A DNA stretch of 64,000 bases from the NCBI GenBank assembly GCA_963971305.1, contig OZ020307.1, forward strand, positions 16,505,501-16,569,500, in the 5' to 3' direction. Positions 1-64,000 of this stretch are shown in pieces; within the stretch, counting starts at the first letter, position 1; every line of letters starts with the position of its first letter. The notes below the pieces were generated by a model. It was not told the DNA's origin. It did no database searches and saw nothing but the letters and a program-made list of their open reading frames with translations. The translations under genes and the position numbers were made by a program. Source of the stretch: Arcuatula senhousia. Lineage: Eukaryota; Mollusca; Bivalvia; Mytilida; Mytilidae.

Positions 1-1117
1 GTTTTGAATGTGATTTGAAAGGCAAGCACGAAAAATATTGGTATTTTTTCAACATATTAATGTATTCGGGGGACAAAACCCGAGATTCCGATTAGGGTCC
101 GCGTTAAAACTACTCAGTCTAAATCTGTGTCAATGTGACGTCGTGATGCAGGTAAATAAAATATCAATCAATATTGTCGAGATATTTTGATCAAAATAAA
201 CTACTTTTGAGGCAAAATTTGTAGCAAATTTGTTTTTCAATATTCATTTTATTGCATTTTGGTCTAATTGACACCAAAAAATTGGGGGGGTAAAAAAAAT
301 AGTTTGCCGTAGACAATATGCCTTTAATCAACATTTTGATGTTAATTGTGACAAAACACTATTTGAAATTGTTCTTTATATAATGTACTTATTTGCCAAT
401 CAAAAAAGATTTTGTCTAAAACAATGTTACCCTAAACAGACAAATAATTATTTAGTTTTGACCTCATACAGCATGTGTGTTCTATACTGACAACATGGCA
501 TTATTTCATTGTTTTAGACACTTTGTTTACAGACATTTGACTTTTTAAATGTCAAAATTTTTATTACCTCTCTTGTAGGTTTCGAATTTCGGCTGCTGTC
601 ATGAATGCTGATAACCTCATATTTAAATAAATTTATAGCAGTGTTAGAAAGAGCATACTGATGTGTTTTTATTCAAACACCAGAATTTGATTGCCTTTTA
701 CTTCATCACTCTTTATCCGTCATCTTCGGATAAAACAATTTGATGATTCAAGCAAAACCAATTTATATATTATTTAAATAAATCATTAAAAATTAAAGAT
801 TTTAAAATTTGGAACTTGGAACTTGAAACTTGGAACGTGGTTTAGGGACTCCCGTCTGAAGCACCTGTTAAATTTCTCACTTAATTTTAGATTATTTGTC
901 TGATGTGGTTTCGGTTGTTTGTTGATTTAGTATTTTTCCAACAATACTATTTTACTTATACTTTCTTGTATTTTTGGTAGTTCTGTCATTTTAGGACCAG
1001 CTTAAATGGTACTTTATATCTTTGTTGAGCTTTCAAAGAGGTCAATCTTCTGACAGATTTCCGTAAACAAGCAAAACATTGAATTTGATTAAGTTTTTAA
1101 ATAAAATAATGTATGAC
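1..1117. other. AT-rich stretch, no gene seen
   Basis: No exon-like reading frame, RNA gene or clear repeat was recognised. The sequence is AT-rich with short homopolymer runs, typical of intergenic or intronic DNA in the rest of the window. Confidence 0.5.
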
Positions 1118-1970
1118 TTATATTGTGTTGCCTGACTTGATTTTTTTTCAATGAAATAATCCAATAAAAAAGATGGACAATATATAAACCCTCAAAAAAT
1201 TAATTAAAAGTTAAAGGTCTTTTTTATCTATCAATGTTGTGATTCAAAGTACAAAGACAATAGATAGGACCATTTGCAAAATTAAACAAACGTTCAGACC
1301 ATTAAGGTTATTTATAATGAATAGGATAAATACTGAACTTTAATATATAGCCACAAGTAAGGCATTATATGTTGTAACCCCTACAGTGCCAGGATTGCCT
1401 AGCATACCAGCGGTTACTGGATATAATGTTCAATTATTTGATTCAGCACCCTATTTATATAGGGTATAAAACACTTAGTATATATCATACAACAGAAAGG
1501 CTTAAGTCCGAAAGACAAGAAACTATATCAAAGTCAAATATACATGTGTAAAAAATAATAAATCTACTACACAGGACAATTTGAAAAGATGACACAGTGC
1601 TTATCTATTTAAAAAAAAAGTAAATTGAAAGTCAATAAAAGAAAATTTGAGTGAAAATTATTCGTTGGTGTTGATATTTTTAATATATCACTGCTACCGA
1701 GACTATTACAAAGCAACCATCTTTAACATGTGAAGTGCACTGCGCCACGCTGGATTTATGCAAGTTTGATGGCAATTTCTCCTTGTGTGTTTTAAAAAGG
1801 TGTTTTTGTATGGTAATTTTGACCTCTTGCTGTCACCCCTGGCAATATACATGTATTATGGACTATTGCCTACTTGAGCAGTTAATGCATGAAGCTGTAT
1901 ATAGTATTCATAAAACATTAAGTGCTGAGAATCCGACTGATGTGATATAAATAATGTTTTCTTAATCTTT
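1118..1970 (+). repeat. Old ~850-bp tandem duplication, copy A (uninterrupted)
   Basis: This block is repeated, diverged, at 2110-3930. Landmarks in the same order in both are 'gaaataatccaataaaaaa', 'catttgcaaaattaaacaaa', 'gtaacccctacagtgc', 'tatacatgt...aaaataata' and 'catcactgctac'. Copy A lacks the two insertions found in copy B and so acts as the empty site for both. No coding function is seen. Confidence 0.75.
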
Positions 1971-2027
1971 TATATACACCCATGTTCATCTAACATATAA
2001 CACGATTGACCCACCACTATTTCTTTA

Positions 2028-2109
2028 ATTCCTGTACAGTAAGCAAATAAAATGTCTGGCTAACATTGATTCCTGTACAGTAAGCAAATAAAATGTCTGG
2101 CTAACATTG
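2028..2109 (+). repeat. Perfect 2 x 41-bp tandem repeat
   Basis: Two identical 41-bp units, 2028-2068 and 2069-2109, each running from 'attcctgtacag' to 'ggctaacattg'. They lie at the junction between the two copies of the larger duplication. The identity implies a recent duplication. Confidence 0.9.
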
Positions 2110-2365
2110 TTTGCCCCGACTTGGTAAGTTTTGTTTTAGATGAAATAATCCAATAAAAAACCATGGACAATATGAACTCTCATAAAATTGATTAAAAAAT
2201 AAATAAAAGTTAAAGGTATTTTTTTTATCTACAAATGTTGCAAAAAGTTTAGATTTAAAGTATATAGATAATAGGATCATTTGCAAAATTAAACAAACGT
2301 ACGGACCAATTCGGTTATTTTACACTGAATAGTATAAACACTGAACTAGAGCGTTCAGCTAGGGC

Positions 2366-2559
2366 GTCTTCCAGAATTCCGACCAGTACCTCCCCGTGGT
2401 GGAAGACGGGCCCTGCTCCAGCGATAACAAAGGATACTCTGGAGCAGCTAACACTGGCGGTGGTGTGACTTGGGCTGGACGACCCATGGCACATAGCGAG
2501 TCTAATAGTCGACGCAGAGGGGCTTTCCCCTAGTCGCGACTATAAATACCCATCTGAAA
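2366..2559 (-). mobile_element. 194-bp retroelement-like insertion with 12-bp target-site duplication
   Basis: The segment is flanked by the exact 12-bp direct repeat 'ttcagctagggc' (2354-2365 and 2560-2571), which is absent from copy A of the surrounding duplication. Its sequence matches, in inverse orientation, the stretch 17925-18118 inside the inverted-repeat structure described below; both hold 'tagtcgcgactataaatacc' or its complement. A variable-length target duplication with no terminal inverted repeats suggests target-primed retrotransposition. The parent element is not identified. Confidence 0.7.
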
Positions 2560-2756
2560 TTCAGCTAGGGCAGCATGAAACACACATTGTATGTTGTAAC
2601 CCCTACAGTGCATGGAATTCCAAGCCTACCAGCGGTTATAGGGTACAATGTTCAGATATTTATTGAATTGTCCTATTGATATATAGGGTCTACGTATATA
2701 TGTCATAAATGAAGACCAGAAAGATACAAGCCTGTAGGACAACAAACGATATCAAA

Positions 2757-3472
2757 CAAGATTGCTACACGTAGCCAATGTCCCCCGCCGCGGCATTAAA
2801 GTTGAAAATCAACTTAATTTAAAAAAAAATTAAATGCCTTTGCGATATGAATACCTACATATCATGACAAACAATCAAACAAAATCTGAGTTCACAAAGT
2901 GTTCCTAAAATGAACAAAGTCGATAAAGTCCCATAACTCCTATTAAATTTGTCAAATCAAAATGGTGGTGCAATATGATCAACTACAGATCATGGCAAAA
3001 AATCCTACAAAATTTAATCAAAATCCGTTGAGCAGTCTCAGAGGAGTTGCGCTCACAAAGTGTTACTATGACATAAAATGAACAAAGTCGATAAAGTCCC
3101 AAAACTCCTTTAAAATTTGTCAAATCAAAATGGCGGTACAATATGATCAACTACATAGCATTGCAAACAATCCTACAAAGTTTCATCAAATTCTGTTTAG
3201 CGGTCTCAGAGGAGTTGCGCTCACAAAGTGTTCCTATGACATAAAATGAACAAAGTCGATAAAGTCCCATAACAACTATAAAAGTTGTCGAATCAAAACG
3301 GCGGTACGATATGATCAACTAAATATCACGACAAACAATCCTACTAAGTTTCATCAAAATTTGTTGAGCGGTCCCAGAGGAGTTGCGCTCACAAAAGTGT
3401 GACGGACGCACGGACGGACGGACGGACGAAGACCATTACTAGGTCCCTCCGTCGCGTTGCGGCGGGGGACAA
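2757..3472 (-). mobile_element. Helentron-like non-autonomous element, 168-bp internal units
   Basis: Read on the minus strand, a 5' hairpin (GTCCCCCGCCGC pairing with GCGACGGAGGGAC) is followed by about three tandem units of 168 bp; 'gaggagttgcgctcacaaa' begins at 3041, 3209 and 3377. Then come the inverse of the 5' arm (GCGGCGGGGGACA) and a second short hairpin (GCTAC-GT-GTAGC), ending CTTG before T. Comparison with the uninterrupted copy A (1540 region) shows that the second hairpin and tail belong to the inserted DNA. A 'cggacgga' run lies beside the 5' hairpin. No coding capacity. Confidence 0.7.
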
Positions 3473-3930
3473 TTAAAATATACATGTATGCATTAAAAAT
3501 AATAAGACTGCTATAAGACAATTGGAAAAGATGCAGTGCTTAATTAATTTTTTATTTACCTTTTAAAAATATGTGAATTGATAGTCAATAAAATATATGA
3601 TTTGTGAGAAAATTATTTGTTTGTGTTGCTATTTTCAATACATCACTGCTACACATGCTACAGGAACCATCTTAAACACGTGAAGTCCACTGCTCCAAGC
3701 TGGATGACATCGATATTTTGAAGGCGAATTCTTCTTGGGAGTTTTCTTCTAATATAGTATAAGGCAACCTCCCACCGACACCTCTGGCAATATATTATAG
3801 CCTCTTGCCTATTTATGCAGTTTATGCAATGGGCTGTTTGTAATTATATTTAGCTTAAAATGCTGAAAACTCAAGTGACATGTGATATAAATAATGTTTT
3901 CTGAATCTTTTATAATAATACTCTATTTGC

Positions 3931-5129
3931 AAAACATATAAAAACCTAGCTTACTGGTTCAACAAATCCAAAACAATTACAAACAAATAGCATATAGTGA
4001 TTTATTACAAAGATAAATGCTTTTACATATGTGAAAAAAAGAAAACAAATGGTGATATGAAAATTACTTGAACAGTAAAGACCTCGTGTACATGGTGTAG
4101 TTTTATACATTCATGTTGATCTAACTTAAAACTCAATTGACCCACCATTATTTTGGCACCATGTATTTTACAGAGTGGAGTCTTGGAGTGGAGTTGTAGA
4201 GTGGAGTCTGGAAATAGTAGACCCACTTGTCACATTAATTTAGACTGCTAGCTGTTTTCCATTGTGGATTTTTATATTACCTATGATTTATGTAGGTTAT
4301 GTCAACTTATACCACATCTTATTATTGAGTATGCACAAACCCAATGTTTACTTTTAAAGGTCAAAACCTTTAAGTTATCATATGTAGACATTTTGCTAAA
4401 TGAAAACTTTTGTAGGACTTCTTGAGCAAGCAAGCAACAGCGTTTCGCTATCTACAACAATTTTCATTCTATAGACTAGAATATCTTCACGACGACATCA
4501 TGCCCCGTCTCATAAGGCGTTCGTATTTCTGCAATCAATGAACCATGAGGAGGATGCCAGGGTACAATTTCATGATGATTTTTGTTTGCTCATTTCATGA
4601 TGCAATGTGTATAAAGTTAGGTGACTTCAATGACTCAATGAAGACTTTGCACTTTGCAGAGCTTTTTAATCTCAACATTTAGGAATGCAACATGTTATCT
4701 CTATCTGCAATATTTGTTATTATTCAAGGCAAAAATCATAGCACAAATTTATATAGCCCCTAAACGAAGTCTTCCGAAAACTTTGAATTTTTACCCAAAG
4801 GAGACTTTGTAGAGCCTCATCATCATGAGTTGAACTTTAAGGCAATAGCTTTTCTCTTTCTGAAATAATAGAGTCCGTCCTATAAGACACAAAAATGCTA
4901 TTTTTACCCGCTATAATGAGCCTTAAACCCTTTATGGGGTCATCTGACAAACTTATAGAGACTTTCATATAGATTTTGATTGTGAAGGTCCTATACTATA
5001 AGATCAATCAGTTTGGTTTTATGTTAGTTTTTGATTTACCTTTAAGTCTTTAAATATGGTTTTACCATGCTTCCATGTTCGTTTCGGAATAAAAAATTCT
5101 AACAATCGTTTTGTTTTGCTTGCAAAAAC
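3931..5129. other. No gene recognised
   Basis: AT-rich sequence without a supported gene. A short, somewhat GC-richer patch at 4415-4560 could hide a small exon, but no convincing frame plus splice sites was found. Confidence 0.4.
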
Positions 5130-6010
5130 GATGACCCCCCGTTTCCTCCAAAAGTTCAAAGGTCCATAAATTCCACAAAAAATTGAGGATCAAAATGTCT
5201 AAACAAACAAAATATGGTGTCCTTCCAACATACCAAGTTTCGTTGCATTATTTTATTTTTAGTAGATTCTGAGGAGTTGCACTGACAAGGTGATAAGAGA
5301 GTACGGTTTTTGAGAAAAGCTTGACGGAAATATTCAAGTTGATTTTCATAGATTTTCTTATCAGCCTAGTCCCAAACAGGAAGTAGATGCCCGACAGACC
5401 CGAAAGTGGCTTAGGCAATACAGTTTGCCATACTGAACAATCCTACCAAGTTTCAAATCATTCTCATGTACGGTTTCTAAGAAAAGCTTGACAGAAATGT
5501 TCAAGATGATTTTCATATCGGCCTAGTCCCAAACAGGAAGTAGATGTCCGACAGACCTGAAACTCGCTTAGGACGTATAGTTTTGTCATACTGAACCATC
5601 CTACCAAGTTTAAAATCATTCCCATGTATGGGTTCTGAGAAAACCTTGACGGACGGATATGGGTAAAACTTAATCCCCCCCCCCGACATGTGGTCGCAGG
5701 GGCATAAAAATTGAAGATCAAGATTTTCTGGTCATATGCACAACTATATATAGTGTCCTTCCTATATACCAAGGTTCGTTGAATTCGGTTCTGTTGTTTC
5801 AGAGGAGTTGCACTGACAAGATGATACATGAGAATTTTCAGCTTATTTCTAAGTTCAAAGGGTGGAAACTCCCACAAAAATTTAAGAATAACATTTCCTG
5901 GTAACAAGCACAACTGCATATGGTGTCCTGCCTATATACCAAGTTTTGTTGAATTCTGTTCAGTAGTTTCAAATGAGTTGTCCTGATAAACTAAAGCGGG
6001 GGTAGACATA
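5130..6010 (-). mobile_element. Degenerate, inverted copy of the 171-bp-unit element
   Basis: On the minus strand this is a worn relative of the element at 56471-57445. 'gaggagttgcactgacaag' begins at 5271 and 5802, and phrases such as 'ggtgtccttcctatatacca' mirror the tandem units there. The expected 5' hairpin near 6000-6030 is only partly preserved ('gcgggggtagacata' without a clear partner arm). Old and probably immobile. Confidence 0.7.
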
Positions 6011-7006
6011 ATAACTCTACCTACAAGACTGAGATGAATTCAAACTTTTTAGATCAGGGTTTAAGTTGTTTGAGACACAGCCAGTCCTCAATATTTTTTG
6101 CTACACACTTAGTTTGTAAGTCATTTCTATAATGTCCAAGAACTTGTAGTTGACCTTTTTTTCACCCATGTTTTGTTTGATTGCTTATCTTTTCTATTTT
6201 TTCTCTCTCTTGTGTTTACATTAGTTAGTGCTTTTGGCTTTAATTTCTTTTTCAGCAATGAAGAATGTGCATTTTTTTTAACTTGTTTTGAAGTTTTTAA
6301 ATATAATATTTATGAAAGGACTACAAATCAGTTTAACTCAACTTTTTTTTTTAAAATGTTTTATTGATAGCAAATATCACAATATGCTTTAAGTGCTTAC
6401 ACAAAGAGAAAAAAGATAACAAATATAAAAAATAGAGATATGATAACAATAACAAGGTAAGTGACACAATAATACCACAGAAAACAATCTTAAATATAAA
6501 AAAGTCCAAAAAAAATATAAATTACTAGAAGTCATGCTTTTCTAAAATACTTCTGGTAAAAAGAAGAATTGAAATGTTTTAATATAACTTTCCGTACATT
6601 ATGTATCAACAAATTTTTATATTTGTAAAATCATACCAAGATCTACCAATTAAATTGAATAAATAAATAACTCTTAAAGACAAGAAAGGGCAATAACTTC
6701 ATTGACAAAATGAGATTCTTGTTTTACATCCTATAAATTTATATCTAAGCAGGCAAAACATCATTTCATGATGGTGCTAAAAATATTAGTTAAATTCATT
6801 AGAAATGAATATTGAATATTCACAACTTGTTTAACAAACAAACAACACGTACATGTAAAAAGAGTGCATTTATGCTATACATGTGTTTAACAAATATTGC
6901 AGAAAACACTTATAATACTGATGAATATTAAAATACGATAAAAAAACACTTTGTGCTTAAAAATATACCCTATGACCTAATGTGGGCAAGGTATAAAAAA
7001 GTAAGT
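6011..7006. other. 3' flank of the minus-strand gene, no other gene seen
   Basis: AT-rich DNA after the last recognised exon of the minus-strand gene. It may include that gene's 3' UTR. Nothing else is supported. Confidence 0.4.
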
Positions 7007-7205
7007 TTAAGATCTGGGTGAAATAAAGCGAACTTGTTGTAAATCATTAATTGTAAGTTGTCCCTTTCCAGCCAATGGTGTACATTGTCCTATCCCATAC
7101 AGCTCTCGCTTCAGGTCACACCAAGTACTTGGTAAAATAGGGCCGTTACGACTGTGGTCATATTGTTTTCTATCCCTTGAAGTTCCTAGCCAATGGTAAT
7201 TTGTC
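7007..7205 (-). CDS. Unrecognised minus-strand gene, probable last exon (66 codons incl. stop)
   Basis: An open frame with no Met. It begins after a good acceptor (TTCTAG, exon base 1 at 7205) and ends at TAA (7007-7009). The peptide starts TNYHWLGTSRDRK, continues through GPILPSTWCDLKREL and KGQLTINDL, and ends FISPRS. Its even composition (W, Y, P, G, D, charged residues) is unlike the low-complexity frames around it, which supports real coding. The exon enters in a phase needing two bases from upstream, and no upstream exon with that exit phase was found. It could therefore follow an undetected exon or belong to another transcript. The family is not recognised. Confidence 0.6.
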
Positions 7206-7508
7206 CTAGAATTTATAATTTTTTCTATGAATTACAATTCTTAAAGCACACATCTAAATTTAAAGTTATAGGTATCTTAATATGAATAAAAAGAAAATAT
7301 TCAAAAAAATTCCTAATCATGTTAATTGTTATGCCTAACTGTTTACCTACCTATGTTATAAAATTAATATTTTTTTATAAAAGATAACTAGCCATTCAAT
7401 TTATACTAAGCTGAACACAATCAATATATGCAATGCTAACCGATAACAATTTATAAAACTATCAAAAATTTACAAATGAGATAACAGTAGTCAATAAGTT
7501 ATTCCACT

Positions 7509-7653
7509 TCAAACTTTAAAGTGTGGTTTTCTAGGAGGCAGTTCAGTGTGTTTTAGAGAATGTTCCTTAGGATGTATGAGGGGGTAAACTTTATCCACTG
7601 GATTGTTGTTAATTCTTCTATGATAAATTCTGTGCATCTCGTCATCCATTGAT
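7509..7653 (-). CDS. Unrecognised minus-strand gene, exon or alternative last exon
   Basis: The acceptor 'tttccgttacag' precedes base 7653. The frame reads SMDDEMHRIYHRR..., contains VDKVYPLIHP, and ends PPRKPHFKV then TGA at 7509-7511. A donor-like GTTTGA sits just before the stop (after HFK). The segment VYPLIHP resembles VYKILHP in the exon at 8438-8579, as if the two were duplicated or alternative terminal exons. Basic, His/Pro/Tyr-rich; no named domain recognised. Confidence 0.5.
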
Positions 7654-8437
7654 CTGTAACGGAAATAAGTTTGACATCCCATTAACCAAAGCAATATTAA
7701 AGGGACATAACTCATTATAAATTTCTGATTAAATTGTTAAAGAAAAATCACTCAGAACAAAGTATACGCCATTGGCTGTAAAAATCATTGGGACACCCCC
7801 CCCAAAGTTATTTTTTCATCAACAAAAAAGAAATTGAAATACTGATGTGGCATTATGACTAGGTGATATGTACATACATTATAAATAGAATGTTGTTAGT
7901 ACAACAAAACAAGAGAAATAAAAACAACTACAGTATAAACAAACCAGTTCTAACAACAAAATTTGCACAATTTGATCATAAAATCTATTACAAAACTATT
8001 CACCAAGCACTATACAGAAATTTGTGAAAAAGGTACCGTAAATGCATTTTAACAGGAAAGAGCAATTTATCCAATTGTCTGACTTTTATGAGACATAACT
8101 TATTCATACTCTTCTGGCAAAAAAAATATATAAACTTGAACATGAAAAAATTTCAATTTCTGTATGGTTCTTGAAAAGGATATCAATTTTTTAATCCACA
8201 ATTTATAGCAAACGATTTTGTGAAAATAATTTATCCACAATCTGTAACCATGTTGCACCCGAAAACCATTATTTGCATAACAAAAGTGTAAATAAATTAC
8301 TAATTATACTATCTAACATAGCACCAAACTGGCAAATTCTTAACAATTGACTGAAATAATACTGAGCACAATAAAATCAACCATGCACTTTAACTTCGTT
8401 TTGTAATAAATAATAAATAACCTAGCAAATAAAAAAA

Positions 8438-8579
8438 TTATTTAAACTCATATGGATGTAGAATTTTATAAACAGAGTCTCTTTCAATTCTCTTTAGTGA
8501 TTCTGGTAAAGGTTTTGGAGTTTTCAAAGCAGGCTTCCGTCCTGTCTTCTTAGCATTATCAATTGGCATTTTGACCTCT
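8438..8579 (-). CDS. Unrecognised minus-strand gene, exon or alternative last exon (ends ...HPYEFK)
   Basis: The exon begins after a TTTTCAG acceptor. Because the sequence reads CAGAGAG, the exact start could be 8579, 8577 or 8575. The frame reads VKMPIDNAKKTGRKPALKT, then LPESLKRIERDSVYKILHP, and stops at TAA 8438-8440. If the exon starts at 8575 it joins in frame to the exon above, ending at 8746. Lysine- and proline-rich, not a recognised domain. Confidence 0.6.
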
Positions 8580-8745
8580 CTGAAAAGGTTGAAGGAAAGT
8601 TAATTGTTTCTCAATCATGGTTTGAAATTTGTATCCCAAAACACCAAAATGTAAAAAACTACAAGACAAGCTATGTGCATGTTTAAAGATCTAGTCCACA
8701 ATACTGCTACTGGAATTAAAAGATGGCACCATTGATCGATTTTAC

Positions 8746-8935
8746 ACGTTCATATTTTTCAGTCATTAAATTAATCCTACGATTATTCCTGTTTTCATCA
8801 CTTGAATAAGCTGAATTATCTTTACAAGGGTAGATAACTGAGTATGCTAAATCGCAATGTGGTGAGTATTGTATTCGATTGCGATATCGAATGTTAAAGC
8901 CGTCTTCGTGTAGTCTGAACTTCTTAATACCTGCC
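8746..8935 (-). CDS. Unrecognised minus-strand gene, internal exon
   Basis: The acceptor 'gcaatttcag' precedes base 8935. The frame reads AGIKKFRLHEDGFNIRY, then HCDLAYSVIYPCK, and ends ...LMTEKYER at a possible donor (CGT|GTAAAA, 8746). The frame stays open a little further to 8716. The entry phase needs two bases, whereas the preceding exon, as drawn, ends in phase 0. So one junction is misdrawn or a small exon between 8936 and 10785 was missed. Confidence 0.6.
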
Positions 8936-10785
8936 CTGAAATTGCACAATTACATTATGTTTTGTTGAAGTAACCTAACTATATGAAAATGTTAATAATT
9001 ATTTAAGTTGCATGCTAAAAGGATGCAGTGTGCAAAATTTTGCTAAACTCATAAACAGAATATTAGTAGCATTATTGTGGTCTGGATCTTATAGCTTTGT
9101 TAGGTGTTTAGGGTTGCTAAAATAGAGCTCAGAAAGACAAATAAAGAAAAAAAAATTCTATAGAGCAAAAAAGCAAGATATTGGCTTAAAAAACTTGCAA
9201 TGCTTGAAAAAACATTTGCTTCCTAAAACAAAGCCATTATACAAGGCAATTTCAGGCACAAATAAGAAAATGACAAAACGTTATAACCTGTGAAATGTGA
9301 ACCCTAAATGCAGCCAAGGTACATAATTGCAGTAAATGCATTTTTGCAAAATTAATCACCTGCTTAAAATTTTTCCATCTTTCTTCAACATCAATGATTT
9401 CTAAATTGATTGTAAATGGTATTTTTTTTATTAAATAGCAATTTTTAAATATTGTTATGCTAATAAGTTTAGTTAAAACAAAGATCTAGAGATGTATTGT
9501 TAACTTACATTCCTTGTGTTTTGGCAAAAAAAACCTTACAAGAACTTGAGAGAAAACTAGTATTAACTAGAAATGAATGAAAGAATAACTAGTCCAAAGA
9601 ATATATACCAAAACTTTTAACTTGTTAAAACAAAATGTAATTACTTATAAAAATTATCATGTATTTTTTTTAATGATATTCCCAAACATTTTGAGTTATG
9701 ATCTGTCATGTGAAATACTGAATGGAGATATCATAATGTTGTGCTTTGAAAGTATAACAGTTAGCAAGAAAGATTATCATAGCTGTGCTTCAAATGATTA
9801 AAGCATGTGTGGTTATTAAAATACAAATCCACAAATAAATATTAAAAAAACATCATACAAATTTAAAGTAATACTAAAAATTGTTGATTCACTATGATAT
9901 ACATGTATAAAAAGGCAAAAAAGTTATTTTTAAATACAAATAAATAAGAATGTATTTTTTTAAATATTTGAGTAATACTGGTATTTTACAAAAATAAAAT
10001 TTATAAATCATTCTAAGAGTTTAAAAATAAAACAAAAAAATTGATTGAATACCAGCAGAAGATAACTTGGTAGATATGATAACTTAACCCTTAGTACACT
10101 ACATTTTCAAGAGCGTTACAATCTGGTCCAATTTGCACAATCATCAATAAAAACAGCACTTTGTCTGACCCATTGATTTAAAACTTACATGTTAATAGAA
10201 ACATATAATGAAAAGTATAAATATTTGTAAATACTGTAAATACTTAATTCTAAATTGCATCAAAACTGCTAAATTTAGGATGACATTGATTTTGAAATAT
10301 TGATCTAGGATTCATAATAGTTCAGGATCAGGGCTTCAAAACTAAAATATGTCAATTTTCTTGTGGGTATTCTTGGCAATATGACAAGAATTATGATTGT
10401 GAATGCTCCATATTTTTTTAACAGGACCAGATCATAACCCTCATAGAAATGTAGTGGACTGATGATTTTGTTATTATATCTTGAAGAATTATGCCTTTAA
10501 AAGAATCTCAGTATTTGCTTAATATATGCCTTTGTTACACTTACAGTATTACTTTAATAAAAGCATTTTATTTTGGTGAACAAATGCAAAAACAAATAAG
10601 TTTAAAAAATGCTGTTATATAAAAGCAATTAAAAAAAGTAAATTAGGGCAAATGTGACAATGTATTAAAAAGTGTCAAAAGTATAAAAAAAATTAAAAAA
10701 TCATTTTCCCAGTATGGTCAAGACATCATGCAGATATTTGGGTGAAAATGATACATGAAGCATCTGATGCATGCAATTAACGTAC
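8936..10785. other. Intron of the minus-strand gene, no feature recognised
   Basis: AT-rich DNA with poly-A/T runs. A short exon may be hidden here because the flanking exon phases do not match. No repeat family from elsewhere in the window was recognised. Confidence 0.4.
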
Positions 10786-10939
10786 ATTTTTAACAAATCT
10801 TCCGGGATACATAATACGATAAATTGGATTAACGTGCAGTGGAGCATTCCCCTGATCTGCCATGATTCTATAAATAAAATTGGGGTCATGAACCACATCC
10901 TTGAAAACCACACCCTCTTGACTACACTTTGGATCTTTT
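10786..10939 (-). CDS. Unrecognised minus-strand gene, exon 3
   Basis: The acceptor (poly-T then TTTTAG) precedes base 10939 and a strong donor (AAT|GTACGT) follows 10786. Joined to the exon at 11999-12081 it completes a split Arg codon (AG|A), and the frame is open throughout. It reads KDPKCSQEGVVFKDVVHDP, NFIYRIMADQGN, then VNPIYRIMYPGRFVKN. The repeated IYRIM element is notable. An overlapping frame on the same strand is a shadow. Confidence 0.75.
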
Positions 10940-11998
10940 CTAAAAAATGATAATAAAACAATATACATTGTATTTCTATCGATCATTACATATTTTCCTA
11001 TTAAAACAATTCATTTCATTTTTGAACAAAGGAAAAAGATTAACTTGCATGTATATTTGAATAATGATTTCTATCCAAGCCATTTTTACAATACACTAAA
11101 AAAACTTTTTAATTCATCAATTATAAGTAAAATATCAGTTTAATTATTGCGTGTAACAATCTTTCAACTGTTTTACCGTATACATTTAAAGTTTAATTGA
11201 AAGGGAATACCCTGCCTCTTGAAGTAAATAAATTTGTTCTTATAAAATCAAGTATTCCAAAACAGATTTATTTAGTTATTAAATTTTTGTCTCCAATAAC
11301 AAGTAAATGTGAATTAAAACACAACAGTTCATGCAGTTCAAAATGAAAACAAAAAACAGCATGCTTAAAATTTATTAAGAGCAATCATACAATTAAGAAA
11401 ATTGCATTTCATGTGTTAAATTTACATTTTTTCAACAAAATGCAACTCATCATTTTTTTCATCTGATATTGGCTGCTATTGGCCTATTTGCATTGGCAAA
11501 AACAAATTAATGTTGTTTTTTTTTTATTTATTTCTAAGTGAAATTATATATACATGTATTGGTACACTTATTCCAAATCTCATTATCTTCTATCCAATAC
11601 AGATACATTATTAGAATACATTGGGATTGCCTAGACACATGTATGCTGCTAAACATTTATTTCTTGAAACAAACTATTAAATATAATATTTGTCAACTGT
11701 GTGGTGTCTTCAAAATGCATCATTAATGCAAGTTTTTATCTTTGAAAGTGCATGTCTACATATACATGTAGATGTAGTACATTTGTACTTTATAATGTTT
11801 TCTATACTGGTTACTAAAGTTCATTTAATTCTTTATCCTTCTTTTCTTTCAAACTTGTGCCTAAAGTGCACAAAGATTAAAGCCAAACAATATGTAAATT
11901 AATATCCCATTTTCCTTTTAAATGTTGGCTGTATAACAGAAGATTGTTTGTTTTTTCTTTAAACAAAAATAATACCCATCAAAGTTTGAAGTAATTAC

Positions 11999-12081
11999 CT
12001 ATTCTGTTCAAAGTGTCCAGGACCGGAATACAATACTGCATCTTTTGAACATGAATCACCAAAATCTTGAGCTTCTTTACC
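11999..12081 (-). CDS. Unrecognised minus-strand gene, exon 2
   Basis: An 83-bp exon with a clean polypyrimidine acceptor (TCTTTCTTTTTAG) and the donor AG|GTAATT. The frame reads GKEAQDFGDSCSKDAVLYS then GPGHFEQN plus a split Arg. It joins exon 1 in phase 0 and exon 3 in phase 2, which makes the first three exons the most secure part of this model. Confidence 0.75.
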
Positions 12082-13127
12082 CTAAAAAGAAAGAAAGGTT
12101 TAGATAAAACAGTGGTCTGGCAACAACAAAGCAAAACTTTCGAAGAAAGAATGTGTCTGTTAAAGTCTTTCAAATGCTTAATACTATCATAAAAGTTGCT
12201 TCATTAGCAGCAGTATATGCATGGAAGTTCTGACTTTCTATACAAATACAATGTAGCAATACATTATACAATTATTCTTCACTAGCCACTATCAAACCCT
12301 TTTGTGATGTCAACTTTATTTCAACATTGGTATCTTCCTTGATTCCTTAATCTGTTACATGTGTGAGTCACAAGGTTAATGTAATGTACAGTAATTTATT
12401 AATATTTATGCTATGAATCTTTTTAAGGTTCAGGCTGAGACATTAGTAAATAAAAAGGGTAAAATCTACCTCTTGGCTTAATAGTCAAAGACAAAGCCGA
12501 ACAATAGATGTAAAAATTTATTTTACAAAAAAGAAAATCAGTGAGTGCAAAAGGTTCGATTTTCACCCTTATATAAAGCAAGGCCAGGGAAATTTACTTT
12601 TTATAAATAAGAACCATTTTATGTAGGAGGCAACATGTTGCAGGCGACATAAAAATAATTTTTATCTTTGTGTTCTGTAGAAACTAATGCAAAATAAGCT
12701 TAAAGAACAAAAGTTTGATACAAACAAGTAACGACAATCAATAAATGTATGTAACAAAACCATGTACCATATCATATTGAAAGTTATAGACAGTATAGTT
12801 AAGAAAATCTAAAGTATGCATATCATCATAGGGTGAGTATAGTGTTTCACCCCTAGATGCTACACCCAAGGTACAGGCACTTGTTTTAATCAGTGATCTG
12901 GTCAACTATTCTTGCATTTTCTTGACAGTTGACACGCTTGAATTGATATAATTTAGGGGAGTGTAGTGAGTGTAACAAGCTCTTTAATGTAGAAAGTCTG
13001 CCAATTTGCATGCAACTCAAAATACAATGGAAGAAAAATTGTTCCAGAAACATTTGGATTTCTAAGTTTTTAAAAATGCCTGTGCGCGAACAGAAAATTG
13101 ACTGGATATAGTAGCACATCTTCTAAA
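12082..13127. other. Part of intron 1 of the minus-strand gene, nothing recognised
   Basis: AT-rich intronic sequence between exon 2 and the tandem-repeat element that begins near 13128. No gene or defined repeat was identified. Confidence 0.4.
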
Positions 13128-14302
13128 ACAAGTGTGGCCACTAAAAGTATGTCTCGCCTGCCGGCACCATCGCTAATATCAACTACCTAAGCTTTCATTT
13201 CTTGATATAAACACAAAAAGTGTCAGCCTATACCTAATAACAGATGCCTAGTTATTATACTATTCAAGCAATCCATTGTCCACACAAGTATTACAAAAAG
13301 TTTTCTGTCTGAAAAAAAGACCTAAGTTCACAGAGTCACTGGAGTGTAAAAATGGGGTCATGGTCACATGGCATGGTGACAGTTGCGTTGTCCATAACCG
13401 CAACTGTCTGTTTACCCAATATCAGATGCCTAGCTATTATAACTTTCCAGCAATTCATCGTCCATAAAGTCTTACAAAAAAGTTTTTCGGCCTGAAAAAG
13501 ACCTAAGTTCACAGATTCACTGGAGCGTGAAAATGAGGTCAGGGTCACACGGCATGGTGACAGTTGCATAGACCATAACCTGAACTGTCTGTATACTAAA
13601 TATCAGATGCCTAGCTATTATACTTTTCAAGCAATTCATCGTCCACAAAAGTCTTACAAAAAAGTTTACAGCCTGAAAAAAGACCTAAGTTCACAGAGTC
13701 ACTGGACCGTGAAAATGAGGTCACGGTCACACGGCATGGTGACAGTTGCGTAGACCATAACCTGAACTGTCTTTATACCAAATATCAGATGCCTAGCTAT
13801 TACACTTTTCAAGCAATTCATCGTCCACAAAAGTCTTACAAAAAAGTTTACAGCCTGAAAAAAGACCTAAGTTCACAGAGTCACTGGAGCATGAAAATGG
13901 GGTCAGGGTCAAACGGCATGGTGACAGTTGCATAGACCATAACCTGAACTATCTGTATACCAAATATCAGATGCCTAGCTATTATACTTTTCAAGCAATT
14001 CATCGTCCACAAAAGTCTTACAAAAAAGTTTATGGCCTGAAAAAAGACCTAAGTTCACAGAGTCACTGAAGCGTGAAAATGGGGTCAGGGTCAAACGGCA
14101 TGGTGACAGTTGCGTAGACCATAACCTGAACTATCTGTATACCAAATATCAGATGCCTAGCTATTATACTTTTCAAGCAATTCATTGTCCACAAAAGTCT
14201 TACAAAAAAGTTTACGACGCCGACGCCGTCGCCGCCGCCGCCGCCGCCGGAAAGTAATACCTATGTCTCGCCTTCCGCGACTATTCGTCGCAGGCGAGAC
14301 AA
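13128..14302 (-). mobile_element. Helentron-like non-autonomous element with ~5 x 182-bp tandem units
   Basis: On the minus strand it opens with a hairpin, GTCTCGCCTGCGACGA pairing with TCGCGGAAGGCGAGAC around 14264-14300. It continues through a GC-rich (CCGCCG)n tract at 14215-14250 and five units of 182 bp; 'ccataacc' recurs at about 13392, 13573, 13755, 13937 and 14119. It closes with the inverse of the 5' arm (GGCAGGCGAGACAT, 13148-13161) and a short palindrome (GTGGCCAC) at 13129-13136. It lies in intron 1 of the minus-strand gene. A worn relative is at 33610-34100. Confidence 0.75.
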
Positions 14303-14326
14303 TTATCTTGTCCCATTGATCTATCA

Positions 14327-14509
14327 ATAGACCCTTTCGCAGTTATCTGCGCCATATTGGATAGGGGGCAAATTTTTTGAAAGGAGGAGAGAATAATATA
14401 CAAAATCGGGAAAATATGTGTGTTGCTAAGCAATAGAGCTGTTTTTATGACATTTTCCCGATTTTTGCCCCCTATCCAATATGGCTCCAATAACCCTGAA
14501 AAGGCCTAT
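14327..14509. mobile_element. 183-bp element with ~46-bp imperfect terminal inverted repeats
   Basis: The left end 'atagaccctttcgcag' and the right end, read inversely 'ataggccttttcaggg', lead into an almost perfect inverted block, 'gccatattggatagggggca'. The arms make up about half the element and could fold as a large hairpin. No clear target-site duplication was found and there is no coding capacity. Confidence 0.65.
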
Positions 14510-14692
14510 CATGATAAAATAGAATGGATTTAACTTTTGTATCTACGCGAATAATTGTGGCTTCACCCTTTTGAAAAAAACGGTACATTTTTGTAGCTAA
14601 TGGTAATCATGTTTGGCTTGCTTAGCTACAAGTGCAAGCATATATTGACTAATCATCTAATGTCTGTATTGTCTATTAAGGATTTTTTTTAA

Positions 14693-15039
14693 CCCTCTTC
14701 TTGGTGCGGGAACCGATCTCAAAAACATTACGAAAAGTGTTGGAAATAAATGTGACGTCATTGTAAATTTGAGACTTGTTTTGATAATGACATTACATTT
14801 TTTTCACAAGTGCAAAACAAATATTTTTGATTTTTACAAAACCATAGATGTTAAATAATGCATCATTTTGATTAAACAGATAAGTGATTTTTGCAAATGC
14901 CTTGACGAAATCACAACTTTTATATTTTGAAAAGGGGACATTTATGTCCTTCCCGCAGTAAACCGATAAGGACATAAATGTCCATTCCGCACTTGCACAG
15001 ATGAGGACATATGTGTCCCTCCCGCACCAAGCAAGAGGG
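14693..15039. mobile_element. 347-bp piggyBac-like MITE flanked by TTAA
   Basis: TTAA flanks both sides (14689-14692 and 15040-15043). The termini are CCCTCTTCTTGGTGCGGGA on the left and the inverse of CCCTCTTGCTTGGTGCGGGA on the right, a ~20-bp inverted repeat with one indel. A TTAA target and CCCT-type ends are diagnostic of the piggyBac superfamily. Near the right end three GGACAT...ATGTCC-like palindromes each precede a CCCGCA or TCCGCA box and look like subterminal binding repeats. The insertion begins only about 21 bp past the exon 1 donor at 15064. Confidence 0.85.
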
Positions 15040-15064
15040 TTAAATACTGTAACAAAAAATTCAC

Positions 15065-15160
15065 CTGAACACCATCTAAAAGTTTTCTTTGGGCATGTTG
15101 TTTTCGTTCTATTACTCTTTGACGTCGAAGAGCTTCATTGTGATATGCAGATTCAGACAT
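15065..15160 (-). CDS. Unrecognised minus-strand gene, exon 1 (32 codons)
   Basis: The frame begins MSESAYHNEALRRQRV and runs through ERKQHAQRKLLDGVQ to a clean CAG|GTGAAT donor at 15064. It is Arg/Lys/Gln-rich and probably helical. An in-frame ATG at 15250 would add 30 residues; the ATG at 15160 is preferred because it has G at -3 and starts the more protein-like stretch. The seven putative exons together would encode a small, basic, Tyr/Pro/His-rich protein. The style recalls short ciliary microtubule-associated proteins, but I recognise no family and claim no function. Confidence 0.65.
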
Positions 15161-15250
15161 GACAATTTTCAGATGTGGAGTTTCTTTGGGAAAGCAGAGA
15201 GTTTCACCTTCCAAGTTCAAGCGAAGCGTCAAGTTGTCAAAGCAACGCAC

Positions 15251-15927
15251 ATGCGCGAAAAATAATCACAATCTTTACTACGCTTATGAAGATCTATTTA
15301 TTTTAATTATTATTAAAACACTCAAATGACATTAAATTTCATGGGGGAAAATATTTCCGGGATCGGATCAGACACAGGATACATCTGTAAAACACCCCCC
15401 CCGAAAAAATGAAAATGGTCATTTTCAATTAGAACTGAGACCATAATTAAATTATTTCGATATGATTTTCTCAGATGAGAATAACTCTTATAAATGGTAC
15501 TATAGAATTGATCCTGTTACACATTTTGTGGACCATTAAAGACATTATGTGCTTAACAGTACACCATTTAAATTGTTTTCGGACTTAAAAATTGTAAAAT
15601 TTGTGAAAAAAAAATCAAGAAAAGGACAATAAATCTTACATACATGCATGACATTATACATTTATTGACTTTGATAGAGGTGGATACCGGGTTTTATCAA
15701 CTCGAAGAAAATTATATTCACCGAGCCAAAGGCGAAGAGGATATTATTTTTCAGGGCAAAACTGCTCAAAATATGGTAAAAGCATGAAATTTGGCATGGT
15801 GGTAGAAAAAAATCGCCATACAAATCAACATGGACCCAACCCAAAAACTCAAAATGGCGGCCATTTTTAGATATACGCCAGATGGAATGTAAAATTAAGA
15901 AATAAATAAAACATAAATTCATCAAAT
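15251..15927. other. Upstream flank of the minus-strand gene, no gene recognised
   Basis: It should contain the promoter and 5' UTR of the minus-strand gene, but no core promoter motif can be assigned. A 'caaaatggcggccatttt' palindrome at about 15851 belongs to a motif common in other repeats of this window. Confidence 0.4.
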
Positions 15928-17108
15928 TCTAGTAATATTCATTTCGGTATCCCACTAGGAAGTATTTTGGGTCCTCTTCTGTTTCTTTTATATATTAATG
16001 ACTTGCCTCTGCACTTGGAGCATGGTTCTTCAGACCTATATGCAGATGACACAACAGTACACCTCTCATCAAACCCATTATCTGATATTAACTGTAAACT
16101 GAATGTAGATATGTTAAAAATACATATATGGTGTATCAGTAATGATATGGTTATTAACACCATGGAAGTAATTTAATACTTCCATGTTAACACTAACAAA
16201 TCTAACTCAATGTTGATCGGGTCAAAACAGAGGTTGTAAAGTTTAGATGGTGTTCTTAGCGTTATTTACAATAATTCTGCTCTAGAGTATGTAGAATATG
16301 AAAAATTACCGGGTATAACCATTGATAACACATTATCATGGTCACAACATATAGAAACCTTGGTCTCCAAAATATCATCTAGGATTGGATTGATGTCTCG
16401 TTTGAGGACATACCTACCGAGGGAAGGGCTTCTAATACATTATAATGGGTATATCTTACCGCTTTTTGATTATTGTTGTATTATATGGGGGAAGCCACGG
16501 GTACAAATATTGATAGGGTTTACAAACTGCAAAAGCATGCAGCAAGAATTATACTAAATGCAAAACATCATGCTACTTCATTGATTCAATTTAAAGAACT
16601 TGGGTGGTTAACTTTCATGAATCGTGTACAGTATCACAAAGGTGTATTAATGTTCCAATACATTAGAGGATGTGCTCCTATATACTTATCATGCTTATTT
16701 GACAAGTCTTCAGACATCTCCTCTTATTCACTAAGATCCGCTGAGTCTGGCAAATTATTTGTTCCTAGACCAAATTCTAACTTTATGAAGAAAACTTTTC
16801 ATTATTCTGGAACTATCTTATGGAATGCTCTTCCTCAACAATTAAAAGATATTCAGAGTGTTGAGTCTTTAAAAAAAAACAATACTTGAAATTCTTGTAA
16901 TTACATCAAGAAAATAATATTGAATGATGTTTTACATTTCATGAATAATGTTCATTATACAAGTATAATTTTGTTTATTTGATTTTTTATGTATTTATTT
17001 TATTTTATTGTACATACATTATGAGGGCCTCAGGGAAGATTAGTTTTTTTACTAACTGTGTTACCCTCTTATAGCTATAAAATAAAGTGTTTACTTACTT
17101 ACTTACTA
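15928..17108 (+). pseudogene. 5'-truncated LINE: RT palm to C-terminus and 3' tail
   Basis: The frame begins inside a reverse transcriptase, with GIPLGSILGPLLFLLYINDL (motif B region) and then LYADDTTVH (catalytic YADD at 16039-16050). After frameshifts it continues through SRIGLMSRLRTYLPREG and FDYCCIIWG to LQKHAARIILNAKHH and SGTILWNALPQQLK, the usual thumb and C-terminal signature of CR1/jockey-like LINEs. The 3' end is AATAAAGTG followed by (TTAC)n at 17089-17108, a microsatellite tail expected of target-primed retrotransposition. Several frameshifts and stops make it dead. It is sense-oriented relative to UTP6 and antisense to the minus-strand gene. Confidence 0.88.
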
Positions 17109-17783
17109 AAAAATGTACTTTGCTGATAAAATAACCTAATTATGCCTATAGAAGCAGTGTAAATTATTCTAAACAATATAATAGAGGATTTTTTATGCTT
17201 AAATTTGAAAATGGCTGCCATTTTAAAGATGGCCACCTGAAATGTAGCATATATATCTACAATATCAAATCAGTTTTTATTTATAGGGTTATTTATGATC
17301 CAATTATGAATGAGTGACAATAAATATGTGCTGAATTAAACCTAGTTTAATAACAAGAGTAAAAAGACTCAAGATTCTGTGTGAAGATACCAGACGGGGA
17401 GTGTACAGGATATACTATTATATCTAGCTAATTGAAGTTAAATTGTGTTTAGATGTTAAAATTGTTAGATATAGCATGGTAGAACTAAAGAAGTGCCCAA
17501 TCTATATAAACTCCAATTGACCGTCATTTGTAAAAAAAAATTGCTAACAATTGATATCACTGGGCTGATATAAATATTTTTTTCACATCTGATTGTGATG
17601 TGGAAATCTGTGAAAGAAGAAAACAAGCAAACAATAGATTTCTCAGTAACCACTAAAAGAACAAACTAAAGGCAAAGAATACACGGGTAATATTTGAGCC
17701 CCAAAGACTTGATCAAAGAAAACCAAGTTTGAGTCGGACTACAAGGCTACACGTAAGGAGGTTAAGAGAAGAGAATAAGAATA
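17109..17783. other. No gene recognised
   Basis: AT-rich DNA including an 'aaatggctgccattttaaagatggcc' -type palindrome block near 17208. Nothing else is supported. Confidence 0.4.
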
Positions 17784-18722
17784 ATAAATATATAAGAAGG
17801 TATTCCGAAGTGCACCAGTAATAGCGCCTATGGTGATTGTGTTTTTGCCTGACCGGTTTCGGTCCTTGAATTAAGGACCTTCTTCAGAGGCATGATACAA
17901 TAGTGGTTTGGTTCTGATGGGTATTTATAGTCGCGACTAGGGGAAAGCCCCTCTGCGTCGACTTTAATACCTAAACAGGTATAGACTCGCTATGTACCAT
18001 GGGTCGTCCAGCCCATGACACACCACCGCCAGTGTTAGCTGTTCCAGGTACATACGCACTGGAGACAGGGCCCGTCTTCCACCACGAGGAGGTACTGGTC
18101 GGAATTCTGGAAGACCAGTGGTTTGGTTTTACTACGCTCCCTTTTATACCATCTGACTGTCATCCGTTTTTAGCTGACCATGTGATTTGGTAAACGGAAC
18201 TTATTGGTAAAATTATCCGTTTGAAAGTGATCCGTTATTGGAGTATCCGTTTGATCCGTTTTAATACTCACGTGGCTTTAGAAACGGATAAATAGTGAAT
18301 ATAAAATCCGTTTTACTTTTAATGTGTTCAAGAATTCTCCGTTTTTATCCGTTGTATGATACCCATGTGATTATGGAGAAGGATAGTGAATGGATCTGTT
18401 ATCCGTTTTATAATCATTTGATCCAGAGAACGGATTGGAAATCGTGTGTTTACTGTTGTGTTGACCATGTGGCCATTGTACTACTGTTACGGCACACCAA
18501 AATCACGTAATAATATGTGGGCGAAATAAATGATCTATTAAGTTTAAAGTATCGTATGTCCCGCATGTGGAATACACTTTGGTATGTTGATACAGAGCAA
18601 GTCAGTTATTTGGTACTATTAAGTGAAGAAGGTCCTTAAAGGACCGAAACCGGTCAGGCAAAAACATAATAACCATATGCGCTTTTACTGGTGCACTTCG
18701 GAATACCTTCTTATATATTTAT
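17784..18722. mobile_element. 939-bp structure bounded by ~100-bp inverted repeats
   Basis: The left arm 17784-17886 and the right arm 18624-18722 are inverse copies with few mismatches. Both outer ends read 'ataaatatataagaaggta', and both contain 'gcctgaccggtttcggtcc' or its inverse. The interior holds a block (17925-18118) shared with the insertion at 2366-2559, and a cluster of ATCCGTT motifs (18166-18430). Inverted copies of a terminus, a ribozyme-like motif in the arm and a possible ORF start just outside the right arm are reminiscent of Penelope-like elements, but no Penelope reverse transcriptase was confirmed. Confidence 0.7.
17847..17891 (-). ncRNA. Hammerhead-ribozyme-like motif (type I, degenerate)
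   Basis: Read on the minus strand: GCCU, then CUGAAGA (fits CUGANGA), one extra A, stem II GGUCCUU-AAUUC-AAGGACC, then GAAA, then CCGGUC, then AGGC. GCCU and AGGC can pair as stem I, and ACC/GGU as a minimal stem III, which would place cleavage after the C at 17851. Penelope-like elements are known to carry such minimal hammerheads. The extra A between the core and stem II is not canonical and could abolish activity. The mirrored copy in the right arm (18624-18661) has GUGAAGA and no stem I. Confidence 0.4.
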
Positions 18723-18753
18723 CATACTATTTTCGCCGTCGTGCATCTTTAAT

Positions 18754-18984
18754 ATGGCTTCCACTAGCAATACATCCCTAGTGGACACACTGAGTGATAT
18801 GAGTCTGGGAAGCTCTAACAGTGATATCACACCTAACCCATCGGCAGTGAACATTCACAGCGGTAAGGAACAATTTGTTCCTTCATCACGAGAACAAATA
18901 TGCTTCAAATTTTTGAAGATTTTCAAGCATTTAATCGTCGGAGAACATCTCCGATACACAATAACCAAGAGGTTAACACTTTAA
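18754..18984 (+). pseudogene. Short ORF start next to the right inverted arm, unrecognised
   Basis: An ATG at 18754 opens a 77-codon frame beginning MASTSNTSLVDTLSDMSLG, rich in Ser, Asn and Thr, up to a stop at 18984. The position 32 bp outside the inverted arm suggests the N-terminal part of an element-encoded protein. The later part (FKFLKIFKHLIVGEH) looks non-homologous or frameshifted. No domain is recognised. Confidence 0.35.
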
Positions 18985-19196
18985 TCTCAAAATCACAATA
19001 ACTATCATAATTATATGTCATTTGAGATCTTTTAAGTTATCTGGAACGACCCGGAAGGTCCAATGTCTGACAAACTTAAAATCTTAAGGTAGGACTACTG
19101 GATCTGACCACTCAGAACACTCAAACCCGTAGGGATTAATGGTTTGGAGAGCTCAACACATCAGTCTTATTCTTTTATCTGACAAGAATAAGAATA

Positions 19197-20208
19197 ATAG
19201 CGAGCATCGCAGATGCGAGCCCTACGGCATTGTGCATGTTTTGAGATGTGCCAGAAATATACTGACGATAAAACCGGAACAGGTTTACTTTTATGGAGTG
19301 AAAAAAATAATAGGCACGGAGCAAATCAACCATCTGGGTTTATAAAAAATACATCATAATTTGTTATGCAAAAATATAAAAATTAAAATTCAAAAACAGT
19401 GATAAAACCCTCATTCATCCACTTGTTTATTTTTACACACAGATTTTTATTTAAACACCATTCGGTCTTTTCCGCTGAAAAACGATTTTCCGGAAATTAC
19501 CGAGCTAGCTTTTGGCAACATCGTCCCACTGACTAGTCATACCAAATGCATGATACTGACCAAGCTTTGTTAAATTCTAAGCAAGAAAGATAAAGAAATA
19601 CATAAATTTACTGAATAAAGGTAATAACAAAACTACCGAACTTGAATGATCAATCTCATAGTCCAGAGAAAATGACAAAAACGAATCAGTCATACCGGAG
19701 AACTGGTGGATCGCAATGGTCCTGACTTGGTACAGGCATTTCAAACGAAATGGTGGGTTAAACCAGGTTTTATGGCGCCAAACCTCCCTCTTCCATAACG
19801 ATCTTAGGATCCGGTAATGACCATAGAACACAACACAGTTGTGAGACACAATAGGGATATTGAGGTGATCATCTCAGTACAGCAGACCAGTCAAACACTA
19901 ATTAAAACAATTAACTATCATATCTTTTAACTCAATTTTGAACTTTTCTAGTAGTGGCTGGTAACGAAGAAAGAATTTTTTTAGTGATCGTATGAGACGT
20001 ATTTTCTTATAGCCCTGCTTCAAAAGTCGGTCACGAAGAAACCGGTGTCTGATAAAAAAATCTGTGAAATGTGTGCAAGCTCTGGCATAAAACCTACTCA
20101 TAATAATAAATAAAAGGTTCTTACCTGAAAATGATAGAAGAGTCCCATTCTGTGGGGTTTCACTCACTTTCCTCAATCCTGCATGATATTTTAACTTTAC
20201 CGTTTTTT
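19197..20208 (+). repeat. Tandem duplication copy 1 (complete: A-B-C)
   Basis: Copy 1 consists of A (19197-19619), B (19620-20090) and C (20091-20210). A and C are repeated essentially identically at 20209-20750, and the second copy starts directly at the end of the first. B holds most of a retroelement-like frame on the minus strand. Near identity implies a recent event. Confidence 0.85.
19898..20176 (-). pseudogene. Reverse-transcriptase C-terminal-like fragment
   Basis: The minus-strand frame contains FYARACTHFTDFFIRHRFLR, then LLKQGYKKIRLIRSLKKFF and RYQPLLEKFKIELKDM. As I recall it, this 'arg-ala-cys ... hxxfxxrhxxlxxxLxxqGY...LxxxfxKF...ry' pattern is common in the region after the RT palm of abundant mollusc retroelements. 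No catalytic motif or endonuclease is included. The conserved part lies mainly in segment B, which the second tandem copy has lost. Confidence 0.5.
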
Positions 20209-20750
20209 ATAGCGAGCATCGCAGATGCGAGCCCTACGGCATTGTGCATGTTTTGAGATGTGCCAGAAATATACTGACGATAAAACCGGAACAGGTTTAC
20301 TTTTATGGAGTGAAAAAAATAATAGGCACGGAGCAAATCAACCATCTGGGTTTATAAAAAATACATCATAATTTGTTATGCAAAAATATAAAAATTAAAA
20401 TTCAAAAACAGTGATAAAACCCTCATTCATCCACTTGTTTATTTTTACACACAGATTTTTATTTAAACACCATTCGGTCTTTTCCGCTGAAAAACGATTT
20501 TCCGGAAATTACCGAGCTAGCTTTTGGCAACATCGTCCCACTGACTAGTCATACCAAATGCATGATACTGACCAAGCTTTGTTAAATTCTAAGCAAGAAA
20601 GATAAAGAAATACATAAATTTACTGAATAAAACCTACTCATAATAATAAATAAAAGGTTCTTACCTGAAAATGATAGAAGAGTCCCATTCTGTGGGGTTT
20701 CACTCACTTTCCTCAATCCTGCATGATATTTTAACTTTACCGTTTTTTAT
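20209..20750 (+). repeat. Tandem duplication copy 2 (A'-C', segment B deleted)
   Basis: A' (20209-20631, 423 bp, the same length as A) is followed directly by C' (20631-20750, 120 bp). Compared with copy 1, 471 bp (B) are missing. The deletion joint falls in a short microhomology, 'ataaa', present at both borders of B. This suggests replication slippage or end joining after, or during, the tandem duplication. Confidence 0.85.
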
Positions 20751-22706
20751 GCCAGGTTTCTTAATGTTCTTTCTGTTACCAATGCTTCAAATAAAACACT
20801 GATACTCAGAAAATCTCACAAAACCTGACAGAATCTGAATGTTGTTTTGGTCTGCTGAAGAAGCGCGAAATACTCTGACAAGGAAATGACGTCACGTAAT
20901 CCATAAAATGGATAATTTCGTCCCCGCTTAATGTCGTCCCAGAATGTTACAGGATTAATCATTTGCACAAATATTAAATTGAATTTTTAATAGGTAGTTA
21001 TTGATCCCAGATATTTTAACAACAACTTTCTCAAGTGTATATGATTTGGGTTTAGTGGGGTCAGACTTTGCTACTATTTAATTCCTTTTTAAAAGTTCCC
21101 TCTTTACGTTAAACTTAGCCGGTCGAGCACATGGATTTATTTTTGAAAGGTATATAGGCTTTCGATGCTCGCTAAAAAGGCAGGGCCTTAATCATATTAC
21201 ACACAACATTGGTATCAGTAAAATAGATGACACTCACTTTGAAAGCGTAACATTTTTTATATGTGGTTAACAGTGGTGGAACAGATGGTGACGTAAAACT
21301 GACAAGACCATCAAAAGCATAAACGGCCTTTGGACTGCCAAGAAACGTATGGAAATCAAGGCAAATATAAACAAAGATCAAAATTAGAATATTCAGCAGT
21401 AACGTTGAATCAGTCTTGCTGTACGGGTCAGAAACATCATGGATCCTGACAATGGCCAACATAACGAAACAAGGTATTCATAATATGAAATAGGCAGTGC
21501 CTAAATGCGAGCACAGCATAATTCTGTTCAATAAAAAAAATTGATTTCGAATCGATGCAGTCAAAAGATCTGAAACCATCGTAGTTATTTTTGTTGTGGT
21601 TAATTTTGTAGAACGTTCAATTTGGGACGAGATCCTAGGGGCGATTGAACGTTAAATAGAAAGGTGACCAAAGGTAAGAAAAAATCGATTAAAATTTGGT
21701 CACTAAATAAAATGTAGCAACTCGTCGTCATCAGAATATTTTTCTCTTTTTACATTATTAAATAGATAATTTTTGGAATGCGACTAGCAAAATGGGTAAT
21801 TATTTTCAAATCCACTCCGTTCCTGTAAAAAATTGAGAGCCTTTCCGGACCATGAAAAGTCAATATCATCATTAGGCAAATTTTTCGCAGGAACAAATAC
21901 CGTAGAGCTCTCCGCTTGCGAGCTGTGCTTGCTATAAAAAGGCCACATATCCATCCTGTAGATATAGGATAAAGTAAAGCTTTACTTTGAGAAACTTAGT
22001 GTTAACTTTTAAAAAGTAAGCTTAGCTCAATCAAATACGATCATCAAAGATATGAAGCCGATACTGGACTTCCAAACATAATTTGCCTATTGGAAAACAT
22101 ATAAGTATTTGTAATTTTGTCAAATTTAAAGGTAATAACAAAATTACCGAACTTAAAGGACTAATCTTAATGTCCAATTGGAAAGACAAAACAAGGAAGA
22201 AACAACGGAAAAGGAAAAAAATGAAGACTGCAATAAAAAGAAACGGTGAAATGGATAGGTCACACATTACGCAAAGGTAAAACCAGGCCATACAATGAAA
22301 AAAAAAGGGGGAAGTCCTAGACTGACATGGAGGTGAGTCCAGAAAAAGAAATGATAGAGAATGGTCATACATAGAACAGTACCCAACTACTTTAAAAGGA
22401 CCGTGAAAGGAAGATGGAGAAGAATTGTCAGTGGCCTATTCTCCATAGAAGAGCGAAAATGGATCATGCCAAGTAAGAACTAATGAGGTCCACAAATGTT
22501 ACACCCCTTTTGCAGTTTAGACAAATCAATTGATAACGGGCAGGCAGAGTGACATCGTAAGTTCTTCAAAAGGTAGGCTTTGTCAGCCATCTTTTAAAAA
22601 ACGCCATATCGAGTCGACAGTTCCATTGTTAATATATAATTAGTTCTGCCATGCTATAGTATACATATGTATGTATATATAACAATTTAAAATATCTAAA
22701 CACAAT
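20751..22706. other. No gene recognised; one mussel-type repeat fragment
   Basis: AT-rich DNA. At 22129-22200 'ggtaataacaaaattaccga' and the following 40 bp resemble 19620-19690 in segment B, so a small dispersed repeat is present in both places. No coding exon is supported. Confidence 0.4.
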
Positions 22707-22740
22707 ATTACGACAATCAACACAGTCACATCTTAGGGGC

Positions 22741-23049
22741 GACAGTGTCCTGGAGGGGAACCCGAAAGGGCAGGCCAAGCAAGTCACGTCCTAGGGGAGC
22801 CAGTGCCCTGGATGGGAACCCGGAATGGCAGGCCAAGTCAAGTCCCAGGGGCACCAGTGTCCTGGAGGTGAACCCGGAAGGGCAGGCCAAGTCGCGTCCT
22901 AGGGGCGCCTGTGCCCTGGAGGGGAACCCGGAATGGCAGGCCAAGTCAAGTCCCAAGGGCGCAAGTGCCCTGGAGGGAAACCCGGAAGGGCAGGCCAAGT
23001 CACTTCCTAGGGCCGCCAGTGCCCTGGAGGGGAACACGGAAGGGAAGGC
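22741..23049 (+). repeat. 54-bp GC-rich minisatellite, about six units
   Basis: Units are spaced exactly 54 bp apart; the 'ctgga' landmark falls at 22808, 22862, 22916, 22970 and 23024. One extra unit at 22750 is offset by a 4-bp insertion. Because 54 is a multiple of three the frame stays open on both strands, and on the plus strand each unit reads like ALEGNPEWQAKSRPRGAS. The block is much more GC-rich than its surroundings. It lies just upstream of the RTE-like fragment, but no ORF1 domain is evident and a coding role is unproven. Confidence 0.85.
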
Positions 23050-23746
23050 CCCGTTGTTGTCAATTACGACAATAAACTGTCAACTACTGTGTACCTCTGA
23101 ATTAATGACGACATGTATTGCCTTGGGACCTCCTCAAACCTCTTTTCGAAGGTTAATAAGAGTCAGGGGTGTAAAAGAAGCTGGGAAAGAGTGGTGTATC
23201 ATTAAGGAATTGGCATCATGAATAAGAATGGTTTGAGACTAGCAGATTTCTGTGCTTTAAACAATCTTGTAATTGTTGGAACCCACTTCAAGCATAGAGG
23301 CCTACATAAATATACTTGGGAACCCCCAAATCGCAGAGACAAGAATAGACCATGTTATGATAAATGGAAGATACAAAGGTTCCTCGCTAGACGTAAGAAC
23401 AATGCCTGGGGCAGACGCAAATAGTGACCATCATCTTGTAGTCTGCAAAGAAAGACTCAGACTAAATAGATATGTTGAAAAAAGAAAGAAAACCAGAACA
23501 GCCTATGACATAGATAAACTAAAGAATCAAACAGTTTGTAAAGCCTTCCAAATCGATCTTAAGAATAGATTCCAACATATTACTGAGGAAAATGATACCA
23601 TAAACGAGCATTGAAAAAAGATACCACATGTTTACTACGAAAGCGCAAATAAGATACTGGGTACAAAGAAATATGATAGAGAGGAATGGATCCATGACAG
23701 AACTTACACTACGAAAATAAAAGAAGAAATACATAATACAAGTCTG

Positions 23747-24236
23747 CTAGTGTCATAGTGAACAATTGTGTTGAAATTTACTTTCGGACTTTTCGGACAT
23801 TTTTTAGTTTAATTGTTTTTTAATTTTATAATTTTATAGACTTTTGGACATTAATTGATTTTGCTGACACTATTGTATTAAGTTAATTCCGTCAAAGTGC
23901 TAATTTTCAAATCTGTTTGATGTAGTTTTTACATGTTTCGAGATATATGTCATTTTTAAATCAAGTTAATCCGTTAGTGTCATTAATACTCTCTTTTTAA
24001 TTTTGTTTGTCAGATTGGACTTCAGTATTGAACTGTAAGCACCATCCATTTTTAAATTGTATCCAGAATAAATTATATTTCGCGGTAACCAGTGTTTGTC
24101 TTAGTTGTTAGAGGTAATTGTCATAATTCGAGATTCATATTTATTCAGTCATTAGTTTATCCGCTGGTGTTGCTCAAATAGAACAGGCAGCATCTTTAGT
24201 CACATGACTCGAGTTAGAAAGTCGCTGTGATACTAG
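23747..24236. mobile_element. 490-bp insertion inside the RTE relic, imperfect terminal inverted repeats
   Basis: The RTE-like frame breaks at about 23745 and resumes at about 24250 with residues of the pre-RT region. The intervening block starts CTAGTGTCATAGTGA and ends with the inverse of CTAGTATCACAGCGA (12 of 15 matched). No target-site duplication is obvious. Probably a MITE-like insertion; the exact borders are inferred. Confidence 0.5.
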
Positions 24237-25190
24237 AATCAAATAGATGATTCATAGATGAAGAGAGACCAATACAGGGAAAAAGATAAAGAGGTATGAA
24301 AAACTATGCAAGGGCAGATAAAAGAAAATGGCTTGAGAAGTAGCAAACGAAGCAGAAGAGGCAGCCTCTCAAAACAGACTTAGTGACCTATATAAGTTTA
24401 CAAGGGAACTAAATAATAACAGAAGAAAGAGCACATGTCATGCTTGTGGTATTAGGTCAAAAGATGGCAAACTACTCATGAAAGAAGATAGATGGAAAGA
24501 GCATTTTGAGGAAGTCCTGAATGTCACAGCTGAGGACACCATAATTCTGTAATGTAGAAAACAATCATACCATAGAAACAATAAACACACTGGGCATATT
24601 ACAATTAGCGAAATCACTAGATCAATAAAGAAAATCAAAAGCAAAAAAGCCCAGACATTGATAACATCAATCAAGAACTATGAAAAGAAAGCATTAGAAC
24701 ATCAACTAAATGCCTGTTCTCTCTCTTTATAGAATAATTGACAAACAGGAAGTCCCAACCGATTGGAAGCGATCTTTGATTGTTAAAATTCCCAAGAAAG
24801 GTGACTTGACATTATGCGACAACGGAGGTCTCTCTTATCTGCTCTATCGAATATTTTCTGCAGAATTATTATTGATCGAATGAGAGACGGAGAAGACGAA
24901 CAAGCAGCATTTCGAAGTGGACATGGAACAACTGAGCAAGTCTTTATCCTACGTTTTACCCGGGAGCAACGCCAGGAATGGAATGCACCATTATACTTAA
25001 ATTTTATAGATTTTAAGACAAGAAAGAATGTGGGAAATTTAAAGACTCTATGGTGTTCCTGATATTATGTTAACATCAATAAGAACATATACATGGTAGC
25101 AAGTGCTGTGTTCTGGAAGATGGTAAAGCATCATAGTGGTTCGATGTTAAAACTGGGGTGAAGCAAGGTTGTGTTATGTCAGGCTTTCTC

Positions 25191-25191
<1 letters not shown>

Positions 25192-25233
<42 letters not shown>
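25192..25233 (+). repeat. (TCA)14 microsatellite inside the RT domain
   Basis: Fourteen uninterrupted TCA triplets. In the RT frame they read as 14 isoleucines (ATC) between motif B (KQGC) and motif C (YTDD), where related elements have a short hydrophobic stretch ending in DW. The frame is preserved on both sides. Confidence 0.95.
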
Positions 25234-25234
<1 letters not shown>

Positions 25235-25760
25235 TAACTGGATAATGAGGAACACCAACAACAAGAGCAGGGGCATCAGATGGAAGTTTACCACCAGACT
25301 TGAAGACCTCGACTACACTGATGACCTTGCCCTATTAGCAAGTAAATTCCCCGACTTGTAAGAGAAAACGAACAGGTTACATCATGTTGCAAAGTCCACT
25401 GGGCTTAACATGAATGCAAAGAAAACAATGACAATGAAAATGAACTGTAAGAACCAGCAGAAAGTAAGAATAAACAACACTGAGGTGGAAGATACAGACT
25501 CCTTCCTATATTTAGGAACAACCATGGACAAAAATGGTGGTACCGAAAGAGACATAACAAGGAGACTGGGGCTAACAAGATCTGCCTACTGTGCCTTATC
25601 CCAAGTATGGAAATCACCAAAGTACAGTACCAGAACTAAATTACGATTATTTAGTGCCAACGTAATTTCTGTACTGCTCTATTGCGCAGAGCTATGGAGG
25701 ACAATGCGAGGAGCAACAAAACCTTTTGATAACAATTTTTGTGTCAAACGTGACGCTCTG

Positions 25761-26519
25761 TTCTGTAAAGGTGGTCCCACCAGCTCTCCTGTATGTTTTA
25801 CTAATAAACATTTTGACTTAAATAAATTTGAAAGTTGAAGAAAAAATCGGGATCAAAACTCTGACATCCCCTTACGCACAGTATGAATACCTGTGTGAAT
25901 GAAATGTCTAATATTGAAGTCTGTATGCTGTATAATGCTAAAAAGAGAAATTTACAGAAATGTTGCCATGCCAGTTAAGTCTTTTAGAATATCTTCTTTA
26001 TGAATGGCCTTTTCATGTACGGCAATTGTTAGATACTGTTAGTGGATAATAAATAGTATAGCTAATATATCTAATCTGTTAAACCTCCAAATCTTCTTTT
26101 TGTGGTAGCCCGTTGTACTCTTTTTTTTAGCAACGGCGATGTTTATCCTCGTTTTTCCCAGCCAAACTTTTTTCTGTAGTTAATATTATATAACTTTATT
26201 TCGTATAAATTTAAGAAAACATAGGTGACTTTATTACTGATAAATTTGAGATCAAGGTAAAAGGAATCTGTCAGGTACCTTAACGTTAACAAGGATACAG
26301 TTGTAAGTTGATTACCACATTAAAAAGACTTACAATACCACGGTAAAAAGATCAGTCAACTGTGACAAAATTATAAAAGTGATATTTATTTTTCTTAACT
26401 AAACAAAATATAGAAATTGTTTTCGGTTTGTCAAAAGTTTTTTTTATAACCATATGTTTGTACAATGCTAACTTATGAAAGCAGAAGAGGTAGTTAGAGA
26501 AATCTGAATGTATACGGTT
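25761..26519. other. No gene recognised
   Basis: AT-rich DNA between the RTE relic and the split repeat element. Nothing supported. Confidence 0.4.
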
Positions 26520-26520
26520 T

Positions 26521-27695
26521 TTAGCTCACCTGACCTGAAGGGTCGTGTGAGCTATTGTCATCGTTAAGCGTCCGTCGTCCGTCCGTCCGTCCGTCCGTCG
26601 TCCGTCGTCTGTCGTCCGTCCGTTAACTTTTCTTTAAAGAACTTCTTCTCTGAAACCACTGAAGGGATTGCATTGATACTTGGTATACATAATCTTTAGG
26701 ATGTTTTCTACCAAGTTTGTGAATTATATACATGTCGACCAACCAACATGGCCGCCGTTGCTAAAAATAAAACGGGGGGTCAGACCATTGTTTTTGGCTG
26801 ATAACTCAAAAAGTATAAGAGATAGAGAAAATCCGAAGCAACTATTCTTGTTCAGCATCAAAAGCTCTACGAATCTCTCCATTGAGTTCAAGTTGTGAAA
26901 CGACTTCTTATAGGAGTTATTGCCCTTTAATCATCAAAATTGACCATTTTTGCAGTTTTTGGACTATATCGAAAACCGTTAGAGCTAGAGGAAAAGTTAG
27001 CATTGCAGAATTGTTAAGCTCATTGAGATCTACAAAAATGATTTCAGGGTTTAAATTGTCAGATCAGCCGTTTAAGAGTTATTCCCCTTTAACTGTTTTT
27101 TTTTAATTAATTTACACTGATTTTCAAAAATCTTCTCTAAAACCAATGAAGGTATTGCATTGATACTTGGTATACATGATCTTTAGGATGTCCTCTACCA
27201 AGTTTGTGAATTATATACATGTCGACCAACCAACATGTCCGCCGTTGCTAAAAATAGAACAGTGGGGTCAGACTATTGTTTTTGGCTTATAACTCAAAAA
27301 GTATAAAAGATAGAGAAAATCCGAAGCAACCTTCCTTGTTCAGCATCAAAAGCTCTACGAATCTCTTCATTGAGTCGAAGTTGTGAAACGACTCCTTATA
27401 GGAGTTCATGCCCTTTAATCATCAAAATTGACCTGTTTTGCAGTTTTTGGACTATATCTTGAAAACCGTTAGAGCTAGAGGAAAAGTTAGCATTGCAGAA
27501 TTGTTAAGCTCATTGAGATCTACAAAAATGATTTCAGGGTTTAAATTGTCAGATCAGCCGTTTAAGAGTTATTCCCCTTTAACTGTTTTTTTTTCCATTA
27601 TTTTTTCCACTGATTTTCAAAAATCTTCTCTAAAACCACTGAAGGGATTGCATTGATACTTGGTATACATGATCTTTAGGATGTCCTCTACCAAG
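26521..27695 (+). mobile_element. Split Helentron-like element, 5' part with ~480-bp tandem units
   Basis: It opens with a hairpin, TAGCTCAC ... GTGAGCTA (26522-26554), and a (CGTC)n tract at 26570-26620. Units of about 480 bp follow, each containing 'cattgatacttggtatacat', 'gtcgaccaaccaacatg', 'ttgtttttggct' and 'ccgtttaagagttattcccc'. The third unit stops abruptly at 27695 after 'cctctaccaag'. The missing continuation ('tttgtgaattatatacatgt') is found at 36960. This family, starting TTTTAGCTCACCTG, is very common in bivalves as I recall. Confidence 0.82.
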
Positions 27696-28517
27696 CATCC
27701 CCAACAATTTATTTCAAATTATGACAGTAAGAGTTATCTCCCGTTAATTTATCGAAAGTCATCGATCTGGGATGTCATTATGTAACATTAGATAACATTT
27801 TATCACTGACCAAATCCCGCTGTGGTAAAATTTCTTATCGCATTTTATTAGTTTTAATCGTATAACTGGAATGATTTTGAAGATACAAACATATCTGAAT
27901 GTTTTAGATTCAGGTTTTATGTTTTCACGCAATGTTAATCCATGATCTTAGGGACCGTTCAATATTTATCAAAGCTGCTTGGACCGGTGCAATTGTATAT
28001 TGGGCAAAGAGTTTTTTTTTTGCATCTTCTTTCAGTTGTGCATAAAAAAAATTTAGAATTGAAGATGTGCTGGGCATTCACTTTTTTATCATTAATTTGT
28101 AAAAAAAACCAATTAAAGTCATTTCGAGACCTTATAATTGTTTTAAAAAATAAAAATAGACTTTGATAGATTGAAGATATGAATATGAATAATATGGTCT
28201 TAGTGCCTCTCGACATCCTACCAGTAACTGAAGGGTCTTAATTAAAAAGGAATATCTTTTGCTGGGCAATATTTTTTTTTCTGCTTTGACAATAAACTGG
28301 ACCTTCATAAAAATTTGGCGGGGTTAAACTAGTTTTTTGGACCCTACCTTCTCCCATTAATAATGAGGGGGGAGGACCTTTTTCGCGACACTGGGATTGG
28401 TAATATTTAAGCTCGGGATATCTTGATTTGGGCAATTTAAGTTCGGGATTCCGGGATAAAATTATATCGAGACTCGGGATATCAGTTTTTGAAGCTCGGG
28501 ATTTTCAGTTTCGGGAT

Positions 28518-28664
28518 CTCCGGGCACAGGGACTTGCTCCCCTCTATCAATTTTTTGTTAAGAGTCAATGTGCAGTAAGAAAAAAACACGTGTTTTTTTC
28601 GTACCGCACATTGACTCTAACAAAATGTTGACCAATAGAGTGGTGCAAGTCCCTGTGATCCGGG
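28518..28664. repeat. 147-bp near-perfect palindrome centred at 28588
   Basis: Arms of about 72 bp meet at 'aaaaaaacac|gtgttttttt'. Outward from the centre, both arms contain 'gagtcaatgtgc', 'ctctat' and 'cacagggacttgc' or their inverses, with only a few mismatches and one short gap. The left flank carries five 'tcgggat' motifs (28410-28520). It could extrude as a cruciform or transcribe a long hairpin RNA. Confidence 0.85.
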
Positions 28665-29109
28665 ATGAATATATACGACTGTACAAAATCTCTCAATTAT
28701 TACTAGTAGAATCAGCAATAGTTTGCAAAATTTGCGTGCCTCGCTTCGTTCGGCATTTCTGTAAATATACATTCACTCTTTTTGATACTCTACTGCCCCC
28801 AATCATCAGCGATAGCTAGACATTGTAATGCCATATGACCACAAGATATCCCGTAGTAGATTTCGAAGACTAGTATATATCCTAAGCGACATCACACGAG
28901 AAGTCACGAGATCTATCAATTTAAATCATTCTTCGAAACGCAGTCGGCGAGGACAGACGCTCTCCTGTCCTCTCCTTTTCGCGGTACTTTTTAGCACGTG
29001 CAAGTCGTTGCCTTGTATTAAACGGTCTCGGAAATTATCCATTGCTTTTATGTAAGTATATTTTTCTTTTTATTTGCATGCTTGTGAGGACATTATGGTC
29101 CTTTTGAGA

Positions 29110-31170
29110 GATTTTATAGTACGGACATGGGTCTGTTTTGTTAATTTTTAATTTTGAAGCACGGACATGGGTCCGTTTGGTTAACTTTTTAATGATGAAA
29201 CGGACATGGGTCCGTTTGGTTAATTTTTAATGATGAATCGGACATGGGTCCGTTTGGTTAACTTTTTAATGATGAAACGGACATGGGTCCGTTTGGTTAA
29301 TTTTTAATGATGAATCGGACATGGGTCCGTTTGGTTAATTTTTTAATGATGAAACGGACATGGGTCCGTTTGGTTAATTTTTTAATGATGAAGCGGACAT
29401 GGGTCCGTTTGGTTAACTTTTTAATGATGAAACTTTGGTTAATTTTTTAATGATGAAGCGGACATGGGTCCGTTTGGTTAATTTTTTAATGATGAAGCGG
29501 ACATGGGTCCGTTTGGTTAATTTTTTAATGATGAAGCGGACATTGGTCCGTTTGGTTAATTTTCAATTTTGAAGCAAAGACATTGGTCCGTTTGGTTAAT
29601 TTTTAATTTTGAAGCAAAGACATGGGTCTGTTTAGTAAATTTTTCAATTATAAGGCAAGAACATGGGCCCGTTATGTTAATTTTTAATTTTGGAGCACGG
29701 ACATGGGTCCATTTGGTAAATATTTGATTTTGGAGCCCGGACATCCATGTATATCATGGGTCCATTTGGTAAATATTTGATTTTAAAGCCCGGACATGGA
29801 TCCGTTTGGTTAATTTTTAATTGTGAAGCACGGGCATGGTCCGTTTGGTTAATAATTTAAATTGAAGCACGGGCATAGTGTCTGTATGATTAATTTTTCA
29901 TTTTGAAGCACGGGCATGGTGTCCGTTTGGTTAATTTTTAATTTTATAGCAATATAAATGACCTGGTGTCCGTTTTGTTTTAATTTTGAAGCAAGGCCAA
30001 GGACTTGGTGTTCAGTTGGTAAAATTTTTGATTTTGAAGTACGAGCATGGTGTCTGTATGATTATTTTTTGATTTTGAAGTACGAGCATGGTGTCTGTAT
30101 GATTAATTTTTGATTTTAAAGTACGAGCATGGTGTCTGTATGATTAATTTTTGATTTTAAAGTACGAGCATGGTGTCGGATTATTTTTTGATTTTGAAGT
30201 ACGAGCATGGTGTCTGTATGATTAATTTTTGATTTTGAAGTATGAGCATGGTGTCTGTATGATTAATTTTTGATTTTGAAGTACGAGCAATGGTGTCTGT
30301 ATGATTAATTTTGATGTACGAGCGTGTCTGTATGATTAATTTTGATGTACGAGCATGGTGTCTGTATGATTAATTTTTGATTTTGAAGTACGAGCAATGG
30401 TGTCTGTAAGATTAATTTTTGATTTTGAAGTGCGAGCATGGTGTCGAATTAATTTTTGATTTTGAAGTACGAGCATGGTGTCTGTATGATTAATTTTTGA
30501 TTTTGAAGTACGAGCATGGTGTGTGTAGGATTAATTTTTTATTTTGAAGTACGAGCATGGTGTCTGTATGATTAATTTTTGATTTTGAATTACGAGCATG
30601 GTGTCGGATTAATTTTTGATTTTGAAGTATGAGCATGGTGTCTGTATGATTAATTTTTGATTTTGAAGTACGAGCAATGGTGTCTGTATGATTAATTTTG
30701 ATGTACGAGCATGGTGTCTGTATGATTAATTTTGATGTACGAGAATGGTGTCTGTAGGATTAATTTTTTATTTTGAAGTACGAGCATGGTGTCTGTAGGA
30801 TTAAATTTTTATTTTGAAGTATGAGCATGGTGTCTGTAGGATTAATTTTTTATTTTGAAGTACGAGCATGGTGTCCGTTTGGTAATTTCAATAATTTTGG
30901 AGCAAGGACTTGGTGTGTTTTTTAGTGAATTTTTAATTTTGACAAAAGTAAACACATGGTGTCCGTCTTGGTAATTTATAATTTCAGAAGCATGGATGGT
31001 GTCGTCCGTTTTGTTGATTTTTCCCTTTGAAGTACGAGCATGTTGTCCAGTTGGATGTACGGATGGTGTTGCTCGTTTGGTTCATATTTTGATTTTTTAG
31101 TACGGATGGTATAATACGTAGCTTGGCAATTTATATTTTAAAGTGCAGATGCTGTCGTCCGTTTGTTTAT
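29110..31170 (+). repeat. ~2-kb minisatellite of ~39-41-bp units with a sequence gradient
   Basis: Dozens of units. At the left end the unit is of the type 'gatgaaacggacatgggtcc' + 'gtttggttaattttttaat' (38-39 bp), holding the stem-loop CGGAC-ATGG-GTCCG. From about 29800 it shifts through 'gcacgggcatggtgtccg' to 'gtacgagcatggtgtctg' + 'tatgattaatttttgatttt' (about 41 bp, 30030-30880), losing the stem. It then decays to about 31170. It is inside unit 1 of the L/R pair. Confidence 0.9.
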
Positions 31171-33609
31171 AGAATTTAAAATCATTTAGCGGATAGTGGC
31201 GCCTCGGTTGTTGAATTACGTTTCGGAGTATGGACCTCGAAATAAGAGTGTATTGTGCCACCGCTGTTTGATATGATTGGGGTTTAACCTGGTACAATTT
31301 TGTTGTATTCTTGTGGTCAGAATGGATGCTGATTTTATCGGTTATATTCTATATGTATATTCTGAAGCGGCTTAAATGTAAAAAAAACAAAACAAAAAAC
31401 AAAACAAAAAACATGTTCTCGTCCAGTAATATATCGACTCACGACATGCTTGGATCAATTATGTTTATGTAGTGTATTTTAATTTACTTGCAGATGGTTG
31501 AACATCACCTTGGAAGTTCTTAGCAGTTGGCTCCTTAATGGTTAATTTAGTTGAAGGATCGAAAGGGTAAGATTTAGATGCTGTAGAGCAATGCATATTG
31601 TGTTTAGAGAGAAGGCTTTTTTAAAGTTTGTAATTAATACTTTAGTGTAAGATATTGTTGAACACAATCTAGTTTCATGTACGTTTTCTCATCGCGGGAA
31701 AAGATAAAGAAAAAAAAAAAAACTGGCTCTTTGAGGGACTTTAAGAACTTTTATGTTCTAGCTATAGATAGTTCATGTTTTTGCGTCGGGGCATTATCTC
31801 GTCCCGAATTGTCATGTATATGTTATGTGTTGTACAAATTGGAAGTTAAAGTTGAATGTCTAGTACATGTATGTTTAAATGATTTAGTAACAGATAATTG
31901 TATGTGACATAGGGTCTGCGTTTCTTATAGGTATATTGAGTTATATATATTTAGTAGCATATTATGTCGTTTTGTAGGCATTGAAAGATCGGGTCCAGTT
32001 TCGGTTAACAACACAGGTGTAACTATATAACGTCTGCAAGTAATTATAGTATTGGAATCTCGAAGGGAGACATCAGTAATTGGAAAATGATTTGGATGAT
32101 AGGCAGGGACGTAAAAACGTCAGAGCTATGACTGGAAGACCTAAATTGATGCCTGTTTGTGTCCTTGATGCCGCCTTGAAGGTTATATAGCTTAGTGCTC
32201 GATCATAAAACGAACCATCCGGAAATTGAGTTCTATAGTAAAGCTTTGCAGGCATATAAACAATTTGAAGCGCATGATGATACTTGTAACTTATTTAACT
32301 TTAAGGACCTTGTTGTATACTCAGAAATTTCAAGTGCTACGCTTACTCAAAGAATAATTGACTTGAGATAGTTTTCTAATTTCCATTCCAGGGAATCTAA
32401 TCCTTAGTGGCTTATGTCACGCGGAATGGGGGTTGGAGAGCTTTTTCTCTGTAATTTCCTTTTGAAAATTTTACATCTATCTCTTTATACAATGATATAT
32501 TTATAACATTTTTATTGTAAATTGATCATGCTAAAATTAGTCAATCAATTGGGGTTGAGATTTTCTTTTGATCCTATTTTTTGTTGACCATGGGTTTTTT
32601 GTTGAAACTACAGAGGAGAAGTTCTTCAACCTCCTAATCGGTTTTACAAAGCAGAGAATGTTTTTGAAAGCTATAATTTTTATGAAGAATAATTCCCTGT
32701 GAAAAGTTACAGTATTGGGGGAAAAACGTTCACATTAATCAATTAAATCATTGTTGAAATGTTGAAATTTGGAAACGCTAAGGAAGAAGCCTTTTAGTTA
32801 GACCGATAAAAATGTTATTATACAGGCTAAATCTTTTGTTATGTTATAATGTGCAGGAAATTCTCGTTGAAATTTCGATTCTGAATGCCGAAAGTTTGCA
32901 AATTTATTTTCATAGATAGGGACAAGCCTTTTCTCAACTTTATTTTGTGGTGGCCATATATTTATAAGTAGGGTTTTGGATTTAGCCTGGGATATCGGTT
33001 AATTGCTATCAACATTTTGGTGATATAAAACTGGGCTTATTTTCAATATTGCGAATGATAACCCGGGGACAAAAAATATTGACTGATAGTTTTGCCGTTT
33101 CCTTTGTCAGTTTGTACTGTATATTTGTGAATAAAGTTGTTGCTTTATTATTTGTTTTATTTTAAAATTGGATTTATGCGTTATGGACATTTAAAGGATG
33201 AGATGAGGTTTAAATTAGTATAAGCATATTTTTGATTAGGTCAAAATGATGGTCTACGTTTCATTGAAAGACTCGTTAGTAAAGCTGTGGATGAAAATGA
33301 GAATAAAGGTGCCACTATCGGGTACAATTTACACATGTTTACTTTATTTCAATCTAATCCTATATTTGTTTGTGAACAAGTTATGGCGCAACATTGATAT
33401 TTGGTATGTGGTTGCTTTAGAGTTGGTACAGATCAGTTTTTAAAGCATTTCATCGGTATGCCCCTGCAACCACGGTCTACTGATTTTGTGATTTCTTTCT
33501 GATTTGGCTTAATGCTATAGTTTGTTCTCAAGTCTGTTAAACTTGAAGCAGGCATGGTACACCATTGATTTTATGCAATTGCGTTAGCTTCAGTGCAAAT
33601 TTAGTTTTT
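31171..33609. other. Interior of unit 1, no gene recognised
   Basis: AT-rich DNA without a supported exon or known repeat. Short frames here are not protein-like. Confidence 0.4.
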
Positions 33610-34100
33610 GTCTCACCTGCGACGAATAGCAAGACCTAGGTATTACTTTCCAGCGGTGGTGTCGTAAACTTTTTGTAAGACTTTTTTGGACAATGAAAAC
33701 TGCTTGAATTGCTTGAAAAGTATAATTGCGAGGCATCTGATATTGGGTATACAGACAGTTAAGGTTATGGTCTACGCAACTGTCACAATGTAGTGTGATA
33801 TTGACCCCATTTTCACGCTCCAGTGACTCTGAACTTAGGTCGTTTTTTCAGGCCGTGAACCTTTTTATAAGGTTTTGTGGACAATGAATTACTTGGTGAT
33901 ATAAAAGCTAGGAATCTGATATTGAGTAACAGACAGTTGAGGTTATGGTCTACCATGCCGTGTGACCTTGACCCCATTTTCACGCTCTAGTGACTCGATA
34001 ACCTTAGGTCTTTTTTCAGGCGGAAAACATTTTGAAATAATTTTGTGTACATTGAATGGCTTGAAAAGTATAGATGTTGGGTATACAGGCGGGTGATATT
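33610..34100 (+). mobile_element. Worn relic of the 182-bp-unit element
   Basis: It starts 'gtctcacctgcgacgaatag', matching the 5' end of the element at 13128-14302 (which is on the minus strand). Unit-like phrases follow: 'ttgcttgaaaagtata', 'catctgatattgggtatac', 'gttatggtctac' and 'ccccattttcacgctc'. The hairpin's second arm and the 3' end are gone. It is nested inside unit 1. Confidence 0.75.
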
Positions 34101-34865
34101 TATATTGCACGGTCTACTGCTGACTTAGGAATTTTTGTATACTGATTTGGCATACTCCTCTGTCCGTTTAACAAATAGCGTTGGCGTTTATGACATATCA
34201 TTGATATTTGGTAGGCTGTTTCATAAGCACCAGTACTGGGTTATTCCAGGAAGATATCATCTACATATACGCCCCTACATGGTCTACTGACTATAAGGGT
34301 TCTTGCTCCTTTGGCTATATGTTAATGTTTTTTCTAGTCTATTTATGCGAATAGATAATGGTACATTTCATATGTCGTCTTTCTCGGTGATAATTTTTGG
34401 CAGTGGTGTTCAACCTTGTGTATAAAATTTTTAGTCTTAGTCGGGCCAACGCAAGGCGGCGATCGGTGACCGGCGATCTGGTAATCTTGGTGACTGCTAG
34501 CTGTTTTCCTTTTATGATTTTGTTTTGGGTTGGTTGCGTTGCGTATGCCTATCTCACATCTCTTTATCGTCTACAATGTTGATATTTGGTATACAGTTGC
34601 ATGTTAATCAAATGAATATACATTGTAGGTCATTTTATGGGTAATTTTCAGGATGGATTCAAAATTTACTTTTGTATATTGGCTAGAAATATTTAAGATA
34701 CAAGTTTGGGTGAGTTTTGAGTTTTGAGTTTTGGGGGTTTTGTGGTGAGTGTGAAATAGTTACTGATTTCACATAACAAAGGATGAATATTGCGTATCAA
34801 ATTTTCACCTCCAATACTAATACAATCTAGTTACTTGGAGTGTGATGGCACTTAGGATAATCATT

Positions 34866-35162
34866 TATCCTAAGCGACATCACACGAGAAGTCACGAGAT
34901 CTATCAATTTAAATCATTCTTCGAAACGCAGTCAGGTTATGGATTGAAAGTGATTCTTTTCTCTCGATTAAGCTGTGGCTATGACTATGGTTGTGGTTAT
35001 GGAGGGGTTTGGGCTTATGAATCTGTAATTTTTCCCACCGCCCCACCCTGTTTTATTTGACCAGTGTTTCACACTCCAGGAACTGGATGCTCCTCAAATT
35101 TTCACCTCCAATACTAATACAATCTAGTTACTTGGAGTGTGATGGCACTTAGGATAATCATT
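34866..35162 (+). mobile_element. 297-bp deleted derivative (unit 2), head-to-tail with unit 1
   Basis: L (34866-34933) and R (35095-35162) are 68-bp copies identical to the ends of unit 1 and begin exactly where unit 1's R ends (34865|34866). The 161-bp middle is unrelated to the unit 1 sequence checked. The order is L...R-L.R. Across the R-L joint, TTAGGATAATCATTTATCCTAA forms a hairpin. Confidence 0.85.
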
Positions 35163-36959
35163 GAATTGAATTTGGAGTGAAAAGGAGAGGAAGCACTACG
35201 GACTGAACATTACAGTCTGTGCCGTTTGGTTTATTAACAAAAAATGAAATAGTAAGATATTCAGTGTTTTTTTTTTCGTTCGCATTTTTTTATACAACCA
35301 ACCATGCAACAGTTGTACCCATGCAGGTTCCGGGTGGTGAATATAAATTTATAATAAAAAAGAAAATCCTGGACCCAAACTCCCGTGGTCATTTCATATA
35401 ATGTATCACCCCTTTCATGTTCATTTCCCGAATATAGCCGAAATCGTACGTGTTGCTTGGAAATTTATTTTGCATTAACAGTAGCCAAAAATACTAGTAC
35501 CCTGTTGTACAATCTTGAACATATTTGTCCAAAAAGTCTGTAAATATACTGTTTGCCCACTATAAAGAGTATAAAAAACCTAGTGTATCATATTGAGTGT
35601 TCAGTGCATTTCTTACTTAATGAATACAATAAGTCCGGTAATATTCATAAAACGATCATAAAATGAATGTTACAACCACTGGGCTAAGAAGGAATCTATT
35701 CGTTATTAAAAAAAGGTAAGCCATGCTAACCAAGAATATTTTTGAAATATCAAAAACTAAATTGAATTACTTTTAAAATATCATTGTTTAAGACTTATCT
35801 CTATTCATCATTCGAATAGCTGTGTTAATTGATAATTATACTGATAAGCTTTATGATCTATTAAAAATTCCAAATATCGCAGCACGGACCCTAATTGTGA
35901 TAAGAACTTATACTAATCTATATCGTTGTTTTTTTTAGAATGGATAAACGAAATAAACACAGAATGGATGTAATCAATTAATTTTAATAACTGAGAATTC
36001 TAAAAACTATAAAATTTGTTTTTTATAAATTAAAATGTCGTTTGAGAAATGCCCTCATCTATGAAATGAAATGACTTATATAATTTCGCAATGGAATAAC
36101 TTATTTTGATTTTGAATTTTTTATCAGTTGCATTATTAAAAAGTTTTAACCTGGATGGTGCCTTTTTTAATTACAATACAAGTTATTTGTATTTTTAAAG
36201 ATTATCTAACATCAGTCTATGTTTTGAATTGACATCTTTTATTTTAAAATATTCCATCTTTTAACGTATTTGTTGTAATCATTCTCTCAACATCATATAT
36301 AAGTTATTTGAAAAATCCTGTCATCAAAACTTCTAACTGCTCAATTTAACTACAACTACCATATATTTCTACTAAAATACCATTTATATACAGTATATTT
36401 AATTTCCATATCAAGCTAGTTTTGCGATCGTATCTTATCTATGACAAATAAGATATCAAATACGTGTGAATTGGCTGCCACAGTCTAAGACTTTACAAAA
36501 AATGAAGTTTTCTCGATTTTTGAACGAAAATGGAAGCAATTTATTCAAATCACAAAATTTTCATTTTTACATATTCTTACTCTGCAGAAGGTCTATTTTT
36601 GAAACATAACTATAAGGAAATTTACATTTGTAGTTTTAAGCCTATATTCGACCTCAAAGATCCGACTCCGTTCATTTTCGAATTTTCTTACATTGAATTG
36701 TATGGAGAAAAAGGTACCCTACTTTAAATGAAAATGGAAGCAATTTCTATACATCATGGAATAATAAAAATTATATCATCGGAAAGAAAGAAAATTTTTC
36801 TATTCAAATATAACTATAAGATTATTCTACAACGAAAATTAATCCCACAATAGAATTTGTTTTAAAAAAGTCCTATATATTTCATATAAAATATTTTATC
36901 AGTGTCCATCGCTTATCTCACGCATGCGCAATAAAAATTGTCATCGATTGTTGACCATG
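35163..36959. other. Right part of the 9.26-kb insertion, no gene recognised
   Basis: AT-rich DNA. A diverged local duplication is visible: 'gaaaatggaagcaattt' at about 36526 and 36728, each followed by 'ataactataag'. No exon is supported. Confidence 0.4.
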
Positions 36960-37308
36960 TTTGTGAATTATATACATGTCGACCAACCAACATGTCCGCC
37001 GTTGCTAAAAATAGAACAGGGGGGGGGGGGTCAAACCATTGTTTTTGGCTTATAACTAAAAAAGTATAAGATATAAAGAAAATCGGAAGCAAATTTTCTT
37101 GTTCAGCATCAAAAGGTCCTTACAGGAGTTATTGCCCTTTAACTGTTTTTTCTATTAATTTTAACTGATTTCCAAAAATCTTCTCTGAAACCACTGAAAG
37201 GATTGTTTTGCAACTTTGTATACTTGAAAGTTTGTGAAATTTATTCAAACTTTGGCATAAGAGATCAGGTGAGCGATTCAGGCTCCTTGGAGCCTCGATC
37301 TAGTTTTA
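36960..37308 (+). mobile_element. Split Helentron-like element, 3' part
   Basis: It continues the unit broken at 27695 and then ends with 'caggtgagcga', the inverse of the 5' arm at 26524-26533 (10-bp GCTCACCTGA core). A second hairpin AGGCTCC-TT-GGAGCCT (37279-37294) and the tail CGATCTAG before T (37296-37303) follow. A run of twelve G's occurs at 37019-37030. The CTAG|T end after a hairpin resembles Helitron 3' ends. Confidence 0.82.
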
Positions 37309-37813
37309 GTTTATTAGTTAATTGTCAAGTCACTGAATACTGATATTTTTCCTTGTTTGATCAATTTCCTTTATCTAAAATGAAAATCTATCCTAGTTCT
37401 TAAATACCTTTATTGACTGCTTAATATGTTATTCTGTGATATTTGAATTTCTCGGTGTTATTTCAAAACATACACGGTTAATCTCAAGTAAGAAAAAAGA
37501 GGAAAAAATCTACAAGCTAAGCTCGTCAATAAAGACTTAACTTTATTCTTAAAAACATTAAGAAGAGTACAGATAGCCATTATTATCAAGATCTTTAAGG
37601 TGCACATGTTTAAATACTGTGTTACCCGCGCCCTTGGAAATAAAAACCTGGGGCCTCTAGTTCTAATTCCGGAATTATGTTGCCGGATACGACTTCACGA
37701 TTTATAAACTTCCGGCAAAAGAAAAACACAAACACGTGTGTCAGAATTTAAAATATATTTTATCTGTTTATGTTACAGTTTTATGTGTTGACAAATTTTA
37801 ATTGTTGATCATT
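37309..37813 (+). promoter_or_regulatory. UTP6 upstream region
   Basis: An AT-rich 5' flank leads into a more GC-balanced 180 bp before the ATG. It holds 'attccggaat' (37666) and 'acttccggc' (37708), matching the ETS-type CCGGAAGT site common in promoters of housekeeping and ribosome-biogenesis genes. No TATA box is evident close to the ATG. The transcription start is not determined. Confidence 0.45.
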
Positions 37814-37905
37814 ATGGCGGAATATGTTCAACAGAACTTGGAAGAAATGCTTCCTGAGTTGGAGCAGATAGAACGAATTGGCATTTGTTCTTCTGAGGAA
37901 ACAAG
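37814..37905 (+). CDS. UTP6: UTP6 exon 1 (residues 1-31, start codon)
   Basis: ATG at 37814 follows ATT, and translation gives MAEYVQQNLEEMLPELEQIE..., aligning with the family's first residues, so this is the natural start. The exon ends ACAAG|GTACCT and leaves a split Arg codon (AG|G) completed by exon 2. Intron 1 (37906-40913) carries a LINE fragment and a MITE. Confidence 0.92.
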
Positions 37906-40900
37906 GTACCTACCCAAATTTTATTTTTCATCTCAGAAAGGTAAAGGTAAGATTTATTCAGCGTCGGTGAGGTGTACACAGTCAAAGAATTAACATAAGC
38001 GACCGTGCGCTTGCATGGTTGCTAGGCTTGTGAGGGAGAAAGCCCGATATTCATGATATTCCAAGCTGAAATCGTTGAACTACCAGCAACAGGTGCCTTG
38101 AAATCTTGACAAATGTGAGGCTTCCATAGAGTTGTCAACCTACATGTATGCAGCTGTAATAGGAGAAGTTGGAAGATATCCTATTATTTTTAATGTTATT
38201 GTAAATACCCTTAACTACTGGATCAGGTTAGAAGAATCCCAGAACCCATTAATGAATGAAGCTCTAAAACTATCAAAAGAGTTGCATAAAAGTAAAAAAA
38301 GGCTCATGGATGAGTAGCATTTATAAAACTTTAGAATTTCTTAATATAAAAGAAGAGGAAGTAATAAACAAGAAGAAGAAGTTAAATAAACTTGTTATAA
38401 AAAAGCTATGCCAAAAATTCTCAAACTGTTGGGAAAAAGAACTTTTTAATGATAATCGAAAAGATCCATTACAAAGTAGTAAATTAAGGACATATCGCCT
38501 TTTTAAGTCCAAATTTGGATATGAACCCTATTTGGATTTATCAAATGCAATGAGTAGAAATGTAATTTGCAGATTTAGAGTTGGCTCTCATAGGTTAGAA
38601 ATTGAAAGGGGTAGACATTTTAAAATTAAACTACTGATAGAGTATGCAAATTATGTAAAGAGGAAGTTGAGGATGAAATCCACTTTCTTCTTACATGCAA
38701 AAAATTAGATAAAGTAAGAAAGCTTTACTTGGATAAATTAGTGGATAAAAATTGTAACTTGAAGAATTGCAGCTCCAAAGATCTTTTTATCTGGCTTTTC
38801 AGCAACGAAGAAAATGAAATTCTGCTCACACTTAGGTCTTTAATTGAAAATTTAAATAAGGAGAGAGAAGATCAGTTGAGCAGGATATAGACATTTTATT
38901 TTTATTACAATAATTACTATTATTAATATTTACAATATTACATGTATTATTATTACATTAAATGACATCAATATATATTGATCCACTAGTTAAAGCCATT
39001 TGGAATCTTTTGTTCTGCCAAGTATAAACTGATTCAGTAGCAATATACTTAGCTTAGTACATGTAGTACATGTAGTAATATTTTGGGATTATTTTGTGTG
39101 TCCCTTGCTGATATAACCGTTTTACTGTTATCAACATTGAAATTATTATATATATGTATTTTTTTCTTATTCTTCCTTTATTGTTACTAAACCAATCATT
39201 TAATCATTGTATATATTGTGATTTTACTGCCTGCAAGGGCGTCTTTAATTGACAATAAAACATTTGTATCCTTGTATGATTAAAAGTCCAGTGCCTATAC
39301 CACTTTTTCACCCTGCTCCCTATCAGAGGTGATCACATCAAAACCCTTATATGAAGGTTATCCCAATTAATTTGACCACCTGTATAGGAATGGAAACAAA
39401 TGTACATGTAAACCTATACAGACCTATTTCATTAAAATATATTTTATCAGACCTGTCAAGTGTCACGCAACTCGCGTGAGACTCACGCATCTAGTCAGCA
39501 ATTTGGCGGCAAATTTCTTTGATCTTTTAATTTTTTCCTTTGATCTTTCAATTTTTTAGCAAATCTCACGCAAGCAGCTCATAAAAACTTGACAGGCCTG
39601 TTTTATGTATTTTAAAGCTCATAGAGAACATAATTACAAGCAAATCATGTTACACTTAGAGAAATACAACATCCTATATGACTCGCAACATGGGTTTGGA
39701 GCTTCTAGGTCATCATGTGTTTGGTGATTATAAGCCGACTTGATATAAAATCTTTCATCACTGTTGAAAAAAAAGTAGCCATGTCTGCTATAATTGATCA
39801 TGAGGAGTTTTTTGTATGTTTAGTAGTGGAATAAAGTGGTACATGTATTTATAATGCTGTCATCATGGTCATGCAGTTAAACCCAATAACAAGTCTTGTA
39901 AAGGTCCATATCTTGCCCCTTCTACATGTATGTTTGAAAGTAACAAACTTGGTAATATTTAGAGTCAGATGAATAAACAAACATGTCCTATTAATTTGTA
40001 TCATCTGGAATTAAATAAATGAAACAAATATGCATGATTGCTGGCAGAAATTAGACACATTTTTGGATATTTAAAAAAAAAAATTAGTTGCCTCCACCTC
40101 CTTGACCCCATTTTTCTCCTCTGAATTCTGAAATTCATCTCAATATAAGTTGGGATCAGTTTAGAAATGTAATCAATGTACATTTAGGTGGAGGCCTTAG
40201 GAAAAAAAGCATTAGACTTAAAAACTTAAAACTTTTCTCAATTTTGATTGTTTCCCTCCTTTTTAGATTGTTTAAATCTGTTTAAGTTGAAAAATTGGGT
40301 AGATTATAGAAACATTGTGTGGAAACAAACTCATAATTTGAATCATTTATATGAAATTATAAATTGCATTTTCTTGGATTATTTAGATTTTTTTCATAAT
40401 ATAGGGGTCAAAATGGCCTTTTTCTTACCATGTCCTTTTTCTGTCATTCAAATTTTAGTTTTTTGCTAAAGTGGACATTTTTTGTATCACCTTAGACAAC
40501 AGCAAATGTTCAAAATAGCAAAAGAGCCCAATAAATGACAGAAAAGTTGGTCTATTATTTATCTGAGTTACATGTATGTATTACTGAAGAGATTTTAAAA
40601 ATTCTTATCGGTACAATGTATACTTTGGAATAAATTGACTCTTTCTTGGAACTCATAAAACAGCGAGTTTGAAATTGGTTCAAGGTTTTTCAGACCGAAC
40701 CTTTTCATCTAATTGTGTAACTAGCATATAGTTCAAAGCTATTACTAGACCAAAGGAATTTTTATCATGTTTATCAGACATTTTATTTAGTCCTGTGAAT
40801 TTCATTTTCACATTTAATAGAAGTTTAATATATACATGTATGTTCAAGTAAAATTTATGTCACATGATTGCTACATTGCTAAATAATTTAAGCATATTTT

Positions 40901-43900
40901 TTCTATTTCACAGGAAAATTCTTAAAAAGAGAAAGGCCTTTGAATACAAGTTACAGAGAAGAATCAAGAGCAAAGAAGATTTTTTACGCTATATTAAGGT
41001 ACGAGCATTATCAGCTAAACCAATGCTAAGGTCTTCCTCAACTTGTTTCAAGGTGGGAACATTTGCTCAATATTGAAGTTATTCTTGTAATGAAGACCAG
41101 CAATAAAAAAAAACTGTTACTTTATTTGTTTTGTATCAGAGTAGAAAATTTGCCGAAAAGGTAACCAGCCCTGAATTGAAATTCTACTTGTTTTTACTTT
41201 AAAGCCATTCAAATGTTCAAGAATTTTAGCCAGCCCTGATAAAAAGTTTCCAGTCTCAATCAGGCTATTATTTCCAACTCTGTGTATTATTTCATCTTTG
41301 TTATCTAATTTTATAAGAGTTTATCATAATGTTTAATTTAATTAAAAACATATTTTTGATCCATCTTTATAGAAGCTCAGTCACTCACTTGACATTTATT
41401 TTCCAAAGGATAGCCCCAAATAACTATAGAAAACAAAAACATTAAGTAGCCGTCTCTGTAAGAATCATGCAAAACGCAAAAATAGTGGCAGATGCATATT
41501 TTTGAAAACTGGTTCTTTTTATCGGAATTTGATCTTTATGATGAGAAATGAATGTAAATTAAATTTTAGCCCAATCGGTTCATTAGTTCTCGCTTAATAC
41601 ACAATACAAATTTGGTAACATTGTGTATGAAAATAAGTACGGGAAAAAGTCCCGCCATTTTTTTTTCTTAACAAACCAACCAAAAATATCACTTTAAGTA
41701 TCCGACTGATATTTTTGTTGAAATTCAACTAGAATGGCCTTCTTTTTCAGAAAATATCAACAATTTTTACAGACCCTTCCGAACTTTCGAGTAAAGAGGC
41801 CAAGAAAATTGGTTGGGTTGTGTATGAAAAAAGTTCGGGAAATTTTCCCGCCAAAATTTTTAATGTCAATTTGCAGATAGTCTAATGGACCAATTTCACT
41901 TAAGTTGATATTTTTCGCTAAAGTGGTCCAAGATGAATTACTAGCCAACAAAATTGTTAAAACCTAAGATAATAAGTAAATCACCTTTTGCATGATTTTT
42001 ACTGAGACAGGCTCTTAATTAACATTGAAATTTTATCTGAATGCATTGATTATTATATGCACAATGTAAAGGATAAAACATAGAAGATAATGAGATGTGG
42101 AATAAGTGTATACGACACAACATACAATACAAATGACAATTTAAAAAAATCCACAATGCACTTTTTATTTAACCCAACCATGCACAATTTTTATACGACC
42201 GCAAAATTTTTGCGATCGTATTATGTTATGGCGATGTCGTCGTTGTCGTTATCGTCGTTGTCGTTGTGGTCGTCGTCTGTAGACACTTTGGTTTCCGTGC
42301 GATAACTTTAGTTGTAGTAAACCAATTGTTATAAAATTTTGATATGATGTTTATAACCACTAAAGGAAGGTTGGTATTGCATTTGGGGTTTCTGGCCCCT
42401 ACCGTTTAAGAAAAAAGGGCCAAAAGGGGCAAAAATGGGTATATTGACAAAACATCTGTAGAATGTTTAATTTTCATCAGATTTTGATCATTCTTTTTCA
42501 TTGTATTCCTCAATAAATTCTATCAACAAAATGTAACAACAGTTTTGATGTATCTTGTACCGTTACATTGCTATAAGGGGTCAAAAAAGGGCCCCACCCA
42601 AAAAATTGACTTTTTTATTTGTGGTTTGATTTTCAAAATCTTTTTGTCATTGGAATCCTTGTAAAAATCCCTGCCTGCGTTTTTCAACCAGATTTGCAAT
42701 ATCTCATACCGTTTTCGAGAATTTAGGGGTCAAAGGGGCCAAAAACAACAATTATAAGTGTTTGTCTTGGCAAATGGTTTATTAAAAAAATTTTAATTGT
42801 AGTGGGCTGACGAATTGTTACATTGTTTTAAAATGACGTTTCTAACCACTAGAGAAAGTTTCCTCATGTGTTAGGGGATTTTGGCCCTTACCATTTCAAA
42901 GAAAAAGGGACCAAAAGGGGGAAACTGGGTGTTAAGACAAAACTCTGTAGAACATTATCTTTCATACAATTTGTCTTTTTTTTTCATTGTAATCCTCAAT
43001 AAACATGATAAATTCTGTCAGGAAAATGTTACGACAGTTTTTAAGTATCTTGTACTGTTACATTGCTATCAGGGGTCAAAAAGGGGCCACTCCCAAAAAA
43101 TCGACTTTTTTATTTGTGGTCCAATTTTGAAAATCTTTTTTTTTCATTGGAATCCTTGTTAAATCCATGCCATCATTTTCCATTCAGGTTAGCAATATCT
43201 CTTACCAATTTGGGGAGGGATCAAAGGGACCAAAAGCACATTATGAGTTTTCCTTGAAGGTTGGTATAGACTACATAAATGTGTAAACAAAATTCAAATA
43301 TGCAATTCAAAGTCCCCCAAAGAATGCATGTGTCAAAAAGCTTTGTGATTCCACCATGGGCTGCATGTGTCCAAAGTATTTGACAATCCATATTGGGCTG
43401 CAAATGTACAGGGTTCAACATGTTGCGGTCGTATTATGCTGCGCTCGGCGTAGCTTTTTATTAAGTCCCCGACCACGAAGTGTCGGAGGACTTATTGTTT
43501 TTGCCCAGTTTCTTATTATTATTATTATTATTATTAAGTCCCCCAAACAACGTTTGGGGACTTATTGTTTTTGCACCGTTTCTTATTATTATTATTCTTC
43601 TTCTTCCGATTCTTCCACTTAGTCGTGAACTTGTCCGGAGATCCCAGAGAAAACGACTCCACATATCGATATGAAACTTGGCAGGATAATAGATAGTAAA
43701 GAAAGGAAGCTTCGTTGACAATCGGACTTTTCAAAATGGCCACCGTTTCCATGGAAACAGGAAAATGGACTAAATATTGGACATTGCAATATCTCGGTAA
43801 CCTAGGTGCGCAGGGTTCTGAAATTTTGTAGGTTGATAGAGCAAAACATTCTCTTTCATAATATGAAAAAAAATTTTGAAGCGATATTTACGGTTTTCGA

Positions 43901-46900
43901 GATATAAATAAAAATGTGATTTCTCAAGGGAGATAATCGGGTCGAAATTTTCAAAGTGCTCCGATTTACATGAAAATTTATATTTAGGGGTTTTTTGACA
44001 TGCTGAAGAGAAAAGTGGCAAATACGGGTCGTTTGGGGGACTTTGTGACTTGCTTGCAATCACAGTTAATACTTGTTATTCTTCTTCTTCTTATTCTTCC
44101 ACTTAGTCGTGAACTTGTCCGGAGATCCCAGAGAAAACGACTCCACATATCAATATGAGACTTGGCAGGATAATAGATTGTAAAGAAAGGAAGCTTCGTT
44201 GACAATCGGAATTTTCAAAATGGCCGCCGTTTCCATGGAAACAGGAAAATGGACTAGATATTGGACATTGCAATATCTCGGTAACCTAGGTGCGCAGGGT
44301 TCTGAAATTTTGTAGGTTGATAGAGTAAAACATTCTCTTTAATAATATGAAAAAAAATTTTGAAGCGATATTTACGGTTTTCGAGATATAAATAAAAATG
44401 TGATTTCTCAAGGGAGATAATCGGGTCGAAATTTTCAAAGTGCTCCGATTTACATGAAAATTGATATTTAGGATTTTTTTGACATGCTGAAGAGAATAGT
44501 GGCAAATACGGGTCGTTTGGGGGACTTTGTGACTTGCTTGCAATCACAGTTAATACTTGTTATTAAGTCGCCCAAAACAAAGTTTGGGAGACTTATTGTT
44601 TTTGCACCGTTTCTTATTATTAAGTCGCCCAAAACATAGTTTTGGGGACTTATTGTTTTTGCACCGTTTCTTATTATTAAGTCGCCCAAAACAAAGTTTG
44701 GGAGACTTATTGTTTTTGCATCGTTTCTTATTATTATTATTATTATTATGTCCCCGAACACGAAGTGTCGGGGACATATTGTTTTTGCTCGGTTTCTTAT
44801 TATTATTATTATTATTATTAAGTCGCCCAAAACATAGTTTTGGGGACTTATTGTTTTTGCACCGTTTCTTATTATTATTATTATTATTATTCTTCTGATT
44901 CTTAATCGTAAAGCTGTCCTCCCTAATACAAGAAAACGGTTTAAGGAAATTGAATAACACTTGTTGGATTGGATAGTGGGTTACCTAAAGGCGTGCAATC
45001 AAGTTTTGAAATTTTCAAGATGGCCGCCGTTTCAAAATGGCGGCCATCGGAAAAAGTGGGCGGAAATTTTTTTTTCATCGGATCGTTTTGAAAATTGGTC
45101 ATCTGGGTAAAGCGGGTATGCTGAGTTCAAATCTGCGACCGGATTTGAAATCCGACTTACGGTTTTAAAATGGCGGCCATTTTACTACACCCGCCCCCCT
45201 TAAAAATGTGAACTTTGTCCGATTTCAATGAAATTTGATTTCTATACATATTTTATTGTACTGAATGGGAAGAAATAGTATCTAAGGCGATTTTGGGCGA
45301 CTTGTGTGTTGGCATCCCAACACAAATTATAGCTAGTTATTATTATTATTATTATTATTATTTTTCTCGGTATTCTGGATCGTGAACTTGTCCACCTCAT
45401 TTTTTCGACATCTTTTAAGGTAGGAAGCTGAAAATTCATAAATCAAGAGTATGGAATGGGAGATTGTGCTTTTTGTATTTTTCGCCGAAATCGAACGACC
45501 CCATATAGGTAAAAAAAGGGCCTCAAAATGGCTCCTCGAAACCGAAGTTGAATTTTTCCTGGCATTTCTGATCCGGCAGGGGTAGGAAAAATTCCCTTAT
45601 AGGTTAAGTGCGGATATACAATACCTTTCATTTAAAAAAAAGATTTTGAAAATCGGACTTACCGTTTTCAAAATTTTGCAAAAAATCGAAAATTATTTTT
45701 TTTGTAAGAATGAGTTATCTTTCTTTGTACCATATATTTTGTGATATTAATGAAAAAAATTCTCAACTTTGTTATTTCTTAATGAAAATTGGTTTACAAG
45801 GTAATAGTGGTATGCCGAGTTCAATTTTGGAATCGACATTTTTTTTTGGGCGGCCATTTTAAAAATGGCCGCCATTTCCCGCCGAAATTAAAATTATTCC
45901 GATTTTAGTGAAAATTGGTATATAAGGTAATTGTGGTATGGCGAGTTGATTTTTGACATCAAAATTTTTTTATCGTCGGCCATTTTCAAAATGGCCGCCG
46001 TTTCCCGCCAAAATTAAAGTTATTCTGATTTTGATGAAAATTGGTTTACAAGGTAATAGTGGTATGCCGATTTCAATTTTGGAATCGAAATTTTTTTTTG
46101 GGCCGCCATTTTCAAAATGGCCGCCATTTCCCGCCAAAATTAAAATTACTCCGATTTTAATGAAAATTGGTATATGAGGTAATAGTGGTATGGCAAGATG
46201 ATTTTTGACATCAAAATTTTTTTATTGTCGGCCATTTTCAAAATGGCCGCCGTTTCCCGCCAAAATTAAATTTACTCAGATTTTAACGAAAATTGGTATA
46301 TAAGGTAATATATGTATGGTGAGTTGATTTTTGACATCGAAATATTTTTATTGTCGGCCATTTCAAAAATGGCCGCCGTTTCCTGCCAAAATTGAACTTA
46401 CTCCTATTTTGATGAAAATTGGATAAATTAAGTTATCTCAAATGCCAACAGACATTGACAAAGAGGGGTACGTGAGGGGACATTTTTGTGACTCGCTTGC
46501 GATCACAATTAGAACTAGTTATTCTTCTGATTCTTAATCGTAAAGCTGTCCTCCCTAATACAAGAAAACGGTTCAAGGAAATTGAATAACACTTGTTGGA
46601 TTGGATAGTGGGTCACCTAAAGGCGTGCAATCAAGTTTTGAAATTTTCAAGATGGCCGCCGTTTCAAAATGGCGGCCATCGGAAAAAGTGGGCGGAAATT
46701 TTTTTTTCATCGGATCGTTTTGAAAATTGGTCATATGGGTAAAGCGGGTATGCTGAATTCAAATCTGCGACCGGATTTGAAATCTGACTTACGGTTTCAA
46801 AATGGCGGCCATTTTACTACACCCGCCCCCCTTAAAAATGTGAACTTTGTCCGATTTCAATGAAATTTGATTTCCATACATATTTTATTGTACTGAATGG

Positions 46901-49900
46901 GAAGAAATAGTATCCAAGGCGATTTTGGGCGACTTGTGTGTTGGCATCCCAACACAAATTATAGCTAGTTATTATGTCCCCGACCACGAAGTGTCGTCAG
47001 GGACATATTGTTTTTACTCCGTTTCTTATTTTTCTTATTATTATTATACTTTTTTCTTTTTCTTCCGTCAACCTGATGCACGAACTTGTCCGGCTATCTC
47101 CTCGGAAACGGTTTGACCGATCGATATGAAACTTGGAGGGGTGATAGGTCCCAAGGTCCTACGGTGTTTTTTGCGGTTTATAATTTCAAAATGGCCGCCA
47201 TTTCCAAGATGTCCGCCAAAAACCGAAAAACTATTACCTTATTTTTCTTGGAAACCACATGATGAAATTCAACGAAACTTGGTATACATGTTCAGAAACA
47301 TAATTGGAAACTTTTAGGGCAAAAAAAAATTTCGCGAGTGGCGGCCATTTTGAAAAATGGCCGAAAAACGCCAAAAAGTGTAAACATTGTCCAATTTCAA
47401 CGAAACTTAGTATACAGGGTATATGGGTGATGGCGACTAACGGCGCATTGTCGGAATTTCCATATTGGTTACCATTTTCAAGATGGCCGCCGAAAATGGC
47501 GAAAAATGTTAACATTGTCCGATTTCAATGAAACTTGGTATACAGGGTATATCAGTGATGGCTACCCACGGCACATTGTTGGAATTTCCGTATTGGTCAA
47601 CGTTTTCAAGATGGCCGCCGAAAATGGCGAAAAATGTTTGCATTGTCCGATTTCAACGAAACTTGGTATACTGGGTATATGGGTTATGGCGACTCACGGC
47701 GCATTGTCGGATTTTCCGTATTGGTCGCCATTTTCAAGATGGTCGCCGAAAATGGCAAAAAATGTAAACATTGTCCGATTTCAACGAAACTTGGTATACA
47801 GGGTATATGGGTTATGGCGACTCACGGCGCATTGTCCGATTTTCCGTATTGGTCGCCATTTTCAAGATGGTTGCCCAAAATGGCGAAAAATGTAAACACT
47901 GTCCGATTTCAACGAAACTTGGTATACAGGGTATGTGGGTGATGGCGACTCACAGTGCATTGTCGGAATTCTGTTGAAGAGGACATACATTATATGAGAA
48001 CGGGAGGGGACATCCCACGTTTCGGGAAACGTAAATTTTAATTATTATTATTATTCTTCTGATTCTTAATCATGAAGCTGTCCTCCCTAATACAAGAAAA
48101 CGGTTCAAGGAAATTGAATAACACTTGTTGGATTGGATAGTGGGTTACCTAAAGGTGTGCAATCAAGTTTTGAAATTTTCAAGATGGCCGCCGTTTCAAA
48201 ATGGCGGCCGTCGGAAAAAGTGGGCGGAAAATTTTTTTTCATCGGATCGTCTTGAAAATTGGTCATCTGGGTAAAGCGGGTATGCTGAGCTCAAATCTGC
48301 GACCGGATTTGGAATCTGACTTACGGTTTCAAAATGGCGGCCATTTTACTACACCCGCCCCCCTAAAAACGTCAACTTTGTCCGATTTCAACGAAATTTG
48401 ATTTCTAGACTTATTTTGATGCACTGATTCGAATGGAACTCTATCCAAGGCGATTTTGGGCGACTTGTGTGTTGGCATCCCAACACAATTATACCTAGTT
48501 ATTATTATTATTATTCTTCTGATTCTTTATCGTAAAGTTGTCCTCCCTAATTCAAGAAAATGGTTCAAGGAAATTGAATAACACTTGTTGGATTGGATAG
48601 TGGGTCACTCAAAGGCGTGTAATCAAGTTTTGAAATTTTCAAGATGGCCGCCGTTTCAAAATGGCGGCCGTCGGAAAAAGTGGGCGGAAATTTTTTTTTC
48701 ATCGGATCCTCTTGAAAATTGGTCATCTGGGTAAAGCGGGTATGCTGAATTCAAATCTGCGACCGGATTTGAAATCCGACTTCCGGTTTCAAAATGGCGG
48801 CCATTTTACTACACCCGCCCCCCTAAAAACGTCAACTTTGTCCGATTTCAACGAAATTTGATTTCTAGACTTATTTTGATGCACTGATTTGAATGGAACT
48901 CTATCCAAGGCGATTTTGGGCGACTTGTGTGTTGGCATCCCAACACAATTATACCTAGTTATTCTTATTTCAATTTCCTATTTATAGATCTAAAGTTTGT
49001 CCGACATATCTCGTAAAAACGCTTTGGCGAATCAAGATGAAACCTTTTTAGATGGTTAGGGGGTCACTCATAGATGGGCCATCGACTTTTAAAATTTTCA
49101 AGATGGCCGCCATTTCAAAATGGCCGCCTGCGGAAAAAAGGGGCGGAAAATTTTTTTTCGTCTGATCGTCTTGAAAATGGGTTATCTGGGTAAAGTGGGT
49201 ATGCTGATTATCATGGTGCGACCGGATTTTTTCTACGATCTGCCAATTTTTGGCAATTAGCCGCCGAAATCGCCAAAAACTTGACTTTGTCAAATATCCA
49301 TGAAAATTGTTATACTAGATAAAATGATTATGCTGATCACCATTGGGCAAGCACGGTTCTTCAATAAGTAACCAATTTTTGGCAATCCGCCAAAAAAATT
49401 GGCAATCTGCCAAAAGTCGCCAAAAATTTAAAGTTGTCCAAATTACATAAAAATTTGTATACAATGTAAATTTGATATGCTGATCATCATGAGGCAAGTA
49501 AAATGTTTCTATGATTAGCCATGTTTTGGTATTTTGCAATCCGCCAAAATTTGGGGACGGGAGGGGACTTTTATGTGACTTGCTTGCAATCACAATTATA
49601 GCTAGTTAAATTTGATTTTCCTTTTTGTTGCATTAGAAAAATATCTTAAAATATCAACACCTATAAAATTTTGATAATAGTGCCTTTCAAATAATTCATG
49701 AATAGCCCTGATATTAGTACATATCTTTTGATTGTATTTTCAGTATGAAATGAGTGTCCTTCAGCTGATCAAGACAAGGAGACAGGTGATTTTACAGAAT
49801 TTCAGAGTTGATGAAATATTTTGTGGATATAATATTACCATTTCAATTTAGCATTTTACAAGTGATGGTCTCAACTTGGGGTTTCTAGACAATTTTTTCT

Positions 49901-52900
49901 TCTTCTAAAACCTCTATACATACCGGCAGTACAGCCATGTGAAATATAATAAATACATGTAGGCTCATCACAAGTGTGATATCTGGATGGATTTTTGTTC
50001 GAAATTCCGATCAGAATGGATTTTCTTGACTTACAATGTATGTTTTTGATAAAGATCAATAGAAGATTCCCTGTCATCCAGTGAAAGTATAGATTCAGAT
50101 GTATGAAAATACATGTCCTTAAGTGACTTGTTGATTAAAACATTGTTTTTAATGATGCTGGAGGGTCACTTTAAAAAGTGATGAGATTTTTAAATTAATG
50201 CCTTAAACCATAAGAGAATGATAGAAATTACAAGTTAAGTTAAAAATTGTGATAGGCTACTGTACTCATTTTCAAAGATAATAAGACTTCAAAATTTGGC
50301 AGGAAAAGGTTTTCTATGCTTTTTTCATACTTTAGCATTAACATAGTTTGGCTGTTTAAACCTGTGAAAAAAGTGATAAGAATTTGAAATAAATTTGTAA
50401 GATAGATATTTATGATGTAATATAGACCTTAAACAAAAGAAAAATTATGGGTACCATGCAATTTGTTTTACCTTATCTTGATTGAAAAAAAACCAACAGA
50501 GTATTCTGAAAAATTGTCAAAAATCTCAGAAGCTGACCCTCCAACATCCTTAAACACAAAATGGGCTTTTATAAGCTTTTGAATCTCTAAATTTTCTACA
50601 AAAAAGATTATGAAAAAAAAATGATAGGTCTTTTTCAACAGTACTTAAAACAACAATAGAATTATTAAGAATTCATTATTTTATAAAGCCTTTAGGAAAG
50701 TCTTCTATTCACTATTATATCTTACATTTAGTTTATAAGTTCATTTTGTAAATGAACAATTTGCATAATAAATGTATTTCATCTCAAATTGGAAAATATT
50801 ATTTCTTTCAGAAAATTGGCTACAAGAAAAAGACAAAAGAGATTGATATTGCAATTGTACAGAGAATATACAAGTTATTTAAGGTAAAGTGTGCCATTAG
50901 GATATCTAAATATCAAACTTTCTCTTGTTATTTACAATGTACACTTATTTATTAAGTGATTGTCATCATGGTCATTCCTGAAGTGAAAATCCGGGTATAC
51001 TGTAAAAATAAAATAAAATGGTGAATGTCTAGGGAGTGGGCAAACACAAACTCCTCACAGTTCCAGCTCCCATCCGTAATGGTCCATTTACTTATCACTA
51101 CCCTTCAATGGATCTCTTTTTTGACCCCTACTCTCCAAATTAAAAACCTTGAAAAGTACTCACATATGCATAAACCAGAATGTACATGTATTATGCAATC
51201 ACATTGTTTATACATGTACTATAGCCGAGATATTTCTACTATCCTTTGCTTTAAAATAGTTCACATTCACCTGAACTGGTACATGTATAACAACCATGAC
51301 AACAAATTAATTAAATTTTTCTAAGAAGAAAAAATTATGACAGAAAATTTGATATCTTTATGACCAATAATAGTAAATTTTGTTGATATACATGTATTCG
51401 AATTGAAGTTTTTATCAAGAAATTTGATGGAATTCATACAAGTGTGGGTAGTGGGATTATCCAGACCAATTTCAATCGGGAAGGAGTTTGGGGCACACAG
51501 TGGGCTTTCTCATATGGGATTTAATTTCAATTACTGTGTTGTCTGTTTCTACCTATTGTTCTTGTTTGTGTGGACTGGTTTTGTCTTTGTCCTAATTTGC
51601 ACTTTTGACTTTCTAATGCCCCGTTCTTTCAATGCTTTTAAAATGTTTTATTGTCATACAATACATACATTTCAAGCACAGTATACTATATTTATGCGCC
51701 CACTTAGCAGAGGAAGGTAGACTGTTATAACTGTGTCCATTCATAGTTTTATGGTTCTGTAGTTTAGTCACACTTACTTATATTTTGGCACAGGGCATTT
51801 TTAGCGAGCATTGTCTCACATATTTCTTGTTAAAATATGATATTTACAAGAGGGGTGGTGCTTGTAAAAATAGTTAAAAGTACATGTACATACAGACAGA
51901 ATCCAAACCTACTATATTATATGAAAAAAGATGGAATATGCCTCTTATTTACCCTAGCCTATTTTTATACCTTTGTTTTGATTTTGCAGTTGGCAACAAA
52001 CAGATTTCAAGACGATGTAAAATTATGGATGTCATATATTGAATTTGCACAATCTAGAGTAAGTCTATTAATTTTGTTTAAAATCATAAAAAATACTACA
52101 GAGCAAAAAAAAAGTGTTTATTTTGATAATGCTGTCTTGAAATATTCATATAGTGAACAGACAGAGCTGTAGGAGCCAATTTGTACATGTTTGTCTGTCC
52201 TTAACCAAAACTAAAATTCAATTATACTTTACAGCAATGTTGTTAAGATTTAGTTTTAGTTAGCATTATTGAGTGACAAATTCATCTGTCAATCAAAATT
52301 TATTTGTAACCAGACTCAAATTAATTTGCACAAAATATTGCATGCTTAAGAAAAGCATGTTTTCCCTTTTTATCATTTCCACATCTCTTGAATGTTCATT
52401 TCAACTTTGGAAAAATTGACATAACTTTAATACTCAGCTTAGAAAGAAACAAAATAAACAATCAACTAAGTTTTGGAAAACAGAAATATTATGAAGGTAT
52501 TGTATTACTATAAAACTTAAGAAATTTTAGGTTCTTCTTGTGAAGATGAAAAACCACAATTGATATACTTTTAATTATATCATTTAACTTGTTTTTTTTT
52601 GTTTTCTGTCCATTGAAAAAAATTAACTATGAATATGTTTGTTTTTGTATTTCAACAGAAAGAGAATTCCATTGCCAGTAAAACATTTACTAAGATGTTA
52701 CAAATACATAACAAAAAAGCAGGTAAGAGAGCCACTTATTTTTATGGGCATCAGTTTTGAAAAGGAAAGAAACTCCAAGGTTTTTACACTTATCTTCGTA
52801 CAAAGCTTTGAATCACTCTGACTGTCTGTCGATCTGTCCACATATATTGTAATCCCAACTCTTCCTAAAATACATGTAGATTTTGATTAAAATTTTCACT

Positions 52901-55900
52901 AAGAAAATACATTAGATATACATTGTACATGTATGTGTTAGGTAATTTCGTTGTTCTTGTTCTGGGTATATAGACTAACGTTTTTCCCAATGAAAAGTGC
53001 AATAAACAGTGATGGGAAATACCAGGAAGCAGAAAATAAGCATATTACATTGTGGTATATTTAGCCTTGTCAAAATATCTTTTCTGATTCTTATTTGGAC
53101 TACTTTTAAGAGTTTTCCAAAAAAAAATCTCCTGAAAAAAGGGTGAAGTCATGGAAGTACAATGTAATTGTATTTTGTGACAAATGAATTCACTTTATTG
53201 TTCAGAAACCTGGAAAAGTCCATGAATTTCATTTCAATGCTCAAAAGCTGGAAAAATCCTTGAATCATCAAATATCCTTGAAAAACCCTGGAATTTTGTA
53301 ATATGCAGATTTGTTGACCGTTTGATGAAAAAAGGCCGAAAATTATTTGATTTTTAAAATTTTTGCAGACTATTTTAATCCTTGAAAATGACCTTAATAC
53401 CCTTGAAAAGTCTTGGAAAAAACCTTGAATTTTGTGTCCAAAAAATAGTGGGAAAACCCTGATTGTTGATCATCAGAAATAATCTTTCCCACTATTTAAT
53501 GCGGATATCCTGCTAATCACAATAAAATTACATGTCTTGGTGGGCTGTTTAAAATCATTATCTTTCTCATGTTTCTCTTTCAGTACTGTTTTAAAGAACT
53601 TTAGATACTTCTTAGATACCTTTTAGATTTTTTCTCTGTTCTGTGAGGGCTACTGCATTTATAAAAATTGTTTTTAATATTTAATACATCTTTGATTTTG
53701 CTTTAGATGTAAAAAAAGAAGAGTTGAATTGTGGTTCACAAAATTTGTAGGACATGCTAGACCTGACTAAAAAAGTAATATTAGCAATTTTGTCCAGATC
53801 CACCTATTTTTTTCAGATAGAACTTTTAAAAGAATCAAGGCTTCATCATAATTCATGAACTTTGATTTATAGATTTAAAACTCTGATTGGCAAACTTTTT
53901 GTGTGTGTTTTATTTATTAAATAAGTCTGATCCAGTACATTTCTTTCTTGATTGTTTTGATTTTTGTTGTTTTAATAGATTTATGGATAGCAGCTGCAAA
54001 GTGGGAATGGACGACAAACAACAGCCCTGATAATGCTCGCCACCTACTCCAGCAGGGGCTAAGGTACCTTAAAGACAACCAACAACTCTGGCAAGAGGTA
54101 TGATCAGGCAGATTGCATAGATGTGATGGCACATGAAGAAAAAAAAACCGCAAACTTTTGATAATGAAGTTTGATAAAACTACCTTAAATAATATCATAT
54201 CAGTTTATAAAAATTCTGAGTTATCTTGCCTTTTTAAGATATTATCATTGGAAATTTAGTTGAATTGTACAGTGAAATATTTGGGAAATTTCGTGGGATT
54301 CTATTTCAGGTCTGTCGCTCACCTTCTTCTTAGTTGATGAAATCCAGCCATTTTTGATGTTGACAGATTTTCTAGATTTTCTTGGTTTTTAAATAGAATT
54401 TTATTAAATAAAACATAGAAAAATAGATTAGTTTTGGATTTTTATTTGTATTTTACATATATTTTTCTTCAAATATGCTTTGCTTGAACATCATATTTTT
54501 ATTGTAGTATTTTAGAATGGAGCTGATGTATGCTGAAAAGGTGAGGAAACATTTGTTTGTATTATAGTTAAACTTTTTATTATTATGTTCTTACATGAAT
54601 ATATCTCCTTTCTATTTAATTGACAATTAAAAGTTCTATAATTTTGTTTCTAAAAAATCATTGGTTGGTTAACAAATAAGGATAGTCACTCTTCAAATTT
54701 TAAGATTTTGATCAGATATGATAAAATTTCTTTAAATTTTTTATTCAATTTCATTGTTTTTAAGGCCATTTAATGTCACAATGTTAAAGGAGTCTTGTTT
54801 CTCAGCAATATTATGATGTCATTTATCATAGAAGCAAGTACACAGACCAATGGTTTTCTTTTTTAATTTAGCCATTGTCAGAAAATCTTTGATATAAAAA
54901 TCTTCAGGAGCTATGATAGTTAAGTTGGTTTTGAATTAAAAAAAAATGTTGGCTCTACTTAAAAATGTCAAAAACATGTGGGCCAGGTCAAATGTTAAGA
55001 TGGGGATTATAGAAGTAGACATTATTATGAAGGTAACCCAACTCTTCCGGACCTGGCATACTGTTTCTTATCCTCATTCTGTATATATGGACCAGATAAA
55101 ATAATCTCTTCTCAAAATGGTAAAGCAAATTTGCATATTCTGTGTTTAAGGGATGCAATTCTAATGTACTAACCAACAATTGCTATTTATTGAAAAGGGG
55201 TTTTCCATGCACTGTAAAGACAGTGGGAATGGAAATCCCCTTTTCTAAAAATTGATATATCTCAAGCTTCTAAATATTCTATTTAAAAGTTGTTATCAGT
55301 CTTATTTAGAATGCTACACTAATGCAAGGAAATTATAAATACATTGTAATACAAATAATTAAACTTAGATTACATGGAATGCACCATGTTGCATAACTTG
55401 CATTAATTGTACATGTTATTTTTAATATAGCCATGCATTAAGTTAGGTATAGGCCAAAGAAATGTGTAAGGGTTTATGTCCACTTAGTTTAATTGTAATA
55501 AATAGTAAAGATTAAAATATATATCTGACAAAAAACTAGGTCTAATGGTGAGATGGAGGTTTATAGAGATATTTCATATTTGGATAACCCATCTCTTCCG
55601 GACCTAGCCATATCTAATAAGTTCTTCATTCTGTATATATGGAGGGATAAAATCATGCTTTAATTGAAAAGGTTATAAGAATTTACATATTATGTTTTAA
55701 GGGATGTAACGTACAGTAATAGTCAGTGCTATGTATTGACAAGGGGGTTTCCATCATAATTGGAAATCACCTTTTCTAAAAATAGATTATCCTATTATTA
55801 GAATTATTTTGCACTATACTGTGAAGTTTTTTTAAAGAAGCATATACAATGTACTTTATTCTTGTCTTGTTTTTTTGGGATAAATGTTTATGTTTTGTAT

Positions 55901-58091
55901 ATTTGCTGACAAAAGTTTAAAAGAAAAAAAAATACTTGTAGTTAAATCTATTTGAAATTATAAAAGAAAAAGTTAATAGAAAAAAGAACCTTATTATTTA
56001 AAAGATTTTTATGGTCAGATCTAGTTGTTAGATGAATTAAAAGGGAGTTATTGTGTGTAGTTAACCCTTCACTTTTTACCAGCTAAACCTGAACTTAATT
56101 GAAAAATTACATTTTCCAAAATAACAAGATTTTTATAATATTAAAGTTAGGTCAGCTGTTACAAATGTAATTGTCATTTAAACAACAAAAACATGAAAAA
56201 TAGGGAAAATTATTAATGGGATGATGTTATATAAACAATAATTTCATGTCTTTTCATATCATGTTGTAAATGATAGATGTTGTAAATTAGATACTATTCT
56301 ATGTTTTATGTGTAAGTTGATTGTATTTGTTAAACTATCAATTATGTTCTTTCTCTCATTGTTGTAATCTCTTATTGCTCCTCGTGGGCTCCCGATCTGG
56401 AATAAAATGATGTTTATGTTTATGTTATGTTTATCATTCAAAATATTTTAATCATTTGCTGCATGATTATTATGTCTCCCCCCACTTTTGTGGGGAGACA
56501 TATTGTTTTTGTCGTGTCCGTCCGTCCGTCCGTCCGTCCGTCTGTCCGTCACAAAGTTTGTCAGCGCAACTCCTCTGAAACTACTGAACCAAATTCAACG
56601 AAACTTGGTATATAGGAAGGACACCATATGTAGTTGTGCATATTACCTGGAAATTTTGATCCTCAACTTTTTGTGGGAGTTATGGCCCTTTGAACTTAGA
56701 AAATTGCTGAAAATCCTCATTTATCATCTTGTCAGCGCAACTCCTCTGAAACTACTGAACCGAATTCAATGAAACTTGGTATATAGAAAGGACACCATAT
56801 GTAGTTGTGCATGTTACCAGGAAATTTTGATCCTCAAATTTTTGTAGGAGTTATGGCCCTTTGAACTTAGAAAATTGCTGAAAATCCTCATTTATCATCT
56901 TGTCAGCGCAACTCCTCTGAAACTACTGAACCAAATTCAACGAAACTTGGTATATAGGAAGGACACCATATGTAGTTGTGCATGTAACCAGGAAATTTTG
57001 ATCCTCAAATTTTTGTAGGAGTTATGGCCCTTTGAACTTAGAAAATTGCTGAAAATCCTCATTTATCATCTTGTCAGCGCAACTCCTCTGAAACTACTGA
57101 ACCAAATTCAACGAAACTTGGTATATAGGAAGGACACCATATGTAGTTGTGCATATTACCAGGAAATTTTGATCCTCAAATTTTTGTAGGAGTTATGGCC
57201 CTTTGAACTTAGAAAATTGCTGAAAATCCTCATTTATCATCTTGTCAGCGCAACTCCTCTGAAACTACTGAACCGAATTCAACGAAACTTGGTATATAGG
57301 AAGAACATCATATGTAGTTGTGCATATTACCAGGAAATTTTGATTCTCAAATGTTTGTGGGAGTTATGGTCCTTTGAACTTAGAACTTTTTGGGGAAACG
57401 GGGGGAGACATCGTTTTTGTAGGCAAAAACAAACTTTAATTTATTTTTTGAATAGGTGCTTTCCGCCACTGACCTCATTTTCAATATCGGAAATCCCCTT
57501 GTCAAAACATATAACTGCTGCATAAAGAATAATGAAATTGCATCCCTTATAAACATTTTATGCAAATTTTTGTCACCATTTCAAGTAAAACATGATTTTA
57601 TCCTTCCATATATACGGAATGAAGATCTTATTACATATGGCTAGGTCCGGAAGAGATGGGTTATCCAATTATGAATTATCTCTATAAACCTCCATCTCAC
57701 CATTAGACCTAGTTTTTTCTTTTTTATTAATAAGCTATTTATAAAATTCTATTACTGTTAAGACAATTCTGATTGTTTTTGTCGTTTCCATAGTTTTTTC
57801 TGGGTATTTTTTCCGCTTTTTCACTGTTTTAATTCAAGTGTATTAAAGTTTTCATAATGCCAACAAGTATTATAGTTCTATTGAAAGACTTGCTTACAAT
57901 AAGACTTTGTTTTACAACTGTTTTCCCTTACATGTATGGAGCTTTAAATTACCAAAGTAATACATGTATATATGTGTCTTGTACACTTAACCCACTTCTC
58001 ATTATCTTTATGTATATATATATTCATTATTGTTTGTGTATTTCAGTTAAGACTTAGACGTACAGCTCTTGGTATTGAAGCCATGCCTGAG
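37814..58091 (+). CDS. UTP6: U3 small nucleolar RNA-associated protein 6 homologue, exons 1-9 (partial)
   Basis: UTP6 is a component of the U3 snoRNP / small-subunit processome, which cleaves pre-rRNA to 18S rRNA in the nucleolus. Nine exons splice in frame into 207 residues: 37814-37905, 40914-40998, 49744-49785, 50812-50883, 51990-52058, 52659-52722, 53979-54097, 54508-54540 and 58047-58091. The N-terminus (MAEYVQQNLEEMLPELEQIE, then RIGICSSEE) and FEYKLQRRIKSKEDFLRYIK match the conserved UTP6 N-terminal domain. DDVKLWMSYIEFA and LWIAAAKWEW are HAT-type helices with the aromatic pattern of RNA-processing HAT proteins, and YFRMELMYAEK is a family hallmark. The family is about 600 residues long, so roughly two thirds lies beyond 64000. 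All junctions are GT/AG with matching phases. Confidence 0.93.
38098..39285 (+). pseudogene. LINE C-terminal fragment in UTP6 intron 1
   Basis: Pieces of one coding region in shifted frames: STYMYAAVIGEVGRYPIIFN, VNTLNYWIRLEES, KLRTYRLFKSKFGYEPYLD and ICRFRVGSHRLEIERGRH, then after a shift EVEDEIHFLLTCKKLDKVRK. 'GE(L/V)GRYP...YW.RL' and 'KLRTY..FK..FG.E.YL...FR.S.H.LEIE.GR', followed by a C/H-type tail, mark the C-terminus of a non-LTR retroelement abundant in molluscs and cnidarians. The 3' end is 'attgacaataaaacatttg' with a short TTGTATCC-type tail. Dead (frameshifts). Confidence 0.85.
39448..39600. mobile_element. 153-bp hAT-like MITE
   Basis: It starts CAGACCTGTCAAGT and ends with the inverse of CAGGCCTGTCAAGT (13 of 14 matched). 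It is flanked by TTTTAT on both sides (39442-39447 and 39601-39606), read as a target-site duplication, possibly part of an 8-bp one. CAG-type ends suggest hAT. The interior contains 'ctcacgca' motifs near both ends. No coding capacity. Confidence 0.75.
39607..40913. other. Rest of UTP6 intron 1, nothing recognised
   Basis: AT-rich intron ending in the pyrimidine-rich acceptor 'ttctatttcacag' at 40913. Several TACATGTA octamers occur here. Confidence 0.5.
40914..40998 (+). CDS. UTP6: UTP6 exon 2
   Basis: Eighty-five bases encode the split Arg, then KILKKRKAFEYKLQRR and IKSKEDFLRYIK, ending at AAG|GTACGA in phase 0. This is the most conserved block of the UTP6 N-terminal domain seen here. Confidence 0.93.
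40999..42188. other. UTP6 intron 2, first part, no element recognised
   Basis: AT-rich intronic DNA. A local duplication-like feel is given by 'gggaaaa...cccgccatttt' and 'gggaaattttcccgcc' at 41640 and 41838, but no element can be delimited. Confidence 0.4.
42189..43463 (+). mobile_element. Helentron-like element, TACGACCGC family, copy 1
   Basis: The 5' hairpin TACGACCGCAAAA...TTTTGCGATCGTA (42193-42220) is followed by (TCGTCG)-rich sequence and then units with 'ggggtcaaa(a)aggggcca' and 'tttttatttgtgg'. The 3' end has TTGCGGTCGTA (the inverse of the 5' arm), a second hairpin GCTGCGC-TCG-GCGTAGC and the tail TTTTTATTAAG. A sister copy in the same orientation is at 58290-59908. No coding capacity. 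Confidence 0.8.
43464..44077 (+). mobile_element. Helentron-like array, module 1 with two hairpin heads
   Basis: Two heads precede the body: AAGTCCCC...GGACTT at 43464 and AAGTCCCCCAAAC...GTTTGGGGACTT at about 43533. Each is followed by 'attgtttttgc' and (ATT)n. The body (from about 43600) ends 'gggggactttgtgac', i.e. the inverse of the head arm, then a 9-bp stem hairpin (TGTGA, bulged C, TTGC, loop TT, GCAA, TCACA) and the tail ATACTTG before TTATT. Confidence 0.75.
44078..44564 (+). mobile_element. Helentron-like array, module 1 second copy
   Basis: A direct repeat of the previous body at an offset of 484 bp ('acttagtcgtgaac' at 43617 and 44101), with only scattered substitutions and without the hairpin head. 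It has the same 3' hairpin and CTTG tail. Minus-strand frames over both copies are repeat artefacts, not genes. Confidence 0.8.
44565..44890 (+). repeat. Ladder of five 57-bp hairpin heads spaced by (ATT)n
   Basis: Heads start at 44565, 44622, 44679, 44748 and 44820. The spacings are 57, 57, 69 and 72 bp, i.e. 57 plus a multiple of 3 set by the ATT count. Each head is a palindrome (AAGTCGCCC...ACTT, or ATGTCCCCG...CGGGGACAT) followed by 'attgtttttgc' and a 'gtttcttattatt' spacer. Only the last head is followed by an element body. Confidence 0.85.
44891..45336 (+). mobile_element. Helentron-like array, module 2 copy 1 (446 bp)
   Basis: It starts TCTTCTGATTCTTAATCG and ends with 'ttttgggcgactt', the inverse of the AAGTCGCCCAAAA head at 44820. 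A perfect 8-bp hairpin TGTGTTGG-CATC-CCAACACA, then AAATTATAG and CTAG before T (45333-45336) follow. The interior contains 'aaaatggcggccat' palindromes. Four copies of this module are in the window. Confidence 0.85.
45337..46518 (+). mobile_element. Helentron-like array, module 3
   Basis: After (ATT)n it carries about five units of 130 bp with 'cggccattttcaaaatggcc' -type palindromes and 'gaaaattggtatataagg'. It ends 'ggggacat', then the 3' hairpin with stem TGTGA-C-TCGC / GCGA-TCACA, then the tail AGAACTAG (CTAG at 46515-46518) before TTATT. It has no head of its own directly upstream. Confidence 0.75.
46523..46968 (+). mobile_element. Helentron-like array, module 2 copy 2 (446 bp)
   Basis: The same length and ends as the copy at 44891-45336, with few substitutions, including CTAG at 46965-46968. 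It starts 5 bp after the CTAG of module 3 and is joined by 'ttat' alone, with no hairpin head. Confidence 0.85.
46969..48050 (+). mobile_element. Helentron-like array, module 4 with ATGTCCCC head
   Basis: The head ATGTCCCCGACC...GTCAGGGACAT at 46974 is followed by 'attgtttttac'. About five units of about 125 bp with 'cattgtccgatttcaa(c/t)gaaa' and 'cttggtatac(a/t)gggta' come next. The 3' part is 'gggaggggacat', the inverse of the head arm, then the hairpin ACGTTTC-GG-GAAACGT and the tail AAATTTTAATT. Overlapping plus-strand frames here are only translations of the repeat. Confidence 0.78.
48055..48498 (+). mobile_element. Helentron-like array, module 2 copy 3 (444 bp)
   Basis: Starts TCTTCTGATTCTTAATCA and ends with the TGTGTTGG/CCAACACA hairpin, ATTATAC and CTAG at 48495-48498. 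Followed by TTATT(ATT)n and then another copy of the same module. Confidence 0.85.
48515..48958 (+). mobile_element. Helentron-like array, module 2 copy 4 (444 bp)
   Basis: Shares diagnostic differences with copy 3 (e.g. 'cacaattatacctag', 'cgtcaactttgtcc') and so is its closest relative, probably through local duplication. CTAG at 48955-48958. Confidence 0.85.
48963..49605 (+). mobile_element. Helentron-like array, module 5 (array end)
   Basis: A distinct body with 'caatccgccaaa' and 'aagatggccgccatttcaaa'. It ends 'gggaggggactt', then the TGTGA-C-TTGC/GCAA-TCACA hairpin, then ATTATAG and CTAG at 49602-49605 followed by TTAAA. Ordinary intron sequence resumes after it. Confidence 0.75.
49744..49785 (+). 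CDS. UTP6: UTP6 exon 3 (14 codons)
   Basis: A micro-exon of 42 bp between 'attttcag' and CAG|GTGATT, coding YEMSVLQLIKTRRQ in phase 0-0. It follows directly from the exon 2 peptide in the family alignment. Confidence 0.9.
50812..50883 (+). CDS. UTP6: UTP6 exon 4
   Basis: 72 bp, acceptor 'atttctttcag', donor AAG|GTAAAG. Codes KIGYKKKTKEIDIAIVQRI then YKLFK, phase 0-0, corresponding to the family's 'I..S...R....F..A' helix. Confidence 0.92.
51990..52058 (+). CDS. UTP6: UTP6 exon 5 (first HAT-like motif)
   Basis: 69 bp, acceptor 'attttgcag', donor AGA|GTAAGT. Codes LATNRFQDDVKLWMSYIEFA then QSR. W, Y and F spacing fits a HAT repeat. Confidence 0.93.
52659..52722 (+). CDS. UTP6: UTP6 exon 6
   Basis: 64 bp, acceptor 'tatttcaacag', donor CAG|GTAAGA. 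The right frame gives KENSIASKTFTKMLQIHNKK then A plus a split codon. The longer Met-initiated frame over the same bases (KRIPLPVKHLL...) is a shadow. Confidence 0.92.
53979..54097 (+). CDS. UTP6: UTP6 exon 7 (second HAT-like motif)
   Basis: 119 bp, acceptor 'gttttaatag', donor GAG|GTATGA. Completes Asp, then LWIAAAKWEWTTNNSPDNAR and HLLQQGLRYLKDNQQLWQE. The W..A..E / AR.L...GLR pattern is a complete HAT helix pair. Confidence 0.94.
54508..54540 (+). CDS. UTP6: UTP6 exon 8 (33-bp micro-exon)
   Basis: Eleven codons, YFRMELMYAEK, between 'tttttattgtag' and AAG|GTGAGG. The peptide matches the family's YFRMEL.xAEK hallmark almost exactly, so the tiny size is real. Confidence 0.93.
54985..55250 (+). 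repeat. Dispersed ~250-bp repeat, copy 1 (in UTP6 intron 8)
   Basis: Shares 'aactcttccggacctggc', 'ttctgtatatatgga', 'aagggatg' and a closing 'aaatccccttttctaaaaat' with the copy at 55535-55790, diverged. Confidence 0.7.
55535..55790 (+). repeat. Dispersed ~250-bp repeat, copy 2
   Basis: Begins 'ctaggtctaatggtgagat' and ends near 'aaatcaccttttct'. It forms a long-range inverted pair with the copy at 57455-57717. Confidence 0.75.
56471..57445 (+). mobile_element. Helentron-like element with five 171-bp units (in UTP6 intron 8)
   Basis: The 5' hairpin ATGTCTCCCCCCAC-TTTT-GTGGGGAGACAT (56471-56500) is followed by 'attgtttttgtc', a (CCGT)n tract and five near-identical 171-bp units; 'gtcagcgcaactcctctga' begins at 56560, 56731, 56902, 57073 and 57244. 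The 3' end has GGGGGGAGACAT (inverse of the 5' arm), a second hairpin GTTTTTG-TAGG-CAAAAAC and the tail AAACTTTAATT. Unit identity is high, so homogenisation or amplification is recent. Confidence 0.85.
57455..57717 (-). repeat. Dispersed ~250-bp repeat, copy 3 (inverted)
   Basis: Inverse of the copy at 55535-55790: 'ggctaggtccggaagagatg', then 'ctctataaacctccatctca' and 'ccattagacctag'. Copies 2 and 3 could pair in the UTP6 pre-mRNA. Confidence 0.75.
58047..58091 (+). CDS. UTP6: UTP6 exon 9 (last exon seen)
   Basis: 45 bp, acceptor 'ttgtgtatttcag', donor GAG|GTTGGT (weaker). Codes LRLRRTALGIEAMPE, following the AEK of exon 8. No further UTP6 exon was found before 64000, so the gene most likely continues outside the window, across the elements below. 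Confidence 0.85.
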
Positions 58092-58289
58092 GTTGGTAAC
58101 TACAGAGAGATATAGGGATGTATTGATGTTAACAAAACCATATTATTGTTCCTCTTTTCAGAAAAGGACTTAAGTCACGAACCCTCATATTTGGCCTTAA
58201 TTAGGGCCATTTTTTCAAATTTATTTGTTAGATAAGATTTTTGTGGCCTAGTAGTCTAGAATAATTACTTGTTACCAAACAAAATCAAT

Positions 58290-59908
58290 TTTTATACGAC
58301 CGCAAAAAATTTGCGGACGTATTATGGTATGATGCTGTCGTCGTCGTTGTCGTCGGTGTCTGTTAACTTTTTAGTGTTTCCACAATAACTTTAGTTCCAG
58401 TTATCCAATTGCTATGAAACTTGACAATGATGTTCCTTACCATAAAAGGATGAATGGGATTGATTTTGGGGGTCCCCCCATTTTTCGTTTAGAAATTAGG
58501 GGCCAAAAATACTGCTTTTTTGTTTGTTTCCACAATAACTTTAGTTCTAGTTATCCGATTGCTATGAAATTTGACAGTGATGTTCTTTACCATACAAGGA
58601 TGAATGGGATTGATTTTGGGGGTCCCCTCCTTTTTTGTTTCGAAATTAGGGGCCCAAAAGGGGCAAAAAATTCAAATATTTTACTTGTTTCCACCATAAC
58701 GTTGGTCCTAGTTGGCCTATTGATGTGAAATTTGTCAAGAATGTTTCTTACAATAAAAGAATGAACCTGAATTTTTTCGCCCCCTTTTTTTCTGTGTAAT
58801 TAGGGGCCAAAAGGGGCCAAAATAAAAACTTTTTTATTTGTGGTCCGATTTTGAAATTTTTTTTGCATGTTTGTTTTTGTCAAATAGCGGAAACAAAATT
58901 AAGAATTAATTTTTGCAACCCCCCCTTTTTCCCCTATTACGTAATTAGGGGCCAAATGGGGCCAAAATCAAAACTTTTTTATTTGTGGTCCGATTTTGAA
59001 ATTTTTTTTTGCAAGTTTATTCTTGTCAGGTAGCTAATCCCAATTTGAGAATTAATTTTTGCGACCATCCCTTTTTTCACTTGTTTTGTAATTAGGGGCA
59101 AAAAGGGGCCGTAATCAAAACTTTTTTATTTGTGGTTTGTTTTTGAACATTTATTTTGCAAGTTTATTTTTGTCAAGTAGCGAATCCAAATTTGAGAATT
59201 TATTTTGGTGACCCCCACCCGTTTTTCACCTTTTATGTAATAAGGGGCCAAAAGGGGCCAAAATCGAAACTTTTTTAATTCTTGTCCAATTTTGACAATT
59301 TTTTTTGCAAGTTTATTCTTGTCAAGTAGCAGATATATTTCTGTGTCCCCTTTTTTTACTGTTACGTTATTAGGGACCAAAAGGGGCCAAAATTGTAACT
59401 TTTTTATTTCTGGTCTGATTTTGAAATTTTTTTTTACATGTTTGTTCTTGTCAAATAGCAGATACAAAATTAAGAATTAATTTTTGTGACCCCCCGTTTT
59501 TTCCCCTGTTACGTAATTAGGGGCCAAATGGGGCCAAAATCGAAACTTTTCTTATTTGTGGTCCGATTTCAAAAAAAAAAATTAGCAAATTTATTCTTGA
59601 CAGGTAGCAATTTTAAATTTAAGAATAACATTTTTGGGGCTGTAATCATAATTTTAAAAAAATTCTGGTTTGATTTTTAATTTTTTCCCCAAACATTATT
59701 CTTTTAAAGAATAGAATGCAACATTCAAAATTTATATTTTTACCCCCTGGGTTGAAAGTCCATCAGAGAAGCATGTGACAAAAACCTTTGTCAATCCACC
59801 ATGGGCTGCATGTGACCAGAGCATTAGACTATCCATATTAGGCCTAAAACATACAGGGTTCAACATGTTGCGGTCGTATCATGCTGCGCTCGGCGAAGCT
59901 TTTTATTA
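58290..59908 (+). mobile_element. Helentron-like element, TACGACCGC family, copy 2
   Basis: The 5' hairpin TACGACCGCAAA...TTTGCGGACGTA (58293-58321), many 'aggggccaaaaggggcc' units of about 110-125 bp, then TTGCGGTCGTAT, a hairpin with one mismatch (GCTGCGC / GCGAAGC) and TTTTTATTAAG. It is longer than the copy at 42189 because it carries more units. Confidence 0.8.
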
Positions 59909-60759
59909 AGTTTTCTGTATGACGTCATAAAATGAAGCTAAAATTGAAAATATGCTAATTTCACAATTTTCCACCTGGTTTTTGGTGAAAATGACATGGG
60001 CCATCTCCCATAAATTTTTTTGCTTAAATTTTATTAATACATTATTTTCTTCATATTTCAACAAAAATTTCTATGGGCGAGGGGTGGCTCCACATTGAAA
60101 ATCACAAAATTGTGACTGAAAAACCAGTAATTTTGGCCAAAAAGTGAAAAATCACTGATTTAGGCTATTTTTGAAGGGTTAGGGTACTATACATCTAAAC
60201 ACCATAACCATTTTTTTTCTCTTTTAACACAGACATCCAGCTATACATGCACAAATTTTGGTGTAAAACAAACCAATTTTGATATTTGAGTATTAACAGG
60301 GCCAAATATGGGGGTTCGTGGCTCTAGTCCTTTCTAGATCTGCCGCCTACCCCCCCCCCCCCCCCCCACCCCTGCGTCTTAGACATAATGAAAGAGAAAG
60401 TTGATAACTCAGCAGTATTGTCCATATACCATACATGTACACAAATGTACATATTGAGCTTTAATTATTGATCAGATTTCACAGAACAAAAATCTGGTTA
60501 ATAAAATGTGGATGTCAGGCAGGTGGCGGAAGGCAGGCAAGGGCAATTTGTTTGTTACAGTTTTCTCAGCAACTAGTTTCTACTAATTATTTGAAAGGCA
60601 GCATCAGAGTTGATTCCCATAGCATGGGATTCAATTGAAGGTCTGTTGACTACCTACTTCCTGTTAACAAAATATGACCATTTTTTATTTTGACAAATTT
60701 TTAATCATTATTTATTGTTTCTTAAAAATCCATAGGGAATTATACTTAAATCCAATTGT
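59909..60759. other. Intervening DNA with an 18-bp poly-C run
   Basis: No gene recognised. A run of 18 C's (60350-60367), 'gccgcctac' before it, is the most biased stretch. It is presumably UTP6 intron 9 if that gene continues. Confidence 0.4.
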
Positions 60760-61961
60760 TTAACCCTTTGAGTGCCACGATTTTTTATCATCCCTCCCTT
60801 TGAGTGCCAAGAGATAGGCCCATTTTTTTTATTCAAAACAAATAACGTCATAGTACAATGTGCTTGAAGAACGTCACATAGCGAATTCGTTGTCATGTTG
60901 TCTATTGTTCAAGTAGATAATCGGGGCACTTGTTTCTTTAGAAAAAAAAACTATATTATCGTTGAAAAATAACGGTTAAAATGTTATTCACATGCAAACA
61001 GACTTTTTATATGGTAGAAACTTTTACTTAAGTGTTTTATACTTAAAATTAATTACTTGTAGCAAACACATGCTTTGTGTTTCAATCTTATTCCGTTCTT
61101 AACCTTTTCACCGTGTAGGTCTCAAATGATTCTAGATAAAAGTTTTTGAGGTTTTCATATAGTTCTTAAAACATCTTTGGGTTTTATGTGTGTTTATCCC
61201 ACACATTTTAATTGTCCTTGCCTTTTCAAAATTGTGGTGTTGGGTTGCCCAATTGGTACACCTTTGCTTCTTTCACTGATTTGATTTACAATAACCTATT
61301 TTTTTTTATTTGTCTCGCATGTAACAAGAAGAATATAGGAATCAATTTGCTTCAGAAACCCGAAACACATAAGTAACTATTTCCCGGAACTTTGCTCTTT
61401 TATTTCTAAAATCCGTGATCAGCGCTGATAGTAGAGTTTTAATTTCCCCGAGTTTATAGTCCGCTTCAGCATCAACCCTTTTATGTTGCCGAATACTTCA
61501 GAGCTATAAATGTTTTCTTGAAATTTCAGAATTATCAAGACCCTAAAGTACTTCCTATTTTAGACAAAGGTTGATCTAAGTCATAACTTGGGTTCCAATT
61601 TGACATTTTTAAATTGTATTGTTCTTTATGTATTTATTATGTTATGATTTTGATATAATTTAATTCATAACGTAATATATATATTGTTTTTGGCAGTTTC
61701 AACATTTTGGCTATTATGCATCTGATGAATAGAGGAAACGCAACTCAAGTGTAAAAACACAAACTGACATAGGTCCTATTAGGATAATATCATAAAAGTT
61801 ATTAACAAAGTCTTGAATTGTCACATCAGTTATAAATCTGTCTGAAAATCACAATTTTTATCCGCATGTACAATTCAACGGTTTTGATATATGACCCATA
61901 ATGTGATGTAAAATAAAGAAAAAGCTAAAACAATTTTTATTATATATATATTACTTTTAAG

Positions 61962-63112
61962 TCAACACTCGTGTTTTGTCAAACAAAGTTTATGTAATCC
62001 TTTGAAACATCTCCGACATTCCGTCCTTGCCCTTTTTCTAGTACCAGCCTTTCTATCTGAACACACAGAACAGTCTTTCTGTCGCATCCCTGGTAACTTC
62101 TTCACTCCGCTGTTTTCTGTTCTCCCCCTTTTGTTGTTGAGATGTTCTCCCGCGAGACTTTCTACCACACATTGAATGAACTCCAGTCTTGTTAAAATAG
62201 GTGTATCTGATGTATTTTGGTAGTAGAGAATATAAGCATTCAATAGTATCCTGTGGAACAGATGGATTATAATCTTCTTCCAAACCCGACTGCTTTTCCT
62301 CTTGTCATCGTAAGTTACGATCATTTGATCTGACAAGTCTACACCTCCCATAAATGTGTTGTAACCATTAACTATGATTGGTTTTCTGTTCATTGCTGAA
62401 TATGCATTGTAATATGACGATGCAAGTATTACGGGCTTGTTAAGGACTGAGATAAGATTTAAAGATGTGAAAAAGCTATCCACAAAAATATGGTGTCTTT
62501 TATTCAAAAGTGAAGCAGATTGGAGAAGAGACATGACGACATTTGTTCCTTGTAACTGTCCTTGTGGAACTGGATCAAATTTCTTTCCTCTGTAGACTTT
62601 AAGTTGAAGCACATAGCCAGTGACAGATTCTACTAGCATCCAAAACTTAATTCCAAATCGTGACCTTTTGCTGGGGATGTATTGTAACATGGAGGTCTTT
62701 CCTTTTGTTCCCAACGAGAGATTCGTCAATAGAAAGTTCTTTTCTTGGTAAATAATAATTCATAAACTTCCTATTTATATAATCAATCAGCGACTGAAAG
62801 CGACAAGCTGGTGAATATGCAGCATGATTTCTAGGGGGAAGTTTCTTTTCATTTTCTAAGCGAAGAAATTTCAAAATATTTTGAAACCTGTTTCTTGCGA
62901 ACATAGCCCGAAACCATGGTGTCGACTGTGAAGGATGCTTTGTATTCCAGTACTCTTTGATGGATACTTTTCTATTAAGGCCCATGTTGTAAAGAACCGC
63001 TAAGAATCCCTTGAATTCCGGTATCGTCAGCTTTCCGGTTTTCGTCCACAGGTTTTTCCTTGAAGCTCTACTTATGACATTCCTAACTGTACTGCATGCA
63101 TCTTTAGCGTAC
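61962..63112 (-). pseudogene. piggyBac-type transposase (DDE_Tnp_1_7), exon 2, frameshifted
   Basis: A DDD transposase for cut-and-paste at TTAA. From the acceptor at 63113 the frame reads YAKDACSTVRNVISRASRKN, LTIPEFKGFLAVLYNMGL, WFRAMFARNRFQNILKFLRL, then SIDESLVG (first catalytic Asp, 62725-62727). A single-base frameshift follows at about 62705-62715, after which the second frame gives PSKRSRFGIKFWMLVESVTG, HIFVDSFFTSL (second Asp, 62478-62480) and NTFMGGVDLSDQM (third Asp, 62337-62339). The spacing from second to third Asp is 47 residues where the family has about 100, so about 50 residues are missing in frame. A C-terminal Cys/His finger (CSVC...CRRC...HKLC) ends KHEC-TGA. Both defects indicate an inactive copy. 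Confidence 0.92.
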
Positions 63113-63862
63113 CTACAAAAAACAGATTAAAAATACATGTACAAAATGTATATCAAGTATACAGTTTGTGCAGTCACTTTAAATAAAACTTTTATTATCA
63201 TCGGATACAAAAAACTATGTTTTCTTTGTTTAATACGATTGATATTTTCATATTGTCTGGTATATGTACAATTTTTACTCGAGTTCGTCTGTTAGTTATT
63301 CCGGTATATTTGTAGTTGCATGTATTGCATTCCTGTTGTTACTTTTGCTTTTGTTTTGCGGGATTTGCAATGGTGGCCGCTGGTTAACATGCAAGTAAGC
63401 GCCGCTCTTTCGATCTTTACAAAAACATGTACAGTACAATCACAGGATTAAGTACCATATATGCAAAGGCTCTTGTCTCACTTTTGCTTTAAATTTGCAA
63501 TGCCTACTGGTCACAGAATAGATCTCGCCACTTTTTTCTCAAAAGCAGTTCTCGCCATGTTGCCGATAATTTCGCTATATTTCGCTAAAATTGTCATGGA
63601 ACAGCTTATTTTAAAGGCATTTATGTCCTCTATTTGGACCAGGTTTCATTTCTGATCGACCTGTCAACAATACAACAAATGTTTGAAAATCGGGTGGGGA
63701 GAAAATTAACTTGTGCAGCGAGATCTACTCTGTGACAAGTAAACTTTATACGTAATTAGGTTTGTTAGTCGGTATTTTCCATTGGTTTCCAAAACACACA
63801 TGATATGATACTAGTATTGTGCTGTCTTACAAAAATGTTTGAAGAAGAATTGGAAAATGTAC
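63113..63862 (-). other. Intron of the transposase gene (750 bp)
   Basis: Donor AACAG|GTACAT at 63862 and acceptor TTTGTAG|GTACGC at 63113. Splicing restores the split Arg in TN-R-YA, a continuous family-typical peptide. The intron is AT-rich with no other feature. Confidence 0.8.
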
Positions 63863-64000
63863 CTGTTTGTTTGTCTCACAAACTCCATCATCAAATCCAT
63901 TGAAAACAGAAGGTAGAAATAAGTGATGGGTCTAGAATCACTTGGAGGCATATGTATTGGTCCTCTACCTCTCGGGGATTCATTTTCCTGTACGTTTTCC
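63863..64000 (-). CDS. piggyBac-type transposase, upstream exon (cut by window end)
   Basis: The open frame reads ENVQENESPRGRGPIHMPPS, then DSRPITYFYLLFSMDLMMEF and VRQTN plus a split Arg. The last part matches the 'F...F...L...I...TN.YA' helix that opens the piggyBac transposase domain. The N-terminus lies past the window. Confidence 0.85.

Follow-up and report, generated by a model that had tools for sequence, protein, structure and literature searches.

The window analysed here is a 64-kb stretch of contig C5 (16505501-16569500), and genome-wide searches were made in the 1.036-Gb assembly. The window contains six repeat groups (E1-E6) with a common layout: a T-run, a 5' hairpin with a left arm (L) and a right arm (R), a microsatellite or tandem units, an inverted copy of the left arm (the 3' arm, S) near the 3' end and some 20-45 bp inside it, and then a second hairpin, often with CTTG or CTAG before the T at the 3' end. 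The order of parts in E2-E6 is the same as in E1, and E5 comprises four arm types within one group. The features are listed in window coordinates under the reading argued below, as putative HINEs, non-coding derivatives of Helentron rolling-circle transposons.

2757-3470, minus strand: E1 HINE, with a CTTG end
3443-3470, minus strand: E1 5' hairpin GTCCCCCGCCGC/GACGGAGGGAC, followed by a GTCC microsatellite
2906-3400, minus strand: 168-bp units of E1
2780-2791, minus strand: 3' arm of E1
about 2764-2775, minus strand: 3' hairpin of E1
13129-14300, minus strand: E2 HINE, with a CTTG end
14265-14300, minus strand: E2 5' hairpin GTCTCGCCTGC
13229-14215, minus strand: 182-bp units of E2
13151-13161, minus strand: 3' arm of E2
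26523-27695, plus strand: 5' half of the E3 HINE, with hairpin AGCTCACCTGACCTGAAGGGTCGTGTGAGCT (26523-26553), a GTCC-type microsatellite and 488-bp units
36960-37303, plus strand: 3' half of the E3 HINE, with the arm (37265-37274), hairpin AGGCTCCTTGGAGCCT (37280-37295) and a CTAG end
42194-43454, plus strand: E4 HINE, copy 1, with head TACGACCGC, 3' arm GCGGTCGTA, hairpin GCTGCGCTCGGCGTAGC and a T-rich tail
58295-59899, plus strand: E4 HINE, copy 2
43463, 43536, 44565, 44622, 44679, 44748, 44820 and 46974, plus strand: the eight heads of the E5 nest
44043, 44527, 45303, 46483, 46935, 48013, 48466, 48926 and 49570, plus strand: the nine tail arm ends of the E5 nest
44748-46518, plus strand: E5 composite, a ATGTCCCC element enclosing a AAGTCGCCC element (44820-45336)
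56472-57430, plus strand: E6 HINE, with head ATGTCTCCCCCC, a GTCC microsatellite, 3' arm GGGGGGAGACAT and hairpin GTTTTTG-CAAAAAC; the 3' end is approximate
56558-57385, plus strand: 171-bp units of E6

The first-pass annotation had claimed one shared architecture at these sites, and the features that it described are present at all of them, although several details change. Since E1 and E2 are minus-strand elements, positions 2757 and 13128 are their 3' ends. The sites 26521 and 36960 do carry E3 features, but they are the two halves of a single copy split by about 9.26 kb and not two elements. Likewise, the head and tail types reported for 43464-49605 are there, but the site is a nest with eight heads, nine tails and four arm types. 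The families had been called unrelated; their arm sequences indeed differ, but E5 and E6 both carry ATTGTTTTT after the hairpin. E6 is present in the window as one copy and one decayed copy. Neither an Rfam search (gathering threshold) nor a tRNA search gave a match in the window.

A genome search with E1 gave at least 57 matches (40 scored among 3365 first-look candidates). Twenty further copies were fetched, and both ends are kept in 19 of the 21 copies that include the one in the window; the ends of these 19 were compared and agree. Their consensus head is a T-run followed by GTCCCCCGCCGC AAC GCGACGGAGGGAC, the GTCC microsatellite and the 168-bp units, and the consensus tail is GCGGCGGGGGAC ATT GGCTACGTGTAGC AATCTTG before the terminal T; individual copies depart from these patterns by scattered substitutions. 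Exact genome-wide matches numbered 6797 for the E3 head, 2098 for the E5 tail and 398 for the E5 head (C1/L012 form), and the reversed-pattern control gave 0 in each case. The E3 head and tail subtypes match each other in the complete copies L009, L018 and L027 and in the window copy; in copy L026 the agreement ends at GCTCACCTG. The copy numbers are stronger evidence than a strict scan of the window for three exact 8-mer arms and a 3' hairpin, which returned 18 groups on the plus and 11 on the minus strand, vs none in each of 10 dinucleotide shuffles (one strand scanned). Seven of these 29 groups fall at E5 or E6 heads, one of them pairing a head with the right arm of another head; the other 22 were rejected as elements (10 minisatellite, 12 internal palindromes). 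Because most heads are interrupted hairpins, the strict scan is too rigid and misses families. A mismatch-tolerant scan gave 316 raw matches, some of them internal palindromes or satellite-like, and added E7, E8 and E8b from other loci; a further family, E9, came from the compared Helentron regions described below.

To look for empty sites, the two flanks of each of 33 elements were joined and aligned to the window and to the 20 fetched E1 loci. Clear empty sites were found for the E1 copy of L016, which lies within an E4 body (at least seven paralogous sites, two of them in the window), for E2 in L009 and for E3 in L027. Weaker ones were found for E4 copy 2 at window position 58295 (78%, a possible paralogue in L017) and for E1 at window position 2757 (73.5%, window 1493-1603). 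Among the matches listed, several of the 33 elements had no empty-site match, and E5, E6, E7 and E8 had no clear one. In addition, two near-identical Helentron regions (98.8-99.9%) differ by one E9 and one E4 insertion, both in T runs and without any duplicated target sequence apart from T. The same mode of insertion is thus observed in five families (E1, E2, E3, E4 and E9). The first-pass annotation had proposed this comparison as a check, and the ends of these five families fall at the hairpins that it described; target duplications of the TIR type, which it had named as contrary evidence, were absent from the alignments inspected.

A search of the assembly for Rep with the PF14214 profile (150 scored of 345 candidates) gave at least 150 matches, all over the cut-off, of which 148 of 150 had no internal stop, with open frames of up to 3181 aa. 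The 100 listed places of E5 heads merge to 75 sites, and four of these lie within 25 kb of a Rep, vs 0.31 expected (30 Reps, C1-C4). Head and Rep have a fitting orientation at two of the four, on C1 and C3, and the C1 locus was fetched. Two Helentrons are described here:

C1, about 67767361-67781213, minus strand: 13.9-kb E5-type Helentron, with head AAGTCGCCCAAAACAAAGTTTTGGCGACTT and tail TTTTGGGCGACTTCTGTGTTGGCATCCCAACACAATTATACCTAG
C13, with a near-identical copy on C6: a second Helentron of the same design with other arms, AGGTCTTTCCC/AGGGAAAGACCT

In the C1 element, the E5 left arm and 3' arm enclose a 2208-aa open frame that contains the Rep. The 2146 aa scanned match OTU, DUF6570, Helitron_like_N (116.5 bits), PIF1 (80.1) and Exo_endo_phos (34.1), so that Rep, helicase and endonuclease stand in one frame, as expected of a Helentron. 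The seven best protein matches of the Rep part comprise one at 67% identity, five from the bivalves Saccostrea and Mytilus at 57-61% and one from a fish at 41%; together with the likeness of the repeats to oyster HINEs, this makes a bivalve host likely. The last 67-73 bp of the element share 90-97% identity with the four AAGTCGCCC-type tails of the window, the base just after the arm being a different one in the C1 tail. In parts of the element's first 1.1 kb, the identity to E5 of the window is about 70-90%. The AAGTCGCCC heads of the window have the left arm of C1, but their right arm differs by 1-2 nt and one head differs also by 1 nt in the loop. As judged from sequence, the AAGTCGCCC type of E5 thus shares its L and S arms with a putatively autonomous element that encodes Rep, helicase and endonuclease.

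In the second Helentron the gene is antisense to the element, as in one Helentron of D. ananassae with a minus-oriented gene (accessible part of PMC4067079). It has four to five stacked heads (AAGGTCTTTCCC...), tails made of AGGGAAAGACCT and an 8-bp hairpin, and a length of about 19 kb from the innermost head to the first tail, E4 insertion included; OTU and DUF6570 domains were recognised in the N-terminal 1386 aa encoded by the C6 copy. An autonomous rolling-circle element with matching ends, to which the first-pass annotation had looked, is therefore at hand for the AAGTCGCCC type of E5, but no partner with E1-E4 or E6 ends was found at the four Rep loci fetched (C1, C6, C7 and C13) of the 150 listed. 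The region between two C7 Rep loci (L036) contained a copy of E6 and an open frame for a reverse transcriptase, and no Helentron ends could be recognised in it. Rep and helicase signature motifs gave no match in the window and the 20 fetched loci.

Taken together, we hold with a probability of about 0.93 that E1-E6 are HINEs. The elements have a 5' subTIR with an internal complement and a 3' subTIR tens of bp from the 3' end. A palindrome or hairpin near the 3' end folds in all 17 element types, weakly in E1 (-1.6 kcal/mol) and E2 (-2.1 kcal/mol). A T-rich or TT target without TSD is seen for E1, E2, E3, E4 and E9 only, and ends common with an autonomous Helentron for the AAGTCGCCC type of E5 only. 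The Helentron/HINE reading of the first-pass annotation is accordingly supported by the empty sites, by the T runs and by the Rep-helicase-endonuclease element with E5 arms. One end design would then recur across several families because all of them are non-coding Helentron passengers.

This layout has already been published for mites, flies and oysters, and therefore it is no new design; what is new is the members. According to the accessible part of the oyster study (PMC7492417), the HINE layout occurs in 11 elements, and the Cg_HINE of Crassostrea gigas resemble ours in a 5' subTIR of 11-12 bp with a complementary IR of 7-12 bp after 1-12 bp, a GTCY/GTCC microsatellite in several, satellite-like tandem units, a 3' subTIR, a palindrome and T-rich insertion without TSD. 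In contrast to Cg_HINE as described there, the L and S arms of one E5 type recur here in a Helentron, the heads are mostly interrupted hairpins and E5 occurs in nested stacks. The same part of that study recategorises the bivalve Pearl elements as non-autonomous Helentrons; these are also repeats with central repeats, a likeness at the level of their description. HINE-Mo/Helentron-Mo and DINE-1 share palindromic subTIRs, a 3' palindrome 8-35 bp from the end, a T-rich or TT target and a Rep/helicase/endonuclease partner with the elements described here, and differ from them in sequence and host; the accessible part of that work makes no mention of a head interruption (PMC4067079).

The 43.5-49.6 kb region can be read as a set of eight elements, nested or adjoining, whose arms match in every non-crossing pair, and stacks of this kind would be built by insertion into (TTA)n just inside an E5 head. 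The inner heads indeed lie in a TTATT tract just inside the preceding head, or directly after a tail. The non-crossing pairing attains the maximal arm-match score of 89, as do 82 of 20000 permutations of the tails. Three pairings are tied, which differ in the headless unit: either of two 97%-identical body-and-tail units, or the outermost tail. Slippage or unequal exchange between TTATT tracts, or rolling-circle read-through, instead of nested insertion, might also have produced the stacked heads and tails at 43463-49605. We consider this somewhat unlikely, although the body-and-tail unit at 43592-44564 is a 97% tandem duplicate with no head of its own, many E5 tails among the listed places are about 450-460 bp apart and several head pairs 54-60 bp, and the multi-head array, with four and five heads, is common to two Helentron copies. 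Against it, elements of different arm type are closed in the correct order (ATGTCCCC inside AAGTCGCCC), and the ATGTCCCC-around-AAGTCGCCC nesting recurs on C1, where it encloses the autonomous Helentron and other sequence lies outside. Exact E5 heads and tails at the listed places are stacked with a spacing like that of the nest, thus stacking is common, and slippage probably contributes to it. Under nested insertion, the stacks would supply natural head-tail pairings.

That the left arm recurs inverted near the 3' end, as the first-pass annotation had stated, holds in each of the 17 element types from the window and the fetched loci, with an exact L:S run of 8-13 bp. The exact L:R run is 5-14 bp, and the L:S run exceeds it in 16 of the 17 types, the exception being E8b; the L:S duplex is more stable than the L:R duplex in 12 types and not in the other five. 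We infer that the match between the arms serves as a recognition rule, in which L and S are most likely family-specific contact sites at both ends. It seems quite improbable that only the 5' and 3' hairpins matter and that the L:S match is an unmaintained leftover of a common ancestral arm: some matches are just 8 bp long (the ATGTCCCC and AAGTCCCCG types) and, in the accessible part of PMC5876387, Helraiser without its RTS still moves, less efficiently, but an exact match of at least 8 bp is kept in all 17 types, across families with different arm sequences, and also in two autonomous Helentrons. An ordinary terminal inverted repeat of TIR DNA transposons or foldback elements is hardly credible, since the arms, which do form inverted repeats at the two ends or close to them, are placed asymmetrically (the 5' arm is terminal, while the 3' arm lies some 20-45 bp from its end and is followed by another hairpin), the empty sites inspected show no target duplication beyond T, and the enzyme linked to E5 is a Rep-helicase-endonuclease and not a DDE transposase.

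The 5' hairpin itself has a further feature. Under DNA folding parameters, a bulge or mismatch interrupts the stem after 5-11 pairs in 20 of 21 head types, and only E8b is perfect; these head types are not independent, as they include seven E5 variants, three of E3 and three of the C13/C6 Helentron. The bulged A of E1 is retained in 17 of 19 copies. For E5, the perfect stem has no match in the genome vs 398 for the bulged one, among copies that share descent and are not independent. For E3, 614 sites, or 8.3%, have a perfect stem vs 6797 with a C.T mismatch, and the interruption is therefore usual and not obligatory there, which weakens the idea of an obligatory interruption. The helices that flank the E3 mismatch differ on either side of it among three subtypes (TGACC, TGGACC and TTGCC) while the mismatch stays; this three-way covariation is seen in few complete copies, fitted by L009, L018, L027 and the window copy and not by L026. 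Among the literature matches listed, judged by title and opening of the abstract (subscription papers and Repbase being outside the scope), we found no description of interrupted Helentron hairpins; a search of the same kind and scope gave no link between HINEs and an autonomous Helentron in bivalves.

By analogy with Helraiser (PMC5876387) and Helentron work, from which we infer Rep nicking, strand displacement and a hairpin as terminator, the 5' hairpin (subTIR and internal complement) and, at the other end, the 3' subTIR together with the second hairpin would be the sequences read by the Helentron Rep. The element would be copied as a strand that begins at its 5' end and stops at the 3' hairpin terminator, and the copied strand would be joined between T and T of the target with no target duplication. 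A known HUH enzyme, TnpA-REP, offers a parallel. One group of REP hairpins must have a mid-stem bulge for this enzyme, another group being perfect (accessible part of PMC8266576), and the conserved mid-stem bulge resembles the heads described here, an analogy only, drawn from a bacterial system. A more specific proposal, which is tentative and in our view unlikely, is a two-part end code in each Helentron family, in which the interrupted 5' hairpin would be recognised by Rep and the 3' arm would displace the right arm and so couple the ends of the displaced strand. If it were true, the 5' hairpin would be imperfect by design, with an interruption 5-11 pairs from its base that is read as TnpA-REP does, and the 3' arm would be a better complement of the left arm than the right arm is.

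To conclude, the oyster study named no mover for its HINEs, and its authors, in the accessible part of PMC7492417, could relate no autonomous Helentron to them. For one HINE type, the present analysis supplies such a link, to an open-frame element in the same genome, and the pair is therefore testable. Of all the results, this link between one E5 type and a helper is the most useful. The interrupted hairpin is a lead, which may give a cheap and concrete handle on how Helentron Rep proteins select their ends.

The E3 copy in the window (E1-E6 are the repeat groups read as HINEs, non-autonomous Helentrons) is split between CCAAG and TTTGTG by about 9.26 kb (window 27696-36959), and no obvious target duplication was found at this interruption. 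The interrupting segment contains minisatellites and a decayed E2 copy, which are set out here with the remaining mobile-element traces and repeats.

Window 2366-2558 and 17912-18115: dispersed repeat of ~190 bp, inverted pair
Window ~5087-6003, minus strand: decayed E6-like copy, with unit stretches and a tail match
Window 19197-19619 and 20209-20631: 423-bp direct repeats, two identical (0 mismatches), 1012 bp apart
Window 29121-30875: two adjoining minisatellites, 39-bp and 41-bp units, strong GC skew
Window 33610 to ~34072, plus strand: decayed E2-like copy, head GTCTCACCTGCGACG...
Window 61962-63126, minus strand: broken transposase with a DDE_Tnp_1_7 domain, in two overlapping frames
L036 (fetched locus on contig C7) 4401-7316, minus strand: frame of 972 aa encoding RVT_1, a reverse transcriptase domain, flanked by two loci of the Helentron replication protein Rep

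The second minisatellite has an additional longer period of 387 bp. In comparisons within the window, stretches of the E2-like copy and the units at 13.3-14.2 kb showed 77-90% complementarity. For the E6-like copy this value was 84-89%, over stretches paired with the units at 56558-57355, and its tail matched at 82%. Three stretches of the inverted pair share 93-98% likeness. The transposase is of piggyBac type. The 423-bp repeats may be LTRs belonging to a miniature retroelement of very young age, or else the product of a recent duplication.

Among E3 heads (5' hairpin ends) in the whole assembly, 614 sites form perfect palindromes, which is 8.3% of the perfect and mismatched sites combined; they may stem from repair by template switching or from an active subtype of their own.

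Two Helentron regions on the separate contigs C6 and C13 (fetched loci L029-L035 and L037) are 98.8-99.9% identical across ~10 kb. They have in common an E4 insertion and an array of multiple heads, with 4 in one and 5 in the other, whereas the sequence beyond the outermost head differs between them. This arrangement suggests that a nested composite may have been transferred as a single unit.
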